Virus record (IMG/VR): IMGVR_UViG_3300031521_000216 | Coordinates: 1 to 34,953 of that record | DNA length: 34,953 bases | Source: a virus | Direction: 5' to 3' (one strand) | In this document: one piece after another, positions 1 to 34,953 of the stretch | Layout: every line of letters starts with the position of its first letter | How positions within the stretch are numbered: the stretch's first letter is position 1 | Program-made: the position numbers and the translations under genes | Notes under the pieces: generated by a model | Told to the model about the DNA's origin: nothing | The model's input: the letters and a program-made list of their open reading frames with translations, nothing else | The model's database searches: none

Positions 1-94
1 TCTTAGCATCTTCGTAAGTTCCATCTGCGTGCAACTGTATGTAATTATAGAAGAACTTTAGAGTATCTTCTGTGCACTGAATTGCTTTGATCAT
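1..94 (-). CDS. Small hypothetical protein, 3' end outside window
   Basis: The visible N-terminus begins MIKAIQCTEDTLKFFYNYIQ and stays open to the window edge (about 31 residues). The ATG at 92-94 follows the strong SD GGAAGGAG by five bases, inside the CTCTTGGAAGGAG leader shared with other genes here. The same frame stays open upstream to an ATG at 176-178, but that codon has no SD, so I chose the inner start. No family recognised. Confidence 0.55.
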   Translation of the reverse strand, partial: MIKAIQCTEDTLKFFYNYIQLHADGTYEDAK

Positions 95-180
95 TTCATC
101 TCCTTCCAAGAGAATATGGTTATACCCAACAATGACAATGTTTAGTGCAATCTTCTTCGTCACACTGCTTGAGTTCATTC

Positions 181-627
181 TTAGGCGGTTTGTTTACAAA
201 GGGTGTGCTTACGGCATATAGTGTCGATTTTCCACTCTTCCTTAAACCCTGGTCGATCGGAATATACCTGCAGCATTGCGTTGATCATCGGCGCAGTAGG
301 TGCAGCCCTTCCGAACTTGTCAATATATACCTGCTGAGTAACGATATCCATTCGTCGAGTGATACTATATGTCAGACCTTCGATGTAATTACCATCAGGA
401 GATCCTAAATTCATCTCATCAGGCATATCGAGAATGACCGGCCATTGCTTATGCAGATTTATGACATCTCGCTTGAATTTGCACTCAGCAAGAAGCGTCC
501 AAGGATTCATGAGCCACGTGGAATATAACTTAGTCGCATTCCCATAAAATCGGATCGCATTATGAGCATCATTCTCATCCTTCATGATTTGAAGATTGAG
601 GAATGTGATTTTAAAGTCTTCAATCAT
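181..627 (-). CDS. Hypothetical protein, 148 aa
   Basis: Soluble-looking protein with many aromatic and hydrophobic residues, no signal peptide, no membrane segment and no motif I recognise. The ATG overlaps the stop of the upstream gene as ATGA, and an AGGGAGAGAG SD lies just upstream, so the start is well supported and translation is probably coupled. It is the third of three tightly packed genes (1399 to 181), presumably one operon. The C-terminus has two cysteines (ICRKHTLCKQ) but no zinc-finger spacing. Function unknown. Confidence 0.75.
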   Translation of the reverse strand: MIEDFKITFLNLQIMKDENDAHNAIRFYGNATKLYSTWLMNPWTLLAECKFKRDVINLHKQWPVILDMPDEMNLGSPDGNYIEGLTYSITRRMDIVTQQVYIDKFGRAAPTAPMINAMLQVYSDRPGFKEEWKIDTICRKHTLCKQTA

Positions 628-959
628 ACTCTCTCCCTAGAAAGAACTTTAAGAATGCTTTCTGTTGTAATGAAAGAAATCTGGTCTAAGGAGTTATTGT
701 TTGTAGGAATATGCCTATCCAATAATTCCTTGTTATCAATTAATCCCGCCTTAACTCCATCATACAGTTCTGCATACGTGACATCTGAACCAATAAATAT
801 GGTAAGGAACTTATTCCAGCATTCCTTACATAGATCCCACTTCTGCTCTCCACCTATATCAGAATGTCGAAGTTCTTGGAATCCCATCATCTCCATCTTG
901 TCAGTGGTTGCAATCTTACACCTATCACACTGCAATGTAGGAATATCAAGTTTAGCCAT
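624..959 (-). CDS. Hypothetical protein with a CxxC/CxxC pair, 111 aa
   Basis: Contains CDRC near residues 11-14 and CKEC near residues 44-47. Four cysteines in two CxxC knuckles suggest a structural zinc site; this is inference from spacing only. The rest is predicted mostly helical. The start codon overlaps the stop of the upstream gene as TAATG, and the stop overlaps the next start as ATGA, showing a translationally coupled trio. No family name recognised; a small zinc-ribbon DNA- or RNA-binding role is possible but unproven. Confidence 0.75.
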   Translation of the reverse strand: MAKLDIPTLQCDRCKIATTDKMEMMGFQELRHSDIGGEQKWDLCKECWNKFLTIFIGSDVTYAELYDGVKAGLIDNKELLDRHIPTNNNSLDQISFITTESILKVLSRERV

Positions 960-1399
960 TATGCTCGCCTCTCCCTAAAGAGAATTCCAGCATTCAGCAA
1001 CTCTGTGATAGTATCACTAGCTTCGATCTCATCTCCAGAAAATCGCTCTAGAAGAATGTCGTAAACTTTCTTAAGAGTGTCGTCACCATAGACCGGAAGG
1101 TGCTCGTTGATATCATTAATCATCTCCATAGGCTTCGGAATGATTGCGATTACCATCTCTACTTTTGTATAACCCATCGGCGTGTCTTCAGTTAAAACTT
1201 CCGCCGGGATTTCCGAAGAAAGAATCGCCCTTTTAAGTTCCTTTGTTACGCCAAAGACCAACTCACTTTGAATCTTCGATTGAAGATCTGCCTCTGAGAG
1301 AACCATCATTGAGCTAAGATCAACTATGACACTGGAACCAAGTCGTGTCATATGGTTGCCGAAATGAAAATCGCTAAGATCTGTAATGTGTTTAGACAT
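959..1399 (-). CDS. Hypothetical protein, 146 aa
   Basis: The open frame could begin at 1414, but the ATG at 1397-1399 has the strong leader CTCTTGAAAGGAG with good spacing, so MSKHITDLSDF is taken as the N-terminus. The protein is acidic, without membrane segments. A segment reading MGYTKVE recurs in the DUF3310 protein at 9009-9707, which may be a shared short motif or chance. First gene of a coupled trio that continues with 624-959 and 181-627. Function unknown. Confidence 0.75.
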   Translation of the reverse strand: MSKHITDLSDFHFGNHMTRLGSSVIVDLSSMMVLSEADLQSKIQSELVFGVTKELKRAILSSEIPAEVLTEDTPMGYTKVEMVIAIIPKPMEMINDINEHLPVYGDDTLKKVYDILLERFSGDEIEASDTITELLNAGILFRERRA

Positions 1400-1410
1400 T
1401 GTTTCTCCTT

Positions 1411-1521
1411 TCAAGAGAACATGATTAACCAGATAATCCCAGAAATAATTGATGATGAACCGATTATGCCAACAACAATGATGAATGCTTGCTCGAATTC
1501 ATTCAAACGATACCACCACAT
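1411..1521 (-). CDS. Tiny single-pass membrane protein, 36 aa
   Basis: Reads MWWYRLNEFEQAFIIVVGII and continues through a hydrophobic stretch to LIMFS, giving one transmembrane helix over about residues 12-35. An AAGGA SD precedes the ATG by five bases. The TGA stop lies inside the CTCTTGAAAGGAG leader of the next gene, so the end of this ORF and the SD of gene 959-1399 share bases. The amphipathic start and a helix with few charges resemble other phage micro-membrane proteins, but the family is unknown. Confidence 0.6.
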   Translation of the reverse strand: MWWYRLNEFEQAFIIVVGIIGSSSIISGIIWLIMFS

Positions 1522-1523
1522 AA

Positions 1524-1868
1524 TCAGTCCTTTTGTTTCTTATCATGAATCTTCAGAATTATCCAGTTAACGAATGTAAACAACATAAAACTGGACTCTG
1601 AACTATAGAAAGTTTCGAACACCCAAATATCTCGTACTTTTCGTTTGTGCTTTTCATCTTCTCTGAGTATCCACCAGTCATAGTAGAAATAGACATGAAA
1701 TTTATGTACAATCATCAGAAATGCAGGAAGAAACACAATAGCCCACGGAATATTAGTCACGGACTTGTAGTTGAGAAGCCACATGATACCACTTACGGCA
1801 TAAACAAGTGTTCGATTTACAAACCTTTGCGTTGCTTCATCAAACCTCAGATCATCAAAATCGGTCAC
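1524..1868 (-). CDS. Membrane protein, 114 aa
   Basis: The frame is open to 1970, but that upstream part overlaps the tRNA at 1944-2016. A GTG at 1866-1868 sits seven bases after GAAAGGA in the common leader, so VTDFDDLRF is the likely N-terminus. At least two hydrophobic segments are visible, around residues 28-45 (AVSGIMWLL) and 45-66 (PWAIVFLPAFLMIV), and perhaps a third near the C-terminus (FMLFTFVNWIIL). The loop between is strongly charged (REDEKHKRKVRD). Role unknown. Confidence 0.7.
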   Translation of the reverse strand: MTDFDDLRFDEATQRFVNRTLVYAVSGIMWLLNYKSVTNIPWAIVFLPAFLMIVHKFHVYFYYDWWILREDEKHKRKVRDIWVFETFYSSESSFMLFTFVNWIILKIHDKKQKD

Positions 1869-1884
1869 TGCATTTCCTTTCAAG

Positions 1885-1935
1885 AGAATGTCGTATCGGT
1901 GACGTGAGTCGAACCCGCATGCATTTCTGCGACGC
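1885..1935 (-). other. Degenerate tRNA T-arm or promoter relic
   Basis: The minus strand contains GCGGGTTCGACTCACG, which looks like a tRNA T-loop (GGTTCGA), but the flanking stem does not pair and there is no room for a full tRNA before the tRNA at 1944. The bases before it, TCGCAGAAATGCATG, match the upstream half of the 27-nt promoter family found elsewhere in this window, but the -10 half is missing. It is most simply a relic. Confidence 0.25.
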
Positions 1936-1943
1936 TTTTTATG

Positions 1944-2016
1944 TGCTCTAGATGGGATTCGAACCCACACTGTATCGGGTTTAAGCCAATTTTCTCTGCC
2001 GTTGGAATACTAGAGC
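1944..2016 (-). tRNA. tRNA with anticodon TAA (reads UUA, Leu)
   Basis: The 73-nt cloverleaf on the minus strand has acceptor stem GCTCTAG/CTAGAGC, a weak D stem, anticodon stem ATTGG/CCGAT around loop CTTAAAC, a five-base variable loop, and T arm GTGGG-TTCGAAT-CCCAT. The discriminator is A and CCA is not encoded. The anticodon TAA would decode the leucine codon UUA, yet bacterial tRNA-Leu normally has a long variable arm, which this lacks. Identity is therefore uncertain: the anticodon says Leu, the body says class I. Confidence 0.75.
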
Positions 2017-2019
2017 AAG

Positions 2020-2050
2020 AAAAAGAAGAGTCCCGGTTAAAGGACCCTTC
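2020..2050 (-). terminator. Hairpin with T tract before the tRNA
   Basis: GAAG/CTTC plus GTCC/GGAC pair across an eight-base loop, with one mismatch between the two helices. On the minus strand the stem is followed by TTTTTC, which runs straight into the tRNA at 1944-2016. It has the form of an intrinsic terminator and resembles the loop-TTTAA hairpins at 22341, 27012 and 27584. Confidence 0.5.
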
Positions 2051-2098
2051 CATAATGCGATTTAAAGTAGGGCGCATGTTCTACGACCCCCGATCGGA

Positions 2099-2148
2099 AG
2101 GCCGCGCCTGTCGTTTAAATGTTAGCCAGCATCCTTTCGGTGGCAACA
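2099..2148 (-). ncRNA. Weak copy of the TTAAACGAC junction RNA motif
   Basis: On the minus strand TGTTGCCA pairs with TGGC-T-AACA, followed by the linker TTTAAACGAC and the hairpin AGGC-GCG-GCCT. This matches the order first hairpin, TTAAACGAC, second hairpin seen in the clearer copies at 3903, 6056, 21535 and 24894. No convincing outer closing stem is visible. Confidence 0.35.
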
Positions 2149-2157
2149 CCCCTTTTT

Positions 2158-2212
2158 GTTACCCGCCAACTGGAATGGAGCCAGTCGTTATCTGGACATG
2201 CTGACGGTAACC
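2158..2212 (-). other. tRNA-like minihelix
   Basis: On the minus strand GTTACC-GTCA pairs with TGGC-G-GGTAAC as a ten-pair stem with one bulged G. Inside, ACTGG-CTCCATT-CCAGT forms a five-pair stem with a seven-base loop directly stacked on it, as an acceptor stem and T arm would be. The loop lacks the TTCRA signature and there is no anticodon arm, so it is not a canonical tRNA. It may be a decayed tRNA or a structured RNA of another kind. Confidence 0.35.
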
Positions 2213-2227
2213 TATTTATTTGTATGC

Positions 2228-2277
2228 CTAGGCAGGCTGGGACTTGAACCCAGGAACCCTTGCCGTTCTCTACCTAG
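2228..2277 (-). pseudogene. Shortened tRNA-like element with intact T arm
   Basis: The minus strand has a perfect T arm, CTGGG-TTCAAGT-CCCAG. It is enclosed by an eight-pair stem, CTAGGTAG/CTGCCTAG, and preceded by a GAAC-GGCAAGG-GTTC arm. No D arm fits between this stem and the end of tRNA-Lys at 2297, so a standard 72-90-nt cloverleaf cannot be drawn. It looks like a tRNA that lost its D region, or a minimal tRNA-like RNA. Confidence 0.4.
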
Positions 2278-2296
2278 ACTGGATATCCACGGCGTG

Positions 2297-2370
2297 TACT
2301 CCCACTGGGACTCGAACCCAGGACCCACGACTTAAAAGGACGTTGCTCTAACCAACTGAGCTATAGGAGC
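2297..2370 (-). tRNA. tRNA-Lys(TTT)
   Basis: Complete cloverleaf: acceptor GCTCCTA/TGGGAGT, D arm GCTC-AGTTGGTTA-GAGC, anticodon loop CTTTTAA, five-base variable loop, T arm CTGGG-TTCGAGT-CCCAG, discriminator A. The anticodon stem has one T-T mismatch. CCA is not encoded. It would supply decoding of AAA/AAG, useful for an AT-richer phage in a GC-rich host. Confidence 0.9.
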
Positions 2371-2825
2371 GTAACTGGCATTGCGCTAAGCTGACCATCG
2401 CAATTTAAGGAACTTCAGGAGGCCGGACTTAACCTGTGGCGACATGACTCATTCGCACTGACTCCTCAGCGTTCTCACCAGCGTACGTTTACTTTGTGAC
2501 GATTGTGGGAATGATCGTCGAGGGGTAGAAGTTCAGCTTGTAACTGAAGTTGATGAACCTCCTGTTGTTCCAAATAACTCTTTGCAGGGCGCATCATATT
2601 CCCCTAAAACCAGGATCACTGGCGAAGAATACTTGTCTCTGTCGTTTAAGACTACCGGACTTTACCTACCGGCTGTGAAGGGCTTATCCTAGGTTGCCCA
2701 ACCAAAAGTCCCCTGTTTAAATCGCGTAGGGCACGGTGGATGATTCTCGTTCGTGGGGGTTATTGACCTACCCAATCCTTTTGCCGTTTAAACCCGATGG
2801 AAAATCCCAAAGGCCCCTACAAGTA
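2371..2825 (-). other. Gene-free, hairpin-dense region
   Basis: No ORF with a start and SD is convincing in these 455 bases. The stretch holds several strong inverted repeats. GACGAT/ATCGTC closes over ten bases at 2498-2519. TTCAG/CTGAA closes over seven bases near 2540. CCGG/CCGG closes over ten bases near 2660. CCCT/AGGG surrounds a TTTAAAC near 2715. Together with its position between tRNA-Lys and the next gene, this suggests one or more structured RNAs, transcribed in the minus direction like everything nearby. Confidence 0.4.
2608..2695 (-). ncRNA. Weak copy of the TTAAACGAC junction RNA motif
   Basis: Outer stem AACC-TA-GGAT pairs with ATCC-T-GGTT. Inside lies the hairpin CCGG-TAGGTAAAGT-CCGG, then the linker CTTAAACGACAG. 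The linker and outer stem match the family, but the second inner hairpin is not clear. Confidence 0.35.
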
Positions 2826-3041
2826 CTACGTTGTGCTGATTTGCACCTGCAAACCGTACTCAGACGGCCAATCAAACTCGAGTTCCTCACACTTTGCGAT
2901 AGCTGCTTCCAGCGTCTCATGAATGCACTCTGGTGGAGCATCCTCCACTGCAGGATATACCTCAGCACTTGCCCAGTATCCCTGAAGGACATACTTCCCA
3001 GCCTTGTTCTTACGCAGGATCAAACCGTTGTCGGCACTCAT
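2826..3041 (-). CDS. Hypothetical phage protein, 71 aa
   Basis: Starts MSADNGLILRKNKAGKYVLQ, a beginning I associate with small conserved phage proteins of unknown function. The second half (residues 33-60) is acidic and probably helical. Another frame covers the same bases, but only this one has a natural start and sensible composition. The SD (AAGAAAG) is weak and 7-8 bases from the ATG. It is followed by the structured region 2371-2825 and preceded by two coupled small genes. No enzymatic motif. Confidence 0.65.
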   Translation of the reverse strand: MSADNGLILRKNKAGKYVLQGYWASAEVYPAVEDAPPECIHETLEAAIAKCEELEFDWPSEYGLQVQISTT

Positions 3042-3053
3042 GATTTATCTTTC

Positions 3054-3224
3054 TTAAAGTTCGGAGATATCGAGGTCGAGGTCGAGTTCCTTGTTCAAAA
3101 CGGTAATCGAGTTATTTATGGTCTCAAGTGCCACATCAACATCAGGACCAAACATCTCTGAAACAAAGCCTACCGCATCTTCACGCAACTGCTCGATTGC
3201 AGCCTTGACTAATGCCTTATTCAT
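3054..3224 (-). CDS. Hypothetical acidic protein, 56 aa
   Basis: The frame could begin at 3281, but the ATG at 3222-3224 overlaps the stop of the phosphoesterase gene as ATGA and has the SD AAGGAG six bases away, so MNKALVKAAIEQLRED is the N-terminus. Residues 1-45 look like one or two amphipathic helices, and the tail is very acidic (ELDLDLDISEL). Coupling to the phosphoesterase suggests joint expression; function unknown. Confidence 0.7.
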   Translation of the reverse strand: MNKALVKAAIEQLREDAVGFVSEMFGPDVDVALETINNSITVLNKELDLDLDISEL

Positions 3225-3799
3225 GATTGCTCCTTGTATAGATTTGCGATCGTCTCGAGTCTTACAGGATGTAGACCCCAAGCATCGAGACCTACATGTA
3301 GTTGCTTAGTACCCTTGCGAGTGTACGTAACCTTCTCGGAAGAGTGAGTATGCCCGTGAATGATCGGAATACCCTGATCTGCGGGTCGCTGGCTAGTATA
3401 TCGATCAGGTTGCTCATGGTCTCCAGAATGAGGATAATGTGACATCATGAAATATTGTCCTTCAAACTCGATAAATTCCCAAGTCGTTACACTAGAGAAT
3501 CCACCAAGTGTTGTGAATTCTTCCAAATATGCTGAATGATTTGACATAATAGGAGAAGGACGATCGTGGTTACCTAAAATAACTCTAACCTGAAAAGGTA
3601 AAATGCTAAGTTGGACTATAGAGTCTCTCCATCCACCCATTGCCACATCCCCAAGAATCCATAGAATATCATCAGATTTTATATGTCTCTGCAAATTACG
3701 AAGAATTGCCTCATCATGCTGTTTGAGAGAAGAGAATCCACGTTGATTTGCAACCAGAGCATGAGAGAGATGAGTGTCACTAGTAAGCCAAATTGTCAT
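3221..3799 (-). CDS. Calcineurin-like metallophosphoesterase, 192 aa
   Basis: The family signatures appear in order: DTHLSH (residues 8-13), GDVA (about 50), GNHD (about 75), HYPHSGDH (about 121-128), HGHTHS (about 149-154), and the phage-type ending GLDAWGLHPV. These supply the metal-binding Asp, Asn and His residues of the di-metal site that hydrolyses phosphomono- or diesters. Length is typical for the small phage versions. The SD GGAG lies seven bases from the ATG, just after tRNA-Ile and its CCATATTC tail. The substrate cannot be read from sequence; a role in nucleic-acid or nucleotide turnover is likely. Confidence 0.9.
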   Translation of the reverse strand: MTIWLTSDTHLSHALVANQRGFSSLKQHDEAILRNLQRHIKSDDILWILGDVAMGGWRDSIVQLSILPFQVRVILGNHDRPSPIMSNHSAYLEEFTTLGGFSSVTTWEFIEFEGQYFMMSHYPHSGDHEQPDRYTSQRPADQGIPIIHGHTHSSEKVTYTRKGTKQLHVGLDAWGLHPVRLETIANLYKEQS

Positions 3800-3821
3800 T
3801 AGTATGCTCCAATCAAGAATA

Positions 3822-3898
3822 TGGTTCGCCGTGCGGGACTTGAACCCGCGGCCTATGCCTTATAAGGACAGTGCTCTAACCGACTGAGCTAACGGCAA
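3822..3898 (-). tRNA. tRNA-Ile(TAT) with encoded CCA
   Basis: Acceptor TTGCCGT/ACGGCGA, D arm GCTC-AGTCGGTTA-GAGC, anticodon loop CTTATAA, T arm GCGGG-TTCAAGT-CCCGC, discriminator A followed by an encoded CCA. The anticodon TAT reads AUA, a codon rare in GC-rich hosts. The end runs on as CCATATTCTTGATTGGAG, which is the leader of the phosphoesterase gene, so tRNA and mRNA probably share a transcript. Confidence 0.9.
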
Positions 3899-4234
3899 TC
3901 GTCTGGGGCGCCAACGAGTCGGGCGGTCGTTTAAGATATCCGGTCCGTACCTCACGGATATCCCCCAGTACTGCCTCTCAAGTAGTTTCGGACCTTATCT
4001 TATCTGGCGCTTCTATGCAATTACTAGCCCGAGGCTAGACATGCTCCACGTTTTACCCAGTGTAGAATTTGCCCTATACAAAATCCCTCTTCCGATCCTA
4101 CGTGGTCTTTTTCACGTACTTATCTGGAGAGAGGGCAGAGCTCCCACTAACTCTAACATTTCATGTGGGGTTTAAGGACGCCGTCCACGGTCTTTTACAC
4201 GCAAGCACTGCACACTATGCTGCGGTCCTTAATC
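3899..4234 (-). other. Gene-free structured region between tRNA-Ile and a small gene
   Basis: No credible ORF is present. Nearly the whole stretch can be drawn as helices on the minus strand: the junction motif at 3903-3968, a perfect CTAGCC-CGA-GGCTAG hairpin near 4024-4038, a long hairpin at 4071-4136 (CCCTCT/AGAGGG enclosing TACGTG/CACGTA), CCCAC/GTGGG at 4143-4169, and TAAGGAC/GTCCTTA closing 4173-4231. Such density with no coding capacity argues for a large structured RNA or an array of small ones. Confidence 0.45.
3903..3968 (-). ncRNA. TTAAACGAC junction RNA motif, clear copy
   Basis: Sixty-six bases close on a perfect outer stem, CTGGGG/CCCCAG. Inside are GATATCCG/CGGATATC (eight pairs), the linker TTAAACGAC, and CGCC/GGCG over a nine-base loop. 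This three-way junction layout recurs with different stem sequences at 6056, 21535 and 24894. It ends four bases before the 5' end of tRNA-Ile. Confidence 0.55.
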
Positions 4235-4495
4235 TTACTGCATGAAACTTGTGTACATTTCCTCTTCATATATCTCGATAGCGTTGATCTCATCCTCATT
4301 GCTGAAGATCTTACGGAGAAGATTTACTGCAGGATCCTCAATCATCTTAGACTGAAGATCCCTAACCAGAAATGAAAACTTCCCACAGACCACAGTATCG
4401 GAGTTACACTTCTTACCATCACCATTGCGGTGAATAAGCGCCGTCTTGGTAACGACCGATCGCTTGCCATGTGCTACGCATACCTGATGTGCCAT
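4235..4495 (-). CDS. Hypothetical protein, 86 aa
   Basis: Starts MAHQVCVAHGKRSVVTKTAL and ends in an acidic helix (EIYEEEMYTSFMQ). Cysteines at positions 6, 30 and 37 and a histidine at 9 could bind metal, but the pattern matches no family I know. AAGGAG lies six bases before the ATG. It is isolated between the tmRNA and a structured non-coding stretch, so it is probably expressed with the RNA region. Confidence 0.65.
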   Translation of the reverse strand: MAHQVCVAHGKRSVVTKTALIHRNGDGKKCNSDTVVCGKFSFLVRDLQSKMIEDPAVNLLRKIFSNEDEINAIEIYEEEMYTSFMQ

Positions 4496-4520
4496 TATTG
4501 CTCCTTAGTTTGATTTGAGT

Positions 4521-5023
4521 TGGTGGACCTGCCGGGAATCGAACCCGGGTCCAAACAGTTTCCAATTAGATACTTCTACAGTCATTTTGAGGAGTGTCTA
4601 ATTCCTCACTACAGGGGCAACCAGCACAGCGCAGGTCACAATTCCACCACTTTGTTTTCCCAACTATCTTGGGCTTTCGGTACGACGTAAACAAAGAACG
4701 TTTCGCTTGGTTGGAAGTCTTACACATATAGTTGCTTCCTAGATCTGTTTTTCCTAAGCACAGGCTTCGGCATTCTCACGGCGTAAAACAGATAAACGGT
4801 TCGTTCGAACAGTCCTTTGATTTATAGGGCGTCTATTCAGTTCCCCTGGCTATCTAGTGTCAGATAGTGACAGAAGACATGGAAGCGCAGAGCGCCTCGT
4901 AGTCAGCGTCGATGTTCGACATAGCCGTGTCAACAGTGTTGTTGGCATTTATTTTTGTTTGACCACTCGGTCAGCGAGACTGATACCTAATCTTACCACT
5001 GCTTGTCGAGTCCTATCAGGCCC
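4521..5023 (-). ncRNA. ssrA: Transfer-messenger RNA (tmRNA)
   Basis: tmRNA rescues stalled ribosomes by acting first as tRNA-Ala and then as a template for a degradation tag. The 3' end GGTTCGATTCCCGG-CAGGTCC-ACCA has a perfect T arm (CCGGG-TTCGATT-CCCGG) and an encoded CCA. The 5' end GGGCCTG pairs with CAGGTCC as the acceptor stem and is followed by a D-like GGACTCGACA. The long helix H2 is confirmed by CAAGCAGT near the 5' end pairing with ACTGTTTG next to the T arm. Downstream of H2 a TGACC/GGTCA hairpin and crossing pairs resemble pseudoknot PK1. At 503 nt it is longer than typical bacterial tmRNA. Phage tmRNAs are known, for example in mycobacteriophage Bxz1. Confidence 0.9.
4860..4946 (-). 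other. Predicted tmRNA tag reading frame, 28 aa
   Basis: After PK1 the tmRNA carries AAATAAAT-GCC. Taking GCC as the resume alanine gives a tag that starts ANNTVDTAMSNIDADYEALC and ends SSVTI before TGA. It is much longer than the usual 8-15 residue tag and lacks the ALAA ending. Long acidic tags are known in some phage tmRNAs. The frame is a prediction; the other frames either stop after five codons or end less plausibly. Confidence 0.45.
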
Positions 5024-5177
5024 CCGTATCGGCATTTCACCGAGTCGTAACGATAAGGCAGTCGTTATCCTGCGCATTAGCTTCACCCTATGCAAGTGTC
5101 GTAGTTTTGTGGGTCTGGTAACAGACTACGAACTACCCTGAGTTTAATGAATCTTCTATGTCATCCCAGGACATAAA
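5024..5177 (-). other. Intergenic region 5' of tmRNA
   Basis: No gene visible. It contains AACGA/TCGTT over eight bases and a compound hairpin in which CGTAGT/ACTACG encloses GTCTG-TTAC-CAGAC. It should hold the terminator of the gene at 5178-5339 and any tmRNA promoter or 5' processing site; no clear -10/-35 pair was found. Confidence 0.35.
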
Positions 5178-5339
5178 CTACTTGTTTACTGCTGCATTCA
5201 GAGCATTACAAATTTCTTTTGCTGTTGCAGAATCTTCAATGGCATCTTGATAAACAAACCAGAAAGATTCCCCTTCATCCTTTGCAATGATCAAATACAT
5301 ACCACTTATAGATCTATACAGAATATCGTATTGTCTCAT
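5178..5339 (-). CDS. Hypothetical protein, 53 aa
   Basis: Starts MRQYDILYRSISGMYLIIAK, with a predicted beta-rich first half and a helical second half containing DSATAKEICNALNAAV. GAAAG lies six bases before the ATG. It follows the 5361-5645 gene by 21 bases and is probably the last gene of that short operon before the tmRNA. The alternating hydrophobic pattern suggests a small folded alpha/beta domain. No family recognised. Confidence 0.65.
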   Translation of the reverse strand: MRQYDILYRSISGMYLIIAKDEGESFWFVYQDAIEDSATAKEICNALNAAVNK

Positions 5340-5360
5340 GTTTTACTTTCATCTAAAATA

Positions 5361-5645
5361 TTACGGAGGGCAGTGGGCAACTTCTCCACAGAGAGATCCA
5401 TCCACACAAGGAAACTTATGTAGAGGCCTCTTTGTATGAGCCTGCTTTATTGCTCGACGTAGAGACTTTGCGAATTGACGAAGATCTTGGGCTTCCTCAA
5501 TTGTGAATTGATGCATAGTCTCTTTATAGCCAGAAGTAACACCTAAGGCTTCTCCGGAGACTATGCATATCAATCCTCCAGGTCTACCAGAGCTCCATTG
5601 TACTTCCAGATATCCGTTATCAGTATACGTTCTATTCTTTGGCAT
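5361..5645 (-). CDS. Hypothetical protein, 94 aa
   Basis: The ATG at 5643-5645 is seven bases after GAAAGGA; a GTG directly upstream is the alternative start. Residues 1-45 are beta-strand-like (YLEVQWSSG, GLICIVSGE), residues 46-75 helical and basic (FAKSLRRAIKQAHTKR). A C-terminal CVDGSLCGEVAHC has three cysteines and a histidine that could bind zinc. It is driven by a promoter of the 27-nt family at 5784-5810 through a structured leader, unlike most neighbours. Function unknown. Confidence 0.7.
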   Translation of the reverse strand: MPKNRTYTDNGYLEVQWSSGRPGGLICIVSGEALGVTSGYKETMHQFTIEEAQDLRQFAKSLRRAIKQAHTKRPLHKFPCVDGSLCGEVAHCPP

Positions 5646-5715
5646 CACGCCATCCTTTCATACAACCATCACGGCTGCTCTTACTGATTTAGTAAGAAGA
5701 AAAAAGAAAATGAGT

Positions 5716-5782
5716 AAGAACTATTTACCTAATGCCGAATTGTCAAATGACTTCGGGGAGTGTATGATACACAATAGTTCTT
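5716..5782 (-). ncRNA. 5'-terminal structured leader of gene 5361-5645
   Basis: The predicted transcript begins with AAGAACTATT, which pairs perfectly with AATAGTTCTT 57 bases later. Two hairpins lie inside: GTGTAT-C-ATACAC and CCGAA/TTCGG. The outer stem is followed by CATTTTCTTTTTTCTTC, then a second hairpin CTTACT/AGTAAG before the SD. The layout suits an attenuator or a stabilising 5' structure. Confidence 0.5.
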
Positions 5783-5783
5783 C

Positions 5784-5810
5784 TCATCATAGTACGTGTA
5801 ATTCTTGCGA
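5784..5810 (-). promoter_or_regulatory. 27-nt family promoter
   Basis: Minus strand: TCGCA, 14 bases, then the -10 box TATGAT followed by GA. It lies 139 bases upstream of the start of gene 5361-5645 and immediately before its structured leader. Matches seven other copies in spacing and ends. Confidence 0.7.
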
Positions 5811-5816
5811 GGTAAT

Positions 5817-6032
5817 TTACTCGTCGGGCTCAAGAGTCATCAATAGAGGCTGTCCAGATACAAACAACTCTGCTACAGAATCAAGAACTGTCATGTTAAA
5901 AGACATCGCAGGAGTATACTTAGCCCACTCCTTATTACGCTCATCGTTGTAATCTGGCATGAAATATACAACCGTCTGCCCGTCACTGACCGACGTCTTT
6001 CCTGAAACTGTTACTTTAGCTGTAACCTTCAT
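5817..6032 (-). CDS. Hypothetical protein, 71 aa
   Basis: Starts MKVTAKVTVSGKTSVSDGQT with alternating hydrophobic residues typical of beta strands, and ends in a strand-turn segment (SGQPLLMTLEPDE). The protein is small, soluble and acidic, probably a beta sandwich or barrel fold, but I recognise no family. AAGGAG lies 6-7 bases before the ATG, and a copy of the junction RNA motif (6056-6135) lies just upstream in the leader. The gene ends seven bases before the promoter at 5784-5810. Confidence 0.7.
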   Translation of the reverse strand: MKVTAKVTVSGKTSVSDGQTVVYFMPDYNDERNKEWAKYTPAMSFNMTVLDSVAELFVSGQPLLMTLEPDE

Positions 6033-6055
6033 AATTTCTCCTTAAATATAGTTTT

Positions 6056-6135
6056 GGTGGGCACAATTGTTTCTGCCATTTAAGAATATGAGATCCTTTT
6101 GCCCCGACGGCTAGGTTCTCTCAAAATTCCCCACC
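6056..6135 (-). ncRNA. TTAAATGG junction RNA motif, clear copy
   Basis: Outer stem GGTGGG/CCCACC. The first inner arm is GAAT-ttt-GAGA pairing with TCTC-at-ATTC. The linker is TTAAATGG, followed by a second arm GGCA/TGCC. It starts seven bases after the stop of gene 6143-6526, and the SD of gene 5817-6032 follows about 13 bases after its end, so it could act in cis as a leader or intercistronic element. Confidence 0.5.
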
Positions 6136-6142
6136 AGGATTT

Positions 6143-6526
6143 TTACCTGTAATCAGACTTGCCACCACAGGTTGGGCAATCTTCTGCACAATAACTTCCA
6201 TGAGCATGTCCAAATACACGACTACAATTTTTACTATGTGCAAATATCTCTTTACCAACCTCTGGATACGTATCGGGAATCTTCACATTTTCAAACTTCT
6301 TATATGCATCGATATATGTCTCAGACTTATCAGCATTGTACGTAACCTCATAGTACATCCCATCGGGGAGCGTAGTACTAATAAGGCACTTCCAGTTCTT
6401 AAGGACAAAGGAAGACCATACAATATAGACTTCATCGTTACCGAAGGTTACGTGAGTATCCGTCTTCTCAAGATTCTTCTTCACATACTCGAATACAAGC
6501 TTTAATGCTTTATCTTGAAAACTCAT
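6143..6526 (-). CDS. DUF6275-like phage protein, 127 aa
   Basis: The central part (VYIVWSSFVLKNWKCLISTT, DGMYYEVTYNADKSETYIDA, YKKFENV) resembles the DUF6275 family of small phage proteins, whose hallmark as I remember it is a W-x-x-x-x-L-x-N-x-K segment followed by DGMYYExTYN. Function of that family is unknown. The C-terminal 30 residues add HSKNCSRVFGHAHGSYC and CPTCGG, a Cys/His-rich tail that probably binds zinc and may be an extra domain. SD AAGGGAT lies five bases from the ATG. It is followed by a junction-RNA copy. Confidence 0.7.
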   Translation of the reverse strand: MSFQDKALKLVFEYVKKNLEKTDTHVTFGNDEVYIVWSSFVLKNWKCLISTTLPDGMYYEVTYNADKSETYIDAYKKFENVKIPDTYPEVGKEIFAHSKNCSRVFGHAHGSYCAEDCPTCGGKSDYR

Positions 6527-6535
6527 TTTTATCCC

Positions 6536-6826
6536 TTAGCCTAAAGGTACTGTATCGTTGGCCCAAGCAAACCTGTTAGTCTCTTCGAAAAGCCTGAAAG
6601 CTTCGAATACCCAGTTCTCGAGTTTGGCAACATAACCCGGAGTAATGACGAGTGCCCTATACCTAAGTCCTTCGACCATCTGCTTATTTGTAACTACCTT
6701 ATAATTCTCAATCCCAAGAGCTTTTGCGTACTTAGTCCCAGCTCTCACAGTGGTGGCAAGAATCGCTATTGGATATTTCGAGGTATCTGCTTTAGGAAAT
6801 CGCTTACGGTATTCTACCTCATCCAT
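6536..6826 (-). CDS. Hypothetical protein, 96 aa
   Basis: The frame is open to 6958, but the bases above 6826 belong to the upstream gene. The ATG at 6824-6826 lies within the last codons of that gene, with GAAGAAGG upstream, so MDEVEYRKRFPKADTSKYPI is the N-terminus. A positively charged middle (TTVRAGTKYAKAL) is followed by a helical C-terminus rich in aromatic residues. Translation is likely coupled to gene 6819-7085. No known family. Confidence 0.7.
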   Translation of the reverse strand: MDEVEYRKRFPKADTSKYPIAILATTVRAGTKYAKALGIENYKVVTNKQMVEGLRYRALVITPGYVAKLENWVFEAFRLFEETNRFAWANDTVPLG

Positions 6827-7085
6827 TGATTTCAACCTTCTTCTCCGGTGGCTTACGAGCAACCTGGATAACATGATCCATTGCCTCCCACCAGCCACGC
6901 TGATACTCAGCCTCGAACATCTGCTTATACCGAGCAGAAACCATCTCTTCGATAGCATTCTCGTACTTAGTAATCTGCTTATGCAGGTTTCGGTTCTCGT
7001 CTGCGATCTTAGTTCGTTGAGAGTTAAGAATCTCGTTCTTAGCCTCGAGTGACGCGATCTGCGTTTGTGCGGAATTCATAGCCAT
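6819..7085 (-). CDS. Coiled-coil protein, 88 aa
   Basis: Residues 5-55 form a long predicted coiled coil with repeated Ala/Leu/Ile heptads (QIASLEAKNEILNSQRTKIA and following). The rest contains YQRGWWEAMDHVIQVA and a basic tail. The start ATG at 7083-7085 overlaps the stop of the upstream gene as TGATG, so it is translationally coupled; an open extension to 7100 is not needed. The C-terminal part resembles sequences that follow coiled coils in small phage structural or regulatory proteins, but no name can be given. Confidence 0.7.
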   Translation of the reverse strand: MAMNSAQTQIASLEAKNEILNSQRTKIADENRNLHKQITKYENAIEEMVSARYKQMFEAEYQRGWWEAMDHVIQVARKPPEKKVEING

Positions 7086-7348
7086 CAGTGATCCATCCAC
7101 GTCTTGCTATTGAGGCTACTCGGGATACGCGGGTTATTGAGAATCTGCCACCGCTTGATCTTCTCGAGAGACTCAAGGATGATATTAATATGGCGTGCAG
7201 GAGATCCGGCCTTGATGCAGCACATTGCGTAATATGCCAGCACCTCCGGAAGAAGAACATCCTGTGCCCTGCACACAAAGACCGGCTCATCTTCACCGAT
7301 GTTACCGTGCTCGAGAGTTACCTTACCGTACTTATTGTCCTGTGCCAT
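7085..7348 (-). CDS. Hypothetical protein, 87 aa
   Basis: MAQDNKYGKVTLEHGNIGED is preceded by an excellent SD (AGGAGG, seven or eight bases), which decides the start over an upstream codon at 7390. The middle (EVLAYYAMCCIKAGSPARHI) is helical with a CC pair, and the end is polar. The first 35 residues look like a beta-strand module (KVTLEHG, PVFVCRAQD). It lies in a run of overlapping small genes from 8025 to 6536. No family recognised. Confidence 0.7.
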   Translation of the reverse strand: MAQDNKYGKVTLEHGNIGEDEPVFVCRAQDVLLPEVLAYYAMCCIKAGSPARHINIILESLEKIKRWQILNNPRIPSSLNSKTWMDH

Positions 7349-7349
7349 G

Positions 7350-7649
7350 TCAGAGTCCTCCTTGGATCTTAATCTTCTTGGCAATATCATCTACAGTTTC
7401 CTTATTAGGAATATCTCCGTAGAACGTGACAGTTGTAGTCCGATCTTTATCATACTGTCTCTTCGTCGAATAAGCATACTCCACGAGAAATATAAGCATC
7501 AAACCATAAAACATGCCTGCCCATATCCACCAGCCATGAATTGCAGCGCCACCAGATAATCCGCCAAATACGATGACTGTCCATAAGAACCAAAAATCGG
7601 CTTTTCTAATATCGAGAGATGACTTAACCGTCGTCCAGAGCTTATGCAT
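7350..7649 (-). CDS. Two-helix membrane protein, 99 aa
   Basis: Two hydrophobic segments: about residues 21-39 (FLWTVIVFGGLSGGAAIHGW) and 40-57 (WIWAGMFYGLMLIFLVEY), followed by a charged cytoplasmic-looking tail that ends DDIAKKIKIQGGL. The ATG at 7647-7649 overlaps the stop of gene 7642-8025 by eight bases, indicating coupling; a longer frame to 7709 exists but lies inside that gene. Likely an inner-membrane protein of unknown role. Confidence 0.7.
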   Translation of the reverse strand: MHKLWTTVKSSLDIRKADFWFLWTVIVFGGLSGGAAIHGWWIWAGMFYGLMLIFLVEYAYSTKRQYDKDRTTTVTFYGDIPNKETVDDIAKKIKIQGGL

Positions 7650-8025
7650 CGGGATAGTCCGTATCGCTAATATGCTTCGGCTTGTTACCATCCGAATCTG
7701 GCTTATCACTAAGAAGGGTGTAGGTTATTCCACCATCGGTCGAGAAGGCCTCGCCATTCCTACGATTCTGCCAACACGCATTAGGATCTGGCCAGACCTC
7801 GTACGTAAGATGCTGCCACTCCTTCGGGTTTGAGGTGAGAGGCTTCAGGTTCTTAAACTGGAGAAGCGCATTAAGTGTTGGAATAAACACTGATGCAGAT
7901 CCACCAGAATGACCCATGTCGGCAAAGATCTGAATCATCTTCAGATATCCCTCTACGATCTCGGGGTCCTCACCAAGCAACTCGAGCTCATACTTTGCAT
8001 GATTTACAAGATTACTATCGCCCAT
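7642..8025 (-). CDS. Hypothetical phage protein, 127 aa
   Basis: Starts MGDSNLVNHAKYELELLGED, is helical through residue 60 and contains the distinctive CWQNRRNGEAFSTDGGITYT near residue 84. The latter strand-turn segment resembles small phage proteins I have seen without function. The first half, with GHSGGSASVFIPTLNALLQF, may be a helical hairpin. AAAGGAG lies five bases before the ATG. Acidic overall, with no membrane segment. It sits directly after ThyX in the same direction. Confidence 0.75.
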   Translation of the reverse strand: MGDSNLVNHAKYELELLGEDPEIVEGYLKMIQIFADMGHSGGSASVFIPTLNALLQFKNLKPLTSNPKEWQHLTYEVWPDPNACWQNRRNGEAFSTDGGITYTLLSDKPDSDGNKPKHISDTDYPDA

Positions 8026-8051
8026 TTAAACTCCTTTATAGATATTGTTTA

Positions 8052-8759
8052 TTATGGAGAAACTCGGCCATTCTTCTGGAATGACGCATGTGTAAGAGGC
8101 ATCTTCTCTTCAAAGAATGCTTCCATCTTGCGGGCGACCATCTCGATCTCCTGCATGGGATATGACGGGAAGGTGCTTGTCTCATCCTTAGTCCTAAGAC
8201 TAAGAAATGCCATCAGTGATCGAGAATTGCAAGTAGCGTACATCTGAGACATGATGCCCACAGGAAGGACTGCACGAGCAATCTCCTTGGCGACGCCCTG
8301 TTCAAGCTGTTGCTGATAACAATGCCAAGAATCAGCATAAGATATCTCAAGAATTGCTCGAGTGCCATGCACCTGCTCGGAAGTTCCCTCGACGAAGACA
8401 TATGCACCAGGTTTGCCTTCTTGCACCAGTGGCCGATATACGTTAGGCACGTAGAATTCTGCAGGCAACTCGGTATAACGCCCACTCATCTCATTGTAGG
8501 ACCACCCGATTCGATGTCGGTGAAACTCGCGAAAGACAAATATGGGTGCCTTGATTCGGAACGTGAACATGTTGTGCTCGAATGGAGTACCATGCCTGTT
8601 CTTCATCAAGAAATTGATCATACCCGCAGTCTTACCGGGCTCTGTCTCAGTCACGGACTCAGACTTTGTACTGATGCGTGCAGCCCTTACCACCATCTCA
8701 TCTGAAGCGAGACACTGTACAAGGTCCACATCTACATCATCAAGAAATTTTAGCTCCAT
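8052..8759 (-). CDS. thyX: Flavin-dependent thymidylate synthase ThyX, 235 aa
   Basis: Makes dTMP from dUMP using methylene-tetrahydrofolate and FADH2, independent of ThyA. The ThyX signature RHRxxSxNxxSxRY is present as RHRIGWSYNEMSGRY (about residues 80-94). The FAD/dUMP-binding surroundings HGTPFEHNMFTFRIKAPIFV before it and the C-terminal SLMAFLSLRTK-type segment (about 180-190) also fit. Length is normal for the family. SD GAAGGAG lies five bases before the ATG. Phages use it to raise the thymidylate pool for DNA synthesis, consistent with the replication genes upstream. Confidence 0.96.
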   Translation of the reverse strand: MELKFLDDVDVDLVQCLASDEMVVRAARISTKSESVTETEPGKTAGMINFLMKNRHGTPFEHNMFTFRIKAPIFVFREFHRHRIGWSYNEMSGRYTELPAEFYVPNVYRPLVQEGKPGAYVFVEGTSEQVHGTRAILEISYADSWHCYQQQLEQGVAKEIARAVLPVGIMSQMYATCNSRSLMAFLSLRTKDETSTFPSYPMQEIEMVARKMEAFFEEKMPLTHASFQKNGRVSP

Positions 8760-9009
8760 TTTGCTCCTTCAACTCCTTTTTTGTTTTGGTATGCTCTTTT
8801 GTCCAAGTCCGAGCATTCTGAGAGAATACCACCGTATATAACAGTGATGCGGCGATGAATCCGTACTGATGAGATATGATCGCATATACAAACCACAGCC
8901 CCTGACAGGCAATATTGACATACCAGGCCCACCAGAATTTACGTCCTGCAAGAATAAACCCAGTAATACCAACTCCTGTCAGGAGCCACGACCACCAAAA
9001 TAGACTCAT
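8740..9009 (-). CDS. Small membrane protein, 89 aa
   Basis: Three closely spaced hydrophobic stretches rich in Trp and aromatic residues (LFWWSWLLTGVGITGFILAG, FWWAWYVNIACQGLWFVYAI, GFIAASLLYTVVFSQ) followed by a Lys-rich tail. It resembles the small YgjV/PnuC-like helical membrane modules, but that is only a fold-level impression. The start overlaps the stop of gene 9009-9707 as TAATG, and its 3' end overlaps the start of thyX by 20 bases, placing it in the thyX operon. Confidence 0.75.
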   Translation of the reverse strand: MSLFWWSWLLTGVGITGFILAGRKFWWAWYVNIACQGLWFVYAIISHQYGFIAASLLYTVVFSQNARTWTKEHTKTKKELKEQNGAKIS

Positions 9010-9707
9010 TATCCGCCAACCGAAGGATGATTACTTCCTGGAATACACTTCTCGCCAGGGTGGAATCTCTCGCAAGCATCCTTCTTCAGACGCTCAATTT
9101 CATCCTTGAGATACCACATGGCTTTCTCGAGGTCCTCAATATACTTACCCTTGAATTGCGCACGACAGACATACTTGACAACGTTCCCAGCATTGAATGA
9201 CAGTTCTCGAGATATCTCGATTATCTCAACTGGGAATTGAGTGTAGTGAGAAGGATGATTTACTGGATCATCTTTAACATCAACAGTCTTCAATACTTCA
9301 TTCGGTTGAATAGGAGTATTTATCTCATTTGAAAAAGACATATTAACTGTTTGAGTATTTGTTTGAATATTAATTCGATTGCCATAATTATCATGGCACA
9401 GATGCCTTTCACAACTAGGACACCAAATATGATGTACAGAACCACATGTTATGCAGGGATCAAATAGACGTACTTGGCCTTGATGATCACATCCGTTCAA
9501 GGTTTCATCATTGACCTCTGTATAACCTAAAGGAAACCACTCACTCAAAGCGTAGTTCTCATGAAAATACTTTGAGATCTCTACTTTTGTATAACCCATC
9601 TCGCCAAGTTGAGAAAGTAAGTTCTCCATGTACTCAGGAAAAGTTGTTCCCGCCTCTTCCATAATCTGTCGATCAGTCTTCTTAGGATTCATCTTGGCAT
9701 TAGCCAT
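9009..9707 (-). CDS. DUF3310 protein with N-terminal zinc-ribbon region, 232 aa
   Basis: The C-terminal part, from DPVNHPSHYT (about residue 145) to the helix ending KDEIERLKKD (about 212), is a textbook DUF3310 (SaV-like) domain found in many phages, often beside nucleotide-metabolism genes. The N-terminal 130 residues hold CDHQ, CITCG, WCPSCERHLC and several histidines, likely one or two zinc sites. The combination with DUF3310 is less usual. GAAAGGAG in the shared leader lies eight or nine bases before the ATG. It stands directly upstream of the membrane gene and thyX. Function of DUF3310 is not established. Confidence 0.85.
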   Translation of the reverse strand: MANAKMNPKKTDRQIMEEAGTTFPEYMENLLSQLGEMGYTKVEISKYFHENYALSEWFPLGYTEVNDETLNGCDHQGQVRLFDPCITCGSVHHIWCPSCERHLCHDNYGNRINIQTNTQTVNMSFSNEINTPIQPNEVLKTVDVKDDPVNHPSHYTQFPVEIIEISRELSFNAGNVVKYVCRAQFKGKYIEDLEKAMWYLKDEIERLKKDACERFHPGEKCIPGSNHPSVGG

Positions 9708-9796
9708 TTAAACCATCTCCTTTCAAGAGCACAAGGGCCATCATGACCCCATTTCCTAGTACACCACCAAGCCAGAAGTAGTGCCAATGACCACAT
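9689..9796 (-). CDS. Micro-ORF MWSLALLLA, 35 aa
   Basis: Starts MWSLALLLAWWCTRKWGHDG with a short hydrophobic segment, then continues through CALERRWFKWLM, where LERR is encoded by the leader CTCTTGAAAGGAG itself. It ends inside the start of gene 9009-9707. GAGG lies eight bases before the ATG. A related micro-ORF sits at the same place upstream of gene 9807-10331. Real translation is likely but unproven. Confidence 0.4.
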   Translation of the reverse strand: MWSLALLLAWWCTRKWGHDGPCALERRWFKWLMPR

Positions 9797-9806
9797 GGCC
9801 GTTGCC

Positions 9807-10331
9807 TCACAACATCTCCTTTTGGATCTTCACAAGAATTTGTTTAGAACCGACGTATGCTTCATAGAACACAATTGGAGCATCTGAATCCTCAGTCTCA
9901 CTGATCCATGACATGATGTTAGTAGGCACCATTTCTTGAGTTCCCTCGACCATATCACAGGCAAGTCTGGATATGGCTTCTCGGGCACCATCAATGGCAA
10001 GTTCTCGAGTTGCGAACTTTAATTTTGGAATATAATCACGATGATGCATCTCATACAAGACCCATATTTCTTGTTTAGGCGTTGTTTTATACTCAAATTC
10101 CATTATGGAAGATGCCACACGGTAATTCTGAAGAAACTTCGCTGCGGTTTCCGGGTCATACTTTTTAAGAACGTCGAACCAAGACCATCCTTCAAGAGGT
10201 GGAAGCATAGCCAACCCAACATACTCTACAGTGAACCTAATCGCCTCAGTAAGTTCGTGGATAGCCTCTGCCATAGAGTCTTTACCACGCCCCCAAGGAA
10301 GTGTTGGAAGTTTATTCACATCATCAGCCAT
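9807..10331 (-). CDS. Hypothetical protein, 174 aa
   Basis: The ATG at 10329-10331 (MADDVNKLPTLPWGRG) follows GAAAGGAG in the shared leader, so it is preferred over an in-frame start three codons upstream. The first half is helical with many aromatic residues, including PPLEGWSWFDVLKKYDPETA; a beta-rich middle (PKQEIWVLYEMHHRDYIPKL) follows, and the end is a short amphipathic helix. No membrane segment. It lies between two paralogous leader/micro-ORF units, so it belongs to a duplicated arrangement. Family unknown. Confidence 0.75.
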   Translation of the reverse strand: MADDVNKLPTLPWGRGKDSMAEAIHELTEAIRFTVEYVGLAMLPPLEGWSWFDVLKKYDPETAAKFLQNYRVASSIMEFEYKTTPKQEIWVLYEMHHRDYIPKLKFATRELAIDGAREAISRLACDMVEGTQEMVPTNIMSWISETEDSDAPIVFYEAYVGSKQILVKIQKEML

Positions 10332-10376
10332 GCAAACCATCTCCTTTCAAGAGAGCAGTCGCCCTGATGCCCCCAG

Positions 10377-10421
10377 TCAAGAGAGCACCAGAACGGCCAA
10401 TAGTAATGCCAGTGGCCACAT
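10377..10421 (-). CDS. Micro-ORF MWPLALLLA, 14 aa, frameshifted relative of 9689-9796
   Basis: Encodes MWPLALLLAVLVLS and then TGA. One base out of frame, the DNA continues with codons for CSLDWGHQGDCSLERRWFAW, clearly matching the second half of the micro-ORF at 9689-9796. So this copy is either truncated by a one-base insertion or read by frameshifting. It lies just upstream of gene 9807-10331. Confidence 0.35.
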   Translation of the reverse strand: MWPLALLLAVLVLS

Positions 10422-10439
10422 GGCCTTTGCTCCACCGTA

Positions 10440-10640
10440 CTATCCCGTCTCAATATCAGGTCGGTAAAACTTTACCTGATTACTAGTATTCATCATCTTG
10501 GTCATATCTTCTGGGCAGAAGCCCCCATCTTCTCCGCTGAACCACCCGACAAGACCACGGAGCATAACGTTAACATAATTATACTCGTGGTCTTTATCGG
10601 TTCGCTCACGGCCGCATTTAGTGCATACGACCTTATCCAT
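10440..10640 (-). CDS. Small putative zinc-binding protein, 66 aa
   Basis: Starts MDKVVCTKCGRERTDKDHEY. CTKC at residues 6-9, His at 18 and a Cys near residue 43 (GGFCPED) suggest a zinc site, by pattern only. The ATG at 10638-10640 comes two bases after the TGA of the upstream gene, so no separate SD is needed. The open frame continues to 10706 within that gene and is disregarded. Immediately downstream of the probable ssDNA-binding protein and likely co-translated with it. Confidence 0.65.
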   Translation of the reverse strand: MDKVVCTKCGRERTDKDHEYNYVNVMLRGLVGWFSGEDGGFCPEDMTKMMNTSNQVKFYRPDIETG

Positions 10641-10641
10641 A

Positions 10642-11151
10642 TCAGTTACCGAAAGCCTCTTCTGCCTGCTGCAGCATTCCATCAAGAGCCGTCTCAGGAA
10701 CGTCATAGTACTTATCGGCGAGACGATCGGGCATAAGAGTCACGTACATAGACTTCACATACCCCTTGATACCCTTCTTACCATTGATGTCCCACGGAGA
10801 AGGATTGATGCTGAGATCCACCTTCTCAATATCGGCCCAGTCAAGAAGATTTACCATAGACTCAGACAATAACGTCTGACCATGACTCGTGATCAATACA
10901 ATACGAGGCGGCTTAAAGTCGAACTTGACGTTAATCTGTACGTACGGGCGAGCATCATCCTGCTCATCACGAGGTCGAGCCAACTTAACGTTCCACCCCT
11001 CAGCAGTCAACTCCTCAGCCAAATCTGTATCGAGGAAGACACAGAAGTTCCTGTTACCCTCCTTGTTGTACTGAGTCTGCTTACCGCTGAAATTACGGAA
11101 AACGATCTCCGCATTCTCCAACATGATCGCCCTACGGTCATTCCTAGCCAT
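10642..11151 (-). CDS. Probable single-stranded DNA-binding protein, 169 aa
   Basis: I recognise the pattern IMLENAEIVFRNFSGKQTQY, NFCVFLDTDLAEELTAEGWN, KPPRIVLI and DWADIEKVDLSINPSPWDIN as a phage family commonly annotated as ssDNA-binding (OB fold, comparable in role to T7 gp2.5). It would coat single strands at the replication fork and assist the polymerase encoded at 13733-17584. The C-terminus is acidic (QQAEEAFGN), as in many SSBs, for partner binding. The ATG at 11149-11151 has GGAG seven bases away. Assignment is from remembered resemblance, not a search. Confidence 0.7.
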   Translation of the reverse strand: MARNDRRAIMLENAEIVFRNFSGKQTQYNKEGNRNFCVFLDTDLAEELTAEGWNVKLARPRDEQDDARPYVQINVKFDFKPPRIVLITSHGQTLLSESMVNLLDWADIEKVDLSINPSPWDINGKKGIKGYVKSMYVTLMPDRLADKYYDVPETALDGMLQQAEEAFGN

Positions 11152-11317
11152 TAGTGCTCCTATTTTCATCTAAATTTTTGTAACAACGACAACAATATGT
11201 ATAAGTTCTAGACTTTTCTATAGGCTTCCCCCAATTTATTCCAATGGTTGGATTATGCCCAAAGAGAAAACACTCAACCTTTATCCAAAACTTTTTGAAC
11301 TTCGATGTTTCAACCAT
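11144..11317 (-). CDS. Small Cys-rich phage protein, 57 aa
   Basis: Starts MVETSKFKKFWIKVECFLFG, continues with GHNP and ends YTYCCRCYKNLDENRSTNG. The order CxLFGHxP then CxxC is typical of small phage proteins (DUF1660-like) with a zinc-knuckle. The frame overlaps the first bases of the ssDNA-binding gene by eight. No strong SD; the ATG lies four bases after the TGA of the gene above, so coupling is likely. Confidence 0.7.
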   Translation of the reverse strand: MVETSKFKKFWIKVECFLFGHNPTIGINWGKPIEKSRTYTYCCRCYKNLDENRSTNG

Positions 11318-11321
11318 AGAT

Positions 11322-11624
11322 TCACATATCTATCTTGTAACTACTCAACATCTTATAATCCTGCTGGAAGTCGAGGCCACTAAGTACAAATATGTCATCG
11401 TCCTCCTTAACCACCCACATGTAAGGTGCCAACACAGTCCACTGGGCCCACTGCCGGTTAAATACCTTAATTACACCGTCGCCAGGGTTCAATACTCGTT
11501 TGATACCAACAAGACCGATGAGACTTTCAAGATTTGCACCAGTCCAAAGTATTGCTTCTGCGATAGCTGACTTTTTACAACATACTGTGGTATTGATATC
11601 TGATTCAGTTTCTTGATCGCTCAT
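11322..11624 (-). CDS. KYRKKP/QWTG-family phage protein, diverged, 100 aa
   Basis: AIAEAILWTGANLESLIGLV matches the pattern (V/I)EAxQWTGxN of a widespread small phage family, and VLAPYMWVVKEDDDIFVLSG matches its later V-G-x-W-I-V-K segment. A sister copy at 11798-12124 keeps more of the family features. Function of the family is unknown. AAAGGAGAGCG precedes the ATG at 11622-11624, which lies 20 bases inside the end of gene 11605-11790. A tandem duplication that diverged is the likely history. Confidence 0.7.
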   Translation of the reverse strand: MSDQETESDINTTVCCKKSAIAEAILWTGANLESLIGLVGIKRVLNPGDGVIKVFNRQWAQWTVLAPYMWVVKEDDDIFVLSGLDFQQDYKMLSSYKIDM

Positions 11625-11790
11625 CGCTCTCCTTTTTTGCAAGTTCCTCTGCTTCGACCATTAAATCGTCGTGCTTACCCATGCAGCGATCACCCTCTTG
11701 AGTTAAATACTTTGCACGATTATAATTTCTATCTGCAATAATTTTATAGTTCTCCGCAAAGAGACGTGTGCTTTCACTTGTCGGATCCAT
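11605..11790 (-). CDS. Small charged helical protein, 61 aa
   Basis: MDPTSESTRLFAENYKIIAD followed by a helix rich in Lys, Glu and Asp; almost certainly a single long helix or helical hairpin. The ATG at 11788-11790 lies eight bases after the TAA of the gene above, with GAAAGAG inside that gene as SD. The longer open frame to 11895 overlaps coding sequence and is rejected. It separates the two QWTG-family copies. Function unknown. Confidence 0.6.
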   Translation of the reverse strand: MDPTSESTRLFAENYKIIADRNYNRAKYLTQEGDRCMGKHDDLMVEAEELAKKESDERSRN

Positions 11791-11797
11791 ATATGGT

Positions 11798-12124
11798 TTA
11801 CTCTTTCTGTGGTGGGGGTGATATCTTAGGAACGATTGTTTCGTACAAGACTTGGTCGTATAATGTCTCAAATATGGTTTCTCCGACGACTTCAAGACTG
11901 TTTGGATTCTTCACGATCCACTCACCAACTATTAAAGTAACCCAGAGCTTGGCATCCTGCCACACCTGTATCCATGAAGATTTATTAGAGTCTGAGGCAC
12001 TATCAGGCTTATCAATGCCCATAATGTTAAATTTTCCAAGCCAAGAATATAAGTCATCGAAGTTTTTACCCGTCCACTGCATTGCTTCCACAGTTCCAGG
12101 CTTCTTACGATATTTGCTAGGCAT
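11798..12124 (-). CDS. KYRKKP/QWTG-family phage protein, 108 aa
   Basis: MPSKYRKKPGTVEAMQWTGK is the hallmark start of a small phage family usually reading KYRKKPVVIEAxQWTG. Later come LWVTLIVGEWIVKNPNSLEV and FETLYDQV, matching its usual VxxGDWIxK and F-E-x-x-Y segments. Function unknown despite wide distribution in siphoviruses and myoviruses. SD GAAGG lies six bases before the ATG. It overlaps the preceding small gene by eight bases. A second, diverged copy is at 11322-11624. Confidence 0.85.
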   Translation of the reverse strand: MPSKYRKKPGTVEAMQWTGKNFDDLYSWLGKFNIMGIDKPDSASDSNKSSWIQVWQDAKLWVTLIVGEWIVKNPNSLEVVGETIFETLYDQVLYETIVPKISPPPQKE

Positions 12125-12269
12125 TACTGACCTTCTCTCCTAGTTCAAACTCGAGAATTTCAAAGTCTCCGACCATTCCAACTTTAAGTTTAGATATGGT
12201 TTCTTGGTCTGTGACCTCTAGTTCAATCGGGGTTCTTTCCTGCCCCGCTGAGTAGAGATACCCTCTCAC
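12117..12269 (-). CDS. Small acidic protein, 50 aa
   Basis: Using a GTG start at 12267-12269 with GAAGG five bases upstream, the product starts VRGYLYSAGQERTPIELEVT and ends in a strand-rich FEILEFELGEKVSNA. An ATG at 12294-12296 would add nine residues but has no SD. The frame overlaps the end of gene 12223-12543 by 47 bases and the start of gene 11798-12124 by eight, a dense arrangement typical of phage early regions. Function unknown. Confidence 0.5.
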   Translation of the reverse strand: MRGYLYSAGQERTPIELEVTDQETISKLKVGMVGDFEILEFELGEKVSNA

Positions 12270-12543
12270 CAGAACCTTCAAGCAAGACTGTCCCATGAGT
12301 TTCTTGTTCCTTTCTTGCGGTTCGTTCGAGGAGGATGTAATGAATATAATTTGCCGTATGCTGGTTTGCCTGACGCACTAACTCTTTTCCTGCAGTAATT
12401 TTTTGCAGATATAACTCATGTTGTTCGTTCGCACAAGCTGAATACATCTCAGGAGTATACCGCAATGCCGTGAGTTCTTCATCTGTAAGAGGCAATGTTA
12501 CCGTGGAAGGTATTTCATCCTCCCAAGCATATATCTCACTCAC
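12223..12543 (-). CDS. Hypothetical protein, 106 aa
   Basis: The GTG at 12541-12543 has the strong SD GGAGGG seven bases upstream and gives VSEIYAWEDEIPSTVTLPLT. The frame stays open to 12564, but the first ATG there has no room for an SD. Residues 20-75 look helical, with ELTALRYTPEMYSACANEQH and then a basic helix ILLERTARKEQE. The start overlaps the stop of the 29-residue membrane ORF above. Function unknown. Confidence 0.65.
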   Translation of the reverse strand: MSEIYAWEDEIPSTVTLPLTDEELTALRYTPEMYSACANEQHELYLQKITAGKELVRQANQHTANYIHYILLERTARKEQETHGTVLLEGSGERVSLLSGAGKNPD

Positions 12544-12625
12544 TAGGAATCCCTCCAAAGACATACCCCGTGTACGCGCTTCCTATAGCCATTAGTGTAA
12601 TAACCACAATAAGAATCCAGTTCAT
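12536..12625 (-). CDS. Tiny single-pass membrane protein, 29 aa
   Basis: MNWILIVVITLMAIGSAYTG followed by YVFGGIPSE: one transmembrane helix over residues 3-17 and a polar C-terminus. Its last codons overlap the GTG start of gene 12223-12543, and the SD of that gene (GGAGGG) lies within this ORF. Only a poor SD precedes the ATG. Comparable tiny membrane ORFs occur at 1411-1521, 9689-9796 and 10377-10421. Confidence 0.5.
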   Translation of the reverse strand: MNWILIVVITLMAIGSAYTGYVFGGIPSE

Positions 12626-12657
12626 CTTAATCGTAAGGATTAGTCTTTGGAATATGG

Positions 12658-12870
12658 TCATTTCTTAGGCAACTTCTTAGCTTCATCAAGCATTTCGTCG
12701 ACTTCAGCGTTGATAGCCATTACTTGACGATAACGTTCCATAATCACATTTACGTCATCACTAGCTTGTACTTCATCATTGAGTTTCTTAGCCTCTGCCA
12801 ACTTCTTCTTTGCTTCATCCACGATAGATGCTCGTGTTATGCGCAAGCGCCGCTTTCCAAAAGCACTCAT
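12658..12870 (-). CDS. Coiled/helical small protein, 70 aa
   Basis: MSAFGKRRLRITRASIVDEA begins a basic N-terminus, followed by a long helix with heptad character (KKKLAEAKKLNDEVQ and EMLDEAKKLPKK). Two ATGs follow GAAAGGAG directly; the second, at 12868-12870, has the better five-base spacing. It could be a small DNA-binding or scaffold helix, without evidence. Downstream of it comes a CCATATTC sequence similar to other leaders. Confidence 0.65.
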   Translation of the reverse strand: MSAFGKRRLRITRASIVDEAKKKLAEAKKLNDEVQASDDVNVIMERYRQVMAINAEVDEMLDEAKKLPKK

Positions 12871-12896
12871 CATTACTCCTTTCAAGAGTATTTATC

Positions 12897-13076
12897 TTAT
12901 CGGTTAACAGTCTTGTCGAAATCCTCTAATTCTGGGAAGTTTTCTAAGTCTTTAATTGTCTGTGCATCAGTAATACTGATATTGATATACGTTTCCCCTT
13001 CATTTTCGGTAATTGTGGCATGGCCAACGACCTTACCATTATCGAGAGTAACGTCTCGCTCTTCGTTGTCAGTCAT
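12897..13076 (-). CDS. Small acidic protein, 59 aa
   Basis: MTDNEERDVTLDNGKVVGHA is followed by beta-rich TITENEGETYINISITD and an acidic C-terminus. It resembles a compact beta-grasp or sandwich by composition only. The frame overlaps the stop of gene 13069-13710 by eight bases. The SD is weak (GTAGG), so coupling to the upstream gene is likely. Codon choice agrees with neighbouring genes. Function unknown. Confidence 0.65.
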   Translation of the reverse strand: MTDNEERDVTLDNGKVVGHATITENEGETYINISITDAQTIKDLENFPELEDFDKTVNR

Positions 13077-13710
13077 CTTGGCCTACTTTGTAGACTCTAT
13101 TTAATTTATCCCAATTTTCTTTTAATCTATCTGCTTCAGTAGTACTTAATGGATTTTTAAACCTTAGAATACCTATTGGCTGATCGTCACCGTAAAGAAT
13201 GTGGTTCGTCCTTATAATTCCAGGAAACAGATTAGCCTCTGCACTATACATGAGTTCATTCATACGCGCAATTTCCTCAGGAGTTTTTTCCGTCATTGCC
13301 GGATACCCAAGAATCTTACGAACATCGTTGTATGATATACTATCCGTGATTATTGCTTCCACCCATAGATAATCTCCTCTAGGATTTTTCATACGAAGAA
13401 TATCTATGTCTGTTATTTGCTTTGGCGGGGGAGGAAAGAAATCATCTATATTTGGCCAATCTGGGAGTTCCTCACGATATGGTTTGGGCTTAACTTTTTT
13501 CTCAGCAGACCACACTGGCTTTGATGAAGGAAGGTCATAGCCCATAGGTTCTAGTTTCTGATCAAAGTGAACTCCGTTAAGAGGAACACCCTTGGGGGTA
13601 TCCTTCTTATGAATTTTGTTTATAATGTTAGGCCAATAATACGTAATTATTCCAGCTATACACCCGATAAAACTTGCAAATATAAGATTTATAACCTGTG
13701 ACAAATCCAT
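13069..13710 (-). CDS. Membrane-anchored hypothetical protein, 213 aa
   Basis: A single N-terminal membrane segment (about residues 6-27, INLIFASFIGCIAGIITYYW) anchors a soluble C-terminal domain of about 180 residues. The linker includes a run of prolines (FFPPPPKQ). The soluble part has GYPAMTEKTPEEIARMNELM and later GILRFKNPLSTTEADRLKEN, which I cannot place. SD AAAGGGGG lies seven or eight bases before the ATG. It is 22 bases downstream of the replication gene, so it may be co-transcribed with it. Confidence 0.75.
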   Translation of the reverse strand: MDLSQVINLIFASFIGCIAGIITYYWPNIINKIHKKDTPKGVPLNGVHFDQKLEPMGYDLPSSKPVWSAEKKVKPKPYREELPDWPNIDDFFPPPPKQITDIDILRMKNPRGDYLWVEAIITDSISYNDVRKILGYPAMTEKTPEEIARMNELMYSAEANLFPGIIRTNHILYGDDQPIGILRFKNPLSTTEADRLKENWDKLNRVYKVGQDD

Positions 13711-13732
13711 AATAAGATACCCCCTTTAGTTG

Positions 13733-16700
13733 TTAGTTAGATAAGAACCATTCAACATCTCCGTACTTAGCCATGTTAGAAACCGCGTCATCTACTAGAT
13801 GGTCATGATATCCACGATCGACATCATTCTCTTTACCGAAAAGTGTAACCATCTCGGCTTCGAGCCAACGGTATCCCTTAGAACCAGTTGCGGCATAATA
13901 CTTGCCTTCCTTCTCACGCATGAGAAGTCCTCCACCATACCCCGGCTTGATCGGAACAAATGAACCAATCTTACCTACGAATATGAAGTTATGCTCATCA
14001 TTAGTGACACTCATTTCTTCATTCATGTCCAAATATAGGGATGTAGTAACAGCCTTAACTTCGCACATGTCTTTAAATACGAGCGGTTCGTGACTAAATA
14101 GCGTCTTGAACACATATGGTTGAGCAAATTGTGCACCAGTAGCAGTCCATTCGTTCCCATGCTTCTGGCAAGCCTCAGGAACATATCCGTAAAGATCTTC
14201 ACAGAATTCGGAAGTAGCATACTTAGCAATATAGACGGCGTCGTTGACGAGACACATCTTACTGTACGTTGCTTCGTGCTCAAAGTCATACCCATATTTC
14301 TTACCAAACTCTATTACAAACTTAATGATCTCAGGTGTTGCATCTGGGATCTTGATGGAGTCAGTCTTAATATGGGCTACTATGAACCCCTGCTCTTGTA
14401 CAGCGTGCTTAAGATCGATCATGAACAAAGCTCCACGCTTAGCCACAATATTGTCAATATTCTTAGGATCACGGAATGGATTATCAAACTTAGCCGAAGT
14501 CAAACCATACACAATGTTGATAACAATCTTCAATGCATAGGATAACGCCTTTGCCTGGCTCTCATCTGTAAGATATTTTACAAGAATCCCACCGAGCATT
14601 TTTTTGGCTTCATCATACTGCTTGTTCTTGATTGCGATACGTGCCGATTTAATGTCAGAGAAGTTCTTTGTATATGGTCCGAAGCAATTCATAACTTCAA
14701 GACTTGTAGGATGCATTGACGTTACGTCCAATAGTGCGACGTTCGTATACATCCCCTCTTCCCCATGCACATATCCACCCTCACCAGTAATTTCGCCACG
14801 GTAAGTACTCTTCCCATAGTCAAAAGTATACCCCGGGAATAACTCATCAAGATGTGTATATACAAACTTGTCTTGAGGATTCTTATCATTTCCAAATATG
14901 ATCTTAGCAGTGTGCCTTTGCGTCGTATCGTTAACAGTTAGACCACTTAACTCAGCAAGAATCTGCCTAGCAACGAAGTCTTCATGTCTTGAATCGAACG
15001 TAGCCTCTGTAGCAATAACATCATTACCACAGTACTCAACTACAAGATCAACCATATTATCCGGAACCGGCTGATCCCAAGGGAGACCAAGTTCCTTATG
15101 GTGGATTCCAAGATCAATCTCATAACGCTTAAGACTCTGCTTTAATGATGTGAAATCGTAAATATCAGTGTAGGAAAGGTTATACGCCTCTCCAAACAGA
15201 GCATTTCGACTATTACCAATGAGTTGCTGGCTGAGATAGTACAACTGTTCGAGACTATACCCTAAGAAAGCAGCATAGAGGATATGATTGTCATACCGTC
15301 GACAGTTATAACCGACCAACTTCATAGCAAGGAGAGGCTCGATCTCCGCTGCTGTCGGATTGATCATATTTACTACTACATTACCCGGTCCTGCATACTT
15401 CCAACAGACCACGAATAGGTTCGGGAACACCTCAACGTCAAAGAAGACTAGAGGTTCGTCCTTATACCCGCCCTTATCTTCAGATATCTCCTCAGACTTG
15501 AACTTCATCTCACTAACGAGCTTGACACAGTATTCTGCCTGGTTGCTACTATTGTTAGCGAAAATGAGAACACTTGGGCGCAAGGGTGTCATATCATACG
15601 TAAGTCCCGACTTATATGCATCGTCGAGAATCTTATATATGAAATCAATGCTGGGTTTAGTCCCCGGGTGAAATTCTTTCCTGAGATTTCTCTCAATCAT
15701 GTCCTTCAGACCACGTTCGCTCTTGACTGCATCGAAGTTTATCACACTCTTCTCCTTCATAGGCAGTCCGCTTGCAATTGTGGCTACCGGTATATTGTTG
15801 CACAAAGTGAGTTTACGACGAAGAGAACTATCACCATTGAATAACTTAATCTCAACGCCCTCGTCATATACTCGACTTACCTCTTCTATGTCTCCGGGGT
15901 AGATATAGTGCAAATGCACACCATGCCCACTCTTACTGAACTCGGAATATGTCGCAGGCCACTTACTGGCAGCTTCAATATTCTTTTCTGCAGACTTTTC
16001 TCCGTTCTCATCCTTAAGATCAAAGTCTACTACAATATGGTTCAGTGGAGGTTTTACATAATGTTCTTTACTTGTGTCTATATCAGACAGAACAGTATCT
16101 ACAACTTGCTCGGGCTTTGGAATATACTCTTTCCCACCCACTCCGATCTTTGGGTTATTGGTCCAATATTTCTTCGGAGTTCCATCAGCCTTAGAATACT
16201 GTGCTGGTTGCTTCTTGAGCATTTCGTCAAGAAGAGACTCTGTCTGATCCATAACAAGAGAATATACATGCTCCTCTTTTTCTTTCTTTGCTGCAGAACG
16301 GAACTTCGACTTCAGGAACCCAGAGTAGTAACTCCGTACCTGCTTGTCTCCACAGCGTTTTACCTCGTCGAATTTCTCAAAGTAGTTCTTGAGTTCTTCA
16401 CGGAACTTATAACGAGGAAGTTTGAAATCAACCAACGAATCATCACAATATATTTTGTACAACTCATAGGCTTGCGCCAGAGATATACCATCCTGCGCCT
16501 TCAACTGGTCATATATGGATTCTATGTAGTTGAAGAATACGTCAGTCTGCAACATCATCTCAAGCGGGCGATACCCAGAGTAATAGTCCTTACCCATCTC
16601 ACGATATACCTCGAGGCAGTGCGCAGCAATAGCACCAAGTTCGAATTCTATCTGAGACATCAAGGTTTGGTATTTCCTGGGAGGTAGACGATTCCCAGAA

Positions 16701-17584
16701 GGCTTAACATCAATCAGGCGCCGAATAATACCAGATTTGGCGTCCGTAATCTTGACAGGCTTATTAGTACCCATAAACAGAAAGCAGTTAGCCCGAGCCA
16801 TGTAACTGGGCTTATACTTCTCGTTCATGGTCATCTCTTCATGAGATATGATCGAGTTTAACTTTGTGTTATCCTCAATCTTCGACAAGTCACCGTCATG
16901 CTGTATTGCGACAAGCGGATTAGTTCTGAAGACTTCTGTAGAAAATGAATTATTTGCTGTAGTTAGTGCCTTGGCTTCGAACGCAGTATAATACCCCGCG
17001 AAAAGTTTCTGAATGATATTGAGAACGGTTGACTTTCCAGAACCGGCCTCTCCATACAAAACAACAAACTTCTGAATATCCTTAGCGTCCCCAGCAACGA
17101 TAGAACCTATTGCCCATTCGAGTTTTTGTCTCTCTTCGGGCTTGTACAAAGTTCCAATTAACTCATCCCATGCATCGTAAGTACCGGGTTCAAGAGCATA
17201 TGGCAACCTACGACTTACAAAATCCTTCTTTTTTACCTCTGTGTTGCTAAATGTCAACTTCGTGTCTAACTGATGTGCATAATCTGACACATGCGCGAGA
17301 TAATTACGGAACTGCAACCAAATATTACTGGAGAAGTCCGCCATCAACTTTATCTGAAGATGTCTATCAGGCCCAGCTTGCTCTTTATAAGCCACGAGTT
17401 CAGCATCCACGAGTCTCTGAACGTCATACTCGTCCGTAGACCAGAGGTTAGCTTCTTCATCCCAAATGGCATAGAAAGACTTGCCCCGAACCATGAGATC
17501 TTGTGACCTACTGACTCTGAAATCTGGTGATATTTCTGTGACACCGTTTCTTGTGCTCCTTTCCACGATTCTGTAGAAATCCAT
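13733..17584 (-). CDS. Helicase-primase-DNA polymerase fusion, 1283 aa
   Basis: One chain carries three replication activities. (1) SF3/D5-like helicase, about residues 130-330: Walker A GEAGSGKST (178-186), Walker B-like region around D230, sensor motif FLFMGTNKP (268-276), arginine finger R288/R289. (2) PrimPol/AEP-type primase, about 480-610: VVDFD (D520, D522), SGHGVHLHY (552-560), VEIK (E578). (3) Family B polymerase: 3'-5' exonuclease DVE (716-718), GYNCRRYD (758-765), YCGND (851-855); motif A DVTSMHPT (953-960), motif B K1019 with N1023 and YG (1026-1027), motif C KTDS (1073-1076), where Lys replaces the first Asp of the usual DTD. The ATG at 17582-17584 has AAAGGAGG five bases upstream; the frame is open further to 17755, but that overlaps gene 17613-18191. 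Confidence 0.93.
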   Translation of the reverse strand: MDFYRIVERSTRNGVTEISPDFRVSRSQDLMVRGKSFYAIWDEEANLWSTDEYDVQRLVDAELVAYKEQAGPDRHLQIKLMADFSSNIWLQFRNYLAHVSDYAHQLDTKLTFSNTEVKKKDFVSRRLPYALEPGTYDAWDELIGTLYKPEERQKLEWAIGSIVAGDAKDIQKFVVLYGEAGSGKSTVLNIIQKLFAGYYTAFEAKALTTANNSFSTEVFRTNPLVAIQHDGDLSKIEDNTKLNSIISHEEMTMNEKYKPSYMARANCFLFMGTNKPVKITDAKSGIIRRLIDVKPSGNRLPPRKYQTLMSQIEFELGAIAAHCLEVYREMGKDYYSGYRPLEMMLQTDVFFNYIESIYDQLKAQDGISLAQAYELYKIYCDDSLVDFKLPRYKFREELKNYFEKFDEVKRCGDKQVRSYYSGFLKSKFRSAAKKEKEEHVYSLVMDQTESLLDEMLKKQPAQYSKADGTPKKYWTNNPKIGVGGKEYIPKPEQVVDTVLSDIDTSKEHYVKPPLNHIVVDFDLKDENGEKSAEKNIEAASKWPATYSEFSKSGHGVHLHYIYPGDIEEVSRVYDEGVEIKLFNGDSSLRRKLTLCNNIPVATIASGLPMKEKSVINFDAVKSERGLKDMIERNLRKEFHPGTKPSIDFIYKILDDAYKSGLTYDMTPLRPSVLIFANNSSNQAEYCVKLVSEMKFKSEEISEDKGGYKDEPLVFFDVEVFPNLFVVCWKYAGPGNVVVNMINPTAAEIEPLLAMKLVGYNCRRYDNHILYAAFLGYSLEQLYYLSQQLIGNSRNALFGEAYNLSYTDIYDFTSLKQSLKRYEIDLGIHHKELGLPWDQPVPDNMVDLVVEYCGNDVIATEATFDSRHEDFVARQILAELSGLTVNDTTQRHTAKIIFGNDKNPQDKFVYTHLDELFPGYTFDYGKSTYRGEITGEGGYVHGEEGMYTNVALLDVTSMHPTSLEVMNCFGPYTKNFSDIKSARIAIKNKQYDEAKKMLGGILVKYLTDESQAKALSYALKIVINIVYGLTSAKFDNPFRDPKNIDNIVAKRGALFMIDLKHAVQEQGFIVAHIKTDSIKIPDATPEIIKFVIEFGKKYGYDFEHEATYSKMCLVNDAVYIAKYATSEFCEDLYGYVPEACQKHGNEWTATGAQFAQPYVFKTLFSHEPLVFKDMCEVKAVTTSLYLDMNEEMSVTNDEHNFIFVGKIGSFVPIKPGYGGGLLMREKEGKYYAATGSKGYRWLEAEMVTLFGKENDVDRGYHDHLVDDAVSNMAKYGDVEWFLSN

Positions 17585-17612
17585 GATCCTCCTTTCAGGA
17601 GCCGTTGTCAGA

Positions 17613-18191
17613 TTATCGCCCGATCCCAGGATTCTCCATAAGATATGCTGCGAGCTGGTACCAGATTTCGGTCCGTCGTTGATCCTCGAAAGGCCGTTCC
17701 AGTGGGAACAACCCGCCCTTACCATTGTAATCGTAACGCCTATATATAACGTCACTAATGGTCTCGTTAATAATTTCTGTAGCCTCTACATCAAAATATA
17801 CTTCGTCCGTATACTTCTTAAGATCTAGATTACTCAGAATCCTCCAGAACCAATCGCCCGTTCCGTTAGGCGCATTGATTCCGTCAGCCTCAAATGCCGC
17901 TCGCTTGGCGAGAGCGATAAGCATCTCCAACATACTGCAGGGTGCAACTTTTCGCTGGCATTCGCCCCAAGTTCCGATGACATCGAGATACTGATCGCGA
18001 AGAAATATGCCATCAGCAGCTCGATTATCATCATTCGGGACTGTAAACTTGAAAATTCTCTTATGCAACTGCTCTGCCAGCATAAAATGGGTATGATTAG
18101 GGTTCTTGTCTGTGACAGCCCCAATCATTTTATACAACCACTGAAAATACTCCCACTCGGTCTTCTCTTTGTCTATGCATGTACTAGTCAT
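17613..18191 (-). CDS. Conserved phage protein of unknown function, 192 aa
   Basis: I recognise the pattern EYFQWLYKMI at the N-terminus, then NRAADGIFLRDQYL, CSMLEMLIALAKRAAFEADG, TGDWFWRILSNLDLKKYTDE and the ending RRTEIWYQLAAYLMENP. This family is common in siphoviruses, usually between the tail/head block and replication genes, and has no assigned role. All-helical, no catalytic motif visible. It overlaps the end of gene 18184-19275 by eight bases and precedes the replication fusion by 28. Confidence 0.85.
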   Translation of the reverse strand: MTSTCIDKEKTEWEYFQWLYKMIGAVTDKNPNHTHFMLAEQLHKRIFKFTVPNDDNRAADGIFLRDQYLDVIGTWGECQRKVAPCSMLEMLIALAKRAAFEADGINAPNGTGDWFWRILSNLDLKKYTDEVYFDVEATEIINETISDVIYRRYDYNGKGGLFPLERPFEDQRRTEIWYQLAAYLMENPGIGR

Positions 18192-19275
18192 TCTCCGGCC
18201 TCATCCGACCAATGCGAGGGGTGTGGTCAGAAAAACCTAAAATGTCCTCTGAATAACTCTTGTTGAGACGAGTTACCTCGTAGTCACAGGCAATATCATC
18301 ATTTCGAACGTATACAACGTTCTTATCATGAGATCCCAGACCAAATCGATCCGTTGCATGCTTACCAAGAACACCATCATTATCCGTTATAACATGCTCT
18401 TGATCATCACAAAGTGTATCGTCTACTGCATAATATGTAATCATTACTTTGCTGTAATGAAGATTCTCAGAAGCAAAAGCCTCATAAGAGATCACATATG
18501 GACCATCTTCATCATCCATAGACGACTCAGACTCATGCTCTCCGTCGACATATCCAGCAGATGCAAGCGCATCATCATAGTCGATAAGTGTTTGAACGAT
18601 GTTCCTCTTGCGGAGTCCAGACACAGATATTCCACGCTCACGAGCAATGTCCGTCAACTGATTAACTGTCAATGAATCGTAATCGGGAGTATCGTCGTCT
18701 TCCTCGTCCTCTTCCGAGGGTTCAACGGTATCAAATATGTTTCGGAGAAGTCGAGCACCGGCACCCTCCTTGTTATCTGGGTCGAAAGATACGTATTGCA
18801 TACGCTCCTTTCCCTTTGTGACTGAGTACTCACCAGAAACAACCTTAGCGGTGATCTCTTCCTCAGTCTCCTTCTCAACTACACTATCCAAAGACTCGTG
18901 CACAGCAAGAAGATCTGCAAGAGACGGCTTCTCACCATGAAGAGTCACAGTCGAAGAATATGGAAGCTCGTCGAGAGTCGCCTCATATGCTGCCTTCTCT
19001 TCAGCAGCCTCTTCAGCAGTCATAGGCGTCCATGCCTCCGGGGAAAACTCTCTGTTGAAGAGATCCTCCGTCATCTTAACATCCCTACGAACGTACTCCA
19101 TACGTCGAAGATTCTCTTTATATGCAGACATCTCCTCATCCGCAAGAAGTTCATACTTCTTCTTGTAATGAACCTTTGTTGCAAGGATCCCAATACCAGA
19201 TCCCGCAAGAGTGCCAGCCACAAACAGCATATAATGCCACTTATTGAGCGTAAACGTGCTCAGAATATCATCCAT
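18184..19275 (-). CDS. Membrane-anchored SAP-domain protein, 363 aa
   Basis: One N-terminal transmembrane segment (about 13-33, WHYMLFVAGTLAGSGIGILA) is followed by a charged coiled region. An acidic linker (EPSEEDEEDDDTPDYD) leads to a SAP/Rho-N-like helix-extension-helix, LTVNQLTDIARERGISVSGL (about 205-240), which in other proteins binds nucleic acid. The C-terminal 110 residues (EAFASENLHYSKVMITYYAV, HDKNVVYVRND, YEVTRLNKSYSEDILGF) form a domain I know as a conserved phage protein of unknown function. The fusion would place a nucleic-acid-binding module at the membrane. SD GGAAACC is weak. Confidence 0.8.
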   Translation of the reverse strand: MDDILSTFTLNKWHYMLFVAGTLAGSGIGILATKVHYKKKYELLADEEMSAYKENLRRMEYVRRDVKMTEDLFNREFSPEAWTPMTAEEAAEEKAAYEATLDELPYSSTVTLHGEKPSLADLLAVHESLDSVVEKETEEEITAKVVSGEYSVTKGKERMQYVSFDPDNKEGAGARLLRNIFDTVEPSEEDEEDDDTPDYDSLTVNQLTDIARERGISVSGLRKRNIVQTLIDYDDALASAGYVDGEHESESSMDDEDGPYVISYEAFASENLHYSKVMITYYAVDDTLCDDQEHVITDNDGVLGKHATDRFGLGSHDKNVVYVRNDDIACDYEVTRLNKSYSEDILGFSDHTPRIGRMRPEND

Positions 19276-19351
19276 AATTAAGGTTTCCTATCTTGGGATT
19301 ATTGTCTATGGCCCCGAGGTCATAAATATAAAGCCATGGGAAGTCGAGCAC
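19268..19351 (-). CDS. Possible micro-ORF, 27 aa
   Basis: An open frame with codon choice like its neighbours runs from the stop of gene 19397-20308 to an overlap with the start of gene 18184-19275. The only usual start is a GTG at 19349-19351 giving VLDFPWLYIYDLGAIDNNPK plus seven residues, but the SD is badly spaced. It fills most of the 121-base gap, otherwise empty. Confidence 0.25.
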   Translation of the reverse strand: MLDFPWLYIYDLGAIDNNPKIGNLNYG

Positions 19352-19396
19352 ATCCTGCTCATACCTCCCACAGCCATATTTAGCGGCGCCAGAGCT

Positions 19397-20308
19397 TCAA
19401 ATCAGATTATGAATCGGACCATCGACATTGAAGTCGAGAAGAATGGAGTACTCATAACCATTCACGAACTCACGTGCACGAGTGTTGTTGGCATCATAAA
19501 TACCGAAATCGATAGAGTTAGGGCCACCCTTCTTCATGATCCAACCAACAAGTGCGCCCTCTCGCGTACGAGGGATTCCCAGACGATCGTAAACTTCGTT
19601 AAGGAACACGTGCCCACGAGCATGCAACATGTCATTCATGTAGTTCTGCTGTCCAACCAGGAACATCAGATTGTACTCAGCATTACGCTGCCAAGATCCA
19701 CAAGTGTCATCAAAGAACTTGGCGTAAGGGGTATGTGTATTAGAATCAATCTCCTTAACGGGGATCTTGATCTTCTTACCACTCTCCTCATCCTTCTCAA
19801 CGAGAGTGACATCGCGACGTCCACGGTGGAAATCAAGGTCCTTCTCAGGACCATACTCCTCAGTGACGCGAGCACGGTATGCGTTGTACGCACGTTCGAC
19901 AGCAACATATGCAACGGTGAGAGCCGCATTACGCTGCTTCATGATCCCATGAGAACTCACGAGACATACGATGGAAACCATTCCGAGAGCCAACGCCGGA
20001 GCATAAAGCTTTCCCAGATCGATTGCACTACGGATATAGATCTTAGCGACATCCTTGCCATATGCGTTGTCTGCATAGTCGGTCACTGCAGAGTTGTCAC
20101 GGAAATCGCTCAACTCCTGAAGGTCTGCGTGGATCTTATCGACCTTCGTCTCCAACTTAAGAGTCGCACGAGATGCAACAACAACGGTTCCGACAACACC
20201 GATGACGCCGACTCCCATGAGAATATCAGGGAGGAACTTCTTAAACTGCAATCCGGAGTTGCCAGCGAGCTGGGTTACTCCATTCATAATCGTATCGATC
20301 TTACTCAT
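19397..20308 (-). CDS. DUF6353-like membrane protein, 303 aa
   Basis: Two N-proximal membrane segments (about 26-45, FLPDILMGVGVIGVVGTVVV, and about 95-115, LYAPALALGMVSIVCLVSSH), a helical RNAALTVAYVAVERAYNAYR segment, then a large soluble C-terminal domain with WQRNAEYNLMFLVGQQNYMN and NGYEYSILLDFNVDGPIHNL. The layout matches gene 22645-23430, which I assign to DUF6353, so these are probably diverged paralogs. The ATG at 20306-20308 has GGAG eight bases upstream; a TTG two codons earlier is too close to the SD. Function unknown. Confidence 0.75.
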   Translation of the reverse strand: MSKIDTIMNGVTQLAGNSGLQFKKFLPDILMGVGVIGVVGTVVVASRATLKLETKVDKIHADLQELSDFRDNSAVTDYADNAYGKDVAKIYIRSAIDLGKLYAPALALGMVSIVCLVSSHGIMKQRNAALTVAYVAVERAYNAYRARVTEEYGPEKDLDFHRGRRDVTLVEKDEESGKKIKIPVKEIDSNTHTPYAKFFDDTCGSWQRNAEYNLMFLVGQQNYMNDMLHARGHVFLNEVYDRLGIPRTREGALVGWIMKKGGPNSIDFGIYDANNTRAREFVNGYEYSILLDFNVDGPIHNLI

Positions 20309-20320
20309 TTTCAATGCTCC

Positions 20321-20461
20321 TTATTTATTCGTTCGTGGTTTGAGATATAGATTTGCGTAAACCGCGAGGATTTGACCATCAGGCATCTTCAAGACTTTTG
20401 CTTTCCAGGCAGGTCCAGAATATGCCTTAATCACTTCGCCTCGCTTCTGCTCGACGTTCAT
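20321..20461 (-). CDS. Small protein, 46 aa
   Basis: MNVEQKRGEVIKAYSGPAWK followed by AKVLKMPDGQILAVYANLYL and a basic end. The alternating pattern suggests a small beta-barrel or SH3-like fold, but this is inference from composition. AGGAG lies four bases before the ATG. It lies between two conserved phage genes in the same direction, and its stop is ten bases from the next start region. Too short for family assignment. Confidence 0.65.
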   Translation of the reverse strand: MNVEQKRGEVIKAYSGPAWKAKVLKMPDGQILAVYANLYLKPRTNK

Positions 20462-20481
20462 AATGCTCCTATTTTGACCTA

Positions 20482-21168
20482 CTAATCAATCGGTTGAGGG
20501 TTAGGAAGATCAAGGATGTACCCATCTGGAACTCGCACTACACGCATTCCTCGAGGAGTGGTCCATCCGTACTTACCATCGGTGAAGTCTCCCGTAATCC
20601 CTATAAGGTCATAAAGATCCTCGACGGTCACGGTTGCATACATCTCGATCGCATCAGTAAGCCGTTCGATGACAACCTCCGCGTCATTTCGAGATGGGAG
20701 AATGATGTCACGAAAATCATGAGTCGCACGAGCACGCCGAGACATGTACCTGTCGGACTCTCCTCGGTCCCGATCCCTATCACGGTCACGACTGATGCTA
20801 CTGTATGACGTGTACGGACGCCTATCTGAAGACGACCTATGGCTACTCCTCCGAGAGTCTCCGAAAAGGAATCGCTCGATGCCTTCCTTGAACATGTCAG
20901 CAATGATGTCCTTTGCCCCCGGGACAACTACATCAAAGAACACATACTGAACGACACTTCGTGCGTCGTCCCCCGTGAAGGTGTCTGCGATCTTACGCCC
21001 AAGTGACTTTTTCTTTTGAATAACCGTTCCTTGGATAACCTTTTCGTTCTTCTCTCTCTCAGGAGGATCAATCTTAATGTCTTCATCCGCGTTCGTCCGA
21101 AGAGGACGCTTCATCGGATTCGAAATGACGACGTCTTCCTCTAGTGAATCCTCATTATCAACAGACAT
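20482..21168 (-). CDS. Conserved phage protein with Ser/Arg-rich linker, 228 aa
   Basis: I recognise this family: a charged N-terminus, a helical VVPGAKDIIADMFKEGIERF-LFGDS segment (about 85-110), a low-complexity Ser/Arg/Tyr linker with SRDRDRDRDRGESDRY, then a C-terminal domain RATHDFRDIILPSRNDAEVV and VEDLYDLIGITGDFTDGKYG-WT ending DLPNP. It is widespread in phages of Gram-positive bacteria without assigned function; the linker is always low-complexity. AAAGGAG lies four bases before the ATG at 21166-21168; a start at 21240 is not supported. Confidence 0.85.
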   Translation of the reverse strand: MSVDNEDSLEEDVVISNPMKRPLRTNADEDIKIDPPEREKNEKVIQGTVIQKKKSLGRKIADTFTGDDARSVVQYVFFDVVVPGAKDIIADMFKEGIERFLFGDSRRSSHRSSSDRRPYTSYSSISRDRDRDRDRGESDRYMSRRARATHDFRDIILPSRNDAEVVIERLTDAIEMYATVTVEDLYDLIGITGDFTDGKYGWTTPRGMRVVRVPDGYILDLPNPQPID

Positions 21169-21205
21169 GGTGCTCCTTTTTCTTTCAAGAGTGGTAAATA
21201 TGGTA

Positions 21206-21499
21206 TTACGTGGAAGTATCTGTGGGCTCCGAAACACCATTGAATGCGTTCTTAATCTGATCTACAGACTTCTCAATCTGCTTCTCCGTGAACAGGATAG
21301 TCGACACTAGTTTGGATGTAACCATATCTGTTACGGCCAGAGATACCCCAACACGTGCGACGAAAATGCAGAAACGACCACGCAGAGAAAGGTCTTCAGG
21401 CATCAATGCCACAAGACTATTCTTAAGCGCGGTGTTTACCCCAGAATATACTACCAAACCGGTAGTAAGCAATAGAGCATCTTTCTTTGTGGTTGTCAT
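21206..21499 (-). CDS. Membrane protein, 97 aa
   Basis: Two hydrophobic stretches (about 8-30, ALLLTTGLVVYSGVNTALKN, and about 44-65, IFVARVGVSLAVTDMV), then a helical, acidic tail. Possibly a small membrane partner of the next conserved gene, from adjacency only. The ATG at 21497-21499 has GAAAGGA in the shared leader; the longer frame to 21589 runs through the RNA motif at 21535-21601 and is rejected. Unknown family. Confidence 0.7.
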   Translation of the reverse strand: MTTTKKDALLLTTGLVVYSGVNTALKNSLVALMPEDLSLRGRFCIFVARVGVSLAVTDMVTSKLVSTILFTEKQIEKSVDQIKNAFNGVSEPTDTST

Positions 21500-21534
21500 G
21501 ATTTTCCTTTCAAGATTATAGAATATGGTTATTC

Positions 21535-21601
21535 CCGGGCACAGTATGCTGTCATTTAAGATATGCGGACGAAATCCCCCTAGAGGCACGCTATATCCCC
21601 G
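21535..21601 (-). ncRNA. TTAAATGAC junction RNA motif, clear copy
   Basis: Sixty-seven bases: outer stem CCGGG/CCCGG; first arm GATAT-a-GCG pairing with CGC-ATATC; linker TTAAATG; second arm ACAG-CATA-CTGT. It is followed by AATAACCATATTC and the CTTGAAAGGA leader of gene 21206-21499, 36 bases from its ATG. It begins 12 bases after the stop of gene 21613-21819. Confidence 0.55.
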
Positions 21602-21612
21602 GAAAGGATGTA

Positions 21613-21819
21613 TCAGTGCAATATTACCGGGCGACCGGCCATAATCTCAAGATGCGAAAGATGCAGTGGTTGCCAACATACAGGTCTGGGAGTACTCTTG
21701 TCCCATTGCTGGATCCACACACGAGGCTGTTCTCGCTTGAACTTCTTGCCCTTGTACTTCCCACCAGTCAACTTTACGCCAGTGTTCATGGGCCTTGTGC
21801 TGATCGTTGTTAGCTCCAT
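21613..21819 (-). CDS. Small basic protein, 68 aa
   Basis: MELTTISTRPMNTGVKLTGG then KYKGKKFKREQPRVWIQQWD: strongly basic middle and a Trp-rich C-terminal half. Composition would suit nucleic-acid binding, but no motif is present. Its codon use resembles the flanking genes, which supports a real gene. AAAGGA lies ten bases before the ATG, slightly far. Located between two better supported genes with no other candidate frame. Confidence 0.5.
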   Translation of the reverse strand: MELTTISTRPMNTGVKLTGGKYKGKKFKREQPRVWIQQWDKSTPRPVCWQPLHLSHLEIMAGRPVILH

Positions 21820-21870
21820 TGCTGATACATCCTTTTCGTTAGTTTTGTGTACTACAAAGAAAGACCTAAA

Positions 21871-22311
21871 TCAGACGTTCGTACCATCGGTAACAGGCTG
21901 GACAGCGGGCCACTGAGGTGTAGTAGCGCCATCCTTCTTCTTATGGTCCTGCGGCTCCTTGGGAATGATTGCATTGATGAATGCTGCGGCAGCGACATCA
22001 TCTGTTGCCAACTCCATGAAGAGTTGAGAATATGCCTGAGTCTGAGTGAACGCCTCAGTGATCTCCTTGCTCTTCGCAAAGTGCTTTCCGTCATCGGACT
22101 TCTCACCGTACGACTTGAGGATAACGGTCTTGAAGAGCGCCGTAAGCTTCGGCATATCCTTGGCGTTGACGATCTTCTGGATCATAGCGGTCATACCACC
22201 AGACTGACCCAACTCCCATTCCATAACCTCAGCCTGTGTGAGATTGAAGTAGAAATCCTCGGTGATCTCCTCACCGTTGAAGTTCGTGTAAGTAATCTTC
22301 TTCTTAAGCAT
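21871..22311 (-). CDS. Conserved phage protein, 146 aa, possibly tail-chaperone-like
   Basis: ITYTNFNGEEITEDFYFNLT, then AEVMEWELGQSGGMTAMIQK, KSYGEKSDDGKHFAKSKEIT and FMELATDDVAAAAFINAIIP form a pattern I recognise from a conserved phage family often placed among tail or assembly proteins; some relatives are called tail assembly chaperones, which I cannot confirm. Here it lies away from the tail operon. The C-terminal 25 residues are Pro/Lys-rich and disordered-looking. SD weak (GAGAAA). A terminator of the upstream gene at 22341-22373 separates it from gene 22389-22586. Confidence 0.7.
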   Translation of the reverse strand: MLKKKITYTNFNGEEITEDFYFNLTQAEVMEWELGQSGGMTAMIQKIVNAKDMPKLTALFKTVILKSYGEKSDDGKHFAKSKEITEAFTQTQAYSQLFMELATDDVAAAAFINAIIPKEPQDHKKKDGATTPQWPAVQPVTDGTNV

Positions 22312-22340
22312 GGTTTCTCGTTTCTATAAGATATGGTTTT

Positions 22341-22373
22341 TGAAAAAGAAAGGATCCTTGTTTAAGGGACCCA
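22341..22373 (-). terminator. Intrinsic terminator
   Basis: GGGTCC pairs with GGATCC (one G-T pair) around loop CTTAAACAA, followed on the minus strand by TTTCTTTTTC. It ends the transcript of gene 22389-22586. Confidence 0.75.
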
Positions 22374-22388
22374 ATCTTTGATTCTTGG

Positions 22389-22586
22389 TCAGTCGAGGTT
22401 GAGGTCTTCGATGACGGGGGGTTCCACGGTTGCCCGCGAATCCTTCCAAGCGGCCATCGACTCCTTCATGTTCTTGCTGGTCATGGCGGAGAGGAGCATG
22501 GTTAGTCCTGTCGCCACAGCCCACAAGATCATGGGGATCGGTGAGACATTGGTAGAGTCGTTGGGGGTGAGTGTGTCCTCGTTCAT
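22389..22586 (-). CDS. Single-pass membrane protein, 65 aa
   Basis: One transmembrane helix (residues 17-36, IPMILWAVATGLTMLLSAMT) flanked by an acidic N-terminus and a charged C-terminal helix. GAAAGGAC is the SD. It forms a complete one-gene unit: promoter of the 27-nt family at 22617-22643, ORF, terminator at 22341-22373. It matches the small-membrane cassettes at 27050-28268 in organisation, though not in sequence. Function unknown. Confidence 0.75.
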   Translation of the reverse strand: MNEDTLTPNDSTNVSPIPMILWAVATGLTMLLSAMTSKNMKESMAAWKDSRATVEPPVIEDLNLD

Positions 22587-22616
22587 TTTTAAGTCCTTTC
22601 GGGAATGATTGTGGGT

Positions 22617-22643
22617 TCACTATACCCCGTGTATTTCTTGCGA
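22617..22643 (-). promoter_or_regulatory. 27-nt family promoter
   Basis: TCGCA, 14 bases, TATAGT, then GA. The start codon of gene 22389-22586 lies about 30 bases downstream, giving a short leader. Confidence 0.75.
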
Positions 22644-22644
22644 A

Positions 22645-23430
22645 TCAGTCGTTAATCCCGCGGTAATAGTCATACTTAGGCTTGACTAGATAGTCGATAA
22701 CCAAACACGGCTCGCCAGTATCGGTCAACTTGGATGTGAAATCGATCTCGAGCATATGGTCAGAAACCCATCCGAGATCCTCTCCCAATGTGGTATCTGG
22801 AAGACCGATCGAACACCAGAAATCGTTGACGGACGCGAACATGTTGTTCAGAAGTTGGGCATTAATATGGTTCTCTGCCCGTCGAATGGTCTCAGCATCA
22901 CTCTTGAAGTATCGTCCGGACAAGGAATCGTAGCAAAGTTGATCACCCTTACCGAGAAATACGATCTGAGTAGTACTGAGCGGGTTGTTATTCAGATGAT
23001 CCTGAACGACTGCATCATGGATCTTACGCTCTTTTGTCTCACCAATGGTCTCTACAACCTTGGCCTTATACTCATCCAGAGCGGTTTCTGTGATGGAATA
23101 TAGACTTGCAAGCGCTGCAACCCTACGAGCATTGATCGAATTTGACCCCACAACGCACATAATCGTCGCTGCACCCATCACTGCGGTCGGCAGATACAAC
23201 TTCCAAGCGACCTTTGTCTTCCCCCACAAAGTGAAGGCTTCGAATGACGGGTCTTTCTCAAACTCAGCCGCTTCAGCCTCTGCAATGGCCTCTATAGCCC
23301 CTGGAGTGGCCTTTGCAGACATTACAGCGGTGGTTATGACTCCTCCTACGCCGAGACCAGTTAGGATCGCAGGGGAGTTTTTAGCGATCGCATGACCTAC
23401 CGTATGTACAAGGCCATCAAATGTTACCAT
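22645..23430 (-). CDS. DUF6353 membrane protein, 261 aa
   Basis: I recognise the DUF6353 family: AKNSPAILTGLGVGGVITTA with ATPGAIEAI near the N-terminus, a second membrane segment (LYLPTAVMGAATIMCVVGSN), NARRVAALASLYSITETALD, then a soluble domain with GRYFKSDAETIRRAENHINA, LGEDLGWVSDHMLEIDF and PCLVIDYL. Widespread in phages of Gram-positive bacteria, function unknown. A paralog lies at 19397-20308. The ATG at 23428-23430 follows GAAAGGAG in the shared leader by seven bases; the frame continues to 23592 through promoter and leader and is rejected. Promoter at 23498-23524. Confidence 0.88.
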   Translation of the reverse strand: MVTFDGLVHTVGHAIAKNSPAILTGLGVGGVITTAVMSAKATPGAIEAIAEAEAAEFEKDPSFEAFTLWGKTKVAWKLYLPTAVMGAATIMCVVGSNSINARRVAALASLYSITETALDEYKAKVVETIGETKERKIHDAVVQDHLNNNPLSTTQIVFLGKGDQLCYDSLSGRYFKSDAETIRRAENHINAQLLNNMFASVNDFWCSIGLPDTTLGEDLGWVSDHMLEIDFTSKLTDTGEPCLVIDYLVKPKYDYYRGIND

Positions 23431-23469
23431 ATTCGATCTCCTTTCAAGAGTCGAGCAAAAAAGAAATAA

Positions 23470-23497
23470 GATGCTTGGGAAGGTATCCTTCAGCGTC
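23470..23497 (-). promoter_or_regulatory. 5'-terminal leader hairpin
   Basis: The predicted transcript starts with GACGCTGAAGG, which folds back on CCTTCCCAAGCATC (inner GAAGG-ATA-CCTTC, outer stem with one mismatch). A T-rich stretch, TTATTTCTTTTTTG, follows before the SD of gene 22645-23430. Similar leaders follow the promoters at 5784 and 26981. Confidence 0.5.
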
Positions 23498-23524
23498 TCA
23501 CTATAGCACCAGTGATTTCTGCGA
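23498..23524 (-). promoter_or_regulatory. 27-nt family promoter
   Basis: TCGCA, 14 bases, TATAGT, then GA. It drives gene 22645-23430 through a 65-70-base leader and begins 55 bases after the stop of gene 23580-23957. Confidence 0.75.
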
Positions 23525-23579
23525 GTTGTGGCCAAATTACCCCACTGGGATTTTTCAGCCACAACCCTTAGAAAATCTT

Positions 23580-23957
23580 TCAAACTACCCACTCATCTTG
23601 TCCAATCGCATAAGAATGAATATGGTGATCGCCAAGAGTCTTGTTGTTCCTCTGGTTTGCGGCCTCGAACTCAACAGATTGCCTTGTGAACATGACCCGG
23701 CCTGACCAACTCAGATCACAGTTGATCTCAAACATGGCAAGACGAAGTTTCTCAGCAAGTTCCTTGAGATTCTTTACGTTCTTTGCCCTGTAGTAGAAGG
23801 TCTTACCTCTACCCTCTTCGGCAATCATCTCGATGCGAGCCTTGTGCTTTAAAGGATTGAGTACTGAGAAGACATGAAACACCCTTCCACAAGTCAGATC
23901 CGTGGGAGTATCAGTTGCGATGTCTTTGAGATCGATGAAACGTGGAAGTGTGGTCAT
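23580..23957 (-). CDS. Hypothetical protein, 125 aa
   Basis: MTTLPRFIDLKDIATDTPTD starts a mixed alpha/beta protein with a beta-hairpin GKTFYYRAKNVKNLKELAEK and later WSGRVMFTRQSVEFEAANQR. No membrane helix. The ATG at 23955-23957 has AAAGGGG eight bases upstream. It is the last gene of a group (24851 to 23580) just before a new promoter. There is no clear terminator between its stop and that promoter. Family unknown. Confidence 0.7.
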   Translation of the reverse strand: MTTLPRFIDLKDIATDTPTDLTCGRVFHVFSVLNPLKHKARIEMIAEEGRGKTFYYRAKNVKNLKELAEKLRLAMFEINCDLSWSGRVMFTRQSVEFEAANQRNNKTLGDHHIHSYAIGQDEWVV

Positions 23958-23988
23958 TTTCTTAACCCCTTTCAAGAATTTTTAGTTG

Positions 23989-24462
23989 TTATTCAAAAGA
24001 CAATGCGATTTTATCTATCTTCTTCAAACCCTTACGCAAACGAACTAGCATTCGACGCTGGGTATCAACTCGCATATTCAAACCTTGATTCTCAAGTCGC
24101 TGCTTGTCTAAGAGCAACTGAAGTTCTTGAGCTTCACGATGGAATGCATATTTATCATTGACTACCCGGTCGAAGCGAGTTTCAATCTCAGCTTTCTCGC
24201 CCTTAAGCTTCTCGATCTCAGCTTTTTGGGTCTCAATAACTCGCTCAAGATGAACTTCGCCAACACTCGGTGACGAACTCTCACCAATTGAAGAATATAG
24301 AAGCTCTCCAAGCCTACGACGATCGTTCGGGGTAAGTGATCGAGTACACAGTATCGGATTATCACCGATAGAAAATCTCTGCTCTTTAGCGTCCTCAGAT
24401 ATATAACCAGCATCGCCAAGACTTATGTAAACGCCACTCTCAGTTACGAAACTACGTAACAT
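23989..24462 (-). CDS. Coiled-coil protein, 157 aa
   Basis: The first 75 residues are a mixed region (VYISLGDAGYISEDAKEQRF, ILCTRSLTPNDRRRLGELLY). Residues 75-140 form a long coiled coil (VIETQKAEIEKLKGEKAEIE and following), and the end is basic (MLVRLRKGLKKI). The N-terminal portion resembles short capping domains, without a name. The ATG at 24460-24462 overlaps the stop of the upstream gene as TGATG. Coiled-coil proteins of this size are often structural or regulatory, which cannot be decided here. Confidence 0.7.
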   Translation of the reverse strand: MLRSFVTESGVYISLGDAGYISEDAKEQRFSIGDNPILCTRSLTPNDRRRLGELLYSSIGESSSPSVGEVHLERVIETQKAEIEKLKGEKAEIETRFDRVVNDKYAFHREAQELQLLLDKQRLENQGLNMRVDTQRRMLVRLRKGLKKIDKIALSFE

Positions 24463-24623
24463 CACTCATCACCCTCAACCTCGTAGTTATAATCTTGGTA
24501 AATCTCTCTACGCTGAGCAGTTGTCAGTGAGAGCCAGTAAGTCTTAAGTTCAGGAGTCAGTTCGGCCTTCTGATCCCACAAAGCAACGATCTTTTTTACA
24601 TTGTCTTGCTGAACAGCAGGCAT
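24462..24623 (-). CDS. Small helical protein, 53 aa
   Basis: MPAVQQDNVKKIVALWDQKA followed by ELTPELKTYWLSLTTAQRRE and an acidic end. Predicted three short helices, like a minimal helix-turn-helix, though no DNA-binding signature can be claimed. AAGGA lies six bases from the ATG. Ten bases after gene 24633-24851 and coupled to gene 23989-24462. Confidence 0.65.
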   Translation of the reverse strand: MPAVQQDNVKKIVALWDQKAELTPELKTYWLSLTTAQRREIYQDYNYEVEGDE

Positions 24624-24632
24624 AACTTATCC

Positions 24633-24851
24633 TTAATCTAGAAGATTTTCCTCAGAAATGGCTTCGTACGTAAAATTCGCGACATACTTATCATTCTCAG
24701 AAAGAGGACGAATGTAGGGTGCCTTTTTAATGTCGTCATCCACAGCAGCAATAGCACCTTCTAGCGTCTTATGAATATCGATCATCGTTCGAGTTCCACT
24801 CCAAGAATCGGCGTTCATGTTCCACCGAATAAAGACTGTACCCTCCTTCAT
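24633..24851 (-). CDS. Hypothetical protein, 72 aa
   Basis: MKEGTVFIRWNMNADSWSGT leads into a helix with TLEGAIAAVDDDIKKAPYIR and a strand-like C-terminus. No membrane helix and no cysteine. The ATG follows AAAAGAG in a variant of the shared leader (CTCTTGAAAAGAG). Directly upstream lies the clear junction RNA copy at 24894-24967, separated by CCATATTC. First gene after the 476-base structured region. Function unknown. Confidence 0.65.
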   Translation of the reverse strand: MKEGTVFIRWNMNADSWSGTRTMIDIHKTLEGAIAAVDDDIKKAPYIRPLSENDKYVANFTYEAISEENLLD

Positions 24852-24893
24852 CGTGCACTCTTTTCAAGAGTTTTAAGAATATGGTAGAGACCA

Positions 24894-24967
24894 ATGTCGG
24901 GCACGTTAATGCTGTCGTTTAAGATGGGCGAGGTCTTTTATTGACCTTATCCGCGGATCCCCGACAT
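24894..24967 (-). ncRNA. TTAAACGAC junction RNA motif, clear copy
   Basis: Outer stem ATGTCGGG/CCCGACAT, eight perfect pairs. The first arm is GAT/ATC, GCG/CGC and AGGTC-AATAAAA-GACCT. The linker is TTAAACGACAG, followed by a short, weak second arm. It ends 43 bases before the ATG of gene 24633-24851. Confidence 0.55.
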
Positions 24968-24976
24968 CGGTTTTAA

Positions 24977-25059
24977 AAGGGCGAATATAGAGCATTTCGT
25001 TTAAGCCTAAGGTGCGTGCGAGCCTAACACTGCACTCACTAAAGTAACCGAAGCCCCTT
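24977..25059 (-). ncRNA. TTAAACGA junction RNA motif, weak tandem copy
   Basis: AAGGG pairs with CCCTT as an outer stem. Inside, GTGAGTGC pairs with GCACGCAC (seven of eight), then comes the linker CTTAAACGAAATG. It lies nine bases upstream of the clear copy at 24894-24967, forming a tandem pair. Confidence 0.35.
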
Positions 25060-25198
25060 AACTCTATAATAGGTACTACATAAATGGGGGCTTTCACGGC
25101 AGAGCCATCCCAAGCAGCCGCTGCCCCCGTCGTCAGGTTTCTATGAGGAGTACTATATTATATAATGGAGGATATACGTTTCACAGGGACTAGGGTCC

Positions 25199-25230
25199 GG
25201 CCTTTTGCGGTTGATCAGGCCACGCAACCG
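25199..25230 (-). ncRNA. H-type RNA pseudoknot
   Basis: On the minus strand CGGTTG pairs with CAACCG, and GGCCT, lying in the loop of that helix, pairs with AGGCC just after it. Loops are CGT, GAT and CAAA. All eleven base pairs are Watson-Crick. The compact geometry is that of regulatory or frameshift-type pseudoknots, but no overlapping ORF is present. Confidence 0.45.
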
Positions 25231-25328
25231 TTGTCTATTACTAAGTACGACTTTCCTCACCCAACCATACTCCCCCCAAGAGAATATGGTTGACGCTCTA
25301 GGCTTAAGAGGCTATGGCCTAGACCTTG

Positions 25329-26132
25329 TTACTTCTTTACCTTCTTAACACCGAATACCATAGTGAAACCAATCACGGAGATACAAAGGGCGATTCCTGC
25401 AAGATACCAAGGCATATCTGAACCAGTATCCGCCAACTTATAAGTCTCTAGCATAACCGGTTCTACCGGGGGGTCGATGAAACAATAATGTAAAAAGTCT
25501 TCTTTTTCAGAATCCAAAATCACATGTTGACGAGTCTCAAACGTAGATGTCGTATGTGTGTAATCTTGAATCCAGTAGTCATAACCTGTAGCATAAACCC
25601 AATCAGTGGTCATAACATTTCGACTTTGAGTCACTACAGTATCCGTACAAACACCAGACCACATCCACTGACTATATGTGATGACTGGGTCAGGTTTTCC
25701 TTCTCCTGGTGCTGGAAAATAACAACTCTCCGGTGTCACACAGATGTTTGTATCTGACCTAGATGGCGAAGGAGTCGAAGAACTACTTTGCTTTGTCGCT
25801 GTAGTCGATGGCGTAGACATCGATCCGCAACCCTCTGGAATCCAACAAGTAGATGACGCGGTAGCAGACGCTGTGACTGTAGAGTCTACAGTGGCCGTAG
25901 GAGAAGCTGTAATGGTCTCTGAAGGCTCTACAGTAGCAGAAGGTGTCTCAGTTGAAGTCGGGATACTCGACGGCGTCTCAGAGGTCGTAGGAACGTCCGT
26001 AGAACTTGCAGAGATTGTGGGAGACGGTTCTGGTGTGGGAGTCCCACAAGCCTTAGCAGAAACCGATGAGAAGAAAAGGATAACTAACGATGCAAAGATT
26101 GCCAAAAAGGTGAGTGTGCTACGCTTCATCAT
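25329..26132 (-). CDS. Secreted LADTG surface protein, 267 aa
   Basis: The N-terminal signal peptide (about residues 1-28, FLAIFASLVILFFSSVSAKA) is followed by about 110 residues of Ser/Thr/Pro-rich, mucin-like sequence, then a Cys-containing domain. Two repeats, CWIPEGC and CVTPESC, are visible. The C-terminus has the order of a sortase substrate: LADTG (233-237), a hydrophobic helix (about 242-260) and the basic tail KKVKK. LAxTG is the class E sortase type of actinobacteria, so the host could anchor it to the cell wall. A decoy, receptor-masking or superinfection-exclusion role is an inference. SD AGGAG lies nine bases from the first of two ATGs. Confidence 0.8.
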   Translation of the reverse strand: MMKRSTLTFLAIFASLVILFFSSVSAKACGTPTPEPSPTISASSTDVPTTSETPSSIPTSTETPSATVEPSETITASPTATVDSTVTASATASSTCWIPEGCGSMSTPSTTATKQSSSSTPSPSRSDTNICVTPESCYFPAPGEGKPDPVITYSQWMWSGVCTDTVVTQSRNVMTTDWVYATGYDYWIQDYTHTTSTFETRQHVILDSEKEDFLHYCFIDPPVEPVMLETYKLADTGSDMPWYLAGIALCISVIGFTMVFGVKKVKK

Positions 26133-26169
26133 GATAACTTGCTCCTATTTTGAGGTAGTTCGGTTGGGT

Positions 26170-26340
26170 TTATGTGTCTAGATACTCCATCATCTCATGA
26201 TTGGCATGCCCACGAATGAGATGGATAAAATCAATCTGCCAAGCTTCAAGAGGTTTTCCAAGCACTCTTTGCAACCTTTTACGCAGGTTAATCTCTTCTT
26301 GTGATAGGTGAAGACTCGCGTAATACTCATCGAGATTCAT
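26170..26340 (-). CDS. Small helical protein, 56 aa
   Basis: MNLDEYYASLHLSQEEINLR then KRLQRVLGKPLEAWQIDFIH and RGHANHEMMEYLDT: three short helices separated by Pro/Gly. No SD is obvious; the ATG is one base after the TGA of gene 26342-26629, so translation is coupled. It is the last gene of the operon 26883 to 26170 and directly precedes the LADTG gene in transcription order. Family unknown. Confidence 0.65.
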   Translation of the reverse strand: MNLDEYYASLHLSQEEINLRKRLQRVLGKPLEAWQIDFIHLIRGHANHEMMEYLDT

Positions 26341-26341
26341 G

Positions 26342-26629
26342 TCAGTGCGCTAATGTGAGGATGAACACCACGATTAATCCACCAACAACCAATAACCCCA
26401 ATGCCGCAGGTAGATCCCACCAACGAGGATTTCCAGCACTCAGTTGGCGATTAACTTCGGTATAGACAAGATCTGCACCATGCTTTGTGGCGGGATTATT
26501 AGTTGTCGTACGAAGACTCAGAGCAGACTCTCGAATTGCGTAAATCGCAAATCCACGCTCGAGTTGACGTTCGATGAAGAGTTGAGCTCCACGACGGTTA
26601 CGAACTGCTCCTAGAAACTGCATGCTCAT
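26342..26629 (-). CDS. C-tail-anchored membrane protein, 95 aa
   Basis: A basic, helical N-terminal part (FLGAVRNRRGAQLFIERQLE) is followed by one C-terminal transmembrane helix (about residues 72-94, LPAALGLLVVGGLIVVFILT). The arrangement puts the N-terminus in the cytoplasm. The N-terminal FIERQLERGFAIYAIRESAL could be a peripheral membrane helix. AGAAGGAG lies seven bases before the ATG. It starts two bases after gene 26632-26883. Function unknown. Confidence 0.72.
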   Translation of the reverse strand: MSMQFLGAVRNRRGAQLFIERQLERGFAIYAIRESALSLRTTTNNPATKHGADLVYTEVNRQLSAGNPRWWDLPAALGLLVVGGLIVVFILTLAH

Positions 26630-26631
26630 AC

Positions 26632-26883
26632 TTATACTCCTTCTGGCTTCTTGTAGACACGGAAGTTGAGCTTCTCACGAATGCCACGAACTGTGAGTTC
26701 ATTAAGGTTACGACCCTTAAGCGCGGAGTCGTAATCTTCTTGTGCATGCTTGATGTCATAATCTGTAGATAGAGGACTGCCCTTTATGCGCTCAAGTTCT
26801 TTCCACGCACGGTCCTCCTCTTCGACTGCATCTGAGAGAACCTTCTCCCAAAATGCAAGTGTTGCTTCTGAATACTCAGTCAT
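26632..26883 (-). CDS. Coiled-coil protein, 83 aa
   Basis: Nearly all helical and charged: FWEKVLSDAVEEEDRAWKEL, then DYDIKHAQEDYDSALKGRNL and TVRGIREKLNFRVYKK. Likely a helical hairpin. GGGAG precedes the ATG by seven bases. It is driven by the promoter at 26981-27007 through a folded leader and is the first gene of a three-gene operon. Heptad spacing suggests self-association. Function unknown. Confidence 0.7.
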   Translation of the reverse strand: MTEYSEATLAFWEKVLSDAVEEEDRAWKELERIKGSPLSTDYDIKHAQEDYDSALKGRNLNELTVRGIREKLNFRVYKKPEGV

Positions 26884-26923
26884 GTGTTGCTCCCATTTTG
26901 AGTCGATAAAAGAAAAAAGAGGA

Positions 26924-26980
26924 GAAGACGATCCTTGGTTTTAGGTGGTCATTTAATATTATCGGCCAGATAATATCTTC
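26924..26980 (-). ncRNA. TTAAATGAC junction RNA as transcript 5' end
   Basis: Outer stem GAAGA/TCTTC; first arm TATTATC-TGGCC-GATAATA; linker TTAAATGAC; a weak second arm with CCT/AGG. It begins at the predicted start site of the 26981-27007 promoter and is followed by TCCTCTTTTTTCTTTT. This ties the RNA motif family to the promoter family. Confidence 0.5.
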
Positions 26981-27007
26981 TCATCATAGGACATGCAAAT
27001 CCTGCGA
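26981..27007 (-). promoter_or_regulatory. 27-nt family promoter
   Basis: TCGCA, 14 bases, TATGAT, then GA. It drives the operon 26883 to 26170. The terminator of the preceding cassette ends only five bases upstream. Confidence 0.75.
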
Positions 27008-27011
27008 GATC

Positions 27012-27046
27012 AGAAAGAAAGAGTCCTTGTTTAAGGGACTCAGTCT
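27012..27046 (-). terminator. Intrinsic terminator
   Basis: AGTCC/GGACT around loop CTTAAACAA, followed by CTTTCTTTC. It ends the 27050-27241 transcript. Confidence 0.75.
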
Positions 27047-27049
27047 TTG

Positions 27050-27241
27050 TTACTCAGTGATCTCGGCGGAGATGGCGTAGAACTCGTTGTAGAGATCGTG
27101 CAGGCGGAGGAACTCGTCGTGGGAGTTGAGCAGGCCCTTCTGGAAGATCACTTCGGCGGTGAGGCCGATCGCGATCGCTCCGATGAGCTTGGTCTTGTTC
27201 TTGACGACGAAGTTCTTCACGGTGGTGACGGTCTTCTTCAT
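27050..27241 (-). CDS. Small membrane protein, 63 aa
   Basis: A basic N-terminus (MKKTVTTVKNFVVKNKTKLI), one transmembrane helix (about 19-36, KLIGAIAIGLTAEVIF) and an acidic helical tail rich in aromatic residues. A complete single-gene cassette: promoter 27273-27299, SD AGAAAGAG, ORF, terminator 27012-27046. Its codons are noticeably more GC-rich than those of neighbours, which could mean high expression or separate origin. Function unknown. Confidence 0.72.
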   Translation of the reverse strand: MKKTVTTVKNFVVKNKTKLIGAIAIGLTAEVIFQKGLLNSHDEFLRLHDLYNEFYAISAEITE

Positions 27242-27272
27242 GATGTTTACTCTTTCTTAGAGGTTTATGAGG

Positions 27273-27299
27273 TCATTATAACCCATGTATTTCTTGCGA
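27273..27299 (-). promoter_or_regulatory. 27-nt family promoter
   Basis: TCGCA, 14 bases, TATAAT, then GA; the copy closest to consensus. The start codon of gene 27050-27241 lies about 30 bases downstream. Confidence 0.8.
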
Positions 27300-27302
27300 G
27301 GA

Positions 27303-27341
27303 TAAAAAAGAGAAAGGCGTCCGTAGACGTCTCCCCCTTTT
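27303..27341 (-). terminator. Intrinsic terminator
   Basis: AGACGTC-TACG-GACGCCT stem with one G-T pair, followed on the minus strand by TTCTCTTTTTT. A T-run on the other strand (CCCCCTTTTT) could make it bidirectional. It ends the 27344-27529 transcript. Confidence 0.7.
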
Positions 27342-27343
27342 TA

Positions 27344-27529
27344 CTAGAGATCCATACTTGACAGAAATTCCTTTGTCTTCTTGCGCGTTGCTTCGAACTG
27401 TGCCTTGAGAGTGTCGACCTGTGTCTGTATGTTCTTTCCTCCGAGAACTACGAGTGTGAGTGTAGCGGCGGATGTCAGAGCGGACAGAGAGGTGATCACG
27501 ATCAGAACAGTGCCTGTGGCTTCGCTCAT
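27344..27529 (-). CDS. Small membrane protein, 61 aa
   Basis: MSEATGTVLIVITSLSALTS begins an N-terminal transmembrane helix (about 7-30), followed by a cytoplasmic-type coiled helix (TQVDTLKAQFEATRKKTKEF). The ATG at 27527-27529 has GAAAGGAC upstream; the frame runs to 27559 but that part lies in the promoter. Single-gene cassette between terminators. Resembles small holin-like or scaffold-anchoring proteins in layout only. Confidence 0.72.
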   Translation of the reverse strand: MSEATGTVLIVITSLSALTSAATLTLVVLGGKNIQTQVDTLKAQFEATRKKTKEFLSSMDL

Positions 27530-27555
27530 GATGTAGTCCTTTCGGTTAGATGATG

Positions 27556-27582
27556 TCATTATAAGCCCTGTTTTTTCTGCGA
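27556..27582 (-). promoter_or_regulatory. 27-nt family promoter
   Basis: TCGCA, 14 bases, TATAAT, then GA. About 30 bases upstream of gene 27344-27529. Confidence 0.78.
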
Positions 27583-27583
27583 A

Positions 27584-27618
27584 TGAAAGAGTCCTTGTTT
27601 AAGGGACTCTCTCTTTTT
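27584..27618 (-). terminator. Intrinsic terminator
   Basis: AGAGTCC/GGACTCT around loop CTTAAACAA, followed by TTCATTC. Same loop as the terminators at 22341 and 27012. It ends the 27622-27816 transcript. Confidence 0.75.
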
Positions 27619-27621
27619 GAC

Positions 27622-27816
27622 TTACTTGTCAGCGAATGCTTGACGAATGATGTCTTTGGCTTCCTCGGCTTCACGAGAAAGATCTGTGCGGTAAGTTTTG
27701 TACTTCATGATGGAGTAGACCAGCAGTGCAGCGGTGAGACTGTAGCCGATCGCTTCCCAGATGTGAAGCTTGCGCATGTCTTTCTTAAAAGCCTCATCAT
27801 CCCAGACATTAGTCAT
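27622..27816 (-). CDS. Small membrane protein, 64 aa
   Basis: MTNVWDDEAFKKDMRKLHIW is a charged N-terminus, followed by a transmembrane helix (about 22-38, IGYSLTAALLVYSIMK) and a charged C-terminal helix (REAEEAKDIIRQAFADK). SD AAGGAG lies five bases before the ATG. Single-gene cassette with promoter 27838-27864 and terminator 27584-27618. Function unknown. Confidence 0.72.
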   Translation of the reverse strand: MTNVWDDEAFKKDMRKLHIWEAIGYSLTAALLVYSIMKYKTYRTDLSREAEEAKDIIRQAFADK

Positions 27817-27837
27817 GATGCTCCTTAGTTAGTAGTG

Positions 27838-27864
27838 TCATCATACACCATGTTTATCCTGCGA
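27838..27864 (-). promoter_or_regulatory. 27-nt family promoter
   Basis: TCGCA, 14 bases, TATGAT, then GA. About 22 bases upstream of gene 27622-27816. Confidence 0.75.
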
Positions 27865-27895
27865 GCAAATTTTTAGTAACCCTTGTAGAATTGGC

Positions 27896-27947
27896 GAAAA
27901 GAAAGAGTGCATAAGATTGTTAATATCCCTATGCACCCTTCCTTTTT
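27896..27947 (-). terminator. Intrinsic terminator
   Basis: AGGGTGCATA pairs with TATGCACTCT (one mismatch near the base) over a thirteen-base loop, followed by TTCTTTTCG. It ends the 27978-28268 transcript. Confidence 0.65.
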
Positions 27948-27977
27948 AGCCTTACCTTTTAACAGTGGTACAAGTGT

Positions 27978-28268
27978 TCACTTCGGTTTGATGATGAAGT
28001 TGAGCGCTTTGCTGGTGACGACGTGAGCCTGTTCGTATCCGAGCACGAGTGCGATTCCGAGGATGTTCGCGGTCACGGTGATGATTGTGTCCATGCTGAC
28101 AGAACCGTCCTTCTTATAGGTTGCGGTCTTGCACAGAAGGTCATAGTTCTTCACTGCGTCGGCGTACGTCTTGGACTCAGCACTGAGGGTACTCAGTTGG
28201 TCCAGGATGCGATCTTTCTCCTTGTCAAAACGCGTCTGCTTCTTCGAGCCAAAAATGGCGAACGGCAT
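27978..28268 (-). CDS. Conserved phage membrane protein, 96 aa
   Basis: A charged N-terminal helical region (FDKEKDRILDQLSTLSAESK), a middle ending SVSMDTIITVTANILGIALV as transmembrane helix (about 60-78), and the end GYEQAHVVTSKALNFIIKPK, which I recognise from conserved phage proteins of unknown function. The ATG at 28266-28268 follows GAAAGGA in the shared leader. Driven by the promoter at 28296-28322. A role near lysis or membrane remodelling is possible from location only. Confidence 0.78.
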   Translation of the reverse strand: MPFAIFGSKKQTRFDKEKDRILDQLSTLSAESKTYADAVKNYDLLCKTATYKKDGSVSMDTIITVTANILGIALVLGYEQAHVVTSKALNFIIKPK

Positions 28269-28295
28269 GTGCTTTCCTTTCAAGAGGTTAATAGC

Positions 28296-28322
28296 TCATT
28301 ATAGCACACGTTAAACCTGCGA
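28296..28322 (-). promoter_or_regulatory. 27-nt family promoter inside the holin 3' end
   Basis: TCGCA, 14 bases, TATAAT, then GA. The upstream half overlaps the last four codons and stop of the holin gene 28311-28781, so those codons serve two functions. About 28 bases upstream of gene 27978-28268. Confidence 0.75.
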
Positions 28323-28781
28323 AGCAGTTGCACCCTCGGCATCGCTCGGGGGTAGTACCTGAGGACCATCGGTCGTAGTATCAGTAGAAGTAGTCGACGG
28401 TGAATTAACAACGTTGAACACTACGCTACTAAGTTTAGCCAACTCTTCAGGAGTCTTATCCAGAAGACGAAGACTTACCAATGGCGCGTCACCACCAGTC
28501 AAATTTACAACCATATCTCCAACAGCCTTAACATTAGAGGCGTTGAAGTTAGCCGTTGACACTCCAAGAAGAACGCCAAGAAGCGTATCGAAAGAAACAA
28601 TACTTCCAACTACCTGCTCTGCATATCCGAAGTGCCATACACCTGCCAGGGTAAAGTAAAATGTACCAATGGCAGGAAGAAGAATCATTGCAATGAACTT
28701 TACAACCTTGTAACCCGGCTCACTAAGAAAACTCTTAGCTGTGGTTACCTCGGCATTGGGATCTACTACAGTGTTACTCAC
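28311..28781 (-). CDS. Holin, phage r1t type, 156 aa
   Basis: Holins permeabilise the membrane to start lysis. The pattern KVVKFIAMILLPAIGTFYFT, then GVWHFGYAEQVVGSIVSFDT-LLGVLLGVS is that of the r1t-type holin family, with two transmembrane helices (about 25-47 and 58-78). The C-terminal 75 residues are Ser/Thr/Pro-rich and longer than the typical family tail. Start codon GTG with AAGGAG eight bases upstream. No endolysin is adjacent in this window. Lies downstream of two membrane genes following the tail operon. Confidence 0.88.
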   Translation of the reverse strand: MSNTVVDPNAEVTTAKSFLSEPGYKVVKFIAMILLPAIGTFYFTLAGVWHFGYAEQVVGSIVSFDTLLGVLLGVSTANFNASNVKAVGDMVVNLTGGDAPLVSLRLLDKTPEELAKLSSVVFNVVNSPSTTSTDTTTDGPQVLPPSDAEGATASQV

Positions 28782-28799
28782 TACTTGCTCCTTATTGTT

Positions 28800-29285
28800 T
28801 TAACTACCCAATATCGAAGAATATGGGCGGTCAGGATTATTAAACTCTATAGGCGGATCAGGCGGAATCGGCTGTTGACGAACGATCTCCCAACGGGCGA
28901 CGATTTTGTTGTCATACCAGCCCCAAAACCCATGCCATATTGCTTGCACCTCAGACCTGGTCTTGTCGACCAACTCACTCTTCTGCGAGAGTTTAAGATT
29001 TGTAGCGGCCAATTGTGCAGACATAGCATTCATATCTTCGCGCTGTTGGTTCACAACTTCTTCAAGACGAGTCAAATTTGCATCTCCACGAGTTGCGATT
29101 GCCAGTGCAAGGTTTCCAGCTTTCTCTGAAAGAACTGCAGCAGCGGTATTACTGTCAATTGGTAGTTTCTTCTTCCCCAACTTGTATGTCAGCCAGGCTC
29201 CAAGAGCACCACCACCAGCAAGAACACCTAATACTGGGATCAGAATTTGATCCAATGTTAATAGTGGGATTAGCAACGGGGTCAT
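28800..29285 (-). CDS. Membrane protein with coiled coil, 161 aa
   Basis: One N-terminal transmembrane helix (about 5-33, ending GVLAGGGALGAWLTYKLG) followed by a coiled coil (NLTRLEEVVNQQREDMNAMS, LAATNLKLSQKSELVDKTRS) and a Trp/Pro-rich end. The layout, together with its place before the holin, fits a second lysis-related membrane protein or a spanin-like anchor, but no family is recognised. The start overlaps the stop of gene 29282-29866 as ATGA. Confidence 0.72.
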   Translation of the reverse strand: MTPLLIPLLTLDQILIPVLGVLAGGGALGAWLTYKLGKKKLPIDSNTAAAVLSEKAGNLALAIATRGDANLTRLEEVVNQQREDMNAMSAQLAATNLKLSQKSELVDKTRSEVQAIWHGFWGWYDNKIVARWEIVRQQPIPPDPPIEFNNPDRPYSSILGS

Positions 29286-29866
29286 TGCTGAGTCTCCTGA
29301 ATCTCTTTGGCTTTGACCTGAATATCCGAAGCAGCATTTTGGATTTCAATGGCATTATTTTTTACTTTTGCCTCATACTGAGGTCGAATAATCTTTTCAC
29401 GATGATGTAGAGTAAACCATCTAATAACCAAAGATATAGCACAGGTCAAAGGAAACAACATATCAACAATAGATGATGGATGTTGATAACCCGCCGCTAA
29501 AGCAAATCCGATCCAACCAACAATACCAAATATAGCTCCCGCTTGTTCTAATCGCCAGGACTCATCAATCGTTTCCCGGTATTTGGCGCCAATAAGAGAA
29601 ATAATAGCACCAACAGAAATTGGAACCCCTATCAAAAGATGAATAATAGGTCGCCAATTAATACCCAAACCATATACATCAACTGTAGTACCATCAGGAA
29701 GATCCGCTATAGATCCAGCCGGAGCCCAGGTAGTTAAACCACCAATGATTAGTACAATGCCCATAACAAGAAACGCCCAATACCAAACTCTTGTGAAAGG
29801 CGTCGCCTGTCTGGGGCCAATCTCTGAACCCTGGTCGTGCCCCAACATTCGTTCAGGAACAGTCAT
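29282..29866 (-). CDS. Four-helix membrane protein, 194 aa
   Basis: Four hydrophobic segments: about 26-45 (VWYWAFLVMGIVLIIGGL), 74-95 (IIHLLIGVPISVGAIISLIG), 112-128 (AGAIFGIVGWIGFALAAG) and 136-155 (LFPLTCAISLVIRWF), ending in a charged coiled helix (EIQNAASDIQVKAKEIQETQ). The ATG at 29864-29866 has GAAAGGAGG seven bases upstream. It lies right after the tail genes and before the holin. Function unknown; a lysis or host-membrane role is inference. Confidence 0.75.
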   Translation of the reverse strand: MTVPERMLGHDQGSEIGPRQATPFTRVWYWAFLVMGIVLIIGGLTTWAPAGSIADLPDGTTVDVYGLGINWRPIIHLLIGVPISVGAIISLIGAKYRETIDESWRLEQAGAIFGIVGWIGFALAAGYQHPSSIVDMLFPLTCAISLVIRWFTLHHREKIIRPQYEAKVKNNAIEIQNAASDIQVKAKEIQETQQ

Positions 29867-29904
29867 TAGGTATCCTCCTTTCACATACTTTGATCGAGTT
29901 TGGC

Positions 29905-30978
29905 TTAAAGTTTTGTAAACGTAGGAATAGAGGATATTCCAGATTCATCTTGAGAATATATATATTCTGTTATTCTTGATGTGCCTGTTAACCCGTATTC
30001 ATTTTCTATCTGCACAATATCACCCATGAAAAAATGAAGACCATATGTATACATGGATTTAGCATTAACCACACCGGAAAAAGTGTAATTTTTAAGCGTT
30101 TCCAATAATAGATTTGTCCCTCGAGTGACAAGTTCATCTAGATATTGTTGTAAAGCGAGTGTTCCTGTAGGTATCGTCTGAGATAAATCATTAGCAGTAG
30201 CTGATATTTCTCGACGATTCATACCAGTTCGATCATTTGTTGTACCTATACCTGCTGCGGCCCATTTAATAGCTGAACCCTGACCTTCGCCAAGAACAAG
30301 AATTACATTTCGTAAGTTTGTTGCTGTCTCAACATAATCTGAGGATATTAAATTGTCAAAATTTGGAGAAAATTCCACATAATTATTTGTCGATTGTGCA
30401 TAGGATCTGTCGACGCCTTTATACAATTTGAACACGAATTGGTTAGAACTATTAAGTGTTATCTTAAACCCAATATTTTGTGCTGAACATTGCTCTTGTA
30501 CTATAGAATACAAAGATTCACCATAATACTGTGCGGAGATTGTTAACCCCGTGATTGCGGGATCTGTTGAATCTTCAAATATCAGGTTTATCTTTCTGGC
30601 AGGATCAGCACTCCCTGTTGTTAATATGTTCTCACTAAGAAGTCGCTTAATCTCCGTTTGAAAATTACCATTGAGAATCGTCTGCGCCCATGCAATTCGT
30701 CTGTCAAGAAGAATCTCTAAAGATCTTCCGGTTATTTTTAGACGGGCGCCATTGGTTGGGTCTGTGATTATTTCTCGGTTCTCGATAATCATCATGTGTT
30801 CTGAATCTTTTAAACACACGTAATTATTTACTGCTAAATTAGCAAGCATTTTTTGTGTTGGGAGAGTTACAAGTTGAAAATCTCCAAAACTTGTATATCT
30901 ATCAGTCCATATAGAAGATACGAAAGAATCTATAGTATCTACAATCCCAAAAGTAGGATCGTTAATTAGGAAATCCAA
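29905..30978 (-). CDS. ReqiPepy6 gp37-like tail protein, 357 aa
   Basis: Matches the Siphovirus ReqiPepy6 Gp37-like family: N-terminal DPTFGIVDTIDSFVSSIWTD, the RYTSFGDFQLVTLP segment, KITGRSLEILLDRRI (about 85-100) and a C-terminal MGDIVQIENEYGLTGTSRIT. Such proteins sit at the tail tip or baseplate hub, comparable in position to T4 gp27. I chose the TTG at 30976-30978 because GAGGGGG lies six bases upstream within the last codons of the distal tail gene; an ATG at 30993 lacks an SD. Second tail gene after the distal tail protein, consistent with siphovirus order. Confidence 0.85.
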   Translation of the reverse strand: MDFLINDPTFGIVDTIDSFVSSIWTDRYTSFGDFQLVTLPTQKMLANLAVNNYVCLKDSEHMMIIENREIITDPTNGARLKITGRSLEILLDRRIAWAQTILNGNFQTEIKRLLSENILTTGSADPARKINLIFEDSTDPAITGLTISAQYYGESLYSIVQEQCSAQNIGFKITLNSSNQFVFKLYKGVDRSYAQSTNNYVEFSPNFDNLISSDYVETATNLRNVILVLGEGQGSAIKWAAAGIGTTNDRTGMNRREISATANDLSQTIPTGTLALQQYLDELVTRGTNLLLETLKNYTFSGVVNAKSMYTYGLHFFMGDIVQIENEYGLTGTSRITEYIYSQDESGISSIPTFTKL

Positions 30979-30979
30979 C

Positions 30980-32842
30980 TCACACCCCCTCATAAATTAC
31001 TTGATTTTCAACGGTGAAATATAGATTATCTAACCCTGTGTCCGCCTTGAGTAAGAACAGATTCGTTCCTTTAGATAATTGAAGCCAGGTTGAGTCTTTC
31101 TTAAACGTGTTAATCATGTTGTATGATACACCATTACGAATAAGTGTTAAACTTTTACTACCTTTAACCGTTGATATTACAAAATCATCATTGTTTATAA
31201 ATGTTGGAGATGTACTAACTCCAGCAATATTTGACCATTTTGTAGTGTCGAGAGAAAATATCTCTCCAGTATATACGTTTGTAAGTGACACGTTCGTGGC
31301 CGAGCCAACAGCATGAATTTTGAATAACGCCCCGATTGGATCATCTCCGGCATATGTAAATTGAATTACTGTTCCCTCTACATATATGCCAACCGATGGA
31401 GACTCTTCCATAAGCGCGCCATCAACATCTAAAATTTGTCCTGATGTTCTTACTCCGCCATTAACAATGTTCCAACTCCACTGAACATTATTTGACCCAA
31501 CAGGACAAGTTGAGGTAACCGAGACTCGAGTCCAAACATTTGCAGGGCAAAATACGGGGCTTCCAACAAAACCAGTTATTGTTTGTGTTGCCCCATTAAA
31601 CCAAGTATAATACCCCAACATTGTAATATTCACAGGTGATCTAACATATATACTAGCGGTATAAGTTTTTCCTACAGTGCAAGCTATGCTGGTTGTAGAT
31701 GGACCACCCATAGCTGACGGAGGGACGGACCAAGTTAACCGCATAAAAGATAACCCAAATGGTGATGCGGCAACGGTTTTTATTGCCGAAACAGTACCGC
31801 CAATTCCAGCATAAGCCGTCCATCCAGTAAGATCAGTTTCGAAAGATGGGTTCGTGATTATGTTTTTTCGAATAACTCCAAACTCATTATTCCGACCCTC
31901 AACATATGAACCTAAAACCGAACTTTCCTCAATCATCGCGGCATCGAGATCAACGGTAAATGCTGAAGAAGCATTCATATACATTATATCGAAGTCGATC
32001 TGCTCTGCATTGTAATCTGAAACTACGGTTATCGATACTCTAGTCCACACATTTGCTAAGCATAACACCGATGGGCCAAGAGTTGGTGTTAAATTAACAG
32101 TTCCACCAATTAGACTAATAGTGTATGCTCTTGGTGTTACTGAAAGATCCCTGTTTGTCCGCACATATATAGACATAGTATATGTGGCATTTGGTTTGCA
32201 AGCAGCACCTACTCTAGAATAATTCAATCCATTTGTACTATCAGTAAGTGATACTGGAGAATATACAGATCTAAAGAAACTTATTCCAGAATATCCACCA
32301 GATGTTTGTCTTGATATTACTACAGTCGTACTACCGCCAGAAGAAGAAGACCACCCTATAATATCTGTTTCTGATGAAGGATTCGATACTAAGTTATTTC
32401 TAATCTTATTTGTAAGTTGCGTAACCACACTGTAGAAATATGGGTCTTCGCAGAGTATTGATACTTGAATACTCTCTTGAGAAGAGAAAATATCTGGATC
32501 ATTTGCCTCCACATAACCATACGTCTGTACAATTCGATTATCTGTTTCAACAACAAGCGCGATTCGTTGCTTAACTGGAAAGAATTTATACGAAAGTTGC
32601 CGCATAGTTTCAATAGTTGGGTTTTCAATTAAGACCAGGGTCAGTACGATATTTCGCATACCAACCCTGGCCGAATTGAACACTGAACCGTCGCCAGACC
32701 CAAAATCTGTAGTATTAATAGATGCCTTAGTCGGGCCAAGTCCTGTTATGGATGTGATTTTAAACCCCGACAATAATGGATTTTTCATATCCAAAACCAG
32801 GACGTCACCTGACGGGTTTGTAACGGTTAGTGTTTTTATCAT
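30980..32842 (-). CDS. Distal tail protein with two carbohydrate-binding-like repeats, 620 aa
   Basis: The N-terminal domain (about 1-145), with LSGFKITSITGLGPTKASIN, RNIVLTLVL and the typical MRQLSYKFFPVKQRI, matches siphovirus distal tail (Dit/phage tail component) proteins, which form the ring joining tail tube and tip. Residues about 148-320 and 325-495 are two related modules, each starting R-x-N-x-(I/V)-(S/T)-N-P-S-x-E-T-D and containing YVR, VWTRVS and a final YVEG; they look like CBM4_9-type jelly rolls. The C-terminus (about 505-620) resembles the second Dit domain. The insertion probably binds cell-surface sugars. The start overlaps the tape measure stop by four bases. Confidence 0.85.
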   Translation of the reverse strand: MIKTLTVTNPSGDVLVLDMKNPLLSGFKITSITGLGPTKASINTTDFGSGDGSVFNSARVGMRNIVLTLVLIENPTIETMRQLSYKFFPVKQRIALVVETDNRIVQTYGYVEANDPDIFSSQESIQVSILCEDPYFYSVVTQLTNKIRNNLVSNPSSETDIIGWSSSSGGSTTVVISRQTSGGYSGISFFRSVYSPVSLTDSTNGLNYSRVGAACKPNATYTMSIYVRTNRDLSVTPRAYTISLIGGTVNLTPTLGPSVLCLANVWTRVSITVVSDYNAEQIDFDIMYMNASSAFTVDLDAAMIEESSVLGSYVEGRNNEFGVIRKNIITNPSFETDLTGWTAYAGIGGTVSAIKTVAASPFGLSFMRLTWSVPPSAMGGPSTTSIACTVGKTYTASIYVRSPVNITMLGYYTWFNGATQTITGFVGSPVFCPANVWTRVSVTSTCPVGSNNVQWSWNIVNGGVRTSGQILDVDGALMEESPSVGIYVEGTVIQFTYAGDDPIGALFKIHAVGSATNVSLTNVYTGEIFSLDTTKWSNIAGVSTSPTFINNDDFVISTVKGSKSLTLIRNGVSYNMINTFKKDSTWLQLSKGTNLFLLKADTGLDNLYFTVENQVIYEGV

Positions 32843-34953
32843 GGAGTGGCTAATGCCCCCTTAATCGTGGCGAGTTGCCTTTGTGTTTGCCTATAAATCT
32901 CTATGTCTGATAATGCCTTTGGCGAATAGTTATTCTGCTCAAATTTAAGAGTTGTCGTATTCCCATTTTGACCCGTAACATCAGGTGATGAAATAGACTG
33001 AGAACCTTGAACTCCAAATGAAACACTCGCTGCAGTTGCATAAGAACCTGCAACATTTATAGAGTTTCCTGAGGCAAGAAGACCATTTATTGTTCCAACC
33101 CCAGCCTTAACGGCTGAGAAATCAATAACTGGTCTAATTGTTGGATCAACATTCATGTCTACATAATCAGACGCCTTGCTCATCGATTCGGACAAAGCTG
33201 TTAAAGCAGCATTTCCAAGATTTGAAGCAGAATCACCAATTCGTGATGCATTGTCATCAAAACTATTAACTAAACCATCGACAGTGAATACGCCAACGGC
33301 ATAAGCTTTCTTTGATGGTGATTTAATACCTAATGCTGCCTTTAATGCGACAATTACTATATCACCCATATGGGTAGCAGATTTAATAAGATTAAATACC
33401 TTGTCAGAAAGACCGCCAGTCATACCATCAACAATTGCACCGACAAGATTTCCTCCAGCATCACTCATTCTTTGCTGATTATTTCTAATTCCATCAGCAA
33501 GAGAATTCACAAGTGATAGAACTAAATCAACTCCTGCTTGAACAACTCTAGGAATATTCTGACTGATACCGTTTAAGAACGCAATAATAATATTCGTTCC
33601 TGCGGTAACCATTGATGTCGTATTATTAGCAATAGCATTAAGTACCCCATTAATCATCTGCATTCCAGCATCTGCCATAAATGGAACAAGTGCGACTATA
33701 GCATTAATCAAAGCCATAAATAATATCACACCAGTATTAATTAATGCGGGACCGACTATATTCACAGCAGTTAAGAACCCCATTAAAAGTGTTATAACCG
33801 TCTGTGTGAATATCGGAGCAATCAGATTTATAGCTTCTAATAATAGAACTATAAGTTTTACCAATGTCGCGACTATAGATGGTGCTACATTATTAATAGC
33901 ATTAACAATGGAAAGTAACACTGTAGTAAATGTTGCTGTCATCTGTACGCCTGCTCCAGCTATAACAGCCCCGAACAGAAGTACACCAATTGCAAGTTGC
34001 TTCATGACAACAGGAATAAGCATTGCTAACTGGGTTATACCATTAACCATTGCAGGAACACCAAGGGCCATAGAACCAGCAAGCGCTGCAAACCCTAGAG
34101 AAAATGCAAGCATTCCAACACCAGCGAATACGATTGCTAAACCGATTAATGCTAATGCACCAGCCAAAGCAAATATGGCAGGAAGTACTGGCTCTAACGC
34201 ATAACCAGCAAGTCCAAGGACGATAAAGACACCCGAAAGCATCATCAAAGCCTTTAGAATCGACTCCCAACTCATTGCACCAAATGCTTCAAGAACAACT
34301 GCCAATACAGCAAGTGCTGCAGAGGCGACAAGAAGCGCTGCTGCACCTGGAAGTGCAACGATCATAAGAGTTAAGAATACCGTCATTAGAATAAATACTG
34401 ATAACAGTGTAGTCATAGCCTTGGATATACCAGCCCATGACATTTTACCCATTATATCTAGTGCCACTGCTAATGCTATTAATGCAACAGAAGCAACTAA
34501 CAGTGCACCTGCACCTGGTAACGCTAACATCATTGCTTCGAGACCGAGAGCAAGCATAAATAATGACCCAAACAATAGAGTCATCGCTTTGCCTATGGCA
34601 TCCCAAGACATAGCACCCAACTGACTAAGTGCATACCCTAAGATAATTAATGCTGCGGATGCAACAACCAATGATGCAGCTCCTGGAAGAGCACCCATCA
34701 TCAATGTCATTCCTGCAGCGATAATTATTAATGAAGCGAATAACAAAGTAACAGCCTTACCTATGCTATCCCAGGCCATTGCACCAAACTCATTCAATGC
34801 CTTCGCCAGAATCAGTAATGCGACGGATATGATCACAAGAGATACTGCAGAAATTATCGAAGCATCTCCAGTAATCTGAGTAAATCCAGCAATCGTAGCT
34901 AAAGCAAATGCCATAGCCATGATACCCTTTGTCAGATCTCCTTGGCTAAGAGT
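32839..34953 (-). CDS. Tape measure protein, N-terminus outside window
   Basis: At least 704 C-terminal residues are present; the frame is open to the window edge, so the true start lies beyond 34953. The sequence is mostly Ala/Leu/Ile/Val helices typical of tape measure proteins that set tail length and line the tail. Four consecutive repeats of 56 residues are visible, each beginning with variants of GAMSWDAIGKAMTLLF and containing ALPGAAALLVAS. The C-terminal part has the family-typical KSPSKKAYAVG and GLVNSFDD segments. It overlaps the distal tail gene start by four bases. Confidence 0.92.
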   Translation of the reverse strand, partial: TLSQGDLTKGIMAMAFALATIAGFTQITGDASIISAVSLVIISVALLILAKALNEFGAMAWDSIGKAVTLLFASLIIIAAGMTLMMGALPGAASLVVASAALIILGYALSQLGAMSWDAIGKAMTLLFGSLFMLALGLEAMMLALPGAGALLVASVALIALAVALDIMGKMSWAGISKAMTTLLSVFILMTVFLTLMIVALPGAAALLVASAALAVLAVVLEAFGAMSWESILKALMMLSGVFIVLGLAGYALEPVLPAIFALAGALALIGLAIVFAGVGMLAFSLGFAALAGSMALGVPAMVNGITQLAMLIPVVMKQLAIGVLLFGAVIAGAGVQMTATFTTVLLSIVNAINNVAPSIVATLVKLIVLLLEAINLIAPIFTQTVITLLMGFLTAVNIVGPALINTGVILFMALINAIVALVPFMADAGMQMINGVLNAIANNTTSMVTAGTNIIIAFLNGISQNIPRVVQAGVDLVLSLVNSLADGIRNNQQRMSDAGGNLVGAIVDGMTGGLSDKVFNLIKSATHMGDIVIVALKAALGIKSPSKKAYAVGVFTVDGLVNSFDDNASRIGDSASNLGNAALTALSESMSKASDYVDMNVDPTIRPVIDFSAVKAGVGTINGLLASGNSINVAGSYATAASVSFGVQGSQSISSPDVTGQNGNTTTLKFEQNNYSPKALSDIEIYRQTQRQLATIKGALATP

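Follow-up and report, generated by a model that had tools for sequence, protein, structure and literature searches.

In phage T7, the early intercistronic RNase III sites are structured regions between cotranscribed genes and form long irregular hairpins. The hammerhead ribozyme is characterized by the core CUGANGA / GAAA / H. The pistol ribozyme requires a pseudoknot between its P1 loop and the P2/P3 junction as well as an unpaired GU cleavage junction (PMC4604425), and the put RNA of phage HK022 is a cis-acting RNA of ~70 nt with two stem-loops (PMC9378689).

In this study, a recurring RNA structure was analyzed in a 35-kb fragment (34,953 nucleotides, in the following called the window) of an actinophage-like genome. 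A preliminary description had reported five clear and three weaker copies of a three-way junction with the linker TTAAA(C/T)GAC and had considered a cis-regulatory or processing element. Judged by sequence comparison, the UUAAA three-way-junction element is a new class of virus-encoded structured RNA. New classes with such covariation and spread are rare.

Covariance models and alignment

For the searches, covariance model R1 was trained on 19 IMG/VR members and four window copies. The training set of the larger model R2 includes several window copies, and the R2 searches covered the records from which the analyzed loci derive. The 30-row alignment used to assess covariation includes 16 records that were retrieved by polymerase homology and not by the motif pattern.

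Copies in the window

The search with R1 (E<=0.12) revealed nine copies in the window, all located on the minus strand, while the best match on the plus strand reached only E=2.7. The 10-mer CTTAAAYGAC was found four times on the minus strand, compared with zero occurrences on the plus strand and zero in the reversed control. The following features were assigned:

3901-3972, minus strand: best-scoring element copy (R1 E=1e-13), 2 nt ahead of tRNA-Tyr
3822-3898: tRNA-Tyr beside copy 3972-3901 (ARAGORN)
24893-24969, minus strand: element copy, second in a tandem pair (R1 E=3e-12); next start codon 41 nt on
24973-25064, minus strand: divergent copy, first in the tandem pair with 24969-24893 (3-nt gap; R1 E=0.052, R2 E=0.003); arms P1 AAGGG/CCCUU and P2 GCUU..AGGC, P3 closed by A-U and not by C-G
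21531-21607, minus strand: element copy (R1 E=6e-11) beginning 5 nt past the stop codon of the small ORF 21613-21819; next start codon 30 nt on
6053-6138, minus strand: element copy with G as bulged purine (R1 E=3e-7), 4 nt past the stop codon of ORF 6143-6526 and 20 nt ahead of the start of ORF 5817-6032
2581-2720, minus strand: large copy in which both P2 and P3 are long (R1 E=1.5e-5); stems P1 CAGGG/CCCUG and P2 GACU/AGUC
2724-2824, minus strand: divergent ninth copy with a weak score (R1 E=0.047, R2 E=0.042), 1 nt past the stop codon of ORF 2826-3041 and in tandem with 2720-2581 (3-nt gap)
2064-2159, minus strand: copy with short P1 and long P3 (R1 E=0.005, R2 E=1e-4), between tRNA-Lys and tRNA-Leu
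26920-26985, minus strand: divergent copy with AU-rich P1 GAGAAGA/UCUUCUC (R1 E=0.12, R2 E=1e-6), starting at the -10 box of a promoter-like sequence (read directly from the sequence); next start codon 36 nt on

Thereby, all five clear copies of the preliminary description were recovered on the minus strand, the three copies it had considered weaker correspond to the R1 matches 2159-2064, 2720-2581, and 25064-24973, and the stems it had quoted (CTGGGG/CCCCAG, GGTGGG/CCCACC, and ATGTCGGG/CCCGACAT) are all present. Copy 2824-2724, absent from the preliminary description, has a weak score but is backed by its position and by the P1 helix UGUAGGG/CCCUACG. Most copies had been placed 20-45 bases before a start codon or beside a tRNA; this applies to four copies, which the next start codon follows at 20, 30, 36, and 41 nt, and to the one located 2 nt before tRNA-Tyr, whereas the remaining four lie within noncoding arrays.

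Fold and covariation

The element is a three-way junction formed by the closing helix P1, P2, the single strand UUAAA, and P3, with a length of 55-140 nt. P1 passes into P2, and P3 into P1, with no intervening nucleotides; the junction strands have lengths of 0, 5 (UUAAA), and 0 nt. UUAAA is the sole unpaired junction strand and invariant (30/30 rows of alignment A4). The base of P3 comprises 2 bp (YG/YG), where CG or UG following UUAAA pairs with CG or UG preceding the closing P1 strand, and a bulged purine (A or G) separates this base from a C-G pair. Pair counts at the P3 base were C-G 25 and U-G 4; G-C 17, G-U 11, and A-U 2, the change to A-U being observed twice. The proposed linker was therefore retained in part: UUAAA is unpaired as described, while the next two nucleotides pair, the following A/G is bulged, and the upper part of P3 starts with the final C. 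A fold with unpaired UUAAAYGA and an unpaired YG junction was dropped, since RNAalifold pairs both YG steps and unselected members agree. In copy 3972-3901, the segments are arranged as follows:

3963-3968, minus strand: P1 5' strand CUGGGG, pairing with 3903-3908 (sequence; P1 covariation)
3935-3962, minus strand: P2 arm GAUAUCCG...CGGAUAUC, directly against P1 (sequence; P2 covariation)
3930-3934, minus strand: unpaired junction strand UUAAA (alignment A4)
3909-3929, minus strand: P3 with CG, bulged A, CCGCCCGACUCGUUGG, and CG, the outer CG pairing with CG (RNAalifold, pair counts)
3903-3908, minus strand: P1 3' strand CCCCAG (sequence; P1 covariation)

The stems had initially been called covariation-like, and strong covariation was indeed found in all three helices. 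The covariation score of the 30 rows was 0.518 compared with 0.177 +/- 0.015 for shuffled alignments (0/500 shuffles), and 86% of the cells were paired versus <=52% when the structure was slid. In a mutual-information scan of all column pairs, the top ranks were occupied by P1, P2, and P3 pairs only, and there was no signal for a pseudoknot. Model-independent evidence came from a Streptomyces-phage locus reaching from a small CDS to tRNA-Arg, at which orthologues were aligned by their flanking DNA: In Peebs, Targaryen, and Bmoc the sequences of P1 and P2 are rewritten with pairing retained, and in Targaryen P3 is changed from CCG/CGG to CCU/AGG. Records chosen without the motif yielded element matches down to E 1e-10. 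Within the syntenic group, P2 elaborations are conserved.

Occurrence and genomic placement

Members are numerous outside the window, both among unrelated viral contigs and among isolated phages, so that the preliminary description passes its own check for further copies in phage genomes. The covariance model search yielded ~70 further distinct members in IMG/VR, and isolate members comprise the Streptomyces phages Peebs, Targaryen, Bmoc, Jay2Jay, and Warpy, the Arthrobacter phage Mudcat, and the Rhodococcus phage ReqiPepy6. Most phage records contain one copy, even at 160-240 kb. In 84,980 bacterial and archaeal genomes, a strict pattern, which variants may escape, gave 12 matches and no convincing three-helix fit; the two best of these (L172, L174) look coding because the same protein motif is found in frame. 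Within the reach of this pattern, the element may be confined to viruses.

The statement that no named RNA class has this core held against Rfam 15. Using cmscan with gathering thresholds, only tRNA and tmRNA were found in the window, with nothing around the window copies even at E up to 5, and at 15 loci holding other members no family matched the motif. In the literature covered, with preprints and most subscription journals outside the scope, no description of the element was found. Also, 25 kb of window sequence gave no match to INPHARED in a megablast search, and the phosphoesterase adjoining copy 3972-3901 has no relatives in IMG/VR. In seven phages with shared flanking major tail or terminase genes (Pelagibacter HTVC027P, 023Pt_psg01, DSL-LC04, MinM2, DoctorPepper, Psst1, and Count), the element was not found, and it is thus not tied to those genes.

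The element has the same sense as the coding sequences and in most cases lies 0-30 nt past a stop codon or at a distance of 1-11 nt from tRNAs; the next start codon or promoter often lies just 3' of it. Of 70 members, 44 have a stop codon 0-30 nt upstream; the expected number is 4.8, and the antisense control gives 7. The gene preceding the element belongs to one family in all 16 polymerase-relatives, the element begins 0-26 nt past the stop codon of this gene, and a TCGCA...TATAAT-type promoter follows directly 3' in about half of them (L320, L322, L324-L326, L331, L333, and L334). Within tRNA arrays, the element fills gaps: in Jay2Jay it is separated by 2 nt from the preceding tRNA-Gly and by 5 nt from the following tRNA-Arg, the Peebs element is followed by tRNA-Arg 4 nt on, and L135, L112, and L118 have tRNAs on either side of the element. 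Otherwise, the flanking genes vary and include major tail, major head, terminase, and primase genes. This diversity argues against a gene-specific riboswitch, and a riboswitch was rejected for this reason.

Between close relatives, the element is gained and lost. The flanks in Warpy and Jay2Jay are nearly identical to those of Targaryen, with only a short hairpin at the locus of the element, and in the tRNA-array slot of the element relatives hold tRNA-like sequence (Peebs) or nothing (LukeCage). The Targaryen record contains two copies at different loci, the second of which matches the Warpy copy in position and score, while the Warpy arms are unlike those of the first Targaryen copy. A recent mobile repeat was rejected in view of the different loci of the Targaryen copies, the differing Warpy arms, and the differing arms of the nine window copies.

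Possible functions

A location past gene ends, before start codons, and in between tRNAs fits the cis-regulatory or processing element considered initially. We propose, with a probability of roughly 0.42, that the element is a cis-acting, operon-sense RNA that punctuates polycistronic phage transcripts and is cut at the UUAAA/bulged-purine site. The rigid, almost fully paired fold would display UUAAA, and with it the bulged purine, as a defined cut site for a host or phage endonuclease or for the RNA itself; within the cleavage idea, a nuclease seems somewhat more probable than self-cleavage. After the cut, the P2 hairpin would end the upstream RNA at its 3' side, and the P3 hairpin would start the downstream RNA or tRNA precursor at its 5' side. 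However, a general processing site would be expected in more than the one copy that most phages carry, conservation of P1, P2, P3, and the bulge together would not be an obvious requirement of a nuclease site, and end protection, RNA polymerase (RNAP) modification, or protein binding would suit the positions nearly equally.

Binding of a protein or stabilization of an RNA end without cleavage, by which the 3' end of the upstream mRNA would be protected or translation of the next gene controlled, is less probable but the first of the alternatives to consider. Proteins commonly recognize stems with a bulged A, which supports this explanation, as does the tight anchoring 3' of stop codons, sometimes behind major tail and major head genes. 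It accounts less well for copies between tRNAs and for immediate neighbors differing widely in function.

As a sub-case of processing, the element could be a self-cleaving ribozyme with UUAAA and the bulged purine as catalytic core that frees flanking mRNAs and tRNAs, which we consider unlikely. The small conserved core with freely variable arms, the location in intergenic regions and tRNA arrays, and the gain and loss between relatives would agree with a ribozyme, the conserved P2 elaborations of the syntenic group could be tertiary contacts, and phages are known to carry intergenic hammerheads (PMC3088659) and pistols (PMC4604425). With YG/YG paired, however, only about six unpaired core nucleotides are left, there is no conserved unpaired dinucleotide at a candidate cleavage site, and no Rfam ribozyme matches. 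That the element would be an undescribed virus-specific self-cleaving class, separating phage mRNAs and tRNAs with a core of the UUAAA junction and bulged purine, is a slightly weaker candidate still.

At a similarly low level we place a cis element acting on RNAP by antitermination, anti-pausing, or as a phage-specific terminator, comparable to the HK022 put RNA, which is similar in size and likewise has two inner arms (PMC9378689). The usually single copy per record and the exposure of untranslated tRNA arrays to Rho would suit such an element, and the order gene end, element, promoter would suit a terminator. On the other hand, put is located downstream of early promoters while most members here lie behind gene ends, a site 2 nt from the end of a tRNA gene would be odd for put, and conventional terminator-like hairpins exist elsewhere in the window phage. 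An intrinsic terminator, which has a U-tract behind its GC-rich stem, was rejected: no U-tract was seen 3' of any of the nine copies in the window, and a terminator scan made no call on them.

A trans-acting small RNA or decoy against host nucleases, using the operon or tRNA-array site only for expression and maturation, is improbable. It would agree with the usually single copy per phage record and with the occupation of a tRNA-array position that in relatives holds tRNA-like sequence (Peebs) or is empty (LukeCage), but no target-pairing segment is evident because loops and arms are not conserved, and the nine copies of the window are unlike one another. Hairpins arising by chance around a common 10-mer, or a repeat at the DNA level, to which the partial fixation of pattern-found members by the search pattern might point, are refuted by compensatory changes at unselected positions, the fixed strand relative to the genes, and E-values to 1e-10 in motif-independent records.

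If the element is a processing element, phages would own a portable, RNA-encoded punctuation for transcripts and tRNA arrays; as a ribozyme or RNAP-acting RNA it would be an addition to very short lists. Pairs of isolates with and without the element at the same locus (Peebs or Targaryen vs Warpy), together with Mudcat, make it testable in laboratory Streptomyces and Arthrobacter.

Comparison with known RNAs

Like the RNase III sites of T7, the element lies between cotranscribed phage genes and may serve as punctuation, but it is a three-way junction with invariant UUAAA that also occurs between tRNAs, and its cleavage is only putative. It lacks the hammerhead core CUGANGA / GAAA / H, having junction strands of 0, UUAAA, and 0 nt, and Rfam hammerhead models gave no match in the window or at 15 member loci. 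Shared with hammerheads are the three-way junction, conserved junction nucleotides, variable arms, and the intergenic location in some phages (PMC3088659). The pistol ribozyme (RF02679) resembles it in having three stems, a short conserved core, covarying arms, and occurrence in phages, among others (PMC4604425); unlike pistol, the element has no pseudoknot signal, no unpaired dinucleotide, and no cmscan match at the motif, and its refined fold contains no unpaired junction of the GU type. Similar to HK022 put, which is cis-acting, it is a structured, phage-encoded RNA of about 70 nt with two inner stem-loops. Put has no enclosing P1 and is located downstream of early promoters (PMC9378689), whereas the element has a covarying enclosing P1 and is mostly found behind stop codons and also between tRNAs. 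One contig (L041) contains both GOLLD and the UUAAA element. GOLLD and ROOL are likewise virus-encoded structured RNAs near tRNA islands to which no function is assigned (PMC12286853), but they are ornate and several hundred nucleotides long, while the element, with 55-140 nt, has another fold.

Covariation and tests against chance

Scanning of IMG/VR with the pattern GGGGATN{8,38}ATCTTAAAYGAC returned 47 stretches, about 20 of which go on to a hairpin, then a pyrimidine-G and then a strand that can pair with the sequence preceding GGG, although these parts were absent from the search pattern. After a scan with a relaxed pattern, the distinct members of this three-way-junction RNA (outer stem P1, arms P2 and P3) totaled about 70. 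In pattern-found members, GGGGA, TC-TTAAAYGAC and YGCCC are fixed by selection. For the covariance model R1, built from 23 sequences, the covariation score was 0.351 compared to 0.099 ± 0.017 in shuffles. In a mutual-information scan of all column pairs, carried out on a member set pre-filtered on pairing, the highest ranks went to pair 4 of P1, positions 3 to 5 of P2 and pair 2 of P3, and nothing outside these pairs stood out.

Two tests were free of motif selection. A Streptomyces phage locus consisting of a small CDS followed by tRNA-Arg was found via ordinary DNA similarity. Among the phages Peebs, Targaryen and Bmoc, P1 is rewritten at this locus (AAAUAGGG/CCCUAUUU in Bmoc, AAGGG/CCCUU in Targaryen), the first P2 pair occurs as G-C, A-U and U-A, and P3, which is CCU/AGG in Targaryen, reads CCG/CGG in the other two. 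For the second test, 80 records fetched by polymerase homology alone were searched whole with the larger model R2, which matched at E ≤ 8e-5 in 16 of them, including Arthrobacter phage Mudcat and Rhodococcus phage ReqiPepy6. In a 30-row alignment including these 16 polymerase-relatives, two-sided changes were present in 16 of 19 pairs, 86.1% of the cells were paired (52.3% in the best slid control) and the covariation score was 0.518 compared to 0.177 ± 0.015; being fitted to the model, this alignment leans towards structure, a bias of which the Streptomyces phage locus is free.

Consensus structure

RNAalifold joins the YG after UUAAA to the YG that precedes the closing strand (first pair C-G in 25 and U-G in 4 of the 30 rows; second pair G-C in 17, G-U in 11 and A-U in 2). 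The A-U form at the base of P3 is a compensatory change (L329, L333). The consensus order is therefore P1-P2-UUAAA-P3-P1′. P1 has GGG/CCC at its inner end and is directly adjoined by P2, which is often GA..UC; UUAAA is present in all 30 rows, and P3 consists of YG, a bulged purine (A; G in a few), C-G, N-N′, a variable loop and YG, followed by P1′. P2 and P3 are of freely variable length, so that the element measures about 55 to 140 nt. In the syntenic group L320-L336, P2 contains an extra conserved internal motif, GGCRAGRG...UAUWCCGGAYGCC, possibly a tertiary-contact module.

Copies in the window

The five copies named in the preliminary description and its three weaker ones were all recovered, intergenic and on the minus strand, and the covariance model search added a ninth at 2824-2724 (-). 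Nine copies are exceptional, as most records, even those of 160-240 kb, have a single one. The window is a virus record of 34,953 bases. Its examined genes lie on the minus strand, its DNA polymerase shows about 60% identity to Arthrobacter and Rhodococcus phage polymerases, and tRNA-Leu, tRNA-Lys, tRNA-Tyr and tmRNA are present.

Tandem copies and further RNA features
2824-2724/2720-2581 (-): tandem copies, 3-nt gap
25064-24973/24969-24893 (-): tandem copies, 3-nt gap
25330-25085 (-): dense noncoding stretch just upstream of this tandem pair, several stable hairpins (e.g. CAACCATATTCTC...GAGTATGGTTG)
4235-4170 (-): possible degenerate relative, UAAAAGAC replacing UUAAAYGAC, P1 UUAAGGAC/GUCCUUAA, only 7.8 bits with R2
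5790-5713 (-): second three-way-junction-like leader of another kind, directly following a promoter and lacking the UUAAAYGA core; two hairpins within an outer stem AAGAACUAUU/AAUAGUUCUU
5816-5788, 27000-26970, 28318-28290 (-) and others: recurrent promoter TCGCAAGAAtTACA-N-TATAATGA, common to the window and its polymerase-relatives (loci L320, L322, L325, L331)
22350-22374, 27021-27041, 27588-27610: near-identical terminator-like hairpins AGTCC-TTGTTTAAGG-GACT behind three genes, minus-strand loop containing CUUAAAC
2231-2290 (-): unannotated tRNA-like sequence without ARAGORN call, canonical T-arm (CUGGGUUCAAGUCCCAG), 10-bp terminal stem GUCUAGGUAG/CUGCCUAGGC, only one other arm
4521-5023 (-): tmRNA, carrying an insert since it spans about 500 nt compared to 374 model positions
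Record L005, 4835-4885 (+): marginal match to the Pistol ribozyme (35.3 bits, gathering threshold 34.5), about 2 kb from an element member

Genomic position

A stop codon is located 0-30 nt upstream in gene sense in 44 of 70 members (4.8 expected), compared to 7 (4.2 expected) in the antisense control. The gene preceding the element belongs to a single protein family in all 16 polymerase-relatives; the element lies 0-26 nt past the stop codon of that gene, and about half of these relatives have a TCGCA...TATAAT promoter after the element. The phrog_4282 protein of the window (21871-22311) shares the YFNLT-type start with this family and, judged from sequence, looks like a member; we read it as tail assembly chaperone-like. 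A phrog_4282 gene lies just upstream of the element in record L124, and in the window one small ORF separates it from the copy at 21607-21531. Upstream neighbors in other records are genes for a major tail protein (L006), major head protein (L030) or terminase (L164), and a primase gene may lie downstream (L143). Within tRNA arrays, the element occupies the spacer: it lies 2 nt from tRNA-Gly and 5 nt from tRNA-Arg in Jay2Jay and 4 nt before tRNA-Arg in Peebs, and in L112, L118 and L135 tRNAs lie both before and after it.

Presence, absence and distribution

The element is optional. At the Peebs locus, reading of the sequences of Warpy, Jay2Jay, Mildred21, LukeCage, TomSawyer and Daubenski revealed nothing but a short hairpin separating the CDS from the next tRNA. 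The tRNA-Gly/tRNA-Arg interval holds the element in Jay2Jay, 4 nt in LukeCage and an unannotated tRNA-like gene in Peebs (87208-87313; L338 1409-1514) with a canonical T-arm and an odd D/anticodon region; comparably odd tRNA-like spacers were found elsewhere in these arrays.

Members occur in IMG/VR contigs and in isolates infecting Streptomyces, Arthrobacter and Rhodococcus. The terminase of the L164 group is nearest to those of Pelagibacter and freshwater phages, and therefore phages of hosts outside Actinobacteria may possibly carry the element, too. The strict pattern, run against 84,980 prokaryote genomes, matched 12 times without yielding a convincing member; the two best matches appear to encode the same protein motif when read in frame.

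Possible function and novelty

The element lies after stop codons, ahead of start codons or promoters and between tRNAs, in coding sense and with diverse neighbors, and a plain hairpin takes its place in relatives; all of this points to an element that punctuates transcripts. A paired junction would expose UUAAA as a cleavage or processing site, and among the candidate functions we favor such a site. That the element is instead bound by a protein or protects transcript ends appears rather unlikely; self-cleavage is unlikely, an action on RNA polymerase quite unlikely, and a trans-acting RNA improbable.

No Rfam family fits the element. The literature search found no description of it, although preprints and much subscription literature lay outside its coverage, so that an earlier description is possible. 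We have filed the element as a new structured-RNA class, whose job may prove to be of a known kind.
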